51,860 nt of DNA from Fimbriimonadaceae bacterium (GTDB lineage Bacteria; Armatimonadota; Fimbriimonadia; Fimbriimonadales; Fimbriimonadaceae), in the NCBI GenBank assembly GCA_025934835.1, contig JAICWL010000013.1, forward strand, positions 1 through 51,860. The letters are read 5' to 3'. The position numbers were made by a program, and so were the translations under genes. Of the stretch, positions 1-51,860 are shown in pieces; the first letter of the stretch is position 1, and the number at the start of each line of letters is the position of its first letter. The notes beneath the pieces are model-generated. The model saw nothing but the letters and a program-made list of their open reading frames with translations. It made no database searches and was not told the DNA's origin.

Positions 1-759
1 CAGTCGGACATTTTCCTTGCCGAGCACCTTGGCGAACTTGAGCAGCAGCGACCCCGACCCGCAAGCCGGGTCATAAACCTTGTTCACCTCCGTCTTGCCA
101 ACCACCGTGATCCTGGCAAGCACCTCAGAGACTTCCTGAGGCGTGAAGAACTCGCCCCCCGACTTGCCCGCCTGTGAGGCGTACATCGTCATGAGGAACT
201 CATATGCGTCTCCGAAGAGATCAATTGAGTTGTCTTCGTAGTTGCCGAGCGGCAGGTCTCCGATGGCGTCCATGAGCTTGACGAGCTTCTCGTTTCGCTT
301 CGCAACGGACTGGCCAAGCTTGGCGCTATTCACATCGAGGTCATCGAACAGCCCCTTCAGGTCATCCTCGCTCTCGGTTCCGACTGCCGATCCCTCGATG
401 TTATTGAAAACCCGCTCAAGCGTCTCGTTTAGGTTTTCATCGTTCTTGGCCCTCTTCCGGACGTTTGCGAATAGTTCCGATGGCAGGATGTAGAAGCCCT
501 TTTCGTCTACGGTTTCTTTGCGACCGACCTCCGCTTCTTTGTCCGAGAGCTTGGCGTAGTCGAAGTCTTTCTCTCCTGCCTCTCGTTCGAGTTTGTTGAT
601 GTACGCGGTGAGGTTCTCGGAAATGAACCGGTAGAAGAGCATGCCGAGTACATAGGACTTGAAATCCCAACCATCCACGCTCCCACGAAGATCGTTGGCG
701 ATGCGCCAGATTGTCTTGTGAAGCTCGGCCCGTTGGGCTTGACTAGTGGCCGGCGGCAT
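1..759 (-). CDS. hsdM: Type I restriction-modification DNA methylase subunit HsdM (N-terminal part, cut by window edge)
   Basis: N6-adenine methyltransferase subunit of a type I restriction-modification system. Translating the minus strand from the ATG at 759 gives an open frame to the edge (253 codons). The first ~150 residues match the helical HsdM N-terminal domain (TIWRIANDLRGSVDGWDFK, then YVLGMLFYRFISENL). The methylase domain follows, with GGEFFTPQEVSEVL and the S-adenosylmethionine motif DPACGSGSLLLKF near the cut. A clear Shine-Dalgarno site (AGGAGG, about 770-776) fixes the start. hsdS and hsdR are not in the window; they would lie beyond base 1 if this is a complete locus. The catalytic NPPF motif is also outside. 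Confidence 0.93.
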   Translation of the reverse strand, partial: MPPATSQAQRAELHKTIWRIANDLRGSVDGWDFKSYVLGMLFYRFISENLTAYINKLEREAGEKDFDYAKLSDKEAEVGRKETVDEKGFYILPSELFANVRKRAKNDENLNETLERVFNNIEGSAVGTESEDDLKGLFDDLDVNSAKLGQSVAKRNEKLVKLMDAIGDLPLGNYEDNSIDLFGDAYEFLMTMYASQAGKSGGEFFTPQEVSEVLARITVVGKTEVNKVYDPACGSGSLLLKFAKVLGKENVRL

Positions 760-1717
760 TACTTCGCTTCCTCCTTGCAAAACGGCTCGTTAGTTCCCAA
801 AAGCTCCGCGTCATGCCTCACGCAAGTACTCTCCCCCATGGCCTCTTCCCCTCGAGCCCTGATGCATTTTGCCGCATCCGCCCCTCTACCCGGGCCCACA
901 CTACACCGGTGCAGTCGTGAAACCTCGCGCTCCGACCAAATCGAGCCTGTAGCCCAGACTCAAACGGCCCCAGGTGTCCATCCCCACCGCCCGACCCGGC
1001 GCGTCGTTTTTTGCTCGTGCGCGCAATTCCGCAATAACCTGAGGGAAAACGTATCCCCGCGCCTGTATTACCTATCGGAACCCATGATTTTCGATTGCAA
1101 GTTCGGAATTCCATCGGAGGGCGATATGCTCCGCAGGCTCGCGAAAGAGCGACGAGACCGTGAGTTGTCGGTTCTCTACGCCGACCGGCCCGGAGATGCC
1201 GACGAGGAAGCCCCGCAAAGCGCCACTCGGCCGCCATGCCCGGCAAGACACCTCCCGGTACCCCATCCAGCCGTTCAGAAGAAGCGCAAGCGGGGAGCCC
1301 AAAACAAGAGAGGGCATCGCCCGATGCAGGCAACTGGAATGAATTTTGCGAAACGAACTCCGATGATCCAGCCGCAGACGGAGCCCACTGCCGCTTAACG
1401 AACACGCCTGGCCCCGAAGTTAGCGCGGCCAACCTCGTTTATCGGTCCAGCCAACACGCGCCCTTGAAGTCGGGACCTTCTTCCTATCCGGCTTTGAACC
1501 TGGAAAGCCCAGCTTCGTAAAAAAATTATGCCGGACAACGAAAAATTGCGCTGTTCGGCGCAATATTGGGTCATACTAAAAGTGTCAGACGGCTAACGAC
1601 GCGGACAACGCGCAAGCGCCTCAGAAAGTCGAGCCGCACTTGGGAGAGCGGCGGTTTCGACTAAACGGCCAAAGAGCCGAAGCTCTCCCAGGATACGAAG
1701 CTAGGGAGAGTACAACA
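760..1717. other. Long gene-free stretch between hsdM and the sigma factor gene
   Basis: About 950 bases in which I see no recognisable protein. Open frames of 60-226 codons exist on both strands, but they overlap one another, are proline/arginine-rich and resemble no family, as expected of random GC-rich DNA. It holds one copy of a 15-base motif found again at 40529-40543 and a small perfect inverted repeat, TTGCGC-6-GCGCAA, at 1546-1563. The last 50 bases are the leader of the sigma factor gene. No tRNA-like fold was seen. Confidence 0.6.
1346..1360 (+). repeat. Dispersed intergenic 15-mer, copy 1
   Basis: TTGCGAAACGAACTC; the identical 15 bases occur on the minus strand at 40529-40543, also in a gene-poor spacer. 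Both copies are preceded by an A/T-rich run. Confidence 0.5.
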
Positions 1718-2320
1718 ATGATCAGTGGCAAGGTTCAAGCAGACGACAAGATCCTTATCGAGCGATTCCAGAACGGAGACTCGAACGCGTTCGACGCGCT
1801 CGTCAACCGGCATAAAGCCCGCGCATACACCTACGCATTTCGTCTAACGCGATCCCAGGATGAAGCCTCCGATGTGGTGGCCGAAGCCTTCGTGCGAGTG
1901 TTTCGGGCTCTCGGGTCATTCCAAGGCAACAGCGCATTCCCAACCTGGCTCTACCGGATCATCACGAATTGCTTCCTGGATCTGAGGAAGAAGCAGAAGT
2001 CGCGCTCCGCCGCCAGTCTCGACGACGTGGTCCACACGGAAGACGGCGAGATGCCGCTTCAGATCGAGGCCGAGATGCCGTCGCCGCACGCGATCGCGGT
2101 CAGCAAGGCCAGAGTATCGAAGATCTCCGAAGCGATCGAGCAGTTGCCCGAATATCAGCGGGCCATCATCCTCATGTACCACGCGGAGATGATGAGCTAC
2201 GAGGATATCGCTTGCGCACTGAACCTTCCGATCGGCACCGTGAAGAGCCGCCTCAACCGCGCGCGCTTGAGCCTGCGAGAGCTTCTCGAGCCGTCGGTGT
2301 CGCTATTCGCCGCCGCGTAA
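1718..2320 (+). CDS. ECF-type RNA polymerase sigma factor (sigma-70 family)
   Basis: Sigma factor of the extracytoplasmic-function (RpoE-like) class, 200 aa. Region 2 spans about residues 15-90 (RFQNGDSNAFDALVNRHK, the DEASDVVAEAFVRVFRAL helix, then FPTWLYRIITNCFLD). Region 4 spans about 135-190 and contains the helix-turn-helix MSYEDIACALNLPIGTVKSRLNRAR. The ATG at 1718 is preceded by AGGGAGAG at 1703-1710; an upstream in-frame ATG at 1640 lacks such a site. No anti-sigma gene follows: a terminator and a convergent gene come next, so the control partner is unknown. The target promoters cannot be read from this window. Confidence 0.93.
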   Translation: MISGKVQADDKILIERFQNGDSNAFDALVNRHKARAYTYAFRLTRSQDEASDVVAEAFVRVFRALGSFQGNSAFPTWLYRIITNCFLDLRKKQKSRSAASLDDVVHTEDGEMPLQIEAEMPSPHAIAVSKARVSKISEAIEQLPEYQRAIILMYHAEMMSYEDIACALNLPIGTVKSRLNRARLSLRELLEPSVSLFAAA

Positions 2321-2343
2321 CGACTTTTAGTTCGGGGACATTC

Positions 2344-2368
2344 GGGCCGCCCAATCGGGCGGCCCTTT
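2344..2368 (+). terminator. Rho-independent terminator after the sigma factor gene
   Basis: Perfect 9-bp stem GGGCCGCCC / GGGCGGCCC with an AATC loop, followed by TTTAT. It lies 23 bases after the sigma gene stop and just before the end of the convergent DUF4097 gene, so it may act on both strands. Confidence 0.85.
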
Positions 2369-2371
2369 ATC

Positions 2372-3574
2372 TTAGTGAACTTCGGCGGACCGATATTCGA
2401 GCGTAATGTCGCCGGTAACGGCACTCACGTCGAGAACCCCCGATCCCTCGCCCAGACGACCCGTGATCCGTTGATCCTCCCTTGCCTCGTCTTGGAGATC
2501 GAGGTCGCACTCGACTTCGCCCCGAAGGCTGGAAAGACTGACACGGCAGTCGCTCCCATCCGGGACCTTGATTTCGGCGCCACCGCTCACCGTGCGGATG
2601 TTGAGCCCAGCCACCGGTTGATCGAGTTCCGCATCCACGTCGCCCGAAACGGTCTCGACGGCGATAGCCTTGCCGCCGCATTCTCGCAAACGCACATCGC
2701 CCGACGCTGTGCGGGCATTGATGGTGCCATGAACGCCTTCCAGCTTGATATCTCCGGACTTGTTCTCGATTGTGAGAGAGGTGGTCTCGGTCGATTCCAC
2801 GGTCACGTCGCCGCTCTCCGTGCTCAGATCGATCAGGCCATTCAGTCCAGAAAGCTTGATGTCTCCCGAGCGGCAAGAGACTCGCGCCGCCGCGCGCGTA
2901 TCCATCACCCGAACATCGCCGGATTCCGTTCTGAGGTCGATAGGCGTGCCATCGGGCACCTCGACAAGAAGGTCGACGCCGAGGCCGCTGACATCCGGCT
3001 GCTTCACGAGCACCAAGTGGTCGCTTTCTTCGACGATCAAAGTGAACGCGTCGGCCTTGGCTTTCGCATCCTCGGTAGTGGCGCCCCTCACATTGACGAA
3101 AGCTGTTACCGAGCCGGAAGAAGCTCCTCCGCTAATTTTCACATCGCCGCATGCATTCTCGATCTTGAGAGTCTTCCCCTCTCCGAGCGAAAGAGGCAGC
3201 TTGATCTCGCGCGTTTCCTGCGTGCCGAGCCAGCCGATATGCACCTTGCCTTTGCTTATCTCACCCAGCCCTTCGCTGATCACCGCGATTCCCTTCTTGG
3301 CGGACTCGCGCGCTTGACGCGAAACCTCTTTCCAATTGACCGAATCGACCCCTTCACGGGCCATCTTTTCTATCCCCTCGATAAGACCCTTGAAAGGATC
3401 CTTCGTAGCGCCGGGAGGCGGAGGTGGAGGCGTCTGGCGCTCGCCCTCGGCCACTTCCTCCGGAGGTGCGTCGCCCCTGCTCGCGTAGAACGCGTCGATC
3501 AGATCGGCTGCATCCTCAGGACTAAGCTTGCCTTCGGCAACCAACTTGTTGATTCGAGTCACCTCTTCCCTCAC
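2372..3574 (-). CDS. DUF4097-family beta-strand-repeat protein
   Basis: 400 aa protein with an N-terminal helical segment (VTRINKLVAEGKLSPEDAADLI) resembling SHOCT-like short modules, then a proline run (about residue 55), then a long right-handed beta-repeat region. The repeats show the DUF4097 rhythm in which SGDV or SGDI recurs every 20-25 residues. No signal peptide or membrane segment is seen, so it is probably cytoplasmic. The GTG start at 3574 overlaps the stop of the DUF2089 gene (GTGA), which indicates translational coupling. The frame stays open upstream of this GTG, but there it is antisense-like sequence within the DUF2089 gene. DUF4097 proteins often sit beside small regulators; the molecular role is unknown. 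Confidence 0.82.
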   Translation of the reverse strand: MREEVTRINKLVAEGKLSPEDAADLIDAFYASRGDAPPEEVAEGERQTPPPPPPGATKDPFKGLIEGIEKMAREGVDSVNWKEVSRQARESAKKGIAVISEGLGEISKGKVHIGWLGTQETREIKLPLSLGEGKTLKIENACGDVKISGGASSGSVTAFVNVRGATTEDAKAKADAFTLIVEESDHLVLVKQPDVSGLGVDLLVEVPDGTPIDLRTESGDVRVMDTRAAARVSCRSGDIKLSGLNGLIDLSTESGDVTVESTETTSLTIENKSGDIKLEGVHGTINARTASGDVRLRECGGKAIAVETVSGDVDAELDQPVAGLNIRTVSGGAEIKVPDGSDCRVSLSSLRGEVECDLDLQDEAREDQRITGRLGEGSGVLDVSAVTGDITLEYRSAEVH

Positions 3575-3972
3575 TTCAAAACCCCCAGTCTTTTCTTGGC
3601 GTCTTCCACCGATATGTCCCCACGCTCGAGCTCTTCCAACACCTTGTGCCTCTGCTCGTCGACACGCTCGCGCTTGGAGACGTCCTCTTTGGCCGGCGTG
3701 AGGCCCAACGTCTCCAGCAGCCCGTCCAGCCTCGCCCGAACGGTCGGATAGCTGATGCCCATTTCTCGCTCGACACTGCTCAGCATTCCCCTGCAGCGCA
3801 GAAAAGTTTCGAGGAATGCTTGCTGATCGGCATCCAGCTTCGAGTATCGAGGCACTTCGAACCGGCCGCGGATCGTGACCCCGCTGTCGTCGCAAGCGAG
3901 CTCACTGATATAGAGCTCCCCTCCCGACACCGGGTCTCTCGGCGGCACAGGATGATATCTGAGTCCTCCCAT
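3571..3972 (-). CDS. DUF2089-family helix-turn-helix protein with a degenerate zinc ribbon
   Basis: 133 aa. The central part (LDADQQAFLETFLRCRG, then VEREMGISYPTVRARLDGLL) is the typical DUF2089 helix-turn-helix. The C-terminus carries ISVEDAKKRLGVLK, a SHOCT-like tail related to the start of its downstream partner. In the family the N-terminus is a zinc ribbon with CPxCGG and CxxCG knuckles; here these read DPVSGG and ACDDSG, so only one cysteine is left and zinc binding is doubtful. ATG at 3972 has no Shine-Dalgarno site but has TAAGCT seven bases upstream. It is the first gene of a two-gene unit with the DUF4097 gene and is probably its regulator (inference). Confidence 0.8.
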   Translation of the reverse strand: MGGLRYHPVPPRDPVSGGELYISELACDDSGVTIRGRFEVPRYSKLDADQQAFLETFLRCRGMLSSVEREMGISYPTVRARLDGLLETLGLTPAKEDVSKRERVDEQRHKVLEELERGDISVEDAKKRLGVLK

Positions 3973-3979
3973 CAAGCAC

Positions 3980-3985
3980 AGCTTA
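3980..3985 (-). promoter_or_regulatory. -10-like box TAAGCT of the DUF2089 gene
   Basis: TAAGCT ends seven bases before the ATG at 3972; no Shine-Dalgarno site lies between. Part of the window-wide leaderless pattern. Confidence 0.4.
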
Positions 3986-4087
3986 CAATATCTGAAACAC
4001 TTTGCCTCAAATTTCTTGACTTTTCTGATCCAGAGCTTAACTTTTCTTAACAGCGCACGGACTTATTCCCCACGCCAAACTAGGCCG

Positions 4088-4741
4088 ATGAGTCTCGAGG
4101 AGCGGTATCGCGCAGTGCTGCAGAGAGTAGCCAAGGCCTGCGAAGCTTCACGACGAGACCCGTCGAGCGTGACGTTGGTTGCCGCAAGCAAGAATCAGCC
4201 TGTGGCCGCACTCCTCGAGATGTACGACCTCGGTCAGAAAGAGTTCGGCGAGAATCGCCTGCAGGAGGCACTCCCGAAGATCGCAGCGCTGCCAACCGAC
4301 GTGACCTGGCACTTCATCGGCAGGCTTCAGTCGAACAAGGCCAGGAAAGCGGCTGACGCCTTCGACGTGATCCAGACACTGGAATCGAAAGCTCAACTTC
4401 GGGAGATCGACAAGTCTTGCAAGGTTGTCGATGGACTCATTGAAGTAAATATTGCCGATGAATTCCAAAAAAATGGATTGTCGGTCGATTATGTTGACGA
4501 ATTCCTCCAAGAGGTCCTAAACTCAACGCACGTTCATTTCCGTGGGCTGATGACTGTCGGTCCCGCGCTCGACGATCCGGAGAAGATGCGGATGTATTTC
4601 CGCAGGCTCCGCGAATTAGGCGAGAGACTGGGCAGCCAATGGCTAAGTATGGGTATGAGCGGAGATTTCGACGTGGCGATCCAGGAAGGAGCAACACACG
4701 TTAGAGTGGGGACGGCTCTCTTTGGGCCGCGACCGCAGTAA
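4088..4741 (+). CDS. yggS: YggS/PLPBP family pyridoxal phosphate homeostasis protein
   Basis: 217 aa, single-domain TIM-barrel PLP-binding protein of the YggS/PROSC family, which keeps vitamin B6 and amino/keto acid pools balanced and has no known catalytic turnover. The PLP lysine is K35 in VTLVAASKNQP. Other family motifs are FGENRLQEA, WHFIGRLQSNK, GLMTVGP and the phosphate-binding SMGMSGDFDVAIQEGATHVRVGTALFG. The ATG at 4088 begins at the family's usual N-terminus; an in-frame ATG 24 codons upstream gives an unrelated extension. CAAACT lies six bases upstream and no Shine-Dalgarno site is seen. It is followed by sepF after 17 bases, a widely conserved pair. Confidence 0.95.
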   Translation: MSLEERYRAVLQRVAKACEASRRDPSSVTLVAASKNQPVAALLEMYDLGQKEFGENRLQEALPKIAALPTDVTWHFIGRLQSNKARKAADAFDVIQTLESKAQLREIDKSCKVVDGLIEVNIADEFQKNGLSVDYVDEFLQEVLNSTHVHFRGLMTVGPALDDPEKMRMYFRRLRELGERLGSQWLSMGMSGDFDVAIQEGATHVRVGTALFGPRPQ

Positions 4742-4758
4742 AATCCGGAGCCACGAAG

Positions 4759-5184
4759 ATGGAGGGAGAAGAGATCATGGAAGAAATGGTTCTCCAGGAG
4801 AAGCCTGGATTTTTTGGCAAGCTCGCCGGCATGTTCACCCGTCCCGATGAGGACCTCGAGGACGAGACCGACGACAGAAGCGGCGCCCCGGTCGCCATTC
4901 GACCCGCCTACCGATACACCGTGACCGTACGCAGGCAGATCACCTCGTTCGACGACGCCATGGCTGCTGCAAATGGGCTGAAGCGTGGCGAGCAGCAGAT
5001 CTTGAACCTGACCGGCACCGACTCTCAGACCCGCCAGAAGATCGTAGACTTTATGTGTGGCGTCAACTACGCCCAGGAAGGCACGTGGGAGGAGATCGGC
5101 GACGGCATCTACCTGATCGTTCCCTCAACCGCGCTGGTCGAGGTCGCCGGTCCTACAGGCCGCGGCAACGTCCTTCGAAACTAG
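4759..5184 (+). CDS. sepF: Cell division protein SepF
   Basis: SepF (DUF552) bridges FtsZ filaments to the membrane during septation. About residues 1-30 contain the membrane-targeting helix (EKPGFFGKLAGMF), then an acidic linker, and the DUF552 core spans about 52-135 (VTVRRQITSFDDAMAAANGLK, then QKIVDFMCGV and the GIYLIVPS strand). The total of 141 aa is normal. An alternative start at 4777 (seventh codon) is better placed behind GGAGGGAGAAGAG, so the true protein may be 135 aa. It is co-directional with yggS, 17 bases apart, and presumably co-transcribed. Confidence 0.93.
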   Translation: MEGEEIMEEMVLQEKPGFFGKLAGMFTRPDEDLEDETDDRSGAPVAIRPAYRYTVTVRRQITSFDDAMAAANGLKRGEQQILNLTGTDSQTRQKIVDFMCGVNYAQEGTWEEIGDGIYLIVPSTALVEVAGPTGRGNVLRN

Positions 5185-5237
5185 CCGTTCCTCGATAGGG
5201 TCCGAGCCCCGAGCCTGGACCCTTCATCCGTCCGCCC

Positions 5238-5540
5238 ATGGCTGAAGGCTACGACGAGCTTGCCGCGCTTACCCGGTCCATACCGAGAGGCCGATGCGCC
5301 TCGTACGGCGCCCTCGGGGCCGCCCTGAGCCACCCGACGAGCGGCTACCTCGTGGGCCGATGGATCGCACGGACAGACGAGGACGTCCCTTGGTGGAGGG
5401 TGGTCTCGCGCGCCGGAGAGCTTCGGGTTTCAAAACGCGATCCCCAGCTTGCGGTGCTTCAGCGCCGTCACTTGGAAGCCGAAGGTGTTGCGCTCGTCGA
5501 CGATCGCGTCGATATGGCGCAATACGGCTGGACTCCGTAG
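5238..5540 (+). CDS. Alkyltransferase-like protein (ATL, MGMT DNA-binding fold)
   Basis: 100 aa, comprising only the helix-turn-helix DNA-binding domain of O6-alkylguanine-DNA alkyltransferase. Family signatures RGRCASYGALGAAL and GYLVGRW are intact, but the active-site PCHRV is PWWRV (residues 51-55). The acceptor cysteine is therefore replaced by tryptophan, and this is an ATL protein, which in other organisms binds O6-alkylguanine and hands the lesion to nucleotide-excision repair. The second tryptophan, in place of the usual histidine, is uncommon. It lies 53 bases after sepF with no clear promoter, so may belong to the same unit. Confidence 0.88.
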   Translation: MAEGYDELAALTRSIPRGRCASYGALGAALSHPTSGYLVGRWIARTDEDVPWWRVVSRAGELRVSKRDPQLAVLQRRHLEAEGVALVDDRVDMAQYGWTP

Positions 5541-5548
5541 CCCGTGGA

Positions 5549-5986
5549 TCACCAGTCGCGCGAAGTCGGGTGCTGGTCGGTCGGAAAATAGATCATCCAG
5601 TTCTGCGGATTGGGAATGAGCTTGAATCCGCACGTTTCGTACAGCCCCTGGGCATCGCGAGTAGCCAGCACCCAGCGTCGAAAGCCCTGGTGCTCCGGGT
5701 GACTTTGGGCATAGCGCATCATCCGCTTGGCGGCGCCCAATCCGCGCGCAGATTCGTCGACGAACACGTCGGCCACCCAGGCGAACGACGTTTTGTCGGA
5801 GATCACTCGAAGGAAGCCCACTTGCTCGCCGTCGAGAAACGCACCAACGACGAGCGAAGAGTTGCGTGCAGCCTTTTCGACCATTTCACGGTCGATGCCC
5901 GGCGTCCAATAAGAGCTTGCCAGCCAGCCGTGGACGCGCTCGAAGTCCATTCGCTCGAACCCTTCTCTGATCTCGACCGACGACAC
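5549..5986 (-). CDS. GNAT-family N-acetyltransferase
   Basis: 145 aa GCN5-related acetyltransferase. The acetyl-CoA loop is VDESARGLGAAKRMM (about 76-90); the C-terminal RRWVLATRDAQGLYETCGF is the usual last strand-helix. The N-terminus (VEIREGFERMDFERVHGWLASSYW) matches a common GNAT subgroup that ends shortly after a PQNWM motif, so the GTG start at 5986 is preferred over the internal ATG. There is no Shine-Dalgarno site; TAAAGT lies exactly six bases upstream of the GTG, suggesting a leaderless message. It converges on the ATL gene with 8 bases between the stops. Substrate unknown. Confidence 0.9.
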   Translation of the reverse strand: MSSVEIREGFERMDFERVHGWLASSYWTPGIDREMVEKAARNSSLVVGAFLDGEQVGFLRVISDKTSFAWVADVFVDESARGLGAAKRMMRYAQSHPEHQGFRRWVLATRDAQGLYETCGFKLIPNPQNWMIYFPTDQHPTSRDW

Positions 5987-5992
5987 GCTTAG

Positions 5993-5998
5993 ACTTTA
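5993..5998 (-). promoter_or_regulatory. -10 box TAAAGT directly before a GTG start (leaderless GNAT gene)
   Basis: TAAAGT is followed by six bases and then the GTG at 5986. With normal -10 spacing, transcription would begin at or next to the start codon. Confidence 0.55.
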
Positions 5999-6046
5999 CC
6001 AGCGAGCTCCGTGGGCAGTAGCTGAACCGTTTCCGCCGGCAGGTTG

Positions 6047-6052
6047 TACACT
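6047..6052 (+). promoter_or_regulatory. -10 box TACACT before the GH94 gene
   Basis: TACACT followed by eight bases and the ATG at 6061, with no Shine-Dalgarno site. It is divergent from the GNAT promoter; the two -10 boxes are about 50 bases apart. Confidence 0.5.
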
Positions 6053-6060
6053 AATGTTCC

Positions 6061-8259
6061 ATGATCGTCGAACGCCTCGACGCCAGCCCTGGGCGGCTGG
6101 TCGAAAACCCTTACGGCTACTTCGATCCTACGTCCAAGGCTTTCGTCGTGGAGAACCTTCTGACTCCCCGACCGTGGGTCAATGTCCTCAGCAACGACCG
6201 CTATGGCCTTGTCGTGAGCCAAGTCGGTGGCGGCTTTTCATGGTTCGAAAACTGCCAGGTATTTCGGATCACCCGCTGGGAGCAAGACCTCGTTCGAGAC
6301 GAAATGGGTCGGTTCTGCTACGTGCTAGACCTCGAGCGACCGAACGAGTTGTGGTCCACCACTTACCAGCCCACCAGAAGGAAGGCCGGCGTCGACCGTG
6401 CAATTCATGGTCTCGGCTACACTACCTTCGAGCGGCGCTTCCTGGGTATGGAGACCCGGCACACAGTTTTCGTCCCTCTCCACCTCGATGCCGAGATCTG
6501 GCTCATCGAGATTCGGAACATCTCGAACGAGCCCCGTAGGCTCCGACTCGCCGCTTATCACGAGCTGCACCTGGGCGGCATCGGCGATTGGCACCGCGAG
6601 TTCCACAGGCTGTTCATGGAGAGCGGCCGCGAGTCGGGCCGCCTGGTCGCCTGGAAGCATCCGAACCTTCGCGAACACCGACGGGAGGAGCTGGAGACGC
6701 CGATCTACACGGCCTTCGGCTGGAATGGCGGCACCGCTCCACGCTGGGTTACCGACAAAGCCACTTGGCTCGGCCCGTGCGGGACCCCCACCGAACCTCG
6801 TGGGCTGATCGGGGACGCCGAGCCTTCAGAAACTCCGCGCTGGGACGACCCCATTGCCGCCGGCATGATCGACGTCGACCTCGCGCCGGGAGAAACCAGG
6901 TCTGTCGTCCACGTTGTGTCCGCCTCCAGAGATCGGGCCGCCGCCCTTTCCGCGCTCGATGCCTGCGCCCCGGCCGAGGCCGAGCGAATGCTTCGCGAGG
7001 TGCGGGAGCAATGGCTTAGCCGCTGCTCGCTTGGCAAGGTGCGCACCGATGGGCCGGCCGCGGACCTCATGGTCAACGCCTGGCTGCCGTATCAAGCGAT
7101 AGCCGGAAGGCTCTATGCCAGGTGCGCTTACTACCAGCAAGGCGGCGCGTACGGCTACCGGGACCAGCTTCAAGACAGCCTGATGCTCCTCGACACCGAG
7201 CCGGACAAGACGCTCGAGCAGATCGGGCGCCACGCCGAGGCGATGTACGAGGATGGCGGCGTGCGCCACTGGTGGCACCCGAACACAGACATCTTCGTGG
7301 AGAGTCGCCATTCCGACACGTGCCTCTGGCTGGCCTATGCCACGCTGGAGTACCTGGATGCCACGGCGGACGACCTCGCCCTCGGCCACTCGCTGCGGTA
7401 TCTGAACCGTGAGACCCAGGCATTTGGAGAGTCGGGTGCTTTGCTCGATCACTGTCTCCGGGGAATAGACCGCGCTCTCGGTCTTCGGTCGTCCCGAGGA
7501 CTGCCGCTCATTGGCGCCGGCGACTGGAACGATGGCCTGTCGCATGCCGGTCTGGAGGGCCGCGGCGAATCGGTCTGGGTGGGCATGTTCCTATTCGGAA
7601 TTCTCGAGCGGATCGTGCCCGTGCTGCGAAGCCAAGGCTTCGAGAATAGGGCCGACGTCTACGCGGCCGAGGCAGAGGAGCTGCGCGCAGCAGTAAACGA
7701 GCATGGCTGGGACGGAGAGTGGTATCTCGAAGGAACCCGAGACGACGGACGCACCCTCGGCAGTCATCGCGACGCGGAAGGCAGCATTTTCTTGAACCCT
7801 CAGACGTGGGCCGTGCTGACGGGCATCGCCCCTCCCGAGCGGGCGCAGAAGGCGATGGACTCTGTCCGGCAACGCCTTCTCACGCCGTACGGAGCGCTTC
7901 TTCTGCAGCCCGCTTTCAAGCACGTCGATCAGTACGTCGGCTACATTTCGCGCTACGCACCCGGCCTGCGAGAAAACGGCGGAGTGTATAGCCATGCTTC
8001 GGTGTGGGCCGTCCTGGCGTTTCTCAAAATGGGTGACCGGGAGACCGCCGTGAGCCTATTTCGGTCGATGCTGCCTCCCGTGCGCTCAGCCGAGGACGCC
8101 GACCTTTATGCCGCTGAGCCCTACGTGATGCCCGGGAATGCCGACGGTCCGGACTCGCCGTACGCGGGTCGCGCCGGCTGGACCTGGTATACAGGCTCGG
8201 CTGCCTGGATGGTGCGCGCGGCCCGGGCCCTGGCCGAAGCGTCGAATGCCGAATGCTAA
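6061..8259 (+). CDS. GH94 family glycoside phosphorylase (cellobiose-phosphorylase-like)
   Basis: 732 aa inverting phosphorylase (old GT36 family) that splits a beta-glucosidic bond with phosphate to give a sugar 1-phosphate. The N-terminal beta-sandwich starts at YGYFDPTSKAFVV and includes YGLVVSQVGGGFSWF; the (alpha/alpha)6 barrel follows from about 310. Key motifs are GGAYGYRDQLQDS (about 362-374), HWWHP, and GDWNDG at 487-492, which carries the catalytic Asp. No signal peptide, so it acts on imported oligosaccharides. The specificity (cellobiose, laminaribiose, sophorose series or other) cannot be assigned from sequence alone. Its last 14 bases overlap the LacI regulator gene, which suggests that regulator controls it. 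Confidence 0.93.
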   Translation: MIVERLDASPGRLVENPYGYFDPTSKAFVVENLLTPRPWVNVLSNDRYGLVVSQVGGGFSWFENCQVFRITRWEQDLVRDEMGRFCYVLDLERPNELWSTTYQPTRRKAGVDRAIHGLGYTTFERRFLGMETRHTVFVPLHLDAEIWLIEIRNISNEPRRLRLAAYHELHLGGIGDWHREFHRLFMESGRESGRLVAWKHPNLREHRREELETPIYTAFGWNGGTAPRWVTDKATWLGPCGTPTEPRGLIGDAEPSETPRWDDPIAAGMIDVDLAPGETRSVVHVVSASRDRAAALSALDACAPAEAERMLREVREQWLSRCSLGKVRTDGPAADLMVNAWLPYQAIAGRLYARCAYYQQGGAYGYRDQLQDSLMLLDTEPDKTLEQIGRHAEAMYEDGGVRHWWHPNTDIFVESRHSDTCLWLAYATLEYLDATADDLALGHSLRYLNRETQAFGESGALLDHCLRGIDRALGLRSSRGLPLIGAGDWNDGLSHAGLEGRGESVWVGMFLFGILERIVPVLRSQGFENRADVYAAEAEELRAAVNEHGWDGEWYLEGTRDDGRTLGSHRDAEGSIFLNPQTWAVLTGIAPPERAQKAMDSVRQRLLTPYGALLLQPAFKHVDQYVGYISRYAPGLRENGGVYSHASVWAVLAFLKMGDRETAVSLFRSMLPPVRSAEDADLYAAEPYVMPGNADGPDSPYAGRAGWTWYTGSAAWMVRAARALAEASNAEC

Positions 8260-9331
8260 ACTCGTAGCGGGCAGGAATGGCGCCCTAAAGCTCGTGCCCG
8301 CAAAACGATCCACCATAGAAGACGTTGCCAAGCTGGCCGGGGTTGGCAAAGTGACGGTGAGCTACGTGCTGAACGGCCGCTCCGTCGAAGCCCGCATTAG
8401 CAGAGGAACGGCCGAGCGTGTCGTCGCGGCAGCGCGAACACTCGACTACCGCCCGAACGCGCTTGCGAGAATGCTCGCTAGCCGCAGAACCGAAACCATC
8501 GCGGTCGCGTTTCAATACGGCGAATTCTTCTCCGCCCTTAGCGCCTTCACGAGCGAGGTCATGCGCGGAGTGTGCGAAGGAGCCGTGGAACTCGGCTACG
8601 ACCTGATGCTGCACACCAAGCCCGTCGGGGATCCGGAAAGCGAGGTCGATGTGCTTAGCGATGGCCGGGCGGACGGCGTCTTAATGCTGAGAGACCCCGA
8701 CGACCCCGCGTTGAACCTGCTGCTTCAGCGCGACTTCCCGTGTGTCCAGTTCTTCACCCGATCTCCGCAGCCAAATTCAGCCTGGGTAGACGCCGACAAC
8801 TTCGCGGGGGGCAAATTGGCTACGGAGCATCTTATAGCCTGCGGCCATACAAGGATCGCCATGGTTCACGGCCCGAATGGGTCGGCCAGTAGCCGAGACC
8901 GCGTCGCCGGATACAGGCATGCGCTCAAAGCGGCGAACGTCGCTCCGGACCCCTCCCTCGAAGTTCTGGGAGCGAGCCCCGCCGGACCGTTCGAGGAGCT
9001 TTTGAAGCTTATTCAGGGGCCCGACCGGCCGACAGCGATATTTATTTGGTCCGACGACGTCGCATTGGCCGCTTTGGAGCACCTTCGGTGCATGGGCCTG
9101 CAGGTACCGCGCGACCTCTCGCTGGTCGGATTCGACTCGCTCGGAGTGTGTGACCGGAGTGTTCCACCGTTGACCAGCGTCCGACAGCCGGTCGGCGAAA
9201 TGGCTAAGACGGCAACGCAGCTGCTGGTGGATATCGTTACGGGAAGACCCATCGAGCACAGACAAATCGTTTTCCCGCTCAGTTTGGAAATCCGCGGTTC
9301 AACGGGTCCGGCGCCCGGGGCCAAGCGATAG
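8246..9331 (+). CDS. LacI-family transcriptional regulator
   Basis: 361 aa. The N-terminal helix-turn-helix is STIEDVAKLAGVGKVTVSYVLNGR (about 22-45), followed by the hinge RPNALARMLASRRT and a periplasmic-binding-like sugar sensor domain (ADGVLML, DNFAGGKLATEHLI, CGHTRIAMVHG, AIFIWSDDVALAALEHL, DLSLVGFDSL and the final PPLTSVRQP). The ATG at 8246 overlaps the end of the GH94 gene by 14 bases, so the regulator is translationally linked to the enzyme and probably responds to its substrate (inference). A palindromic operator in the GH94 upstream region is not obvious. It is followed by a strong terminator. Confidence 0.93.
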   Translation: MPNAKLVAGRNGALKLVPAKRSTIEDVAKLAGVGKVTVSYVLNGRSVEARISRGTAERVVAAARTLDYRPNALARMLASRRTETIAVAFQYGEFFSALSAFTSEVMRGVCEGAVELGYDLMLHTKPVGDPESEVDVLSDGRADGVLMLRDPDDPALNLLLQRDFPCVQFFTRSPQPNSAWVDADNFAGGKLATEHLIACGHTRIAMVHGPNGSASSRDRVAGYRHALKAANVAPDPSLEVLGASPAGPFEELLKLIQGPDRPTAIFIWSDDVALAALEHLRCMGLQVPRDLSLVGFDSLGVCDRSVPPLTSVRQPVGEMAKTATQLLVDIVTGRPIEHRQIVFPLSLEIRGSTGPAPGAKR

Positions 9332-9381
9332 GCTCCTGCCCGGTCCCAAACCGCATACCAGAAACGAGATCGTAGGCATGG

Positions 9382-9416
9382 AAAAAGCCGCGCCCCATTT
9401 TTGGGGCGCGGCTTTC
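9382..9416. terminator. Bidirectional terminator between the LacI and pseudopilin genes
   Basis: A perfect 13-bp stem AAAGCCGCGCCCC with loop ATTTTT. Read on the minus strand it is followed by a T run, so it mainly ends the pseudopilin gene, but it can also stop the convergent LacI transcript. Confidence 0.88.
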
Positions 9417-9433
9417 GAATAGACGAGAAATGT

Positions 9434-10288
9434 CTACTTAACTGCCTGCGGCATGGTCTGGCAATACGTGTCGAGCCAGCTCATGTCGCCACCCGGCGCC
9501 ATATTCGTAAGGTTGTTCCGAATCCAGCCGAATGCGTTAACCTGGTCGGCAGGCGAACCGCAAATCGCGCTGTGCGCGGTTCGCTTTGCGTGGCCGTCCA
9601 TGTAAACGAGGGCCATCGCCTTCTCATCCCACTTTCCGCCGCCCCAGTTCCAGCCGGAGAATCGGTGCACGCCATCGTCGTCGTTAAACGAGTTCGGGCC
9701 GTTCTCCCAGTCGATGTACGAACCAACGTCCACCCACTGCATCTTCGTCTCCCACAGGGCGGCGACGCTGGCGACGCTCTGGATTTGGCTCTGGTTAAAG
9801 GTGTTTTGGTTCGTGGTCGGGTCGCAGGGGTTTCCGTCCCATTGGCCGTTCAGGAAGAAGCCCATATTGTTCATCGCATAACCCCGCGCGAACTGAGGCA
9901 GTTTAGTCACGGACGGCAGTGCGTTCCCGTCCGCGGCCAAAATGAGCGGCTCCGACGTATCATCGAGATACTTGGCGGCGTTGTTCACCGGATCTGTGAA
10001 GATCTGGGTGTTCTTGGTGTACGGATACATCGCCTGCTTCCAGGAGTACACGGTCCGCGTCGGCGTCGTAGCCATGCAGAAGCGACGCTCGGGGTAAACG
10101 TCATCGTTGTCCGTAATGTACATTTGCTGGCCAAGGCCGATCTGCTTGGTATTGCTGAGGGACTGGGTGGCCTTGGCGGCTGCCTTCGCCTGAGCGAAGA
10201 CTGGGAATAGGATGGCTGCGAGGATCGCGATGATCGCGATCACGACGAGCAGCTCGATGAGAGTGAATGCAGCTTTGCGGTAACTCAT
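9434..10288 (-). CDS. Pseudopilin-like protein with type IV prepilin leader
   Basis: 284 aa. A short basic leader (MSYRKA) precedes [20 protein letters not shown], the methylated hydrophobic helix of type II secretion/type IV pilin-like proteins, and then [13 protein letters not shown], the form common in Armatimonadota. The remainder is a globular extracytoplasmic domain that resembles the DUF1559/H-X9-DG-type proteins of Planctomycetes and Armatimonadota. It ends with YMDGHAKR (the usual D-G-H near the C-terminus) and a short WLDTYC tail. The Shine-Dalgarno GAGGAA precedes the ATG at 10288. No secretion machinery gene is nearby; such proteins often exist in dozens of copies in these genomes. 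Confidence 0.88.
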
Positions 10289-10353
10289 TGAAATTCCTCG
10301 GATGATGCCTATCTGATTTGACGTGAGCTGGATGCCTTCCGCTACTCTCTCGC

Positions 10354-10373
10354 CCGGTTCGGGTCCGAACCGG
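10354..10373. promoter_or_regulatory. Perfect 20-base palindromic site upstream of the pseudopilin gene
   Basis: CCGGTTCGG-GT-CCGAACCGG, nine-base arms with a two-base centre, 66 bases upstream of the pseudopilin start. A half-site-like GCGAACCGA follows at about 10385-10393. Its position and symmetry suit an operator for a dimeric regulator; the regulator is unknown. Confidence 0.5.
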
Positions 10374-10424
10374 AACTTGCAGGCGCGAACCGAATAGATG
10401 AATGATTCTGCGTACGCTGACTGA

Positions 10425-10466
10425 ACGAGGTTTGTGCCTCGTAACAGCTAGCTGAACGCTTTCAGC
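10425..10466. repeat. Cluster of three overlapping inverted repeats
   Basis: ACGAGG-6-CCTCGT (10425-10442), the palindrome CAGCTAGCTG (10445-10454) and GCTGAA-CGCT-TTCAGC (10451-10466) lie in tandem in the pseudopilin upstream region. They could be operators or a structured leader. Confidence 0.45.
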
Positions 10467-10523
10467 ACAAATGATACAACACAATGTCGCAACCGCCCCA
10501 CATCGTTTTTTGCGATCTAATGC

Positions 10524-10805
10524 TCAAGGGTTGGAACTCGGCCCGGGGTGGGCCATGCGATTCCACATGAATTTGGCTTTGTTCGCATCACCCGCGTATT
10601 TCGTATATTGCGCCTGCTCCTCGGGCGACAAGGCGTTCCAGTTGCCTTTGACTTTGTCGAAAAGCTTCCGCATCTCGACCACCTGATTCACGCGCTCCGG
10701 TGAAGCGATCGGCTCCGGCTTGTCGCTCCCCGAGCATCCGAGAAGAGGGAATGCGGCTACCGAGGTCACCGCAAGCAGGATCACGCTCATCTTCAAGAAT
10801 GCCAT
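10524..10805 (-). CDS. Small predicted lipoprotein
   Basis: 93 aa. The signal peptide is MAFLKMSVILLAVTSVAAFP with lipobox LLGC (Cys 24). The mature part is short and charged and contains KGNWNALSPEEQAQYTKYAG, then KAKFMWNRMAHP, probably a small helical domain. I do not recognise a named family. The ATG at 10805 has an ideal Shine-Dalgarno (GGAGGAAAC). The open frame continues upstream only as sequence antisense to the enzyme gene at 10941. It is divergent from that gene with 135 bases between starts. Role unknown. Confidence 0.75.
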   Translation of the reverse strand: MAFLKMSVILLAVTSVAAFPLLGCSGSDKPEPIASPERVNQVVEMRKLFDKVKGNWNALSPEEQAQYTKYAGDANKAKFMWNRMAHPGPSSNP

Positions 10806-10928
10806 GTTTCCTCCGGTCGCGCGGAACAATTCCAGGTTACTGAACCCGTTCAGCACGAACCGCGTGTATTCTACTTCTACAAACTCTTTGATGGCCCCAA
10901 TCCGTGCGGAGAATCCGCCAGGCCGCCG

Positions 10929-10934
10929 TAGAAT
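10929..10934 (+). promoter_or_regulatory. -10 box TAGAAT directly before the PF10091 enzyme gene
   Basis: TAGAAT, six bases, then the ATG at 10941, with no Shine-Dalgarno site. The small inverted repeat GCGGA-GAA-TCCGC at 10906-10918 covers the expected -35 region and could be an operator. Confidence 0.5.
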
Positions 10935-10940
10935 GCACGC

Positions 10941-12227
10941 ATGATCCTCACAGCCCTCGCCGCGATTGCCCTCGGACAAGCCCAGCTCACTGGAAACGCC
11001 CTCCTGGACGACGTCCAACATCGGGCGGTCGAGTTCTTCTGGAACGAGTCGAACCCGGAAACCGGATTCACGAAAGACCGCGCAGGCAACTTCAAGAAGG
11101 ACGCGTACGACGTGGCGAGCTGCGCCGCGACCGGCTTTGCGCTTGCGGCTTATCCCATCGGGGTCGAGCACAAATGGCTCGACCGGAAGCAGGCGCTCGA
11201 GCGCACGAAGATCACGCTCGACCATTTGCTCACCACCCACGCGCGCCACAACGGGTGGTTCTATCACTTCATCAACTGGAAAACCGGCGAGCGGGCCTGG
11301 AACTGCGAGCTCTCGACCATCGATAGCATGATCTTGCTGGCCGGAGTCTGGCAAGCCAGGCAATACTGGCACGACCCCGAAGTCACCCGACAAGCTGACG
11401 CCATTACGGACCGTATCGACTGGAAGTGGTTCATGCGCGACGTCGACGGCAAGCCGGACCACGAGTTCTTCAACATGGGCTGGAAGCCCGAAAGCGGGTT
11501 CCTCAAAGCGACTTGGGCCGGCTACTGCGAGTTGCTCATGATCTACATCCAAGCCTATGGCGCATCGGATGTGCGCACAGACGGCTGGGACAAAATCACC
11601 AAGAACCTATACACCTATAACTCCCCGAGTCAAAGCCGCGACATCCAGGTCATCGAGGGCGGGCCGCTCTTCATGCATCAAATGTCGAATGTCTTTTACG
11701 ATTTCTCGAACAAGCGGGATAGAGACGGCTGGAACTACTGGAAGGCGACCCAAAACGCCACGCTTGAAAACCGAGCCTATTGCATCGACAACCCGAAAGG
11801 CTTCAAAGGATACGGCGCCGGATTCTGGGGTCTGACCGCTTGCGACACGCCAAGCGGCTACAGCGGCCCAGGCGCGCCGCCGCGCAACGAGTCGGATGAC
11901 GGAACAGTCGCCCCCACCTGCGCGCTGGCAAGCCTCGAGTACACGCCGAAGGAAAGCATGGAGATGGCGGAATCGTGCTATCGCGACCATAGGGACGCCT
12001 ACGGTCGGTATGGTTTCAGCAACGGCATCAATCCATCCAAAGCCTGGGTCGATCCGGACGTCATCGGAATCGATCTTGGCATGATGCTCCTCGGAGTGGA
12101 GGACGCCAGAACCGGCTTGCCGCACAAGCTCTCGAACTCCTACATCCTCGTTCGCCGGGGCTTTGCTCGCGCAGGCCTACGCCCGGCGCCCGGATCGAAC
12201 GACGGCCCGATTCACATGACGAAGTAG
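10941..12227 (+). CDS. Secreted glucoamylase-like (PF10091) glycoside hydrolase, GH144-like
   Basis: 428 aa with a short cleavable signal (MILTALAAIALGQAQ). The body is an (alpha/alpha)6 barrel of the Glycoamylase family: LLDDVQHRAVEFFWNESNPETG, GFALAAYPIG, HNGWFYHFINW, ELSTIDSMILLAG, GPLFMHQMSNVFYDF and GFWGLTACDTPSGY are the characteristic blocks. PF10091 contains the GH144 endo-beta-1,2-glucanases, so a beta-1,2-glucan substrate is possible, but specificity cannot be fixed from sequence. If so, the GH94 enzyme at 6061 could process the products inside the cell (speculative). It appears to be a single gene with its own leaderless-type promoter. Confidence 0.85.
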   Translation: MILTALAAIALGQAQLTGNALLDDVQHRAVEFFWNESNPETGFTKDRAGNFKKDAYDVASCAATGFALAAYPIGVEHKWLDRKQALERTKITLDHLLTTHARHNGWFYHFINWKTGERAWNCELSTIDSMILLAGVWQARQYWHDPEVTRQADAITDRIDWKWFMRDVDGKPDHEFFNMGWKPESGFLKATWAGYCELLMIYIQAYGASDVRTDGWDKITKNLYTYNSPSQSRDIQVIEGGPLFMHQMSNVFYDFSNKRDRDGWNYWKATQNATLENRAYCIDNPKGFKGYGAGFWGLTACDTPSGYSGPGAPPRNESDDGTVAPTCALASLEYTPKESMEMAESCYRDHRDAYGRYGFSNGINPSKAWVDPDVIGIDLGMMLLGVEDARTGLPHKLSNSYILVRRGFARAGLRPAPGSNDGPIHMTK

Positions 12228-12301
12228 TCCTCGAAACGCTCGGGTCGATTGCCGCTGTCCCAATTCTCCTTGAAGCCAACGCTCGAGCCGCAGCCCTACC
12301 G

Positions 12302-12328
12302 TTAGCACTCTCGGTGGTAAACTGCTAA
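12302..12328 (+). promoter_or_regulatory. CIRCE operator (HrcA binding site) upstream of groES-groEL
   Basis: TTAGCACTC, nine bases, AACTGCTAA. The left arm is the CIRCE consensus exactly; the right arm matches GAGTGCTAA at seven of nine positions. It lies 58 bases before groES, where HrcA-regulated groESL operons carry it. HrcA itself is not in the window. Confidence 0.85.
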
Positions 12329-12385
12329 CGCAAAGGGCCGCCACGCGGCTCAAGAATTTGAACCACACAAGAGGAGACACGTTAA

Positions 12386-12703
12386 ATGGCTATCAAACCA
12401 TTGCACGATCGCATCGTATTGGAGGCGGCGCCGAAAGAGGAGAAGTCCGCCGGAGGCATCATTCTGCCGGACACGGCCCAGGAGAAGCCGCAGCGGGGGA
12501 CAGTTCTCGCAGTGGGACCTGGCAAGAGACTCGACAGCGGCCAGCTCGCGCCGGTCGACGTGAAGGCAGGAGACACAGTTCTTTACGGCAAGTACGCGGG
12601 CACCGAAGTGACCGTGGACGGCACAGACTACGTGATTCTTCGTGCCGAAGACGTGCTCGCCGTACTCACCGGAGCCAAGGAGACGGTCGGCGCCGCCAGA
12701 TGA
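12386..12703 (+). CDS. groES: Co-chaperonin GroES
   Basis: 105 aa, GroES/Hsp10, the heptameric lid of the GroEL folding chamber in the cytoplasm. It begins with IKPLHDRIVLEA and shows the mobile loop EEKSAGGIILPDTAQEKPQRG, GTVLAVGPG, VKAGDTVLYGKYAGTEV and the C-terminal VILRAEDVLAVL. It is slightly longer than the usual 95-97 aa because of a GAKETVGAAR tail. A Shine-Dalgarno (GAGGAG) precedes the ATG. It is the first gene of the groES-groEL unit under the CIRCE element, 40 bases from groEL. Confidence 0.98.
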   Translation: MAIKPLHDRIVLEAAPKEEKSAGGIILPDTAQEKPQRGTVLAVGPGKRLDSGQLAPVDVKAGDTVLYGKYAGTEVTVDGTDYVILRAEDVLAVLTGAKETVGAAR

Positions 12704-12734
12704 ACCGGTGGCTTTGACCGAGACAAGGAATTAG

Positions 12735-14336
<1,602 letters not shown>

Positions 14337-14360
14337 TCGCGGCGCTTTTCAAGCGCAGAC

Positions 14361-14396
14361 GGGTCGGTGGTAACCCCCGCCGACCCTTCTCTATTT
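14361..14396 (+). terminator. Terminator after groEL
   Basis: GGGTCGG and CCGACCC pair around a C-rich loop and are followed by TTCTCTATTT, 25 bases after the groEL stop. It separates groESL from hsp20. A smaller hairpin, GCGCTT-TTC-AAGCGC, precedes it at 14342-14356. Confidence 0.75.
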
Positions 14397-14458
14397 AAGC
14401 ATTTAGGCGTGCCACCCCGGATCGGCCGGAAACTCCCCTACCCTGGCACGAGTCCAAC

Positions 14459-14519
14459 TTGTTAGAGCCGGCGCGCAGGCAGTCGGCCCGTCGGCCGGTT
14501 CCAACAACCCTCAAGGAGG
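14459..14519 (+). promoter_or_regulatory. Structured 5' leader of hsp20 with a Shine-Dalgarno-masking hairpin (candidate RNA thermometer)
   Basis: TTGTTAGAGCCGG (14459-14471) can pair with CCGGTTCCAACAA (14495-14507) at 11 of 13 positions. Immediately downstream CCTC-AAG-GAGG (14509-14519) folds the Shine-Dalgarno GAGG into a four-pair hairpin. Small heat-shock genes are often controlled by such heat-labile leaders. No CIRCE is seen here. Structure is inferred by eye only. Confidence 0.35.
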
Positions 14520-14523
14520 AAAC

Positions 14524-15078
14524 ATGAGGACATTTGTGAGTCTCAACCCATTCGCGGATATGCGCCGCATGACGGAAATGATGGATCGCATGATGAGCAC
14601 GGAAGGAAACGGAACGAGGAACGCGGGCCAAGTCAGCGTTCCGATGGACATCTGGGAGGAGGATGGCGCGATGTTCGTCAAGGCCTCGCTTCCCGGAGTG
14701 AAACCTGAAGACGTGAACCTCAGCATCGACGACGACGTACTGACGATCTCCGGCGAGTTCAAGGACGACCACGCGCAGCATCCCGATCGCAGGGTGTTTC
14801 ATCGCGAGCACGCGTCGGGCAGCTTCGTCCGGTCCGTAAGGCTCCCGGAGGACGTCGACCAGAACGCGATCGACGCGGAGTATGACAACGGGTATCTGAC
14901 CGTCCGTATTCCGAGATCGGCCAAACCCCAGCACCAGCCCAAGCAGCTTCGGGTGCGCAACAAGAACGCGCCTTCGCTGGAAGGCGGCGACTACGCCTAC
15001 GCAGACAAGAACAAGCACTCAGAGCAGCGCGGGCGCGCCACAGAATCGAAGAAGCAATCCAGCGAAGCTAAGGTCTAG
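14524..15078 (+). CDS. Small heat-shock protein, Hsp20/alpha-crystallin family
   Basis: 184 aa ATP-independent holdase. The N-terminal arm is Met-rich (MRRMTEMMDRMMS). The alpha-crystallin domain runs from about 38 to 130 (VPMDIWEEDGAMFVKASLPGVKPEDV, LTISGEF, GSFVRSVRLPEDVD), and the signature IDAEYDNGYLTVRIPRS closes it. A charged disordered tail of about 45 residues follows, longer than usual. The Shine-Dalgarno AAGGAGGA is perfect but may be hidden in a hairpin. It is placed just after groESL with a separate leader. Its stop shares CTAG with the stop of the convergent LigD-like gene. Confidence 0.95.
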   Translation: MRTFVSLNPFADMRRMTEMMDRMMSTEGNGTRNAGQVSVPMDIWEEDGAMFVKASLPGVKPEDVNLSIDDDVLTISGEFKDDHAQHPDRRVFHREHASGSFVRSVRLPEDVDQNAIDAEYDNGYLTVRIPRSAKPQHQPKQLRVRNKNAPSLEGGDYAYADKNKHSEQRGRATESKKQSSEAKV

Positions 15079-16091
15079 CTCGGTATCGGAGGGAGAGCCT
15101 GCCGCTCACTAGGCAGGCCCTTCCATTTGTCCACCTGCTGTTCCAGCAGTTTCGGCACGTTGCTCATGTCGAAGTCGGTAGGAAATACGGCATCCAAACG
15201 GTCCCACTCAATCGGAAACGAAACCGTCGCCCCTGGAACGGCGCGCGGAGAGTAAACGCAGGCCAGCGACTTCCCGCGCGCGTTCTGCCCGTAGTCGATA
15301 TACACGCGCTCACCCCGCTCAGCGATGGAAGTCTCGACCGTGACGATGTTTGGATTTTCAGCGACCAAGGACCGAGCGAACTCCTCGGCGATGGTGCGCA
15401 CCCATCCGAATGGGTACTTGCGCTCGATCGGCACGATCATGTGGAGGCCGGACTTCCCGCTCGTCTTGATCAAGCTGTTCAGCCCGGCCACGGCGAGCCT
15501 CTCGCGCAACGCCTTGGCCACACCTACAAGGCGACTGAACGACTCGCGAGTGAGGCTCTTGTCGCCTGTGGCTCGCACGGTGTCGCCGGGATCCAAGTCG
15601 AACACCATGAAGTCCGGGTACTCGAGCGCAGAGGCCTCGACAGATTCGAGCGACTCCGAAAAGTTCGTCCCATATCCCTCAGCGTCGACCCGGGAATACC
15701 AGGTGTGCAGTTCCAAGCATGCGTTTTGACCAAGCCACAGCAGCGTGGCCAGGTTATCGCAAATTAGATAGGTCTCAGCCCGGCGGCGATCCTGCGTGTA
15801 GATTTCTGCAGTCCGGACGAACTCCGGGGGCTTGTGATCCCAATGCCGTTGGACGAACTTTTTCCCTCCTAGCCCCGATGGTAGCCGGACCATCGTCAGC
15901 GGCCTCGATCGCAGATGAGGAAGAATGGATTGCGACACCGCCAGCAGGTAAAGCAGCAGATCACGCTTGGTGCGGTGAGGCCACAGCGGCTTGTCGAGAC
16001 TGGTTACGGCAAGGCTCACCCCTCCGACGTCCAAAGTCGCTTCGTTGCCTGTTTGGAGAACTTCGCTAAGGTGTTGAGCATCTGTGGCCAC
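15075..16091 (-). CDS. LigD-type DNA polymerase/primase domain protein
   Basis: 338 aa, the archaeo-eukaryotic primase-like polymerase module found in LigD of bacterial non-homologous end joining. Motifs: LDKPLWPHRTKRDLLLYLL near the N-terminus, GGKKFVQRHWDHKPP, ALLWLGQNACLELHTW, the metal-binding MVFDLDPGD (about 158-166), LIKTSGKSGLHMIVPI, ERVYIDYGQNARGKSLACVYSPRAVPGATVSFPIEW and a closing FDMSNVPKLLEQ. Ligase and phosphoesterase domains are absent, so it is a stand-alone PolDom protein; ku or ligase genes are not nearby. The GTG start at 16091 lacks a Shine-Dalgarno site and has CAGACT seven bases upstream. Confidence 0.93.
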   Translation of the reverse strand: MATDAQHLSEVLQTGNEATLDVGGVSLAVTSLDKPLWPHRTKRDLLLYLLAVSQSILPHLRSRPLTMVRLPSGLGGKKFVQRHWDHKPPEFVRTAEIYTQDRRRAETYLICDNLATLLWLGQNACLELHTWYSRVDAEGYGTNFSESLESVEASALEYPDFMVFDLDPGDTVRATGDKSLTRESFSRLVGVAKALRERLAVAGLNSLIKTSGKSGLHMIVPIERKYPFGWVRTIAEEFARSLVAENPNIVTVETSIAERGERVYIDYGQNARGKSLACVYSPRAVPGATVSFPIEWDRLDAVFPTDFDMSNVPKLLEQQVDKWKGLPSERQALPPIPS

Positions 16092-16195
16092 ATCTCTTAG
16101 TCTGCGTTCGCCGCCGGACCGATCCTCACCGAATTTGTGAAGTTTTGCACCTCGAACCCTAAAGCTCGGTGTTAAGAATCACGAAGATTATTGTG

Positions 16196-17032
16196 ATGAC
16201 CAAGGATGGCGGGCTGTTGGCAAGCGTCGGCTTCGGAAAGCGCAAAGGGCGCGACCTCCTATGGGCGGTAACGCTCCTCTGCACGTTAACGGCGGTCGAT
16301 GCGGCGACAGGCGCTCCTGCGGCTCTGCAGCTCGCCTTCGCAGTGCCTTGCGGTCTGGCGTTTCAACGCGCAGGAGCGCGGGCCGGCATCGCTCTGGCAA
16401 TTCTCACCCTGGCGGCATTGGCCTGTTTGGATGGCGGATTCTCCACCGGAGCAACACTAGTGCGTATCTGCGCTTTGTCGAGCGTGGCTCTCCTGACTCT
16501 CGACCAGGAGCGACGTCTTCGCATAGCGATTCGCGCGGCCGCCGCCGACCCTTTGACCAGCGCCCATTCGCGGCTTTTCGCAGAGCGCTTTGCTGAAGAG
16601 GCGATATCTCGAGCGCTTCGCAATGGCGAGAGCCTGCAGTTCACGGTGGTCGATTGCGACGACTTTAAGCGGGTTAACGACATCTGCGGGCACGCCACGG
16701 GCGACGAGATTTTGCGGCAGCTCGTGCACGCGCTTCGAGCATGCGTGTCAGCAGAGTGCATTGGAAGAACTGGCGGAGACGAATTCCTCTTGGTGACAAG
16801 GGGCCTGGACAGGGCGATGTTGGAGTTCCGCCTGCAGGCGGCGCAGGCGAGGTTTTCGGACCGCACTCTGGTCCTGGGCTGCAAAACGAGCTTCAGTTAT
16901 GGCGTGTCGGAGCTTGCGACCCATGGGATTTCTCTACACGCGTTGATTTCCTCGGCAGACTCGGATATGTACGCTCGGAAGCGCGATTTAAAGCAGCCGC
17001 ACCGTTCCCGCCCCTTGATAGCTTCGGCATAA
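16196..17032 (+). CDS. Membrane-anchored GGDEF diguanylate cyclase
   Basis: 278 aa. About four hydrophobic segments (roughly 21-33, 44-58, 63-80, 88-102) form an N-terminal membrane unit, followed by a GGDEF domain from about 117. DPLTSAHSRLFAERF starts the domain, FTVVDCDDFKRVNDICGHATGDEIL is the substrate helix, and RTGGDEFLL (191-199) is an intact active site. The inhibitory RxxD site five residues before GGDEF is absent (VSAE there), so product inhibition is not expected. A GTG nine codons upstream (16169) is an alternative start. The histidine kinase gene follows after 61 bases and may be functionally linked. Confidence 0.9.
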   Translation: MTKDGGLLASVGFGKRKGRDLLWAVTLLCTLTAVDAATGAPAALQLAFAVPCGLAFQRAGARAGIALAILTLAALACLDGGFSTGATLVRICALSSVALLTLDQERRLRIAIRAAAADPLTSAHSRLFAERFAEEAISRALRNGESLQFTVVDCDDFKRVNDICGHATGDEILRQLVHALRACVSAECIGRTGGDEFLLVTRGLDRAMLEFRLQAAQARFSDRTLVLGCKTSFSYGVSELATHGISLHALISSADSDMYARKRDLKQPHRSRPLIASA

Positions 17033-17093
17033 ATCCTTAATCGCGCTGAAGTCGGAAGCGAAACGTGTTTCCCGTCGTCAAAGCAGCAAGCGA

Positions 17094-18539
17094 ATGGCTG
17101 GGAGACACGTGGACCAAAGAACCGAAACGGGACGCGCTAGCTTCGGCGATGTGATCCGGCCCCTGATGGAGGCGCTCGACGAGAGGATCATTTTGATAGA
17201 TTCTCACGGATGCATCGTAGGAGCGAACAAGCCGTTCGAGACGGCTTACCGCTGGCCGAGGGACGATCTGGTCGGCTCAGACATTCGAGAAGCCCTCGGC
17301 GACATCGACCTTCAGGTAACTGGCGCAGCGGAGGTTCGGCGCGGCGATGGCAGCATCGTTCGAGCTGATATGCAGGTTGCGACCATGGACGGCGACGATC
17401 CACCGCCTTACAGGGCCGTGATCTTTCACGACCCCGAGAACGAAATCGGCGCCTGGGCGCGGGACACGAGGTTTCTCGACGCCTCGCCGATGCCTGCCCT
17501 GGTTTTCGATCGGGACGCGAAGTCGTGGCCGATCGTTTATGTAAATGCCGCGATGGAAGAATTGGCCGGCGCAGCACGCCGCAAGCTGGTTGGCCGAAGT
17601 GTGGCGACCCTCTTTTCGCCGGAAACTCGTGAACGGTGCATCGCACAGATTCCCGCGAGCGGTGTCGTGAGAATTGATCGGCTCAACTGTACGGTCGCGC
17701 ACGCGCGCAAGGAATGGGCGGGAGCTTCCCTTTCCATAACGTCCATGGAGCAGTGGGGCGTGAGCACATCGCTCGTGCTGGCAAGCCTTGCAACGGCGGA
17801 CCTTTGCAATGTTTCCGGGAGCGCGAGCCACGAAGACTTGGAACAACGAGTTCAGGATCGTACCGAGGAGTTGGCCCGCACGAACGCCGACCTGGAGGGT
17901 TTCACCTACTCGGTGTCCCACGATCTTCGAGCGCCACTTCGCGCTATCATCGGCTTCTCCAAGCTGCTCATGGAAGACCATGGCGAAGTGCTGGGTGAGG
18001 ATGTCCGATCGCATCTGCAGCGGATCAGCGGTGCAGCCGACCGCATGGCCAGGATCATCGACGACTTGCTGACATTTTCGAGACTCGGCAGAAAGGAGGT
18101 TATCCGGCAGCCGGTCGACCTCACCTGGCTGGCCGAGTCGACGATCGCCGAGCTTCTTCGGAATAATCCTGAGAGCCAAGCCAAGTACGAAGTTGACCGG
18201 AGCATGATCGTTGAGGGAGACCCCACGTTGCTCCGCCTCGCTGTGGAAAACCTGATCGAGAACGCCTTCAAGTTCACATCGAAGGAGCGGGCGCCGATGA
18301 TCGAGGTGTTGCAACTTGGCGAGCGGCTGTTCTGCGTACGAGACAACGGCGTGGGATTCGATCCGGCATACGCCGACAAGCTGTTCCGGCCCTTCGAGAG
18401 GCTGCACTCCGAGCGCGATTTTCCGGGCACCGGCATCGGCCTTGCGAACGTGCGCCGCATCATCGAGCGGCATGGCGGGCGTGTGTGGGCCGAGGGCTCG
18501 CCGAATCACGGCGCGAGCTTCTACTTCACGCTGTCTTGA
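17094..18539 (+). CDS. PAS-domain sensor histidine kinase
   Basis: 481 aa, no transmembrane segment, so a cytoplasmic sensor. Two PAS-like domains (about 20-112 and 126-235, the second with VYVNAAMEELAGAARRKLVGRS) are followed by a short coiled linker. The HisKA dimerisation box is GFTYSVSHDLRAPLRAIIGFSKLL with phospho-accepting His 276. The HATPase domain has N box LAVENLIENAFKF, G1 DNGVGFD and G2 GTGIGLANV. It resembles phytochrome-like/bacteriophytochrome kinases without the GAF-PHY part. No response regulator is adjacent; the upstream GGDEF gene lacks a receiver domain. The last 19 bases overlap the convergent halogenase gene. An alternative GTG start lies at residue 6. Confidence 0.93.
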   Translation: MAGRHVDQRTETGRASFGDVIRPLMEALDERIILIDSHGCIVGANKPFETAYRWPRDDLVGSDIREALGDIDLQVTGAAEVRRGDGSIVRADMQVATMDGDDPPPYRAVIFHDPENEIGAWARDTRFLDASPMPALVFDRDAKSWPIVYVNAAMEELAGAARRKLVGRSVATLFSPETRERCIAQIPASGVVRIDRLNCTVAHARKEWAGASLSITSMEQWGVSTSLVLASLATADLCNVSGSASHEDLEQRVQDRTEELARTNADLEGFTYSVSHDLRAPLRAIIGFSKLLMEDHGEVLGEDVRSHLQRISGAADRMARIIDDLLTFSRLGRKEVIRQPVDLTWLAESTIAELLRNNPESQAKYEVDRSMIVEGDPTLLRLAVENLIENAFKFTSKERAPMIEVLQLGERLFCVRDNGVGFDPAYADKLFRPFERLHSERDFPGTGIGLANVRRIIERHGGRVWAEGSPNHGASFYFTLS

Positions 18540-20260
18540 CCAGCGAGGGCCGCAAGCTTGCTCTTCGGGTCTTCCCAAAGCTTTCGCATCGGCTGGCCAT
18601 CGATACGGCTGGCCACCACCCAACCTTCGGCGATCATGGCCTCGAGCACTTGCAGGGCGAGCACGCGGAACGGGTAAGGCTCGGTCCACGGAAAGCTAAT
18701 CGAGCGAATCGCTTCGAGGTTCTTAATGAGGCTGTCCGGGTCGAAGGCCCACTTCAGGCATCGGAAGACCGCTTGGTACGCCCCGGCCATAGGCAGCTTC
18801 TTTCCATCGCGGAAATAGCATCGCACCGGCTCTACCCGTCCTTCGAGATAACGGGGGAATGCCCCTTCGGTCGCCCCATCCAAATCGAGCTTGAAGCAGT
18901 TGTTCGAGTTGATGGCCCACTCCAGACCCTCATCGCTGAACCTTTCGACCAGAAGCTTGACCGCGCGAAGGTCAAACGAGCCGAGGCCGGTCAACGTGAC
19001 CTCCTCGTTAATGAATCCACCGGTGCCGAGCCATTGGAACGCTTGATCGGCAGTCAAGTCGAGCCCGGCGTCGCGGGCGATCTCTCGCGTGAACTCCTTC
19101 AGCTCAGTGAATTGGCCGTTAGCGGTGTACCAGTAGTCTGCGAACCGGATGTGCTGCCAGATGCGCTTGGATTGCAGATCGTCGTAGCTCTGTTTCAGCC
19201 AATCTCCCGGAACACGGTTTCGCGCGAGCTCCAAGATCGTAAACGCGGTTTCCCTGGCCGACCAATGCGCGAGAGTCATCCCTGCGGAAAGGATCGGGTC
19301 GGCGAATCCACAGCTTTCGCCCGCCAGAAACCAGTTTTCTCCCACCATACGCTTCGACCGGAAGCTCCAATCTTTGGTCGTCTGCAGATTGTTTTCCCGC
19401 GTGGCGTTTGTTATGAGCGAGGCGATCAGAGGATCTTGAGTTATCGCCGCGGAGTAGATCTCTTCCGGCTTCTTGCCGCATTCCTTGTAGTACCGCGCCG
19501 GAATTACGAGCCCTATGCTCGTTCGCGTAGGGCCAAGCGGTATGAACCAAATCCAACCGTAGCCGAGGCTCATCACTTGGATCCGCGTGCCTCCAACGCC
19601 TATCTGGATCGCCCAATCGGCGTTTTGCCAGTAATCCCAAATGGCGATGTTCTGCAGGCTGGAGGGCGAGTCTAGTTCGATCCCCATCGCGCGGCGCAGG
19701 ATTCCCGAGTGTCCCGAGCAATCGACGTACGTGTCGGCCGATACTTCCGAGTAACGCTGGTCCGGTGCATCCTTCGACGGCTCGATGTGGAGGCTAGCGA
19801 CTCGATCTCCCTCGCGCACCACTTCGCGAACGGCTGTGCCCTGCAGAACCGTGCAGCCGTTCAGCTTCGCATGATCCAGAAGGATCTTGTCGTAGGTTGC
19901 CCGCTCCACTTGGAAAGTGGTATCTCGTCGCTGGCCCTCGAATTTCGAGGGTCTAGGCACGGTCTTGAAACGCTCGCCCTTGATGAAGTCGAAATCCCAT
20001 AGGTCCGGCGTGGCTCCCCAGCGATACGTCGCGCCGATCTTGATGGGAAAATCCGCCGCCTCGACCTTGTCCCAGCAGCCCATCTCCCGCAGAATGTCGC
20101 TGATCGGCGGAAGCTGGCTTTCGCCGACATGATCTCTCGGAAAGGTTTCCCTTTCGATGATCGCGACCTTCAGCTTCTTATCGTATTTGCGAAGGAGAGT
20201 GCCGCAAGTGGCGCCGGCTGGGCCGCCGCCGATGATCGCCACGTCGACTTGCAAGTTCAT
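18521..20260 (-). CDS. FAD-dependent oxidoreductase of the flavin-dependent (tryptophan) halogenase family
   Basis: 579 aa. N-terminal FAD-binding GGGPAGATCG (11-20), then GESQLPP (47-52) as in phenolic/pyrrole halogenases. Lys 74 in FPIKIGATYRWG lies where the halogenation lysine sits, and WIWFIP at 236-241 fits the WxWxIP signature of flavin halogenases. GESCGFADPILSAGM is the second FAD contact. The C-terminal ~200 residues are a long extra domain of unknown role. The ATG at 20260 follows AGAAGG; TACAAT at 20319-20314 is a likely -10. Halogenation is an inference: several family members are only hydroxylases or oxidases. It lies downstream of and co-directional with the GH43 gene (81 bases). 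Confidence 0.85.
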   Translation of the reverse strand: MNLQVDVAIIGGGPAGATCGTLLRKYDKKLKVAIIERETFPRDHVGESQLPPISDILREMGCWDKVEAADFPIKIGATYRWGATPDLWDFDFIKGERFKTVPRPSKFEGQRRDTTFQVERATYDKILLDHAKLNGCTVLQGTAVREVVREGDRVASLHIEPSKDAPDQRYSEVSADTYVDCSGHSGILRRAMGIELDSPSSLQNIAIWDYWQNADWAIQIGVGGTRIQVMSLGYGWIWFIPLGPTRTSIGLVIPARYYKECGKKPEEIYSAAITQDPLIASLITNATRENNLQTTKDWSFRSKRMVGENWFLAGESCGFADPILSAGMTLAHWSARETAFTILELARNRVPGDWLKQSYDDLQSKRIWQHIRFADYWYTANGQFTELKEFTREIARDAGLDLTADQAFQWLGTGGFINEEVTLTGLGSFDLRAVKLLVERFSDEGLEWAINSNNCFKLDLDGATEGAFPRYLEGRVEPVRCYFRDGKKLPMAGAYQAVFRCLKWAFDPDSLIKNLEAIRSISFPWTEPYPFRVLALQVLEAMIAEGWVVASRIDGQPMRKLWEDPKSKLAALAGQDSVK

Positions 20261-20341
20261 AAGCCTTCTCGCGGGCGAGCGATGTTGCCCGACCATCGCG
20301 CACCGTCGAAGCTATTGTATTATCGATTCCTTTGCCGCGAC

Positions 20342-21295
20342 CTAGAGAGGTCGATTATCTGTCGAGGGGCCGGCGCACAACGGTCCGGTTGGCGTCCAGG
20401 TCAGCCGGTCGATGCGCATGGTTCGGGCGCTCATCGCTGGGTCCCAGGCGTGGTACACAATGAATTCGCCAATGCCGTCCGGGGCGGGCGCCATTGAGTT
20501 ATGCCCCGGGCCGAGAACCTCCCCGGGAACGGTTCGGAGAACCCTTGGCCGGTCGTTCTCGCCGCCAACCCACGGGCCGAGCGGCGATTCGGCAGAAGCG
20601 TAATCGACGCCGTAGCTGGTTTCCTTCCAGCACCCGCCGCTGAAGAAGCAGTAGTAGCGTCCTTCCCTTCGCACCACGAAGGGGCCTTCCAGAGTGTGCC
20701 AGTCGTAGCGCTCGCCATACATGAGCCGGTTCGATTCGTACCGTTGCCAATCCTTTGTCGCGCGGAGAACGGTTTGCTGCTCGCCGGCGAGCGTGAGCAT
20801 GTCGGTCATCCGATCGACCGCCAGCGCAGTTCCTACGCGAGCTCCGTTTTCCTCGTCCACGAAGTCGCGAGCAAAATACAAATACCACGCGCCGTCGATA
20901 TCTTGAAACGGATGCGGGTCGATGTAGAACGGGTGCTCGCCTCCCTGCAGCAGCGCCCGTCCGGTGTCTTTGTACGGCCCCTCTGGGCAAAGGCTGGTTG
21001 CCACGCGAAGCTGATGCCCCTTGTCTTCGTGGCCGACGCTGTAATACAAGTAGAAAACGCCGTTATCGAAGGCTACTTCCGGCGCCCAATACGAGTGGCC
21101 GAAGTCAGGATCGAGAGTCTTCATTGCCGGTCGAAGTGGCTCCCAAGCCGCCAAGTCTGTGGAGCGGAGAACCGGAAAGACCTGCTCGCCTGCTTCGTGA
21201 TCGGTAGCAAAAGCGTAATAGACACCTTCCCAGGCGAGCACGAAAGGATCCGCGAACGGCCTGTCGTAAACCGGATTCCGATAGTGTCCGCGCAT
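20342..21295 (-). CDS. GH43-family glycoside hydrolase (five-bladed beta-propeller)
   Basis: 317 aa. Family GH43 catalytic triad: Asp 16 in RPFADPFVL (base), Asp 126 in YIDPHPF (pKa modulator) and Glu 203 in LEGPFVVRR (acid). WAPEV, the repeated F/Y-L-Y-Y blade motif and GHNSMAPAPDG near the end support the call. No signal peptide from the ATG at 21295; the upstream in-frame extension to 21364 overlaps the divergent GH5-like gene and is unlikely. Such enzymes cleave arabinose, xylose or galactose units from plant glycans; the substrate cannot be set here. It may share a transcript with the halogenase-like gene. Confidence 0.92.
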   Translation of the reverse strand: MRGHYRNPVYDRPFADPFVLAWEGVYYAFATDHEAGEQVFPVLRSTDLAAWEPLRPAMKTLDPDFGHSYWAPEVAFDNGVFYLYYSVGHEDKGHQLRVATSLCPEGPYKDTGRALLQGGEHPFYIDPHPFQDIDGAWYLYFARDFVDEENGARVGTALAVDRMTDMLTLAGEQQTVLRATKDWQRYESNRLMYGERYDWHTLEGPFVVRREGRYYCFFSGGCWKETSYGVDYASAESPLGPWVGGENDRPRVLRTVPGEVLGPGHNSMAPAPDGIGEFIVYHAWDPAMSARTMRIDRLTWTPTGPLCAGPSTDNRPL

Positions 21296-21373
21296 AGCGA
21301 TAGGTGTGCGAGGCGCTAGCCCCCGAAAGGTAGGCTGCCAGCCTGATCCGCAATGTTCCTCCACCCGATATTA

Positions 21374-22765
21374 ATGGCTGCAAGCAAGGCGATCATGACG
21401 CTCGCAGCAGCCACGAGTCTCTTCGCGGACACCTCCCCGCTCATCTCCGTTCGGCCCGCAGCGGAGGACTACGCCCGCGTTATGGACGGCGGCCGGTACT
21501 TCGTCCACTCGGACGGCAGACCGTTCATTCCTATCGGCTATAACCACAATCCAGACTGGCCGAACCTGATCGAGGCGAATCCAGACTCCAAGCAATACCT
21601 TCCAAGCGAGGTTGATCAGGAGATGGCTCATCTGCACGAGCAAGGTGTGAACATCCTGAGAATGATGATCGAGACGCCGCCTTCGGGCAACCTCGAGCAG
21701 CCGATCGGCACGTTCAGCACCACGCACATGCGATGGATCGACACGATCGTGCTCGCTGCGCGAAAGCATGGCATCAAGCTGCTGATGACACCCTGGGACA
21801 CCTTTTGGATGAACAAGCGCTGGGACACGTCAACCTACAACCCCGCGCTGGGTGGTCCGCTCCAGAGCAAGATCGACTTCATCACCTCCCCTCAGATACG
21901 GGAGATCCAGAAGCGCCGATTGAAGTTTATGATCGATCGCTGGGGCAATACCGGCACTATCTTCGGCTGGGAGCTGATGAACGAGATCGATATCTGGTGG
22001 GGCGCGACCCCAGCTCAGATCGGCTCCTGGCTCGACGACATGTCCCGATTTGTTCGGAGCTACGAAAAGCAGCGCTGGGGACGCAACCACTTAATAAGCG
22101 CCTCGTTTGCGGACGCGATGCCTTCCGGTGAGATGGGCGATGTCGCCTTTGGAGCCGCAGGACTCGATTACGCGACCACGCACCTCTACATTGGTGTTTC
22201 GAAAGCGCCGAAGGAGCCGGTCGGCCCTGCAAAGACGGAGATCCGCGGCGTTCGGTACGCCCTCGGCAAGATCACCGACGCCCGTCCCTATATGGACACC
22301 GAAAACGGGCCGATCAACGGCTGGATCAAAGACGGAGCATTGGATGACTCCGTCTTCCACAACATGATCTGGGCGCATTTGGCTTCGGGCGGCGCCGGCT
22401 CCGGCTTTCGGTGGCCCTACCGACACCCGCACGTTTTGAGTGAGGGGATGTTGGACAGCCTTCGGGCGATGAGCCGTTTCTGCGAAAAGGTCCGGTGGAG
22501 CGCGCTGTCGGGAGATCGAACACCGTTCGAAGTGAGTGGCGACAAGAATGCGGCCACGTGCGGCTTCGCCACAAAGCGCTTGGCTCTTGCCTGGTCCAGC
22601 GAGCCGGGGCCGTTGACATTCCGATGGGTCGGCGACGGCCCCGTTCGCTACCAGCTATTCGACACGATCCGAGGGAAATGGATCGGCAGCGGGCGAGCGG
22701 CGGGCGGGCGCATCGACCTCCCGTCCCAGTCGATCGCAGTCGTTCTTTCACGCGAAAAGAATTGA
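21374..22765 (+). CDS. Secreted GH5-like (clan GH-A) glycoside hydrolase
   Basis: 463 aa. Signal peptide MAASKAIMTLAAATSLFA. A TIM-barrel of clan GH-A: RYFVHSDGRPFIPIGYNHNP opens it, GVNILRMMIE is strand 2, GIKLLMTPWDTFW strand 3, FGWELMNEID (acid/base Glu 204 in the NE pair) strand 4, and PYMDTENGPI (nucleophile Glu 310) strand 7. A small beta domain follows the barrel. It is reminiscent of GH5 mannanases/glucanases, without certainty. An alternative in-frame ATG lies at 21353. It is divergent from the GH43 gene with under 80 bases between the starts, so both could be controlled together. Confidence 0.87.
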   Translation: MAASKAIMTLAAATSLFADTSPLISVRPAAEDYARVMDGGRYFVHSDGRPFIPIGYNHNPDWPNLIEANPDSKQYLPSEVDQEMAHLHEQGVNILRMMIETPPSGNLEQPIGTFSTTHMRWIDTIVLAARKHGIKLLMTPWDTFWMNKRWDTSTYNPALGGPLQSKIDFITSPQIREIQKRRLKFMIDRWGNTGTIFGWELMNEIDIWWGATPAQIGSWLDDMSRFVRSYEKQRWGRNHLISASFADAMPSGEMGDVAFGAAGLDYATTHLYIGVSKAPKEPVGPAKTEIRGVRYALGKITDARPYMDTENGPINGWIKDGALDDSVFHNMIWAHLASGGAGSGFRWPYRHPHVLSEGMLDSLRAMSRFCEKVRWSALSGDRTPFEVSGDKNAATCGFATKRLALAWSSEPGPLTFRWVGDGPVRYQLFDTIRGKWIGSGRAAGGRIDLPSQSIAVVLSREKN

Positions 22766-22806
22766 ATCTAAGCGATGCTACAATGGGATCGCCCTCGAGG
22801 GGATTC

Positions 22807-23190
22807 ATGATCTGGCGCGCGGTTCAAAGAATTCGGGCGATTCTCTCCGGGCTCGTGTGCCTTGTTTTTCTCACGAGCCTCGGTGCGCCCAACTTCTCGA
22901 GGACCCATAGCTCCGAGGTCGCTTCTCAAAGAACTTGCGCTTGCCCTTGCACCGGCAAAGCGATTTGCTGCTGCCACATGCCTGCCGACAGCTCATGCAC
23001 GTTTGCCGCACCATGCCCCAATCCGGATCAGCCGACCGTTGGAGCGCCTCCGACTTTTGTGGGATCCGATCGGCCTTGGCGCATCGCCTCGACACAGCCG
23101 CCCAAAGAAGCCAGGGCTGACGATTTAATCGAGCGCGCCCCTTGCCCGCGTGGCGATACTCCCACGCCACCTCCGAAGCGCATCGCGTAA
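22807..23190 (+). CDS. Small cysteine-rich secreted or membrane-anchored protein
   Basis: 127 aa, not recognised. An N-terminal hydrophobic helix ([17 protein letters not shown]) looks like a signal peptide or anchor. It is followed by a cysteine cluster, [21 protein letters not shown] (residues ~46-66) and APCPNP, then a proline-rich tail. The spacing recalls metal or disulfide clusters, but I can name no family. The ATG follows GAGGGG; TACAAT at 22779-22784 is a good -10. It is followed after 38 bases by a pseudopilin gene, an arrangement that recurs at 35854-37465. Confidence 0.65.
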
Positions 23191-23228
23191 GCCGCTTAGT
23201 TCCATTACGCACCTTCGGAGGCACCCTC

Positions 23229-23933
23229 TTGATTCAACGCGCTTTTACGCTCATCGAGCTACTCGTCGTCATCGCGATCATCGCGATTCTGGCCGCCATC
23301 CTGTTCCCTGTTTTCGCACAGGCGAAAGAGGCCGCCAAAGCCACATCCTGCCTTGCGAACAACAAGCAGATCGCCCTTGCCCTCGTCATGTACTCCATCG
23401 ATAGCGACGATCGACTGCCGGCTGCAACCGAACACGACAATGACGGTTCCGGATCGGGCGAGCTTACTGCCCAGACCTGGCTGGAAACCGTACAGCCTTA
23501 TGTAAAGTCACTGCTCCTGAACCGATGTCCCTCGGACTCGTCGCCCCTCTGGAGTCAGGGTCGTCAGACTAGCTATGGCTTGAATGCCTATGTCACATTC
23601 AATCATCCGCCCTACTTCGGGCCCACGCTCACCTCTTTCACACACCCATCGGAGACGATCCTTGCAGCCGAGCTGAGCGATGACCAGGATGAAGACCATT
23701 TCATGCCCCAGTACTGGGGAAACCCACCCAAGTTGACGGACGCAGATGCGCAAAACGAGCAATGGAATCAAGCGCTCAGGCTGCCCAAAGTGCTCGCTAT
23801 CAAACGCCACCATGGGGGCGCAAACTATCCGTTTGCCGATTCGCACGCCAAATGGCTCAGGTTCGCGCAGACGTGGCAACAATCCGACGGTCAACTACCT
23901 GGGGTGGACTGGTACGACCCGCTCAGGCTGTAG
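23229..23933 (+). CDS. Pseudopilin-like protein with type IV prepilin leader
   Basis: 234 aa. It starts at TTG 23229, seven bases behind GGAGG, giving a five-residue leader before [20 protein letters not shown] and [13 protein letters not shown]. The extracytoplasmic part ends with the family's [19 protein letters not shown], as in DUF1559-type proteins (metal-binding-like H...DSHA). The two internal cysteines (TSCLAN, LNRCPSD) match the C-N-N-K-Q and C-P-x-D positions common in Armatimonadota homologues. It is co-directional with the Cys-rich gene, and its last 11 bases overlap the convergent NagB-like gene. Confidence 0.87.
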
Positions 23934-24645
23934 CGGACTCGGGCGGCAAATCGTCCAGGCAGATCGCGTTCTGGTGAAGGTGCAGAAACGTGACCGGCCA
24001 GGTCGTGGTCGCCTCACTGGTTTTGAGATGGGAGAGAGCCTCGCGCTTCGCTTCGCCTGAGACCAGCAGCAGCACGGCCCTCGAGCCCAGGATCTGGCTC
24101 ATCCCCATCGTGATCCCTCTCGAGGGGGGCGTCTCGATGCCCGCGAGCATTGTATGGGAGCGCGTCTCCTCGGAAAGGGTTGCGATATGCACTTCTCTCT
24201 CCAGCGAGACGGAAGGCTCGTTCATCCCGATGTGGCCATTCGCGCCGACTCCGAGAATCACCATGTCGATTGGTGGGCGCGAAGCGAGTTGCTGCTGAAC
24301 TAGCCGGCACTCGCGGCCCGGGTCCGGAGTGGAACCAGAGAAGGTCAAATACCTTTCCGGCATGATATTCAGCGGCCCGATAACGCGCTCCTGCAGGTAT
24401 CGCTCGCAGGAAGCCGGATGAGTCGGAGGCACGCCGAGCCACTCGTCGAGCTTCGTAACCCAAGCATCCGCGAAACTCACCCTTCCCTTCTCGGCCCGAC
24501 GCGCGAGTTCCTCGTACAGTGGAGCGGGCGAAGCTCCGGTAGCAAGGCAGAAGTGCGCGTCCGGCTTGCGCTCCAACAAATCGCAAACCAGGTTCGCGCC
24601 ATAGGAAGCCATCACCTCAGCAGAATCAAAGTGCACAAAGCGCAT
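23923..24645 (-). CDS. NagB/6-phosphogluconolactonase-family sugar-phosphate deaminase or isomerase
   Basis: 240 aa. Matches the glucosamine-6-phosphate deaminase fold: [14 protein letters not shown] (phosphate loop), VTKLDEWLG (catalytic Asp), [17 protein letters not shown] (Asp/His/Glu region) and a C-terminal ITMGMSQIL. It is closer in pattern to AgaS/AgaI-type galactosamine-6-phosphate enzymes than to 6-phosphogluconolactonase, but this is by eye. The gene starts four bases after the GH4 stop, hence is tightly co-transcribed and possibly translationally coupled. A role in catabolism of an amino sugar released by the GH4 enzyme is likely (inference). Confidence 0.85.
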
Positions 24646-24648
24646 GAG

Positions 24649-25995
24649 TCACCTTAACGGCGGAAGGATATCCGCTTGCAGCCGGAGCATTTCATCCATC
24701 ATCTCCACTGCGCGGCGGTACGAGTCGACCGTCGGCTCGAGAAAAATGGCTTGGAGAAGCTTCTCCTTCGACTCCTCCACGTACGCCTCCACGAGTAGGT
24801 CTTGGATGCTGGCCTGGGTTCGGATCATCGCGGCTACTGGCTCGGGCAACGGCTGCATGGCCGTCTTCGTCCAACCGCCGCAGTCGGCTACGGCCGGCAC
24901 TTCCACGATCAGGTCCTCCGGCAACCCAGGTATGGCGCCCTCGTTCGGAACGTTGATCGCGGGCAGATCGTGGCGCACGTCGCACGCGAGTGATTCCATA
25001 ATCGGGATCGCCCCTTCGCCCGAGAACTGGATCGATTGTTCTGCCTCCTGCTCTTCCTCGGCTTGCACCGGTCGGAAAGGTCGACCCGTCTTGTCGCCGC
25101 CAAGCGAGTAAACGAACTCAGGTATTCGCCCCGTGTCCCATGGATGGCCATCGACAGGATCGTAATACCAAAGCAACTCGTTCGCGTAGAAGTCGGATGC
25201 CCAGCCGATGTACTCGCCGATATGATTTGTGCCGGGCGATGGGTACAGCCCGAACCTTCGGAACAGGATGCGCGACAGCCCGATTTCATGCCAATCCGAG
25301 AGCCAGTCCCCTTCCCGGTCTGCGGCCCGCAGCGCCGGATACAGATCTTCGCCCGTTTGATGATCCCGTATCGATTGGAACCATGTGAAATGATTGATGC
25401 CGCAGGCCGACGTCTCCAACCGCTCTTCCGGCACGCCGAGCATGAAGGCGATCTGATGCCGGCCCATGAACACTCCGTGGCAGAGTCCGATCGTCTTTGT
25501 CCGAGTCAGCCTGCATGCGGCAGTGCACAGCTTGTGCATTGGGTTCGTGTAATTCAGCAAGAGCGCCTCAGGACAGCGACGCTCCATCTCCTTGGCGATG
25601 CGCACGATAGGCGGCATATTCCGGAGCGCGTGGAACAAGCTGCCCGGTCCGCCGTTCTCGCCGTAAATCTGCTTGAACCCGAAGCGGCGCGGAACATGAA
25701 AATCCATGGCCCAATAAGCGTCACGGCTGATCTCCACCGCGTCGACGACGAATGAGGCGTCCTGCAATGCCTCCTCCAAGCTCGTCGTTGCCGTGATCTC
25801 CACGCTGCGCCCGAGAACGGAGCGAACATGGCACGCATAAGCCAGCGTTCGGTTAACGGCCTGCTCGTCGATGTCCATGAGGGTGAGCTCGATTCCGCGC
25901 GAAGCCAAGGAGTCGCTGAGCAGAATATCGCGGATGGTCGCCGGTCCAAACGAGCGGCTTCCGGCGCCGACGAGGGCGATCTTTACATTTGGCAT
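24649..25995 (-). CDS. GH4-family NAD- and metal-dependent glycosidase
   Basis: 448 aa. GH4 enzymes cleave by transient oxidation at C3 using NAD+ and Mn2+. Seen here: the Rossmann motif IALVGAGSRSF (5-15), LMDIDEQAV, the NYTNPMHKL block with the metal-site Asn, LCHGVF (about 169-174) with the metal-binding Cys, and INHFTWF. The CHGx form has been reported for alpha-glucuronidases, while CHSV marks alpha-galactosidases, so neither activity should be assumed. The Shine-Dalgarno AGAAGG precedes the ATG. It is the first gene of the GH4-NagB unit, with a promoter that overlaps that of the divergent ankyrin gene. Confidence 0.92.
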   Translation of the reverse strand: MPNVKIALVGAGSRSFGPATIRDILLSDSLASRGIELTLMDIDEQAVNRTLAYACHVRSVLGRSVEITATTSLEEALQDASFVVDAVEISRDAYWAMDFHVPRRFGFKQIYGENGGPGSLFHALRNMPPIVRIAKEMERRCPEALLLNYTNPMHKLCTAACRLTRTKTIGLCHGVFMGRHQIAFMLGVPEERLETSACGINHFTWFQSIRDHQTGEDLYPALRAADREGDWLSDWHEIGLSRILFRRFGLYPSPGTNHIGEYIGWASDFYANELLWYYDPVDGHPWDTGRIPEFVYSLGGDKTGRPFRPVQAEEEQEAEQSIQFSGEGAIPIMESLACDVRHDLPAINVPNEGAIPGLPEDLIVEVPAVADCGGWTKTAMQPLPEPVAAMIRTQASIQDLLVEAYVEESKEKLLQAIFLEPTVDSYRRAVEMMDEMLRLQADILPPLR

Positions 25996-26017
25996 GGACG
26001 TTTCCTTCTGCTATCTT
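25989..26017 (+). promoter_or_regulatory. Promoter TTGGCA-17-TATCTT of the ankyrin gene, overlapping the GH4 promoter
   Basis: -35 TTGGCA (25989-25994), 17-base spacer, -10 TATCTT (26012-26017), then eight bases to the GTG at 26026. On the other strand TAAGAT (26018-26013) is a -10 for the GH4 gene, so the two -10 boxes overlap almost fully. Confidence 0.7.
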
Positions 26018-26025
26018 ACGTTTCC

Positions 26026-26670
26026 GTGGACACTCTCGAACAGACTATTCGCGATGGGAACGCACAGCAAGCGGCCCGCAAGGCCCGAGAAGATCCCTCG
26101 CTCTTAAGCGCCCCCACCAGCTTCGGGGTTGGACCGATCCTAATGGCCGTCTACCTGGGTAAGCCGCATGTGGCCGAGGCTCTCCGGGAGCTAAAAGGCA
26201 ACCTGGACGTTTTCGAAGCGTCTGCGATGGGCGACCAGCACCAACTTTCGCGCATCTTAGAGGAGCGACCCGATGCTCATCGCGAATTTAGCCCGGATGG
26301 GTTCACGCCTCTCGGCTATGCGGCATTCTTCGGACACATCGAAGCCGTTCGCTCGTTGGTTGCCCGAGGGGCCGACCCGAACGTCAAGTCCATGAACGGC
26401 ATCGGGGCTGCGCCTCTGCATTCGGCGCTGGCCGAAGGCAGAAAAGAAATGGCTCGAACTCTAGTCGAGGCTGGAGCCGACGTGAATGCTGCGAGCGCCG
26501 AGGGATGGACGCCGCTTCACTATGCCGCGGAAACAGGAGACATCGAAACCGCTCGCTACCTGCTCGCCAAGGGGGCGAATCCAAGTTGCGTTCGCCCGGA
26601 CGGGAAGACGCCCGCGCAGGTCGCCGGCGACAAGGGATACTCCGATCTAGCTTCTGCCCTGGGCGCGTAG
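26026..26670 (+). CDS. Ankyrin-repeat protein
   Basis: 214 aa with about five ankyrin repeats. Clear units are DGFTPLGYAAFFGHIEAVRSLVARGADPN, then IGAAPLHSALAEGRKEMARTLVEAGADVN, then EGWTPLHYAAETGDIETARYLLAKGANP and a capping DGKTPAQVAGDKGYSDL; the N-terminal two are degenerate. A protein-interaction scaffold, probably cytoplasmic (no signal). The GTG at 26026 is favoured because VDTLEQTIRDGN starts the first helix and the -10 box ends only eight bases before it; longer in-frame starts would lie inside the divergent GH4 gene. Confidence 0.88.
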   Translation: MDTLEQTIRDGNAQQAARKAREDPSLLSAPTSFGVGPILMAVYLGKPHVAEALRELKGNLDVFEASAMGDQHQLSRILEERPDAHREFSPDGFTPLGYAAFFGHIEAVRSLVARGADPNVKSMNGIGAAPLHSALAEGRKEMARTLVEAGADVNAASAEGWTPLHYAAETGDIETARYLLAKGANPSCVRPDGKTPAQVAGDKGYSDLASALGA

Positions 26671-26763
26671 GTACGAACAAAACGGGGTCTTGCGTCGTCG
26701 AAAGACCAGGGGAGGCACGACGATCCGGCTCGTTCGAGCGTCCGGAAAAGGAACCTCGTTAAA

Positions 26764-27534
26764 ATGGTGAAGCCGTACTTTCTCGCTTTCAGTGTGCTGG
26801 CGTTCTCGGTAGCGTACGCCCAGCAGCCAAGTGACCCCAACGAGGTCCGGATCTATAACGCCTACACGCAACTCGCCGCGCAGGGTCCAACCCTATACCG
26901 GCTCCAAGGCGCCATCACGGTAGGATCGGCCAACGACACCATCACGACGGACATGTACTGGTCGGCTACCGTCTCGAACGGGCAGCCGCTGACGAACGTC
27001 GAGCTGCTCGAATACAAGAACAACGTTCTCCAGCGCCGCTTGGTAGGAGATGGCAACACGCTCTGGATCTACGACATATCGCACAAGACCTACTCGGCGG
27101 TGCCGTACGGCTCGTTCAAGCCCGTTCAACCTGCGAACTACAATGTGACACTCGCGGAGTACCTCGACGCAGCCGAGAGCGGCCCATCTTCGTACCTTGG
27201 AAGATTGGCCAGACAGGTCTACGGCGGATACGCGGTTACGTATACGAGTTGGCTTCCCGGCACCGTCCCCACTGCCGCCAATGGTGGCGTCACGTATTCC
27301 GAGCAAAAGCCGCTGCAGCGCCAGATTATCTTCGCGCTCGACCCAAACACCGACGCCCTAACATCGATCACGTACGCAGCATCCGATACAGTGGCGGGTC
27401 TTGCCCGCGCCTCCAACTGGAATATCACGCCCTACACCGGATCGGTAATGATGAATGCGAATTACCAGCCGTACGCCTGGAACATGATCCCGGGTTACCG
27501 ACCGGTCGTGTTTACGAAACCGATCGGGAAGTAG
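26764..27534 (+). CDS. Secreted protein of unknown function (possibly LolA-like)
   Basis: 256 aa. Signal peptide MVKPYFLAFSVLAFSVAYA, cleavage before QQPSD. The mature part is mostly predicted beta strand: LYRLQGAITVGSAND, WSATVSNGQPLTNVELLEYKNN, LVGDGNTLWIYDISHKTYSAVPYG. The order of an extended beta sheet with a G-N-x-L-W-x-Y-D turn recalls the LolA/outer-membrane lipoprotein-sorting fold, but I cannot confirm it. Only a weak Shine-Dalgarno (AAAGGAA) about 10 bases upstream. Its end overlaps the convergent DUF1440-like gene by 23 bases. Confidence 0.75.
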   Translation: MVKPYFLAFSVLAFSVAYAQQPSDPNEVRIYNAYTQLAAQGPTLYRLQGAITVGSANDTITTDMYWSATVSNGQPLTNVELLEYKNNVLQRRLVGDGNTLWIYDISHKTYSAVPYGSFKPVQPANYNVTLAEYLDAAESGPSSYLGRLARQVYGGYAVTYTSWLPGTVPTAANGGVTYSEQKPLQRQIIFALDPNTDALTSITYAASDTVAGLARASNWNITPYTGSVMMNANYQPYAWNMIPGYRPVVFTKPIGK

Positions 27535-28084
27535 AAAGCGCCGAGCGGACCAGGCGCCGCGTGATCTCCGCGACGAACCCATAGACCAAATGCCCGCACA
27601 GCGCGTACGCGTGAGTTGACGCCGGGTATTCGGTCGGCCAATTGGCCAGGCCCGCCGCTGGCACGCCCAGTTCGTCTCCAAACGCCCATAGCGCTGCGCC
27701 GAAGGCAAGACCTTCGCCCGCCGTAACCTCTGGCGAGAGTTCCGCTGCCAGGCTGTAGGCCACCCCGGTTGCCGTGCCGAACGAGAAATCCACAGCCTTG
27801 CCGCCGAACTTGCGCTCGCGCTCATCTAGCCCGCGGTGCAGCACATGCCGAGATATCGCCTGCGCAGCCTTCTCGGTCGATGGCTCGGACTGCTGCTTCT
27901 TCGACTGGCCCTCCGAGCCCTGCGGGGAGGACTGGCTGGGGCCCGCCGGGGGCGTGGCATCCCTTTTAAAGGCGTTCTGGGCTTCGGTCCACGCGGCTTG
28001 GAAGCGGCCCTTGGCCCAGGTTCCCACGAGTCCGGCGAGTAGCCCCGCGGTCGCGGCTTTGAGAAGGTCCGGGTGGTGAGTCAC
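27512..28084 (-). CDS. DUF1440-like inner-membrane protein
   Basis: 190 aa. GTG start at 28084 gives THHPDLLKAATAGLLAGLVGTWAKGRFQ, matching the first helix and K-x-x-x-E/Q region of DUF1440 (YagU-like) proteins. A long low-complexity Pro/Ser/Gln segment (about 43-72) follows, then three further hydrophobic segments (FSFGTATGVAYSLAAEL, GEGLAFGAALWAFGDE, YALCGHLVYGFVAEIT). The open frame extends 40 codons upstream into the TPR-like gene and is discarded there. Function is unknown. It lies 35 bases after the TPR-like gene and could be read through from the sdh operon. Confidence 0.7.
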   Translation of the reverse strand: MTHHPDLLKAATAGLLAGLVGTWAKGRFQAAWTEAQNAFKRDATPPAGPSQSSPQGSEGQSKKQQSEPSTEKAAQAISRHVLHRGLDERERKFGGKAVDFSFGTATGVAYSLAAELSPEVTAGEGLAFGAALWAFGDELGVPAAGLANWPTEYPASTHAYALCGHLVYGFVAEITRRLVRSALSTSRSVS

Positions 28085-28119
28085 ACCAAGTTTGACTGCG
28101 CCAATCTGGTGCCGGAGCG

Positions 28120-28611
28120 TCAATCGCCGAAATGCATTTCGTGAGCGTCGCTCTCGGCCATGAGGTCCGGGGACCTGGCTATCAGCCGAGCGCACGTGTT
28201 CCACCTAAGGAGCGACGCATCGTCTCCTGGCGGGCGAATCCGCTCTGCCTCTTCATAGCTCGCCATCGCCTTTTGAAGCCATTCCCCAGCCGAGTATGCC
28301 GGTGCACCGGATTGGATCAGCGAGCGGCACCAGCGCTCGTAGACCACGCCTCGATAATAGGCGCGCTCGTACTCGCCGGTGATGTGATCCATGGCGCGCT
28401 CGGCATCTTGCAGGCTGGCGCCTCGTTTCTTGTCGAACTGGTCGGTCAGAGCGAGCAGCAACGTTCGCGCCGCCTCCTGGTTCCCTTCATCGACCTCCAA
28501 CACGTCTCGACAGATGCTGGCCGCCTGTTCCGGCTCGTTCAGCAACCGGTACCGCTCGCCGAGCTCCAGCGCCCGCGGCACGGAGGTTGGCGAGATCTTT
28601 TTGAGGTTCAT
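28120..28611 (-). CDS. TPR-like helical protein coupled to the sdh operon
   Basis: 163 aa, all-helical. SVPRALELGERYRLLNEPEQAASICRDVLEVDEGNQEAARTLL is a tetratricopeptide-type pair of helices; a later segment (AGEWLQKAMASYEEAERIRP) looks like another. No signal peptide. Its ATG overlaps the stop of sdhB as ATGA, with GGAAAG in the end of sdhB serving as ribosome site, so it is translated with the succinate dehydrogenase operon. No succinate dehydrogenase assembly factor of this kind is familiar to me; a link to the enzyme is only suggested by the coupling. Confidence 0.75.
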   Translation of the reverse strand: MNLKKISPTSVPRALELGERYRLLNEPEQAASICRDVLEVDEGNQEAARTLLLALTDQFDKKRGASLQDAERAMDHITGEYERAYYRGVVYERWCRSLIQSGAPAYSAGEWLQKAMASYEEAERIRPPGDDASLLRWNTCARLIARSPDLMAESDAHEMHFGD

Positions 28612-29357
28612 CGACTCTTTCCTACGAGCCTTCGGAAAAGCTTTGCAACAGGATCGTAGAAACCGTCTGCGACTCGTTCTTTAAGCGGGATGATCCCGTT
28701 GTCGGTGATTTTGATGCTCTCAGGGCAAACTGCGGTGCAGCACTTGGTGATGTTGCAGTAGCCGATGCCTTGATCCTCTTTCAGATCGCGCGTTCTGTCT
28801 TCAACGTCGAGGGGATGCATGGCCAGGTAAGCGGAGTGGATCAGCACCCGGGGGCCAATGAACTCATCGAATTTTTGATGCTCGCGCAGAACATGGCATA
28901 CGTTCTGACAGAGGAAGCATTCGATGCACTTGCGGAATTCCTGACCCCGATCGATGTCCTCCTGATATACCGTCCATGTGCCGTCCTCGTTGTCCGGCGG
29001 GCGAGGGTTGAACGGTTTGACGCGCAGCTTGGCTTCGTAGTTGTACGACACGTCGGTGACGAGGTCCTTGATCTGTGGAAACGCCTTCATCGGCTCGACG
29101 GTAACGGGCTCGGTGAGGTCGATGTCGCTGCATCGCGTCATGCACATCAGCCGGGGCTTGCCATTGACTTCGGCCGAGCAGCTTCCGCATTTGCCGGCTT
29201 TGCAGTTCCACCGCACGGCCAGGTCGTTCGCCTCGCTAGCCTGGATTTGCAGCACGGCGTCCAAAACGACCATGCCTTCGCTGACCTCCGCCTCGTGCTC
29301 CTCGAAAGCGCCGACGCCTCCTTGGCCACGCCATATCTTAAATGTAGCGGTCGGCAT
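28608..29357 (-). CDS. sdhB: Succinate dehydrogenase/fumarate reductase iron-sulfur subunit
   Basis: 249 aa. Passes electrons from the flavoprotein to quinone through three clusters. The [2Fe-2S] ligands are in WNCKAGKCGSCSAEVNG with LMCMTRC; the [4Fe-4S] and [3Fe-4S] ligands are in CIECFLCQNVCHV and CNITKCCTAVCPE. These are all the expected cysteines. It follows sdhA after 44 bases and overlaps the TPR-like gene by ATGA. The gene order C-A-B with a single large membrane subunit suits the type found in several non-proteobacterial phyla. Confidence 0.97.
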   Translation of the reverse strand: MPTATFKIWRGQGGVGAFEEHEAEVSEGMVVLDAVLQIQASEANDLAVRWNCKAGKCGSCSAEVNGKPRLMCMTRCSDIDLTEPVTVEPMKAFPQIKDLVTDVSYNYEAKLRVKPFNPRPPDNEDGTWTVYQEDIDRGQEFRKCIECFLCQNVCHVLREHQKFDEFIGPRVLIHSAYLAMHPLDVEDRTRDLKEDQGIGYCNITKCCTAVCPESIKITDNGIIPLKERVADGFYDPVAKLFRRLVGKSR

Positions 29358-29401
29358 AGTGATTTGCTTCGACGTGGACCCGGCCCATTCCTGCCTGTAC
29401 G

Positions 29402-31210
29402 CTACTTCATCTCGTCGATGATCTGACGCTGCTCGTCGGTCATCGGCACGAGCGGCTCCTGTGAGACTGTCATCGAACCGTCCGCGGCTTGCCGGATGAC
29501 CGTGTTCACCTTGGCCTGCTCCGGGTCCTTGCCTTCGAAATCGATACGGAAATGACCTCCTCGGCTCTCTTTGCGAACAAGCGCCGAGCGCGCGATGGCC
29601 TCCGAGCAGGTGAGCTGGTTCGCCAAGTCGAGCGCCGTGTGCCAGCCGGGGTTGAACTCGCGATTGCCGTCAGCTCCGACTTTCGCGTAGCGCTGCCACA
29701 GCTCGCCGAGACCCACGACAGCCTCCTGCATCTCGCTCTCGGTGCGAACGATGCCAACCAGGCTCTGCATCATGCTCTGAAGACTCTTCTGCACCTGGAA
29801 CGGGTTCTCGTCTCCACCGTCGAACGGCTTAAGCGCCTTGGCTGCCTCGGCGTCCACTTCGGCTTGATCGATGGCGCCCGGAGAGTGACTACCCGCGTAC
29901 TCTGCGGCGGCATGGCCGGCGCGCCGGCCGAACACCAGCAAGTCTGAAAGCGAGTTCCCGCCAAGCCGGTTGGCGCCGTGCAGCCCTGCGGCACACTCGC
30001 CAGCGGCGAACAGCCCCGGCACGGTCGACATCTGTGTTTCGGCGTTCACACGAATGCCCCCCATGATGTAGTGGCAGGTCGGCCCGACCTCCATCGCCTC
30101 TTTGGTGATGTCCACATCGGCCAGCTCTTTGAACTGGTGGTACATGCTCGGTAGCTTCTTCTTGATGTGATCCTCAGCGTTCGGCAGCTTCGATTTGATC
30201 CAGGAGATATCGAGGAACACGCCGCCGTGAGGTGAGCCTCGACCCTCCTTCACCTCCCTCACGATGCACCGAGCAACATGGTCGCGCGTCAGCAACTCGG
30301 GCGGGCGATTGGCGTTCTTGTCGCCGGTCACGTAGCGCCAGCCCTCTTCGGGATCGGTTGCCGTCTGGTTTCGATACAACTCGGGGATGTCGTCGAACAT
30401 GAACCTGCGGCCCTCGCTGTTCGTCAGCACGCCGCCTTCGCCGCGCACCCCCTCCGTCACCAAAATCCCGCGTACCGAGGGTGGCCAGACCATTCCGGTT
30501 GGATGGAACTGGATGAACTCCATGTCGATCAGATCGGCTCCGGCGTGGTAAGCCAGCGCGTGCCCGTCGCCCGTGTACTCCCAACTATTGCTCGTGATCG
30601 CGTATGCCTTGCCCACTCCGCCAGTTGCGAGAACCACGGCTTTGCTGCGAAACAGCACGAACTGGCCGCGCTCGCGGAAGTACCCGAACGCGCCCGATAT
30701 CGAGCCGGCAGACTTCAGAAGCTTTGTAACGGTGCACTCCATGTGGAAGTCGATGCCTTGATGGATGCCGTGATCCTGAAGAGTGCGGATCATCTCCAAG
30801 CCGGTACGGTCACCCACATGCGCGAGGCGCGGATACTTGTGGCCGCCGAAATTACGCTGGAGAATCTTCCCGTCCTTTGTTCGGTCAAAGAGGGCGCCCC
30901 AAGCTTCGAGTTGCTTGACGACCTCCGGCGCCTCCTTGGCATGGAGCTCCGCCATCCGCGGGTTGTTCAGATACTGGCCGCCGCGCATCGTATCGGCGAA
31001 GTGCACCCGCCAATTGTCGCGGTCGTCTACGTTTCCTATTGCCGCAGCCATGCCACCCTCGGCCATCACTGTGTGCGCCTTGCCTAAGAGCGACTTGCAG
31101 ACGACCCCGACACGGACGCCGGCGGAGGAGGCTTCAATGGCTGCGCGCAAGCCCGCGCCGCCCGCTCCAATAATCAGAACGTCGTAATCGAGCGTCCGAA
31201 CTTCTGCCAC
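29402..31210 (-). CDS. sdhA: Succinate dehydrogenase/fumarate reductase flavoprotein subunit
   Basis: 602 aa. FAD-binding fold from DVLIIGAGGAGLRAAIEAS (about 10-28); the covalent-FAD histidine lies in AHTVMAEGGMAAA; substrate-site motifs include HPTGMVWPPSVRGILVTEGVRGEGG and the closing GANRLGGNSLSDLLVFGRRAG. The length is normal. The GTG start at 31210 abuts the stop codon of the membrane subunit gene with no spacer, so the two are translationally coupled. Member of TCA cycle complex II on the inner face of the membrane. Confidence 0.97.
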   Translation of the reverse strand: MAEVRTLDYDVLIIGAGGAGLRAAIEASSAGVRVGVVCKSLLGKAHTVMAEGGMAAAIGNVDDRDNWRVHFADTMRGGQYLNNPRMAELHAKEAPEVVKQLEAWGALFDRTKDGKILQRNFGGHKYPRLAHVGDRTGLEMIRTLQDHGIHQGIDFHMECTVTKLLKSAGSISGAFGYFRERGQFVLFRSKAVVLATGGVGKAYAITSNSWEYTGDGHALAYHAGADLIDMEFIQFHPTGMVWPPSVRGILVTEGVRGEGGVLTNSEGRRFMFDDIPELYRNQTATDPEEGWRYVTGDKNANRPPELLTRDHVARCIVREVKEGRGSPHGGVFLDISWIKSKLPNAEDHIKKKLPSMYHQFKELADVDITKEAMEVGPTCHYIMGGIRVNAETQMSTVPGLFAAGECAAGLHGANRLGGNSLSDLLVFGRRAGHAAAEYAGSHSPGAIDQAEVDAEAAKALKPFDGGDENPFQVQKSLQSMMQSLVGIVRTESEMQEAVVGLGELWQRYAKVGADGNREFNPGWHTALDLANQLTCSEAIARSALVRKESRGGHFRIDFEGKDPEQAKVNTVIRQAADGSMTVSQEPLVPMTDEQRQIIDEMK

Positions 31211-31993
31211 TTAGAACAGCCTCCAATCGGTCCAGATGCCCATCGACACGAGCCGAATGTAGAGGTCAGCGAACATCACACCGAACAGGCTGAGCCAGGC
31301 GAACAGCATATGGCGCTTGTTGAGGCCGCTCACGCACTGGTAGCAGAAATATTGGGTCGGGTGCTTCGAGAAGTACTTGAGCCGGCCGCCGAGAAAATGG
31401 CGCAGTGAGTGGCACGAGAACGTGTAGAACGTGAGCGTGCCGGTGCTGACGAGCAGCACGAGGCTGCCGACGCCCACGTGCACCCCGTCTGCGAAATGGA
31501 ACCCGTGCCATACGTCCAGCCAAAGAAAGATCAGCAGTAGCAGCGCGAAGAACAGGAAGTAGCGATGCGAGTTCTGGATCTTCAGTGGCCATCCGTTCTC
31601 GCTGGTGTAGCCCTTGCGCGGCTCGCTCACTGCGCATGCGGGCGGGTCTGCCCAGAAGGCTTTGTAATACGCTCCGCGATAGTAATAGCAGGTGAACCTA
31701 AAGAACGCCGGGAACGGCAGTATGATCAGAGCCGGCGAAAACGGCAGCCAGCTTGGCCAGGCATCCGGCTTCGGTCCGAACAGCGAGTGCGGCGAGGAGC
31801 CCAACAACTCCGGCGAGTAAAAAGGGGAGAGATAGTTCCTGTACCAATAGTGGTCGCCCTGAAACGCCGCCCAGGTCGCGTACACCACGAATGTTGCGAG
31901 CACCACAAACGTGGCTGCCGGTCCCACCCACCATGCGTCTCTCCTGGACGTCTTTCCAAACCCGCTCTTCTTGAGCGCCCCAATCTTCGCCAT
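31211..31993 (-). CDS. Succinate dehydrogenase membrane-anchor (cytochrome b-like) subunit
   Basis: 260 aa with about five transmembrane helices: VGPAATFVVLATFVVYATWAAF, LIILPFPAFFRFTCYYY, YFLFFALLLLIFLWLDVW, VGSLVLLVSTGTLTFYTF and MLFAWLSLFGVMFADLYIRL. Candidate haem or quinone histidines are in DVWHGFHFADGVHVGVG, FSCHSLRHFLGG and NKRHMLF. It matches the single-polypeptide anchor of SdhCAB complexes rather than separate SdhC and SdhD. First gene of the sdhCAB unit; its own start lacks a good Shine-Dalgarno, the nearest GGAGG being about 25 bases upstream. Confidence 0.88.
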   Translation of the reverse strand: MAKIGALKKSGFGKTSRRDAWWVGPAATFVVLATFVVYATWAAFQGDHYWYRNYLSPFYSPELLGSSPHSLFGPKPDAWPSWLPFSPALIILPFPAFFRFTCYYYRGAYYKAFWADPPACAVSEPRKGYTSENGWPLKIQNSHRYFLFFALLLLIFLWLDVWHGFHFADGVHVGVGSLVLLVSTGTLTFYTFSCHSLRHFLGGRLKYFSKHPTQYFCYQCVSGLNKRHMLFAWLSLFGVMFADLYIRLVSMGIWTDWRLF

Positions 31994-32086
31994 CTACGTG
32001 TCGATTTCGCCGGGCCGCCTCCGAATTCCTGCCTGATTTAGCCTTGAGTTTCGCAGCCAAGCGACCGCTCGGACCGTAGACTAACC

Positions 32087-32092
32087 TATAGA
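32087..32092 (+). promoter_or_regulatory. -10-like box TATAGA before the TlpA-like gene
   Basis: TATAGA is followed by AAGGGCT and the ATG at 32100. AAGGG is too close to the ATG for an ideal Shine-Dalgarno, so either a leaderless start or a very short leader fits. Confidence 0.45.
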
Positions 32093-32099
32093 AAGGGCT

Positions 32100-32606
32100 A
32101 TGCGAGCGAACGTCAAGAGTCTCATTCGAATTGCTGCCTGGTGCGGCGCTGCCCTATGGGCGCTATCGGCATGCCAAAACTCGGGCTCGCTGGTGGGATC
32201 TCCCCCGCCAGACACGGTGTTCGAATCGGTCGACTCGCCCGGAAAGACGGTGCGAGCATCCGACTTCAAAGGCAACGTGGTTCTAATCGATTTTTGGGCT
32301 ACCTGGTGCGGCCCGTGCCAGGACCTTATGCCGCATGTGAAGGAATTGGCCGACCGGTACTCGGGCCAGGGGCTGAAGGTTCTGGAAGTATCCACCGAGG
32401 ATCGGAGCGCCGTGGAGGCTTTCAAGGAGAGCGGAGGAGCGGGCTACCCGTTGTATCTGGACACAGCGAAGACCTCGAATATGGACTACCGATATAACGC
32501 GATCCCGACGTTGGTGCTCATCGGCCGAGACGGAATCGTCCGCCAGGTGATAGAAGGGGACGACCCACAGGCGCTCGAGTCGGCCGTTCAGCGGGAGATG
32601 GGATAG
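32100..32606 (+). CDS. TlpA-like thioredoxin-fold lipoprotein
   Basis: 168 aa. Signal peptide with lipobox LSAC (Cys 25), so anchored to the outer face of the inner membrane. A thioredoxin-like domain follows: FESVDSPGKTVRASDFKGNVVLIDFWATWCGPC with redox pair Cys 70/Cys 73, VLEVSTEDRSAVEAF, and IPTLVLIGRDG with the cis-proline. Members of the AhpC/TSA-Redoxin-TlpA group reduce disulfides in cytochrome c maturation or protect against thiol stress; the target is unknown here. It is divergent from the sdh operon with 106 bases between starts. Confidence 0.93.
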   Translation: MRANVKSLIRIAAWCGAALWALSACQNSGSLVGSPPPDTVFESVDSPGKTVRASDFKGNVVLIDFWATWCGPCQDLMPHVKELADRYSGQGLKVLEVSTEDRSAVEAFKESGGAGYPLYLDTAKTSNMDYRYNAIPTLVLIGRDGIVRQVIEGDDPQALESAVQREMG

Positions 32607-32729
32607 GCGCCGCTCGCCTACTGCACGCTGGGGCTAGGCGTTGGGTGTCGACTGTTCGGCTCATCAGCCATCAATCGACGCTTTATCTGAGACGGCGCGT
32701 GAATCCACTTCCGAAGGCGCCCTTTGGCA

Positions 32730-33854
32730 TCAACTCTCGTGAAGGCCGGCGGCGCGTGCGTAGACGTTCTCGAACCGGCGCGTCATCTCGTCCAGCGTGA
32801 ACTTCTGGTCGACGATGAACTTGCCCATCCGACCCATCTCTTCGCGCTCGTCATCGTTGCGCAGCAGATAGTCGACTGCCTCGGCGATCTCGTTCGGCCT
32901 TAGGTCCACGAGGAGGCCGGTCTGGCGGTGACGCACTACCTCAGGCAGCGCGCCCACCCTGGTAGCCACGACCGCCTTGCCGCGCGCCATCGCTTCGATG
33001 GCGGCGACTCCGAACGTTTCCATCCTGGATGGAAGCGTGCTGAGCGTGAAGGAATCGAGCATCCGAGGAACGTCGTGCCGAACGCCGGTCAAGGTCACGC
33101 TCTCCGCCGCACCCGAATCGGCGATGGCATCATCGAGGTCTGCGCGGAACGTCTCGTCGACTCTGCCGACGAACACGACGTGCGCGTCCGGGTGCTCCTT
33201 GCGCACATCTTTCATGGCCGTCAGCAGCTCTAGCTGGCCCTTGTCGCGGCAAACCTTGCCCACGAGCCCTACGAGCCGACGACTGCGCGGAATGCCAAGC
33301 TCGTCCTTCACTTGGTCTGGCGAAGCTGCCTCGAACGCCCCGAAATCCGTGCCGTTGTAAACGGTGTCGATGTAGCGGTCGGGGACGCCTCGGCCATGAA
33401 GCATTCCCCGGACAAAATTGCTCACAGCAACCAGACGGTTGTTGCGCCGCGCCAAACGCCGGTAGATCTGGTCGTTGTTGGCAATGTGCACGCTGGTGAC
33501 GATCGGAACACCGGTCATCAGACCGAGCGCGTGGCCAATGTAAGCCGCGCGAGTGAGGTGCGTATGCACGACGTCGATGCGGCTGTGGCGCACCTCGCGC
33601 ATCATGTACGCCATGGTGCGAAGCCACCCGCCGCCTTTCATTTGAGTGATGTGAGACGGAATGCCCGAATCACCCAAGATAATCGGAAGCCATCCTGTGC
33701 TGGGCACGACTGCTTGCACGTGGTGACCACGGCGACGGAGAGTGGTTGAAAGTGAATAGACGTGCCGCTCAGCGCCGGACGTGGCGCTACTGGAACACAT
33801 CTGAAGCACCCGGATCGGGCGTTCCGGCTCCTCGCAACTCTGCAAACCCTCCAA
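32730..33854 (-). CDS. GT4-family glycosyltransferase
   Basis: About 374 aa GT-B glycosyltransferase. N-terminal domain IRVLQMCSSSATSGAERHVYSLS, with VVHTHLTRAAYIGHALG and LVAVSNFVRGML. C-terminal domain RRLVGLVGKVCRDKGQLELLTA, VVFVGRVD and the nucleotide-sugar site STLPSRMETFGVAAIEAMARGKAVVATRVGALPEVV with the EX7E-type glutamates. It probably builds cell-surface polysaccharide. Start uncertain: the TTG at 33854 is seven bases behind TACTCT; a longer form could begin at the ATG at 33926, which would clash with the divergent MFS start. It is the only envelope-sugar gene in the window. Confidence 0.9.
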   Translation of the reverse strand: MEGLQSCEEPERPIRVLQMCSSSATSGAERHVYSLSTTLRRRGHHVQAVVPSTGWLPIILGDSGIPSHITQMKGGGWLRTMAYMMREVRHSRIDVVHTHLTRAAYIGHALGLMTGVPIVTSVHIANNDQIYRRLARRNNRLVAVSNFVRGMLHGRGVPDRYIDTVYNGTDFGAFEAASPDQVKDELGIPRSRRLVGLVGKVCRDKGQLELLTAMKDVRKEHPDAHVVFVGRVDETFRADLDDAIADSGAAESVTLTGVRHDVPRMLDSFTLSTLPSRMETFGVAAIEAMARGKAVVATRVGALPEVVRHRQTGLLVDLRPNEIAEAVDYLLRNDDEREEMGRMGKFIVDQKFTLDEMTRRFENVYARAAGLHES

Positions 33855-33912
33855 TGCAGCGAGAGTACCAGAGCCCTGGGGTCGATGCGCAGCGATGCAT
33901 CGGGCCAGACGC

Positions 33913-33918
33913 CATAAT
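33913..33918 (+). promoter_or_regulatory. -10 box CATAAT before the MFS exporter gene
   Basis: CATAAT, six bases, then the ATG at 33925, and no Shine-Dalgarno site. It supports this ATG over the more upstream in-frame GTG/ATG choices. Confidence 0.5.
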
Positions 33919-33924
33919 GTTCTC

Positions 33925-35325
33925 ATGGACTCTGGCCAGGCCGCTGCCCCGAAGTCCAACGGAGAGCGGCCGGCAAAGAAGCAGTCCAAGCTTCTCTATA
34001 TCTGGAGCTTCCCCGATTTCCGGCTGCTCTGGATAGGCGCATTCCTGAGCTTCACCGGAAGCTGGATCCAGCGTGTGGCGGAAGGGTACTTTGTGTACCT
34101 GATCACCCGGGACGAATCCAAGCTCGCGCTCGTTTCGTTCGTTTCCAGCATGCCTGTGTTCGTGCTGGGCCTGGCCGCCGGCTCGGTAGCGGACATGTTC
34201 GACAAACGCCGGATGCTGGTCATCACCCAGGCGCTTTATGCTGCCGGAGCGATCTATCTGGCCATCGCCACCGAATTCAAGTTTGTCCAGTATTGGCAGA
34301 TCGTCGCTGTGGCATTCCTACTCGGGGTTGTGTCTTGTATCGAGATGCCCACCCGGCAGTCTGTCCTGAGCAGGGTCGTGCCGCCGGAAGTACTTGCGGC
34401 CGCTGTGCCCGTCCAGGCGATGACGTTCAACGTCGCGCGCATTTTCGGCCCGGCTATTGGCGGCTTCTTGCTGGCCTGGATGGGCGTGCCCGCTTGCTAC
34501 ATGCTGAACGGCATCAGCTTTCTGGCCCTCATCTGGGCCGCCCTCGCGATCAAGAGCGACCTCAGCGCCCCGGCCCGCGAGCCCCAGCCGATACGCGACC
34601 TGGTGCTCGAGGGAATGCGATACACGTTCATGGACCTTCGTTTGCGGACGCTGTTCATTCTCGAGAGCCTCACAGCCACATTCGGCCTGTTCTACATCGC
34701 GCTGATGCCGGCCTACGTGAAAGAGGTGATGCTCGCTCGACAGGAAGCGATCCAGCACCTCTCGTCTACGGCTGTCGACCTTTTGGAGAAGCAGACCCTC
34801 GGATACTCGTTCGCAGCCGTCGGCGTAGGGGCGCTCGGCGGACTGCTGGTCGCAACCCACATTGCCGACGGACCCCACAAGGCTGTGCTGATCCGCGCAG
34901 CTATGTGGGCGATGGGCTTCGGGTTGGTCGCGATGAGCTTCGTGACCGGCCCGCTTATGGCCTATCCGCTGTTGGCGGTGCTGGGGGCGGCGAGCATCGT
35001 GCAGTTCAATACGACGAACGCTCTGTTTCAAACGCTCTCCCCGGATAGGCTGCGGGGACGGGTGCTGTCGATGCACATCTGGGCGCTGAACGGGCTGTCG
35101 CCCTTCGGTGTCCTGCTATTTGGAAAGCTGGCACAATCGACGCGCGAAAACGGAGCCTTATGTCTGGGGAGCCTCACGATAAGCACGCCGAGCACCGGCG
35201 TGGCGTTAGCGATGCAAGTAGGAGGAAGCATCGTCTTACTGGGAGCTATAGCCGCGACGGCTGTCCGCGGCGGCCTGGCGGGTTTATCGCCTCTTCCGCC
35301 GGTCCCTTCCAAAATGAGCTCGTGA
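33925..35325 (+). CDS. Major facilitator superfamily exporter (EntS/MFS_3-like)
   Basis: 466 aa with twelve predicted membrane helices. The first conserved segment FPDFRLLWIGAFLSFTGSWIQRVAEGYFVYLIT and the loop GSVADMFDKRRMLVITQALYA carry the MFS_3 (enterobactin-exporter-like) signature; later MPTRQSVLSRVVPPEVLAAAVPVQAMTFNVARIFGPAIGG is diagnostic. About 30 charged residues precede helix 1. A central insertion of ~35 residues (QEAIQHLSSTAVDLLEKQTLG) enlarges a loop. The substrate is unknown; no siderophore genes are nearby. Divergent from the glycosyltransferase gene. Confidence 0.93.
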   Translation: MDSGQAAAPKSNGERPAKKQSKLLYIWSFPDFRLLWIGAFLSFTGSWIQRVAEGYFVYLITRDESKLALVSFVSSMPVFVLGLAAGSVADMFDKRRMLVITQALYAAGAIYLAIATEFKFVQYWQIVAVAFLLGVVSCIEMPTRQSVLSRVVPPEVLAAAVPVQAMTFNVARIFGPAIGGFLLAWMGVPACYMLNGISFLALIWAALAIKSDLSAPAREPQPIRDLVLEGMRYTFMDLRLRTLFILESLTATFGLFYIALMPAYVKEVMLARQEAIQHLSSTAVDLLEKQTLGYSFAAVGVGALGGLLVATHIADGPHKAVLIRAAMWAMGFGLVAMSFVTGPLMAYPLLAVLGAASIVQFNTTNALFQTLSPDRLRGRVLSMHIWALNGLSPFGVLLFGKLAQSTRENGALCLGSLTISTPSTGVALAMQVGGSIVLLGAIAATAVRGGLAGLSPLPPVPSKMSS

Positions 35326-35853
35326 AGGAAGTGTGGCCAACGTCCGTGGCGCTCGGCCCTATCGTCGGTGCTAGGGCGGGCGCGATCGCTCTCAAGCTGA
35401 TGCAAGTCACCCAAACCTAGACTTGGTTTTGCGCGTGCAAGAGATGTGCCACTCCGCCGGCGAGCGGCGCCCCGTTCGAGGGCTAATCCCGAACAGCCCG
35501 TCACGTAATCGAGCGGGCTGTCAAAGAAGCGGCCGACGAGAAGCGGGGCCCCTTAGAAGCGCAGGCGCTGAACTGGCCATAGAAGCAGATACGCGCCTGG
35601 TCGCTAACAGTCTTCCGAGCTCGTCCGGCTCGAAATTCAGTCGTCAGGTCCAAAGTGTGCCTATGCAAGCTCAGCGGGGTTTGGTCTGTACTGCTCTTCA
35701 ATTTTTGCCGCACCGGCAGAGGCAGTGAAAGGCTCAAGTTCGGGTGTCTCCGTTCCTTGGGACGGATCAACACAAGGGGCCGTGAGCATGTTGTTTTGCC
35801 GTGAAAATGACAACAATCCATACATCCAAAAAAAAGGGGGTGCATAGTTAAGC
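35326..35853. other. Gene-free spacer of about 530 bases
   Basis: No supported gene. Two minus-strand open frames (35501-35845 and 35661-35864) are Cys/Pro/Ser-rich, overlap each other in different frames and resemble nothing known. There is an inverted repeat ACAGCCCG-13-CGGGCTGT at 35493-35521 without a T run. The last ~100 bases are A-rich and end with an A8G5 run shortly before the next gene, and CATAGT sits five bases before its ATG. Confidence 0.5.
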
Positions 35854-36318
35854 ATGTGGAACATCCGGCCCGTAATTAGAACGTCGTTCCTCGCGTTGCT
35901 AGCCCTGGACCTCTATGCCGCCCCGATAGCATTCGCCGGGGTCCAAAACAGCGCTATACATATTCCGACGGTTTTTTCCAAGTCATCTTGCGGCTGTACC
36001 GGCCGCACGAAGCCCGACGAGGCGAAAGCATGGATGGGGTCCGGCTGGACGGAGCCGCTTACTCCAATTCAATGCGCGAGCGTGACAGGCGCCTGCGTTC
36101 CAGACACGGGTTACATCACGTGTTGCATGTGGAAGAACCAACTCACCTGCGACCTATGGAAACACGAGATCAAGATCTGGTATTGCCAGGGAAAAACTTA
36201 TTACACTTGCGACGGATACTCCTGGTTTGATTCCGGGTTAACATGCACGAACAATTGCGTGAACACGCTCCCCGTCGGGTGTCCATCTCCAAATCTGGGT
36301 CGGACCTATTGCCAATAG
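35854..36318 (+). CDS. Secreted cysteine-rich protein of unknown function
   Basis: 154 aa. Signal peptide TSFLALLALDLYAAPIAFA with likely cleavage before GVQNS. The mature part of about 125 residues has 13 cysteines (KSSCGCTG, PIQCASVTGACVP, ITCCMWKNQLTCDLW, IWYCQGKTYYTCDGY, GLTCTNNC, VGCPSP and the final TYCQ). It also has many aromatic residues, so a disulfide-rich extracellular domain is likely. No family recognised. Base use is more A/T-rich than in its neighbours, and the weak start signal may reflect recent acquisition (inference). First gene of a three-gene overlapping cassette. Confidence 0.68.
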   Translation: MWNIRPVIRTSFLALLALDLYAAPIAFAGVQNSAIHIPTVFSKSSCGCTGRTKPDEAKAWMGSGWTEPLTPIQCASVTGACVPDTGYITCCMWKNQLTCDLWKHEIKIWYCQGKTYYTCDGYSWFDSGLTCTNNCVNTLPVGCPSPNLGRTYCQ

Positions 36319-36797
36319 GCAGCTTTGCCGATCGAGTGCTCGGCCACATGGTGGTCATGGCGCCCCTCGGATGGCTTGCCTGCACCGGCGCGGCTACACT
36401 GGGCGATATTGTCCCATCCATGGCCGCGAGAAAGGCTATGGGCTATCCCCCTGCGCCGTACAATTTTGGGGACGAATTCGTTCGATACGCCCGCTCGCTC
36501 GGGCCGCCGTTGAATTTCGCAATCGTCGCCCTGGGCTTGGCAGTGATATGGGCGCTTCACGAAAACGGGATGACTGCGCTCGCCGCTCCGAATCATTGGG
36601 TCGTGCTGGGCGCGTGGTGCTTGGTCAGCCTATATTTCATGCAAGAAACCTATTGGTTTCGACTAACAATTGCATCCTTTGCGGAGTGGGCTTCCGCACT
36701 AGCTGTAACCGTCGTTTTCGCCCTTATCTATCTGGCCATCTCCGTTCTAACTAGACCAGTAAGAACAAGATTATGTGGCATGTTTACTTCTCGATAG
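36243..36797 (+). CDS. Small integral membrane protein of unknown function
   Basis: 184 aa at most, with four predicted membrane helices (VVMAPLGWLACTGAATLGDIV; FAIVALGLAVIWAL; HWVVLGAWCLVSLYFM; ALAVTVVFALIYLAISVL). No family recognised. The start is uncertain: 36243 would overlap the previous gene by 76 bases; a TTG at 36309 or the ATG at 36348 (just before helix 1) are alternatives. Its 3' end overlaps the pseudopilin gene by 25 bases, so the three genes look like one tightly packed operon. Confidence 0.6.
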   Translation: MHEQLREHAPRRVSISKSGSDLLPIGSFADRVLGHMVVMAPLGWLACTGAATLGDIVPSMAARKAMGYPPAPYNFGDEFVRYARSLGPPLNFAIVALGLAVIWALHENGMTALAAPNHWVVLGAWCLVSLYFMQETYWFRLTIASFAEWASALAVTVVFALIYLAISVLTRPVRTRLCGMFTSR

Positions 36798-37465
36798 CAG
36801 GGCCGTGGCGTCGGAGCAGCGGGCGTCGGGGATTCAGCCTGACGGAGCTTCTCATCGTGATCGCCATCATCGCCTTAACTTCAGCTATCGTTTTCGCGGT
36901 CGTGGCGCGCGCGAGGGATAGTGCCAACAGGCCGCCCTGCGCCAGTAATTTGCGGCAGCTCGGTACGGCGCTCGAAATGTACCGATCCGACTACGATGGG
37001 ACAGAGCCGATATTCCTGGAGGATTTGGTAAAAGCTTTCCCGTCGGTGCGCACCGCGCTCGTTTGCCCCGCGGATCATTCGCAAGGAGCAAATGCATTCG
37101 ACACTGCGCGAAATCATTTCAAGGTCAGCATTTTCTATTGGAGGCCCTACCCGACCGGGTATCGCGACGCAATCGCCGCCGCAGACCCCAATCACGGCGT
37201 GGCCTACTGCGTCCTTCATGGAAAGCGGCTTCCAGATCATGGCGAGAACGATCCGCGAGTGAACACGACGGGCGTGGTACTTAGGCTCCTGACGGACTCA
37301 TCCATCCAAACGCCTCACGTCGGATTCCATTGCGGCGAGCTTCCGAACGGCGCGACGCTCCAGATGCGGACGGAATGGAGCCTCTTGACCGACGCGGCGT
37401 GTACGAACAAGGAGTTCTGCGACGCGGCGCCCATACCGTGCATAGACCCACGAGAAAACAACTAG
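36773..37465 (+). CDS. Pseudopilin-like protein with type IV prepilin leader
   Basis: 230 aa. A 20-residue basic leader (ending SSGRRG) precedes FSLTELLIVIAIIALTSAIVFAVVARARDSA, the prepilin helix with Glu 5. The globular part keeps the common CASNLRQLGTALEMYRSDYDG helix and an LVCPADHS turn but lacks the HHGG...DSHA ending of the other two pseudopilins in the window; instead it has extra cysteines (FHCGELP, AACTNKEFCDAAPIPC). It probably forms a minor pilin/pseudopilin that works with the secreted Cys-rich protein encoded by the same operon (inference). Its ATG overlaps the preceding gene. Confidence 0.82.
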   Translation: MWHVYFSIAGPWRRSSGRRGFSLTELLIVIAIIALTSAIVFAVVARARDSANRPPCASNLRQLGTALEMYRSDYDGTEPIFLEDLVKAFPSVRTALVCPADHSQGANAFDTARNHFKVSIFYWRPYPTGYRDAIAAADPNHGVAYCVLHGKRLPDHGENDPRVNTTGVVLRLLTDSSIQTPHVGFHCGELPNGATLQMRTEWSLLTDAACTNKEFCDAAPIPCIDPRENN

Positions 37466-37471
37466 CCGCCT

Positions 37472-38758
37472 TTACATGTGCGCGATGATGTTGTCGCCAA
37501 ACTCGGAGCACTTGATCTCCGTAGCCCCGTCCATCAGCCGCGCAAAATCGTAGGTCACGCGCTTGGAGGCGATAGCCCCTTCGATCCCCTTCAGGATCAG
37601 GTCGGCCACCTCGGTCCAGCCCATGTAGCGAAACATCATCTCGCCACTCAAAATGACCGAAGACGGGTTCACCACGTCCTTATTCGCATATTTGGGCGCG
37701 GTGCCGTGCGTGGCCTCGAAGATGGCGTGGCCGGTCACATAGTTTATGTTCGCGCCGGGCGCGATGCCGATCCCGCCAACCTGCGCAGCCAAGGCATCGC
37801 TCAAGTAGTCGCCGTTTAGGTTCAGCGTGGCGATCACGTCAAAGTCTTTCGGCCTCGTCAGAACCTGCTGGAGCGTGATATCTGCGATTGCGTCCTTGAT
37901 GACGATGCCGGCGCCCGGCTTGCCTTCCGGGATCTTGCACCATGGGCCGCCATCGATCTCCTGGGCGCCGAAAACTTCCTTCGCGAGCTCGTAACCCCAG
38001 TCGCGGAACGCGCCCTCGGTAAACTTCATGATGTTCCCCTTGTGCACCAGGGTCACGCTCTTGCGACCGTTCTCGATGGCGTACTTAATCGCTGCGTAAA
38101 TGAGCCTCTGCGAGCCGAGCTTGCTGACCGGCTTGATGCCGATTCCGACAAGCACCGCGCTATCCGAGTCGCGGTGAACGCTCTTGTTCCATGCCCGGTT
38201 TCTCTCTTCGGTTCCGAAGCGGACCTTCTCGAACATCTTGGGGAACGCCTGCTTCAGGAAGTCGAGCGCCTTCTGCGCCTCGGCGGTTCCAGCGGCGAAC
38301 TCGATGCCGGCGTAGATATCCTCGGTGTTCTCCCGGAAAATCACCATGTCCACTGCGCCGGGGTCTTTGACGGGGCTCGGCACGCCTGGGAACCACCGCA
38401 CTGGCCTCAGACAAACGTAAAGATCGAGTAGCTGCCGCAGCGCTACATTCAGCGAGCGAATGCCGCCGCCGACCGGAGTGGTCAGCGGGCCCTTGATGCC
38501 GATCAGGTAGCGGTTGAAGTCGGTCAGCGTAGCGTCTGGCAGCCAACTCCCGGTCGCGTTGAAAGCCTTTTCGCCCGCCAGAACCTCGAGCCAATCGACC
38601 TGACGCTGCCCACCATACGCCTTCTTCACCGCGGCGTCGAACACCCGCACGCTCGCGCGCCAAATGTCCGGCCCTGTTCCGTCGCCCTCGATAAAGGGCA
38701 GGATCGGGTCGTTGGGGACGTTCAGCCCCTGAGCGGTCATGGTGATGGCGGTGCCCAT
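37472..38758 (-). CDS. icd: NADP-dependent isocitrate dehydrogenase
   Basis: 428 aa, TCA cycle enzyme converting isocitrate to 2-oxoglutarate. Motifs: [16 protein letters not shown] at the start, [22 protein letters not shown] with the Ser that IDH kinase modifies in E. coli, [29 protein letters not shown], and [41 protein letters not shown] with the NADP-type coenzyme region. Start at ATG 38758; the frame stays open upstream but only as out-of-frame sequence of the neighbouring gene. TATCCT lies nine bases before the ATG. It is 26 bases downstream of the Tag gene. Confidence 0.96.
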
Positions 38759-38784
38759 TTCAGCGGGAGGATACCAAAGCGCGG

Positions 38785-39369
38785 CTATTTTGAGTTCGCG
38801 CGGTATTTGCCGAGCCGCGGCTTGCAATGGCATTCGACCAAGTGGTCGTCGACCATGCCGACAGCCTGCATCATGGCGTAGCAAATCGTCGAGCCGACGA
38901 ACTTGAACCCCCTCCTCTTCAGGTCCTTGCTCATGGCGTCCGATTGAGGAGAAGTTGCCGGTACATCCGAGGACCGGGACGGCCGGTTCACGACCGGACG
39001 GCCCCCGACGAACGACCAGAGATAGGCGTCGAACGAACCGAGCTCTCGCTGGACCTGCAGCATTGCGCGGGCGTTGCCGAACGTCGAGGCGATCTTTGCG
39101 CGGTTGCGCACGATGCCAGCGTCGGCCATCAACCTCTCCATCTGCACGTCGCCGTAAGCCGCCACGCGCTCCGGCTCGAACCCCTCGAACGCGCGCTTGT
39201 ACGCTTCGCGCTTGCGCAAAATGGTCTGCCAGCTCAGGCCGGCCTGCGCGCCTTCTAGGGTCAGAAACTCGAAGAGCAGCCGATCGTCGTGCACGGGCAC
39301 CCCCCACTCCTCATCGTGGTAGGCGATCAGCAGCGGGTCGCTGCCGGCCCACTCGCAGCGGTTAGGCAT
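38785..39369 (-). CDS. tag: DNA-3-methyladenine glycosylase I
   Basis: 194 aa, Tag family, which removes 3-methyladenine from alkylated [47 protein letters not shown] is the typical N-terminus with the zinc-site Cys and His; later [26 protein letters not shown] contributes the remaining zinc ligands. Its ATG overlaps the end of the upstream oxidoreductase gene by eight bases. This and the ATL protein at 5238 show alkylation repair scattered rather than clustered. Confidence 0.95.
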
Positions 39370-40360
39370 AGGCGGGCTTTTCGGTGTGGCCGGACTTCGA
39401 CGATTTCTCCGCGGCCTCGATGACGGCGATGATGCGCCGGGCCTCCTCAGGCTTCACGACGAGATCGGCGCCGCGAAACAGATGGTCGGCCACGTTTTGG
39501 TAGTAGCCCGCCCAATCGGTCTTCTGGTGCGCCACTTCGAACTTGGCGAGGTGTGTTTTGTGCTCTACGGTGACCTTCAGCGGGTCCCAGCCGAACTCCT
39601 CGATTGCGCCATGCGTGCCGAGGATCCGCCATCGAGCCTTCCCCGCCGCGGCCAACGAAGACATTTCGACCTGGGCCGTCTTGCCGCCCTCGAACCGGAT
39701 GATCAGCTCGGCATGATCCTCATTGGTCATTCCATGCCAATGCCGCTTGTGGAAGTAGCCGTCCACGCCGGCCACCTTTTCCGGAATCAGGTTGAGAATC
39801 CAGTCGATGACGTGCGCGCCCCAATCATGCATCGCGCCGCCAGAAATCTCCTTGTGCGAGCGCCACCAGTCGCGCGGGGCGTGGTACCCGCCCATCGCGG
39901 CTTCGAGATGAAACGCGTCGCCGATGACGTCGCGGGCGAGCAGGTCGCGTATCGCCAGGTAGTCGCCATCCCACCGGCGGTTGTGATACACGGACAGCAT
40001 GACTCCCGCCTGCCGGGCGGCTTCGATCATGGCGCCGGCCTCGGCCACGGTGATGCACATCGGCTTCTCCACGATCACGTGCTTTTTCGCCCGAGCGCAC
40101 TGGATTGCCACGGGCGCGTGAAGGTTGTGGGGCAGAATCACGACGCAAAGCCCGACCTCCGGGTCCTTCAGCAAGTCCTCGATCTGGCCGTAGGTGCGGA
40201 CTTCCGGAAAGTCGACGGTCGCCTGCTCGAGCCGCCCAGCGTCGAGATCGCAGACCGCTGCGGTGGGAATGCCTGCCGCGGCGAGTTGCTCCGCGTGGAT
40301 CTTGCCCATGCCAAACGCGCCGCCGTAACCGATGATCCCCGCCTTGAGCCCTTCGTTCAT
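39362..40360 (-). CDS. Gfo/Idh/MocA-family oxidoreductase
   Basis: 332 aa NAD(P)-dependent sugar or cyclitol dehydrogenase. Rossmann motif AGIIGYGGAFGMGKIHAEQL (7-26), HVIVEKPMC (the EKP motif, about 94-102), YHNRRWDGDY and SGGAMHDWGAHVIDWIL (GG-x-x-x-D-x-G-x-H with the catalytic His). The specific substrate is unknown. TAAACT lies nine bases before the ATG. First gene of a probable oxidoreductase-tag(-icd) unit. Confidence 0.93.
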   Translation of the reverse strand: MNEGLKAGIIGYGGAFGMGKIHAEQLAAAGIPTAAVCDLDAGRLEQATVDFPEVRTYGQIEDLLKDPEVGLCVVILPHNLHAPVAIQCARAKKHVIVEKPMCITVAEAGAMIEAARQAGVMLSVYHNRRWDGDYLAIRDLLARDVIGDAFHLEAAMGGYHAPRDWWRSHKEISGGAMHDWGAHVIDWILNLIPEKVAGVDGYFHKRHWHGMTNEDHAELIIRFEGGKTAQVEMSSLAAAGKARWRILGTHGAIEEFGWDPLKVTVEHKTHLAKFEVAHQKTDWAGYYQNVADHLFRGADLVVKPEEARRIIAVIEAAEKSSKSGHTEKPAYA

Positions 40361-40528
40361 GACTTTCGGAGTTTACATGTGCGGGCTGAAGCATCGTAAT
40401 CGACGGCTCTTTGTGGGCGTTTTGTGGCCGTTCCGGGTCGTTTCGCGGGTGTTTCCGCGCATTTCATGGTCACTTTCTGGTCACTTTTTCGCTCTGGCTC
40501 TGAGGTTCGCGACGAACCTGAAAAGTTT

Positions 40529-40543
40529 GAGTTCGTTTCGCAA
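40529..40543 (-). repeat. Dispersed intergenic 15-mer, copy 2
   Basis: Minus-strand TTGCGAAACGAACTC, identical to 1346-1360. It is flanked by two perfect hairpins (40503-40519 and 40559-40573), unlike copy 1. Confidence 0.5.
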
Positions 40544-40771
40544 TTTTTACTTTTTGTTCCGCTCGAGGAGCGGGGCCGTTCGGGTGGGCGGTCGCTTTTC
40601 CCGAGTCGAGGGTCAAAGGATGACCGGCTTTCTCGGTGTCGGGTGGGCATACATGTAAATACACGTCTACATGTCGAAAATGGGTGCCAGCGGACGAAAT
40701 TAGGTATTTATGCTAACGCGGCCCCCGCGGGATCTTGGCTCGCGGGCGTCAAAAGCGCGGGCGGGTTCGGG

Positions 40772-40777
40772 TAGGTT
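40772..40777 (+). promoter_or_regulatory. -10-like box TAGGTT before a GNAT gene
   Basis: TAGGTT followed by eight bases and the ATG at 40786, without a Shine-Dalgarno site. This spacing supports the internal ATG rather than an in-frame start 17 codons upstream. Confidence 0.4.
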
Positions 40778-40785
40778 TTGAGCCG

Positions 40786-41577
40786 ATGGAACCCAGGGAA
40801 GCGAACGCGATCGTGGATCGGAACGTTCAGAACGCCTTCTGGTGGCTGGCCACGAATATGCCCGGGGCGGAGTTGTACGACGAGAATTCCGTCCGATACT
40901 TTTCGACCGGGCTTCCGTTCTCGCTCACGAACGGGGCCATCCAAGCGCAGCTAAGCGAAGATGATCAGCCTGTCGTGGATAGGGTTGTCGCGTTCTTCCG
41001 CGAGAGCGGGCTTCCGGCCTCATGGCACATCGGGGCCATGTCGACCCCGGAGAATTTGGGAGCGATGATCGAGAAGGCCGGGGGCAGATTCCACGCGTCG
41101 ATACCCGCCATGATCGCTGATTTGACGCGCATGGAACTCGACGCACGGGAAGTAGCAGGAGCCCGTATCCAGGAAGTTTGCGACGAAGAGCAATGCGACG
41201 ACTGGGCCCATGTTGGCGGTGAGGTGTTCAGCCTGCCGGAGAGCGTGCTCGGGTTCTTTCGCGCGAGCCTCTGCCCGGTCCCGCTCGGGCCGGGACGGCG
41301 CATACGCATGTTCATCGCCTATTGCGAAGGGCGGCCCGCAGCCACTTCGGCGGTTTTCCTGGACGATGGAGTCGCAGGCATTTACTCGGTAGCCACCTAT
41401 CCCGAATTTCGAAATCGAGGACTGGGCGCAGCCGTCACAGTCGCGGCCCTGCAGGCTGGTCGCGAGGCGGGATGTCGAACGGCTATCTTGCAAAGCTCGA
41501 AGGCGGGCTTCCAAATTTACGAGCGCCTCGGCTTCGCCGAGTGCGGCTCCCACGCCCGCTATAATATCGGCGCCTGA
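40786..41577 (+). CDS. GNAT-family N-acetyltransferase (two-part)
   Basis: 263 aa. The C-terminal half is a GNAT domain: IRMFIAYCEGRPAATSAVFLDDGVAGIYSVATYPEFRNRGLGAAVTVAALQAGREAG contains the acetyl-CoA loop RNRGLGAA, and AILQSSKAGFQIYERLGF is the last strand-helix. The N-terminal half (NVQNAFWWLATNMPGAELYDENSVRYFSTGLPFSLTNG) resembles the decayed first GNAT module of tandem enzymes. Substrate unknown. It stands alone, 208 codons short of any recognised neighbour in the same pathway. Confidence 0.88.
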   Translation: MEPREANAIVDRNVQNAFWWLATNMPGAELYDENSVRYFSTGLPFSLTNGAIQAQLSEDDQPVVDRVVAFFRESGLPASWHIGAMSTPENLGAMIEKAGGRFHASIPAMIADLTRMELDAREVAGARIQEVCDEEQCDDWAHVGGEVFSLPESVLGFFRASLCPVPLGPGRRIRMFIAYCEGRPAATSAVFLDDGVAGIYSVATYPEFRNRGLGAAVTVAALQAGREAGCRTAILQSSKAGFQIYERLGFAECGSHARYNIGA

Positions 41578-41645
41578 CCCCGGCCTTCGGCCAGTGCCTG
41601 ATCGCAGGGCCGATCGTGGCGATTCCGCGCGCCGCAAGCCCAAGC

Positions 41646-41651
41646 TATAGT
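41646..41651 (+). promoter_or_regulatory. -10 box TATAGT before the 136-aa protein gene
   Basis: TATAGT, five bases, then the ATG at 41657. TTCCGC at 41623-41628 is a weak -35 at 17 bases. No Shine-Dalgarno site. Confidence 0.5.
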
Positions 41652-41656
41652 TTCCC

Positions 41657-42067
41657 ATGCGATATCGGGATCCTCTGGAAACGCTGCTTGCCTACGAAGC
41701 GATGATCGTGGCAATGGAGGTGCGCAACCAGTTGGAAGGGTTTCGGGCCCAGCACCTCACCGACGAGCAAATGGCGGAGCTAAATCCGCTGGTCAGGAAC
41801 GCCGTCTTCGGAGCGATGGTCATGCTGCATCGCGCGCTGGACGAAAACGACGAGGCGTCGCAATTTCACGTCGGCTGGGACATTTCTCAGACTCCGGACT
41901 ACTGGGAGATGCCGATTCTCCCTGCGGACGTGATCGAAGACCTGCAGATCCTCAGCAGGAAACGGTACGCCAAAGCGGAGATCGCTCAGAAGTGCAAGAA
42001 GGCTTTCGAGGAGTTCCGCGCGTTGCGGGCACAGCTTCTGGAGAACTACCGGACCCGCCGCCGCTGA
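41657..42067 (+). CDS. Helical protein of unknown function upstream of dnaB
   Basis: 136 aa, not recognised. Predicted almost entirely helical: ETLLAYEAMIVAMEVRNQLEGFRAQHLTDEQMAELNPLVRNAVFGAMVMLHRALDE, a central loop with WDISQTPDYWEMP, and a basic C-terminal helix KRYAKAEIAQKCKKAFEEFRALRAQLLENYRTRRR. No signal peptide. Charged composition and position 85 bases before dnaB in the same direction are the only context. Codon use looks like that of its neighbours, so I take it as real. Confidence 0.7.
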   Translation: MRYRDPLETLLAYEAMIVAMEVRNQLEGFRAQHLTDEQMAELNPLVRNAVFGAMVMLHRALDENDEASQFHVGWDISQTPDYWEMPILPADVIEDLQILSRKRYAKAEIAQKCKKAFEEFRALRAQLLENYRTRRR

Positions 42068-42152
42068 ACAAGTATACGAATTTCCACAAGTTTTCCAACC
42101 TCAATCCCCCGAAACCCGGGTCACCATATGGGAGCGGATCGCGGAGAAACAA

Positions 42153-43547
42153 TTGGCACTCGCCTACGGACCAGACGAACTCGTCCCCTTATATAGCATC
42201 GAAGCCGAAATGAGCATCCTCGGCGCGATGCTGCTGTCCGAGCGGGCCGCCGAAGAGACCGCTTCGATGCTCGACGAGAAGGATTTCTACCGTCCTTCGC
42301 ACCGAATGATCTTCCAGGCGATGCGCCAGCTCATCCACGAGCACAAGCCGATCGACTACCTGACCCTCAAGGAAGAGCTCAAAGCGCGCGGGCATCTGGC
42401 GGATATCGGCGGAGAGGACTATCTCGTCGAAATCGCATCTTATGTTCCCAGCCCAGCGAACTCGAGCTACTACGCGCAGATCGTGCAGGACAAGGCGACC
42501 CTGCGCCGCCTCGAGGCAGCCGGCCGCGAGATCGTGGGCATCGTGCACGACTCGGAGACGCCGAACGTCGATGAGAAGCTCGATCGCGCCGAGCAGGAAG
42601 TGTTCGAAGTCGGACGCAAGCAGCTCGGCAAGTATTTCCAGCACGTTCGGTCGCTGGCCAAGGAGTTCTTCGTCGACGTCGACAACATCGTCGAGACCGG
42701 GAACCCGATGCAGGGCCTCAAAGTGGGGTTCCAAGACCTCGACCGGATGACGAGCGGCTTCTATCCAGGCGACTTCGTGGTCATCGGCGCGCGGCCCGCG
42801 ATGGGCAAGACGTCGTTCGCGCTCGATTTCGCGGTGAACGTGGCCCAGCGCCTGGCCCGAGAAGAGGTCCGAGGAAGCGTCGCTGTGTTCTCGCTCGAAA
42901 TGAGCGCGATCCAGCTCGTGAGACGAATGACCTCGATGATCAGTGGCGTTCCCACGAGCATCCTGAAGACCGGGCGGATATCGGATGATGCCTACCAACG
43001 CCTTGCGGACGGCTGCGAGACGCTGTACTCGCTTCCAATCTATATCGATGACGCCAGCGAGATCACGCCGCTCGAGATGCGCGGCAAATGCCGAAGGCTG
43101 AAGGCGGAGTCCGGCCTGTCGATGGTCATCGTCGACTATCTGCAGCTTATGCGCGGCAGCAAGCGCACCGAGAACCGCGTACAGGAGGTTTCCGAGATCG
43201 CCCGCGCCTGCAAGGCGATGGCGAAGGAGCTTCAATGCCCGGTGATCGCGCTAAGCCAGCTTAGCCGCGCAGTCGAGGGGCGCGAGGACAAACGACCGCA
43301 GCTTAGCGACATTCGCGAATCGGGCTCGATCGAGGCAGAAGCGGACCTCGTGATGCTGCTCTATCGGGAGAGCTATTACAAGGCGAAAGAGGAGCACCGG
43401 CCGGAGATCGAGAATCCGGACGAGGTGCAGGAAGCGGAGATCATCATCGCGAAGCACCGAAACGGCCCTACCGGCAAAGTGATCCTCGGGTTCCAGCCGG
43501 CGTACGCGCGCTACCGGAGCATCGCACGGGACTTCCACTCGGAATAG
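42153..43547 (+). CDS. dnaB: Replicative DNA helicase DnaB
   Basis: 464 aa hexameric helicase of the replication fork. N-terminal primase-binding domain (PLYSIEAEMSILGAMLLSE, then SHRMIFQAM), linker helix, and RecA-like C-terminal domain with Walker A GARPAMGKT (212-220), Walker B MVIVDYLQLM, and ALSQLSRAVEGREDKRPQLSDIRESGSIEAEADLVMLLYR. There is no intein. The start is TTG at 42153 behind CGGAG, and the protein begins ALAYGPDELVPLYSIEAE, as expected. A short stretch, ATTTCCACAAGTTTTCC, lies about 75 bases upstream. Confidence 0.97.
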   Translation: MALAYGPDELVPLYSIEAEMSILGAMLLSERAAEETASMLDEKDFYRPSHRMIFQAMRQLIHEHKPIDYLTLKEELKARGHLADIGGEDYLVEIASYVPSPANSSYYAQIVQDKATLRRLEAAGREIVGIVHDSETPNVDEKLDRAEQEVFEVGRKQLGKYFQHVRSLAKEFFVDVDNIVETGNPMQGLKVGFQDLDRMTSGFYPGDFVVIGARPAMGKTSFALDFAVNVAQRLAREEVRGSVAVFSLEMSAIQLVRRMTSMISGVPTSILKTGRISDDAYQRLADGCETLYSLPIYIDDASEITPLEMRGKCRRLKAESGLSMVIVDYLQLMRGSKRTENRVQEVSEIARACKAMAKELQCPVIALSQLSRAVEGREDKRPQLSDIRESGSIEAEADLVMLLYRESYYKAKEEHRPEIENPDEVQEAEIIIAKHRNGPTGKVILGFQPAYARYRSIARDFHSE

Positions 43548-43550
43548 CGC

Positions 43551-44606
43551 TTACGACTTGTTCCGGATGTGGATCAGGTCGCCGTCCTGGATGACGTGGT
43601 CCTTCCCTTCCAGCTTCATTTTGCCTTGGGCGTATGCGGAGTCCAGCGATCCGGCTGCGGCATAGTCGTCGTAATGCACAACCTCGGCGCGGATGAATCC
43701 CTTCGCAATGTCGTTGTGGATGGTGGCGGCGGCTTTGAGCGCGGTCGAGCCTCGGCGCAACGGCCAGGCCTTGGTCTCGTTCTCGCCGGCGGTGAAAAAC
43801 GTGATAAGGCCGAGCGCATCGTAGACCGCCCGGATGACGCGGTAGCTTGCGGGCTCGCTCAGCCCCAAGGATTCGAGGAATTCCGGCTGGTCCGCCGCGT
43901 CGAGCTTGGCGATCTCCTCTTCGATAGGCGCGGACACAGCGAACGCAGGGCTGCCGGAGGCCGCAAGCTCCGCCATTCTGGCTTCGAGCCGTGGACCGGG
44001 GCTTGCCGCTGAAGCCTCGTCGACGTTGAACGCCACGACCATCGGCTTGGCGCTAAGAAACTGATAGTTCCGGACGACGGTCTGCTCGTCTTCCGAAAGC
44101 TCGATCGCTCGGATCGGCGTGCCGGATTCGAGCATCGGCCGGATGCGGTCGAACAGGGTCTGCTCCATATAGTCCGGCGTGCCCGGACTCTTGGCCGTGG
44201 TCGACCGCTTGAGACGTTCCAAGCGGTTCTCGACGATCTGCAGGTCGGCCAGGACCAGTTCGACTTCGACCGCCTCCTGGTCTCGAATCGGGTCGACTGC
44301 CGCGTGAAACGGAGCTATCGGAGAATCGAATGCGCGAACGACATGCAGAAGCAGATCGGCCTTCTTCGCTTCGTCGAGCAGTCTTTGGGAGAATGCCTTG
44401 CCGCTCGGCGAGATCGGCTCCAGGCTGTCGTCGAGGACGACGCCCGCAGGCGTCTGCTTCTTGGGGCGGACTTGGGCGACGATCGCGTCGAACCTCGGGT
44501 CGGGCACGGGCACGCTCGTGACGTCCCCTTTGGCGAGCCCTTGGGCCGCCGCGCGGTAGAGCGTCGACCGTCCCGACTGTGAATAGCCTATGAGCGCGAC
44601 CTTCAT
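43551..44606 (-). CDS. YchF/OLA1-like protein with degenerate GTPase motifs
   Basis: 351 aa, homologous over its length to the Obg-family ATPase YchF. The C-terminal DUF933/TGS part is intact (LGLITFFTAGENETKAWPLRRGSTALKAAATIHNDIAKGFIRAEVVHYDDY, then KMKLEGKDHVIQDGDLIHI). In the nucleotide domain, the P-loop GLPNVGKST is GYSQSGRST (7-15) with the Walker lysine replaced by Arg, the switch I segment is missing, and the G3 motif DIAGLVKGAS is replaced by LDDSLEPISP. The G4-like NVDE is kept. It may therefore bind nucleotide poorly or not hydrolyse it. Start overlaps the stop of a small membrane-protein gene (ATGA). Confidence 0.9.
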   Translation of the reverse strand: MKVALIGYSQSGRSTLYRAAAQGLAKGDVTSVPVPDPRFDAIVAQVRPKKQTPAGVVLDDSLEPISPSGKAFSQRLLDEAKKADLLLHVVRAFDSPIAPFHAAVDPIRDQEAVEVELVLADLQIVENRLERLKRSTTAKSPGTPDYMEQTLFDRIRPMLESGTPIRAIELSEDEQTVVRNYQFLSAKPMVVAFNVDEASAASPGPRLEARMAELAASGSPAFAVSAPIEEEIAKLDAADQPEFLESLGLSEPASYRVIRAVYDALGLITFFTAGENETKAWPLRRGSTALKAAATIHNDIAKGFIRAEVVHYDDYAAAGSLDSAYAQGKMKLEGKDHVIQDGDLIHIRNKS

Positions 44607-44773
44607 GGGAGAGAGGGACTCGGCACGAAGTCGATCCGGATCGGCCGCTTAGGCATCTGCCTTGGCAAAATCCAGAAGAAGTACAGCGACGCCAGGAACA
44701 CGACGGCGAGCGCCCAGGCGGGGATCCTGGGTTTGGCGGAGGGCCTGGCGTTGGGCGCGACTCTCTTGCTCAC
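44603..44773 (-). CDS. Small single-pass membrane protein upstream of the YchF-like gene
   Basis: 56 aa from the GTG at 44773. A basic N-terminus (SKRVAPNARPSAKPRIP), one transmembrane helix (AWALAVVFLASLYFFWIL), then a basic tail ending FVPSPSLP. No family recognised. It has no Shine-Dalgarno, but TATCCT lies eight bases before the GTG, in the same arrangement as other leaderless genes here. Its TGA overlaps the ATG of the YchF-like gene (ATGA), which supports that it is translated. The open frame continues upstream only as antisense to the next genes. Confidence 0.62.
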   Translation of the reverse strand: MSKRVAPNARPSAKPRIPAWALAVVFLASLYFFWILPRQMPKRPIRIDFVPSPSLP

Positions 44774-44781
44774 GAGCTTCA

Positions 44782-44787
44782 AGGATA
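44782..44787 (-). promoter_or_regulatory. -10 box TATCCT of the small membrane protein/YchF-like unit
   Basis: TATCCT, eight bases, then the GTG at 44773. It is divergent from guanylate kinase, whose own -10-like TAGGCT is at 44810-44815. Confidence 0.5.
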
Positions 44788-44809
44788 CCGGCTGAGGCAC
44801 GCGGGAGAG

Positions 44810-44815
44810 TAGGCT
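44810..44815 (+). promoter_or_regulatory. -10-like box TAGGCT before guanylate kinase
   Basis: TAGGCT followed by six bases and the GTG at 44822; weak by itself but in the recurring arrangement. Confidence 0.4.
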
Positions 44816-44821
44816 GTGCGC

Positions 44822-45382
44822 GTGGGAGACAAGGGGCGTCTCGTGATACTCAGTGGGCCCAGCGGGGTGGGCAAGGATACGCTGATCGACGCCTGGAAAG
44901 CGCTCGATCCACGAGTAGTGCGGGTGATCGCGTACACCACTCGCGATCCCAGGCCGGGCGAGCGGAACGGGATCGACTACCACTTCGTTTCCGAGGAGGA
45001 CTTCCTGCGGCGGATCGAGGCCGACGAGTTCTTGGAACACAAGCAGGTGCATGGCAAGCGGTACGCCACACCTCTGCGCGACATGGAAGAGCTGCTCGCT
45101 GCGGACAAGATCGCCGTTCTCAAGATCGACGTACAGGGCGCGCTGAGCGTGATGGCGCTGCGGCCCGATGCGATCACCGTGTTCATCGAACCGCCCAGTG
45201 TGGAGGAACTCGAAAGGCGCATCCGCGGCCGGGCGGCCGACTCTGCCGAGGGGATCGAAACGAGGCTGGCGAACGCGCGGGCGGAGCTGGCGCTCGCAGG
45301 CAGATATCAGCACCGGATCGTGAACCATGACGTGGGACGCGCCGTGGACGAGCTCGTTCGCATCACCGAGGAGGCAAAGTAG
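44822..45382 (+). CDS. gmk: Guanylate kinase
   Basis: 186 aa, phosphorylates GMP to GDP. P-loop LVILSGPSGVGKDTLI (residues ~7-22), GMP-binding YTTRDPRPGERNGIDYHFVS, and HGKRYATPLRDMEELL. The Asp-rich IDVQGALSVM and the lid segment LERRIRGRAADSAEGIETRLANARAEL are all present. The P-loop has Asp instead of the more common Ser after GK (GKDT). The GTG at 44822 is preferred because the -10-like box ends six bases before it; a GTG two codons earlier (44816) is possible. Confidence 0.95.
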   Translation: MGDKGRLVILSGPSGVGKDTLIDAWKALDPRVVRVIAYTTRDPRPGERNGIDYHFVSEEDFLRRIEADEFLEHKQVHGKRYATPLRDMEELLAADKIAVLKIDVQGALSVMALRPDAITVFIEPPSVEELERRIRGRAADSAEGIETRLANARAELALAGRYQHRIVNHDVGRAVDELVRITEEAK

Positions 45383-45391
45383 CCTTGCAGA

Positions 45392-45420
45392 TCGACTAGC
45401 CAAGCGTATCGTACTAAACT
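45392..45420 (+). promoter_or_regulatory. Promoter TCGACT-17-TAAACT before the large hexahairpin-like gene
   Basis: -35 TCGACT (45392-45397), exactly 17 bases, -10 TAAACT (45415-45420), then seven bases to the ATG at 45428. With standard spacing the transcript would start at or beside the ATG. Confidence 0.6.
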
Positions 45421-45427
45421 GGTGCGC

Positions 45428-48106
45428 ATGGTGCTGCCGAACCCGCCCCTGCTCCCGGTCGTGGCCGAACTTACGAGTCCCAGCGCGGTCGTCCGAGCTG
45501 TCCGGAGCGGCGACGAGATCGTCGAGGAGATGTACGCGCGCAACCCGAAGGGCAAGGAAACCCTCGTGCTGGTTTCGCCTACGCACCCTTGCCTGGGACG
45601 CGAGCGTGGCGCGCGCTATGGCAGCCTGATCGCTTCGGGGTCGGGCGGACTCTTCACGCTGCCACCGACGTTCGGCTTCACGAGCGCTCGGTCCGACCGC
45701 CACAAGATGGTCCTTTCCGGCGAAGAAAACGGCTGGAACATCCGTAAGACGATCACTTTGGGCGCAGGCGGCGAGGTGGACGTGTCGGTCCGAGCCGATA
45801 CCGATCTCAGCTCGCCCAGGCTCCGGTACTTGCTGACCACCTATGCCTTCGCGCCGAACGGCCAGCCGATGTCCGCAGCCTGCAAACCCGACTCGACCTG
45901 GGCCCCGTCGATCCGGCCGAGAGAAGACGACGTCATCGGCGACCATTTCTTTCGGTCGCCCGCGGTCGTCTCGCAAAAAGGGGCCATCTCGGCCGTTCTC
46001 ATGCCGGACCTGGACGTCCTCACAACCGAGCGAGCGATCCCGTCTGTGGTCGACCTCGACTGCACGGGCAACGTCGTCGACGCGCCGCTCATGAGCTACG
46101 GATTTGCCGACTACCGGCTGGTTGGACATGTGTACTTCGCGAACGACTCCGCGATGGTTCGGCCAGTGCCCTGGAGCTTGCGATCGGATATGGCGATTCT
46201 TCTCAGCTCGTCGGCCGCACCCTATAGCGCGACTTCCCAAGCCGCCGACTACCTGTGGGCCAAATACGGCAGCCGATACCTCGGCAAGATTCTGCCGCAG
46301 GCTATGCCCTTTGCGGAGTACGCGAACGTTTGCTACCCCGCCGCTCTAAACGAGAAGGAAACGGGCGGATGGTTCGAAACGGATATCGACGGCAGACCGT
46401 GCGGAGGAATGGCATCGGGGTGGGGTCGCGACCAGGGTTGGGTGAGCTGGCAATGCTGGTTCAACCAACTTCGCTCGGCTTGGGGCATGCATTGGTGGGC
46501 ACGCAAGCTCGACAATCGCGACTGGCTGGACAAATCCGACAAGATGCTGAACCTGGCGCTCGCTGCTCCGCTCGAGCATGGCGCGTGCCCAACAACATAC
46601 GATTCCCGGAACCGAGGCTGGAAGGGCAGCCTCATCATGCCCTCGCGCGACTGCTATTACGACCTGACGAACATGGCGTGGAAAGGCATTTGGCTTCTAC
46701 GTTGGCTCGATTTCAGCGATTGCCCCAGAGCGGACGAGGTACGCCGGCAGTGCGCGGAGATGGCTCGCTGTATGATGCGCTTCCAACATGGAGACGGGTC
46801 GTTCCCCACGTGGCTGAGCAAGAGCCTGGAGCCGATTCCGATCCTCTCTCGATCGGCGCAAAGCGCTCTTCCGGGGTGGTTCCTGGCGAAACTCGCAAAG
46901 ACCGCCGGTTTCGACGACGAACTGGCGAAGCGGTCTGCAGATTCAGCGCGAAAGTGCGCGAGCTTCCTCGCGTCAAGCATCGTCGATCCGAAGCTGTATT
47001 ACGATTTCGAGACTTTTTTCTCGTGCTCGCCAAAGCAGTGCCTGCAAATCGGCGACACGCTCGACGACGCAAGGATGCACGACCCATACACGCTTCAGGC
47101 GCCGCAAAACACGCTCTCGATGCAGTGGACTGCCGAAGCGTTGCGCGAGACGGCGGCTCTCGAAAAGCCGCAAGAGCGTCCGAAGCTGATGGCTGCAGCG
47201 ATCAAGGCTCTCGATACGATGTGCATGTACCAGAACGTGTGGCCGATTTCCTATCGGCCCGTTGCGTACACCTATGGCGGATTCGGCGTTCAGAATTCGG
47301 ACGGCGAGTACAACGACGCCCGGCAGGCGCAGTTCGCGGAGACGCTCTGCGACTTCGGCGCGGAGCTCGGCAGGAAGGATTACTTCGAACGGGGCGTCGC
47401 AGCTGCCCGAGCCTCGCTGACGCTAATCAACCATCCGCTGCACGAGAAGTTCGGGATCTATCCGAACCCCAATTATCCGCTGGGGCTCGAGCCGGAGAAC
47501 TGTGGGCACGGCGGCACCAACGAGCAGGACGGCCGCACGGGCTTCGATTGGGGTGAAGGCTCGGGGCTTGCCTCGATGGCACTGCTGCTCGACAAATACG
47601 GACCCGATTACCATGCGAGCGGCTGGTCGGTGCTGGTCGACGGCGGGACGCCCAAGATCGAGCCGGCCCCATCGAGCGGCTCCCTGTCATTCGAAGACTG
47701 GCATATGCCCGGCTGGGTGTTCACGGGCGATCTTATCCCTTGGCCAACGCGCTCGGCCCGGACGAATTTCGGCGCTGCGGGCAAGCCGTTCATCGGTACC
47801 TGCGAGGACGGCCGGGGCGGGTTCGACGACACCATGATCGGCACGATCATATCGCCCGAGTTCGTGGCGGACAAGCCGACGATCAGCCTGCTCGTTGGCG
47901 GCGGTCGCGGGGACGGCGAGTACGTCGAACTCCTGGATTCCTCCGGAAACCGCATCGCGGTCGAGCACGGTCGCAACCGAGAGGAGATGGACCGCCGCAC
48001 TTGGGACGTGTCCCGCTACCAAGGACAGCGTTTGCGCATCCGCATCGTCGACAGCGAGAAGGAAGGGTGGGGGCATATCAACGTCGGCGACATCCGGCTC
48101 GAATAA
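45428..48106 (+). CDS. Large predicted carbohydrate-active protein with an (alpha/alpha)-barrel and C-terminal beta domain
   Basis: 892 aa, no signal peptide. The N-terminal ~270 residues are beta-rich. The middle (about 280-690) is Trp/Cys-rich and helical, reminiscent of six-hairpin glycosidases (GGMASGWGRDQGWVSWQCWFNQLRSAWGMHWWARKLD, then MMRFQHGDGSFPTWLSKSL, and GGTNEQDGRTGFDWGEGSGLASM). The last ~140 residues form a lectin-like beta domain (SFEDWHMPGWVFTGD, FDDTMIGTIISPEF, SLLVGGGRGDGEYVELLDSSG, GHINVGDIRL), similar to modules attached to GH32 and other enzymes. No CAZy family can be named. A GTG two codons upstream is an alternative start. Confidence 0.75.
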   Translation: MVLPNPPLLPVVAELTSPSAVVRAVRSGDEIVEEMYARNPKGKETLVLVSPTHPCLGRERGARYGSLIASGSGGLFTLPPTFGFTSARSDRHKMVLSGEENGWNIRKTITLGAGGEVDVSVRADTDLSSPRLRYLLTTYAFAPNGQPMSAACKPDSTWAPSIRPREDDVIGDHFFRSPAVVSQKGAISAVLMPDLDVLTTERAIPSVVDLDCTGNVVDAPLMSYGFADYRLVGHVYFANDSAMVRPVPWSLRSDMAILLSSSAAPYSATSQAADYLWAKYGSRYLGKILPQAMPFAEYANVCYPAALNEKETGGWFETDIDGRPCGGMASGWGRDQGWVSWQCWFNQLRSAWGMHWWARKLDNRDWLDKSDKMLNLALAAPLEHGACPTTYDSRNRGWKGSLIMPSRDCYYDLTNMAWKGIWLLRWLDFSDCPRADEVRRQCAEMARCMMRFQHGDGSFPTWLSKSLEPIPILSRSAQSALPGWFLAKLAKTAGFDDELAKRSADSARKCASFLASSIVDPKLYYDFETFFSCSPKQCLQIGDTLDDARMHDPYTLQAPQNTLSMQWTAEALRETAALEKPQERPKLMAAAIKALDTMCMYQNVWPISYRPVAYTYGGFGVQNSDGEYNDARQAQFAETLCDFGAELGRKDYFERGVAAARASLTLINHPLHEKFGIYPNPNYPLGLEPENCGHGGTNEQDGRTGFDWGEGSGLASMALLLDKYGPDYHASGWSVLVDGGTPKIEPAPSSGSLSFEDWHMPGWVFTGDLIPWPTRSARTNFGAAGKPFIGTCEDGRGGFDDTMIGTIISPEFVADKPTISLLVGGGRGDGEYVELLDSSGNRIAVEHGRNREEMDRRTWDVSRYQGQRLRIRIVDSEKEGWGHINVGDIRLE

Positions 48107-48132
48107 CCGCGCGGTGGCGCGCAACTGTCGAA

Positions 48133-48138
48133 TAAAAT
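48133..48138 (+). promoter_or_regulatory. -10 box TAAAAT directly before the MerR-like gene
   Basis: TAAAAT, six bases (AGGGCC), then the GTG at 48145. AGGG is too close for an ordinary Shine-Dalgarno. One of the clearest leaderless candidates. Confidence 0.55.
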
Positions 48139-48144
48139 AGGGCC

Positions 48145-48693
48145 GTGCCCACGCTAGAAGACTATGCGCGGCTCGCGCCGTTCACTCTGGACGAGTTGGT
48201 CGATGCAGCGAACAGCGTTCTTCGCAATCGGCCCCGGCTCCTGGTGAGCAGGCGGACGGCGCGCTACTACGTGAGCCAGGGCATACTTCCGCCGCCGAGC
48301 GGCGCGCCGAAATTCGCCCGGTACGGCACGGAGCATCTGGTGCGCTTCGTAGGCGCGCGGGTCTTGCTCGACGAGGGAACCAACCTCGAATCCGCGAAAA
48401 AACTGTTGGACATGGTTATAGCGGCTTCGCAGGACGGCGGACTGAGCGAGATTCAAGACCGTCTTGCGGGCAGGCGCGCAGCCGAGCCGGACAGGCGGTT
48501 GGCCAGCTTTTCCATCCGCGAAGAACCGAGGCCCGTTCGCCGTCTCGATTCCGTGGGGGAAGTGCGCAGGAGGATCGAGCTTGGCCCTTGGGAGACTCTG
48601 GAGATCGACGCGACTGTGCCTCTCGACATTGCTCTCGAGGATGCTGGGCAGCGCATTCGGGACCTTCTGACGGAATTACGTGACACTACTTGA
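48145..48693 (+). CDS. MerR-like helix-turn-helix regulator
   Basis: 182 aa. LDELVDAANSVLRNRPRLLVSRRTARYYVSQGILPPPSG followed by RYGTEHLVRFVGARVLLDEGTNLESAKKLLDMV is the winged helix-turn-helix of the MerR superfamily, in the variant with R-T-x-R-Y-Y-x-x-x-G-I-L. The C-terminal ~90 residues (RRLASFSIREEPRPVRRL, then GEVRRRIELGPWETLEIDATVPLDIALEDAGQRIRDLL) form no known sensor. The promoter of the vWA gene overlaps this gene's stop, so it may control that gene (inference). The next gene is in the same direction, 84 bases away. Confidence 0.82.
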   Translation: MPTLEDYARLAPFTLDELVDAANSVLRNRPRLLVSRRTARYYVSQGILPPPSGAPKFARYGTEHLVRFVGARVLLDEGTNLESAKKLLDMVIAASQDGGLSEIQDRLAGRRAAEPDRRLASFSIREEPRPVRRLDSVGEVRRRIELGPWETLEIDATVPLDIALEDAGQRIRDLLTELRDTT

Positions 48694-48719
48694 CAGTTAT
48701 AAAGCCGTCCGTGTAATTT
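48690..48719 (+). promoter_or_regulatory. Consensus promoter TTGACA-18-TAATTT of the vWA gene
   Basis: -35 TTGACA at 48690-48695 and -10 TAATTT at 48714-48719, 18 bases apart, with the start codon at 48778. This is the best match to the sigma-70 consensus in the window and, unlike many others, gives an mRNA with a leader of about 50 bases and a Shine-Dalgarno. A long spacer of 18-20 bases is typical of promoters activated by MerR proteins. Confidence 0.75.
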
Positions 48720-48777
48720 AGTGTTTAGAAGGCGAACGGTACCAAGCTGCACCTTCGCAATTCCGGGAGGCCCAGTT

Positions 48778-50214
48778 ATGTACAGTCAAACAACGGAGCT
48801 GAATCTGCTCAAGGTGACGCTCACAGCGCACGGCGACCCTTTGCAAAAGCTGCTACTGGCCAGCTTGACGGCCGGCGATCAGCCAGAATCTACGCCTCAT
48901 CGGCCGGCTACCATCGCGGTCGTGATCGACCGAAGCGGCTCGATGTCCGGAAAAAAGCTCTCGCTGACGCTCGCAGCCGTCGAGAGGCTGATCCGCTCGC
49001 TCTTACCCGACGATCGCATCGCGGTGGTCACCTATGACGCGGCGGTCGGCGTGGTCGCGGGGCTGTCCGCGCCCAGCGACGCGATGGCCCGCGCGGTAGG
49101 GAAAATCGAATGTGGGGATTCGACGAACCTCTATGGTGGATGGGTAACGGGAGCCAAGCTCGTTGGCGCAGGAGGTCGCGTAGTGCTGCTTTCCGATGGT
49201 CTGGCGAACGTCGGTCGGTTCACGGATGCGGCGAATCTGGCGGCGCACGCGGCGATTTCCTATAAGAAGTTCGGAGTGACCACGACCACGATCGGGATCG
49301 GTGAGGACTACGACGAAGGTCTTATGGCGGGCATGGCCCGAGCCGGAGGCGGCGCGCACTATTTCGCTTCGACCGCCGAGGCGGTTCTGAATGCTTTCAG
49401 CCAGGAGCGCTTCTCAATCGGCTCGATGGTGCTTTCGAGCGTGAGCGTGAGGTTTCAGGGGATCACGAAGCAGCTCGGTTGTTTTTGGGCGGGCGAGACC
49501 AAGAGCTCGGTCTTCTGCGTTCGGGACCTCGCGGGCAGCCCGGCCACGGTTCGATACGCGACTTCTTCCGATGGAAAGGTGGAGACTTGCGAGCTGAGCA
49601 TGCCGAGAGATTTCGGTCACTCGGACGAGGCGACCTTCGAAATGCTCATGGAGGAAGTCGCCGATTTGGAAGATCGCGCGCTTTCGGTGCGCGACCCACG
49701 CTCGGCGGCATCGGCGCGGGAGTCTCTCCGGAACGTGCTGCTTCGGATCATGGGGCATCCGCTGGCCGACAGCCCATTGGCGCTGGCAGTGCGAGATCGC
49801 CTGGATCGCTCAATCGCGGAGCTCGTGGGGCTGGAACAGCACTTCGACGAGCGCGAGGCCACCATCCATCGCAAGAGGAGTATGCAGGCAGGCTTCAACG
49901 TCCGCGAGCGTGGGAAGGCGTTCAGCTCGTTCGCGGAGGACAACCTGTCGATAACGGTGGCCCGCGAGACAGCGATGGAACTCGATCCCGAGGCGCGAAC
50001 CCTGGACCGAACTGCGCTAGTCTTGGCGCCCATCGAGCAGTGGCGGCGATGGCGCGCACTGCCGATCGCAAGGAGGGGGCGCACGATCGTAGTGGTGGTG
50101 GAGAATCCCCGGGATGGGTTCCTTCTCGCGGAGATCGAGGGGTCGACGGGCCGGCGAGTGCGCTTCAGCCCTCAGGCTATGAGCGCCGAGGAGATTCTGC
50201 GGGAGTTGAAGTAA
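48778..50214 (+). CDS. von Willebrand factor A domain protein with a GspE-N/MshEN-like C-terminal domain
   Basis: 478 aa. The N-terminal VWA domain (about 44-215) has a complete metal-ion-dependent adhesion site: DRSGSMS (Asp 51, Ser 53, Ser 55), Thr 116 in GDSTNLYGG and Asp 140 in VLLSDGLANVG. A beta-rich middle and a helical segment (about 300-395) follow. The last ~70 residues (LVLAPIEQWRRWRALPIARRGRTIVVVVENPRDG, then STGRRVRFSPQAMSAEEILREL) closely follow the pattern of the N-terminal domain of GspE/PilB-type ATPases (PF05157). No signal peptide. ATG at 48778 follows GGGAGG. I know of no described protein with this domain order. Confidence 0.85.
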   Translation: MYSQTTELNLLKVTLTAHGDPLQKLLLASLTAGDQPESTPHRPATIAVVIDRSGSMSGKKLSLTLAAVERLIRSLLPDDRIAVVTYDAAVGVVAGLSAPSDAMARAVGKIECGDSTNLYGGWVTGAKLVGAGGRVVLLSDGLANVGRFTDAANLAAHAAISYKKFGVTTTTIGIGEDYDEGLMAGMARAGGGAHYFASTAEAVLNAFSQERFSIGSMVLSSVSVRFQGITKQLGCFWAGETKSSVFCVRDLAGSPATVRYATSSDGKVETCELSMPRDFGHSDEATFEMLMEEVADLEDRALSVRDPRSAASARESLRNVLLRIMGHPLADSPLALAVRDRLDRSIAELVGLEQHFDEREATIHRKRSMQAGFNVRERGKAFSSFAEDNLSITVARETAMELDPEARTLDRTALVLAPIEQWRRWRALPIARRGRTIVVVVENPRDGFLLAEIEGSTGRRVRFSPQAMSAEEILRELK

Positions 50215-50255
50215 TCGCGGAGGCGCGGGGGAGTGAGAATCGCGTGTTGATCGGC

Positions 50256-50831
50256 CTACCTGGCGATATGCTTCAGCGCCTTTGCCAGGTTCGGGCTGGG
50301 TCTTCCGAGCGACTCCTTGCCGAGCATGCCGGTTGCGAGTAGGTTCGTCTTGGCGTCAAAGCTGCAGGGAACGATCATCGAGCCGAACCGCAGAACGAGC
50401 GGATATGCGGGATCTTTGGCGGCCCGCCTTTCGGCCACAAGGCTCACGGACGCCTTCGCGATCTTGATCCAATGACCGTGATCAAGAATTCCCACCTTGC
50501 CTACAGGCAGGTCCCAGCCGAAAGGCGCATGCCTTGGCGGGTTCTTCGGCCCGATCGCGCCGCCTCCCATGCGCCAGTACTCGTTGAAGCGAAGCAGCCT
50601 GCCCGTCTTTGCATCCACGAAGCCGTCGAACTTTCGGGTCACCGGCGCTCCATCGACCATCGGGGGAACGTCGTACTTGAGCAGCCAAACAAGGATTCCC
50701 TTCCCCTGCGAAGCGGCCTGCACCTGCTCGCCCGTATAGAAGCTGTCCTCGTCCTGCTCTTCTTTCGGAGCGGGTTTATACACGCAAAGTAGCGGCGGAG
50801 CGCTCTCGGTGAGCCTGTAGGGAAACTTCAC
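50256..50831 (-). CDS. 3' part of a frameshifted secreted-protein gene (unknown function)
   Basis: 191 aa from its first GTG, but this frame stays open upstream to about 50990 and reads naturally there (FASYCKPPVPPSDLTPL, then NTYLGYLFSNARHHRNRFTSV), with no start codon. It is therefore almost certainly the continuation of the gene at 50893-51456, shifted by one base at the TTTT run (minus-strand AAAA) at 50977-50980. Visible features: a glutamate-rich turn (KEEQDEDSF), FDGFVDAKTGRLLRF (a PepSY-like turn) and LRFGSMIVPCSFD. Named family not recognised. Either a pseudogene or an assembly error. Confidence 0.62.
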   Translation of the reverse strand: MKFPYRLTESAPPLLCVYKPAPKEEQDEDSFYTGEQVQAASQGKGILVWLLKYDVPPMVDGAPVTRKFDGFVDAKTGRLLRFNEYWRMGGGAIGPKNPPRHAPFGWDLPVGKVGILDHGHWIKIAKASVSLVAERRAAKDPAYPLVLRFGSMIVPCSFDAKTNLLATGMLGKESLGRPSPNLAKALKHIAR

Positions 50832-50892
50832 GCTCGTGAAGCGGTTGCGGTGATGCCTGGCGTTTGAGAACAGGTAGCCAAGGTAGGTGTTT

Positions 50893-51456
50893 CTAGCCTG
50901 ATCGCCAGTCGTGAGAGGCGTCAGGTCGGAAGGAGGAACCGGAGGCTTGCAATAGGAGGCAAACAGCAGGCGGCCATTTTGCCGGGTCTATCTGCAGGTA
51001 GGAAGAGGGAGCGCTGAGCAGTGCGACACCGCTTGCACTCCCGACGAAATCCACTTGGAAGACCCCATCTTGGTTCAGCTCCTCATGGCTGAGCCCAGAC
51101 ACGTAGATAGGTCCGGGAATGCCGCCAAGCTCTGCATAGCTCTCGGCCAGCGCAAGCACCCGATCGTTCGTCAGATAGCGCTCCGGCCAAGGGATGCCAA
51201 CATGCATAGGCGTGGCAAATGAGTACGTGTCAATATGGCCGTCAGCTTTACTGACCAGAAACTCGGGGCCTTGGCACAGGACAAACACGGACGGATCGTT
51301 GGGGAGTCCGCTCCTCTGGATGGCGGCTTTGCCCGCCGAACTCGCCACCTGTGGATCCGAAGCACCTAGTCTCGCGACAAAAGCATCCGTTCTGGATAGG
51401 ATTAGGGCGTCCGACGCCTGCGAAATGACTAGCGCGGATACGAGGAGAGCAAGCAC
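50893..51456 (-). CDS. 5' part of a frameshifted secreted-protein gene (unknown function)
   Basis: 187 aa from the GTG at 51456; signal peptide MLALLVSALVISQASDALI. Up to SSYLQIDPA the reading is convincing; after the A-run at 50977-50980 it turns into low-quality sequence (KWPPAVCLLLQAS and onward) and stops. With one A removed, the protein continues as DPANGRLLFASYCKPP in the frame of the 50256 gene, giving about 400 aa in all. The IDPANGRLL turn and the later DAKTGRLL turn suggest two PepSY-like modules (tentative). The start overlaps the end of the next upstream gene by 28 bases. Confidence 0.65.
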   Translation of the reverse strand: MLALLVSALVISQASDALILSRTDAFVARLGASDPQVASSAGKAAIQRSGLPNDPSVFVLCQGPEFLVSKADGHIDTYSFATPMHVGIPWPERYLTNDRVLALAESYAELGGIPGPIYVSGLSHEELNQDGVFQVDFVGSASGVALLSAPSSYLQIDPAKWPPAVCLLLQASGSSFRPDASHDWRSG

Positions 51457-51860
51457 CTCCGTGAACCTCCCACCAAGTACCAGACAGTTATTGCTGATGC
51501 GTCATTCCCGGTGTACACATGCATGAGCCGCGCGCTAGGATCGCCGCGTATCAGCAAGGGCAAGCTCGGCGAGCCGCCTTCGGCTGCCGCGGGGTGGGTG
51601 GAGTTGGCGTGCTGAACCGCAAAATTGATCGTCTGTCCTTGGACAAGTTGGTCATATACGTCCTTCATATGCGTCGAGAGTCTCTCGCCAGTCGTATGGT
51701 TCACAGACCACACGATCTTGTCAAAGCCCGCGTAGCAGCGATCCATGATCTTATTCATCATATCGAACGTCTGGGCAAATGCGATGTTGCTGTTTTGATT
51801 GGCCTCCGTGGAGCACCCGTGAACGATAACGATGTTCGGCCCCGGCGGACGCGAATGCAC
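51429..51860 (-). CDS. C-terminal part of a protein, possibly caspase-like, cut by the window edge
   Basis: 143 codons visible; the frame is open to base 51860, so the N-terminus lies outside. GPNIVIVHGCSTEANQNSNIAFAQTFDMM, then FDKIVWSVNHTTGERLSTHMKDVYDQLVQGQTINFAVQHAN, recalls the end of caspase-like (CHAT/gingipain-type) domains: a HGC turn, a whole-protein A-x-x-F helix and a G-x-T-x-x-x-A-V-x-x-A helix. This is a weak resemblance only. It ends LVGGSRRCLLSSYPR and overlaps the following gene by 28 bases, suggesting co-translation. Confidence 0.6.
   Translation of the reverse strand: MHSRPPGPNIVIVHGCSTEANQNSNIAFAQTFDMMNKIMDRCYAGFDKIVWSVNHTTGERLSTHMKDVYDQLVQGQTINFAVQHANSTHPAAAEGGSPSLPLLIRGDPSARLMHVYTGNDASAITVWYLVGGSRRCLLSSYPR

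Follow-up and report, generated by a model that had tools for sequence, protein, structure and literature searches.

Leaderless genes are already known from Deinococcus-Thermus and Actinobacteria. One study reports a TANNNT motif at about -12, with a share of 39.4% for Deinococcus-Thermus and 19.2% for Actinobacteria (PMC3160421), and another source gives about 30% of ORFs in Deinococcus-Thermus, with a spacing of 6-7 bases (PMC12340547). The leaderless transcripts of M. tuberculosis have a TANNNT -10 element and no -35 consensus, and [G/C][A/G]N precedes 49% and TGN 7% of the TANNNT promoters of this species (PMC3898074). The genome studied here is from the Fimbriimonadaceae, which NCBI taxonomy places in the class Fimbriimonadia of Armatimonadota; a published anti-Shine-Dalgarno table lists this class with a value of 25 (PMC10783764). 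The string "Armatimonad" is absent from the main texts of PMC3160421 and PMC12340547. In the accessible parts of the literature, which exclude subscription papers, the trait is unreported in Armatimonadota (figure S7 of PMC12340547 may include the phylum), as is a stop codon serving as a -10 element (PMC6448022 included), and our search returned nothing on Armatimonadota transcription start sites.

The hexamers described below resemble the Deinococcus-Thermus signal, which is a TANNNT roughly 6-7 bases upstream of the ORF, mostly without a classical -35 and with Shine-Dalgarno (SD) genes alongside (PMC3160421, PMC12340547), but they occur in a different phylum and show a preference for G at both bases before the hexamer that was not seen in a small sample of 13 D. 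gobiensis promoters (frequency of G 0.31 two bases before and 0.23 one base before). They share a TANNNT -10 without a -35 consensus with M. tuberculosis, but here GG directly before TA is enriched, compared with the [G/C][A/G]N or TGN of that species (PMC3898074). The first-pass annotation had matched the pattern to the leaderless class of Deinococcus and Actinobacteria, and the motif and the lack of a general -35 are indeed common to both, with the spacing matching that of Deinococcus-Thermus. Extended -10 promoters of sigma70 have the form TGNTATAAT. As in these promoters, a -35 is lacking here and G is preferred at the second base upstream of the hexamer, but T three bases before is not enriched (0.18 vs 0.21 in controls) and there is an extra G one base before. 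What appears to be new is the split within a phylum, the GG-extended -10 and the host lineage.

Hexamers at gene starts in the window

The window is a 51,860-nucleotide contig (JAICWL010000013.1), one of the 190 contigs of the 3.33 Mb genome. Sixteen of its starts had been annotated as having a -10-like hexamer and no SD site (Table 1). A strict TANNNT is present at the exact spacing in 14 of the 16; the exceptions are 32100, where the final T is missing, and 33925, where the first T is missing. The lack of SD sites held throughout, with GGAG, AGGA or GAGG in the SD window of 0/16 starts. A start caller that uses coding statistics only, blind to upstream motifs, picked 12 of the 16. The four others are 5986, 33854 (33719 was called instead), 44822 (two codons from the called start) and 44773, the start of a 56-codon ORF, and three of these (5986, 33854 and 44773) have GG directly 5' of the hexamer. 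The suggestion that the pattern corrects gene starts could be upheld at 33854, which is favoured because the upstream start is needed for a complete glycosyltransferase domain (33719 would cut the GT4 N-terminal Pfam match).

Table 1. Candidate -10 elements at the 16 annotated starts in the window.
Candidate element	Positions	Strand	Bases before start	Start	Gene	Remark
-10 TAAGCT	3980..3985	-	7	ATG 3972	DUF2089-type regulator	start called independently
GGTAAAGT	5993..6000	-	6	GTG 5986	GNAT acetyltransferase	caller: 5950
-10 TACACT	6047..6052	+	8	ATG 6061	GH94	start called independently
-10 TAGAAT	10929..10934	+	6	ATG 10941	glycoamylase family	start called independently
-10 TATCTT	26012..26017	+	8	GTG 26026	ankyrin repeats	start called independently
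TATAGA, non-strict	32087..32092	+	7	ATG 32100	thioredoxin-like	start called independently
GGTACTCT	33862..33869	-	7	TTG 33854	glycosyltransferase family 4	GT4 N-terminal Pfam match from residue 26
CATAAT, non-strict	33913..33918	+	6	ATG 33925	MFS transporter	start called independently
GGTATCCT	38768..38775	-	9	ATG 38758	isocitrate/isopropylmalate dehydrogenase family	ortholog footprint
-10 TAAACT	40370..40375	-	9	ATG 40360	Gfo/Idh/MocA	start called independently
GGTAGGTT	40770..40777	+	8	ATG 40786	GNAT	start called independently
-10 TATAGT	41646..41651	+	5	ATG 41657	without Pfam match	start called independently
GGTATCCT	44782..44789	-	8	GTG 44773	56-aa ORF	ORF uncalled
-10 TAGGCT	44810..44815	+	6	GTG 44822	guanylate kinase	caller: 44816
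-10 TAAACT	45415..45420	+	7	ATG 45428	892 aa, without Pfam match	motif in 1/4 start regions of relatives
-10 TAAAAT	48133..48138	+	6	GTG 48145	MerR-type regulator	start called independently

Three loci in the window have further features. At 25995-26026, two divergent starts lie 30 bases apart and share one spacer, in which the forward gene has its TATCTT and the opposite strand carries TAAGAT 17 bases before the other ATG, which also has an SD-like AAGGA before it; this spacer may be a two-way promoter. The 56-aa ORF (44603-44773, reverse strand), whose GTG lies behind GGTATCCT, has one likely membrane helix, as judged by eye. There is a 4-base overlap with the ATG of the next gene, whose product matches YchF C-terminal and TGS but has no GTPase-domain Pfam match. 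Of the 40 other genomes searched, 7 encode relatives (49-59% identity) of the 892-aa protein (45428-48106). A contig scan with this single protein as query returned no relatives; the later ortholog alignment matched eight records, titled Fimbriimonadaceae, Fimbriimonas, Armatimonadetes, Chthonomonas or Chthonomonadaceae.

Enrichment, spacing and conservation

A raw whole-genome count of TANNNT-N6-ATG gave no excess (343 vs 356 for the reversed pattern) because such a count is not restricted to gene starts, and starts were therefore called first. The genome was sampled as the window plus 40 stretches (747 kb, 576 called genes), and a gene was scored when the last base of a TANNNT lay 5-9 bases before its start. 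The motif was found at 102 of the 576 starts (17.7%) compared with a mean of 24.3 (4.2%) across seven control blocks (Fisher 6e-14), a strict excess of about 13.5% of genes. The enrichment expected by the first-pass annotation is thus present across the sampled 747 kb, and its chance estimate of about 4% of genes agrees with the measured control. In the window, 10 of the 45 called genes have the motif (binomial p 2.5e-5 vs 4.5%), and TANNNT precedes 67 of 4052 other ATG/GTG/TTG triplets (1.7%). As an in-frame stop that bounds an ORF can inflate in-frame spacings, we re-counted without TAA/TAG hexamers and the excess was retained (52/576, 9.0%, vs 13.1, 2.3%). The motif was present at 13/88 published starts of D. 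gobiensis plasmid stretches (control 2.0) and at 0/37 starts of an Indioceanicola plasmid stretch, our positive and negative controls. Called and published D. gobiensis starts coincided for 56 of the 82 genes in common; with its own starts, the caller recovered the motif in 6/82 genes (control 2.6), so our counts may underestimate the trait.

Over spacings of 0-49 bases, the profile of the 576 genes peaks at 6 (36 genes), followed by 7 (24), 8 (18) and 9 (16), with a shoulder of 10 genes at spacing 10 and 13 at spacing 11; the background is close to 5 genes per offset, and counts are at this level beyond 11. We compared orthologs of three genes for conservation of the hexamer. For the isocitrate/isopropylmalate dehydrogenase (IDH)-family gene at 38758, GGTANNNT lies 7-11 bases before the ATG in all 15 congeneric genomes for which a close ortholog was found, our genome among them (the other 5 of the 20 genomes have weak matches only, and one ortholog is cut by its contig at the far end), and the middle bases and the remaining upstream region are variable. 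For scale, GGTANNNT occurs at spacing 4-13 in 37/576 own genes vs 5/458 in the motif-free group described below. TANNNT was found in 8/17 congeneric guanylate kinase orthologs fetched (an SD 4-mer in 3/17), and in 2/15 glycoamylase orthologs, where several frames, including one of these two, are poorly placed. Among relatives of the 45428 protein, the motif was found in 1/4 start regions (L060, TAGACT 6 bases before the ATG). Conservation across genes is uneven.

The spacings bear on whether these are ordinary promoters with short real leaders of about 5-15 bases instead of leaderless ones. The spacings of 7 to 11 in the IDH family and the shoulder at 10-11 would fit such leaders, as they would leave a few leader bases at the usual -10-to-start distance. 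At that distance a spacing of 6 puts +1 on the start codon; however, 6 is the mode, and counts drop to background past 11, which makes short leaders an unlikely general explanation.

SD 4-mers are present in 3/102 motif genes vs 116/474 others, and both signals occur together in 3 genes vs about 21 expected. The same windows shifted upstream gave a like deficit (1 vs about 12.5 expected over five shifts), and in the bases wholly after the hexamer SD 4-mers are undepleted (6/72 motif genes vs 48/953 others). After these two tests, we dropped SD exclusion as independent support; the two signals occupy the same bases, and this geometry explains most of the lack of SD at motif genes. The 16S 3' end retains the anti-SD GGATCACCTCCTTA, and both start routes are therefore open.

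Distribution, composition and gene context in Armatimonadota

We searched for the motif in other genomes of the phylum, with samples of 11 to 175 genes per relative. The 11 relatives of the same genus, family or order had 76/421 motif genes when pooled (control 19.6), with weak members among them (G026 1/30, G018 1/18 and G006 3/27). Thirteen genomes labelled only as the same phylum had no excess when pooled (19/461 vs 33.0); G073, counted in this motif-free group, is a borderline case with 5/37 vs 3.1, three of them at spacing 6. A further distant genome labelled only as the same phylum, G052, had 41/175 vs 9.4 and shares the GG extension; G079, of the same family, had 2/25 vs 1.9, from few genes. 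RpoB sequences from 26 genomes gave a tree in which the in-class group clusters with G082, and G052 groups first with G079 and then with G066. The motif is at 2/83 starts in G082 (L141-L143, L234, L235; control 6.9) and 1/48 in G066 (L164-L166, L236; control 3.9), and SD 4-mers are at 42/83 and 17/48, respectively. This single-gene tree, which does not resolve the backbone between them, thus has the trait on two or more separate branches.

At positions outside the selection criterion, the motif-bearing genomes share base preferences. The frequency of G one base before the hexamer is 0.61 in our genome (control 0.25), 0.54 in the relatives (0.32) and 0.61 in G052 (0.25); two bases before, it is 0.45 (0.34), 0.68 (0.33) and 0.85 (0.29), and A at hexamer position 4 reaches 0.42 (0.24), 0.61 (0.28) and 0.68 (0.35). 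GG directly precedes TA in 27/102 own promoters vs 10/151 control hexamers, and the consensus of the extended -10 is GGTANAMT. With GGTANNNT or NNTANNNT as seed and uniform starting positions, expectation-maximisation (EM) found GGTANACT before 26.9% of genes in our genome; for the in-class set and G052 it found GGTANAAT, in 28.3% and 44.6%, respectively, with a spacing mode of 6 in each. With SD seeds, the in-class and G052 sets converged on the TA motif and our genome gave a diffuse pattern (gain 99.4), and with TA seeds the 13 other phylum genomes converged on AGGAG (44%). The log-likelihood gain in our genome was 175.7 for real vs 32 for shuffled and 111 for far-upstream sequence, the last with a different pattern (nCGa). 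Because of the far-upstream and SD-seed gains, the gain alone is indecisive, and consensus and position decide.

The -35 boxes that had been named for 26026 and 45428 did not generalise. In 158 aligned promoters from our genome and five relatives, a TTG peak at -35 distance and a general -35 are absent, and there is a weak T excess 29 bases before the hexamer (0.34 vs 0.21). Two sigma factors with region 1.2 (L001 and L002) carry RTIRVPVHTLE and RTIRIPVYVAE, respectively, in the stretch that reads the extended -10 in E. coli, and either may read the GG.

We examined gene context in our genome, the 11 in-class relatives and G052 pooled, at spacings of 5-11. The motif is at 102/356 divergent starts (control 28) and at 6/170 starts that overlap or follow a gap of 3 bases or less (control 4; Fisher 3e-13 between the two classes); at co-directional gaps, it is at 47/322 starts (control 18) for gaps above 60, 32/119 (9) for 26-60 and 40/113 (6) for 4-25. 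SD has the opposite trend, with 60/356 divergent and 81/170 overlapping or gap ≤3 starts. As it is enriched at divergent and not at operon-internal starts, the motif points to genes that are probably transcribed from a start of their own. This also bears on the idea that GGTANNNT is an alternative ribosome-binding element in RNA and not a promoter, which would account for its occupying the SD position and for the motif at 4/28 overlapping starts in G052 alone (control 0). However, the pooled overlapping starts, where SD is most used, are close to control, the motif is strong at divergent starts, and the best-kept EM positions (T1 0.82, A2 0.95, T6 0.91), though held by the seed, are those of a -10 box, so we consider a ribosome element very improbable.

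Co-directional gaps of 8-14 bases are commoner in motif lineages (48/724 vs 6/306, Fisher 0.001). At such gaps with TAA/TAG stops, the final T of the hexamer is present in 15/37 vs 14/72 at gaps of 20-50 (p 0.02), and at gaps of 4-25 the hexamer starts at the upstream gene's stop codon in 15/40 hexamer-bearing genes. An upstream TAA/TAG may double as the first two bases (TA) of the -10 of the following gene; since a stop codon supplies TA in any case, these counts are no more than suggestive.

A chance or start-calling artefact, in which in-frame TAA/TAG stops bounding ORFs and AT-rich spacers place TANNNT near starts, would fit the slightly raised counts at spacings 0 and 3, which are in frame (8 and 9 vs 3-4 at adjacent spacings), but scarcely merits consideration given the high counts at out-of-frame spacings 7 and 8, the enrichment of TAA/TAG-free hexamers, the lack of excess with the same caller in the 13 other phylum members pooled and the motif in all 15 IDH-family orthologs.

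A putative leaderless start signal and its possible history

The spacing peak at 6, the transcription-unit context, the base preferences at unselected positions and the IDH-family conservation together suggest that the hexamers are very probably -10 boxes of GG-extended, -35-less housekeeping-sigma promoters that give leaderless or near-leaderless mRNA. The share of genes that seem to use the signal ranges from about 14% by strict excess to 27% by EM. Promoter activity, transcript ends, the choice of sigma factor and the ribosome route are all predicted from sequence. The hexamer would act as the -10 element of a housekeeping-sigma promoter that has no -35 and is extended by the two preceding G. 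RNA polymerase would initiate on the start codon itself or a few bases upstream of it, and the ribosome would accept the 5' terminal AUG or GUG of the resulting leaderless or nearly leaderless mRNA without SD pairing. The users would be, above all, genes with their own transcription start, and operon-internal genes would rely on SD.

For the phylum, we lean slightly towards a joint reading in which the main start signal switches between Armatimonadota lineages and stop codons double as the next gene's -10. In Fimbriimonadia, and in one or more separate lineages (G052), GG-extended promoters that lack a -35 and are fused to the start codon would drive at least a quarter of the genes, and neighbouring lineages would rely on SD, with leaderless expression gained or lost more than once. 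Tightly packed co-directional genes would each keep their own promoter with almost no intergenic DNA. A single origin followed by several losses is an alternative history that is also compatible with the tree.

In practice, GGTANNNT near a start can help to correct misplaced gene starts, as at 33854. Armatimonadota, a little-studied phylum, would be added to the phyla in which leaderless genes are numerous, and the sharp differences between its lineages would offer a natural comparison for the gain or loss of leaderless expression.
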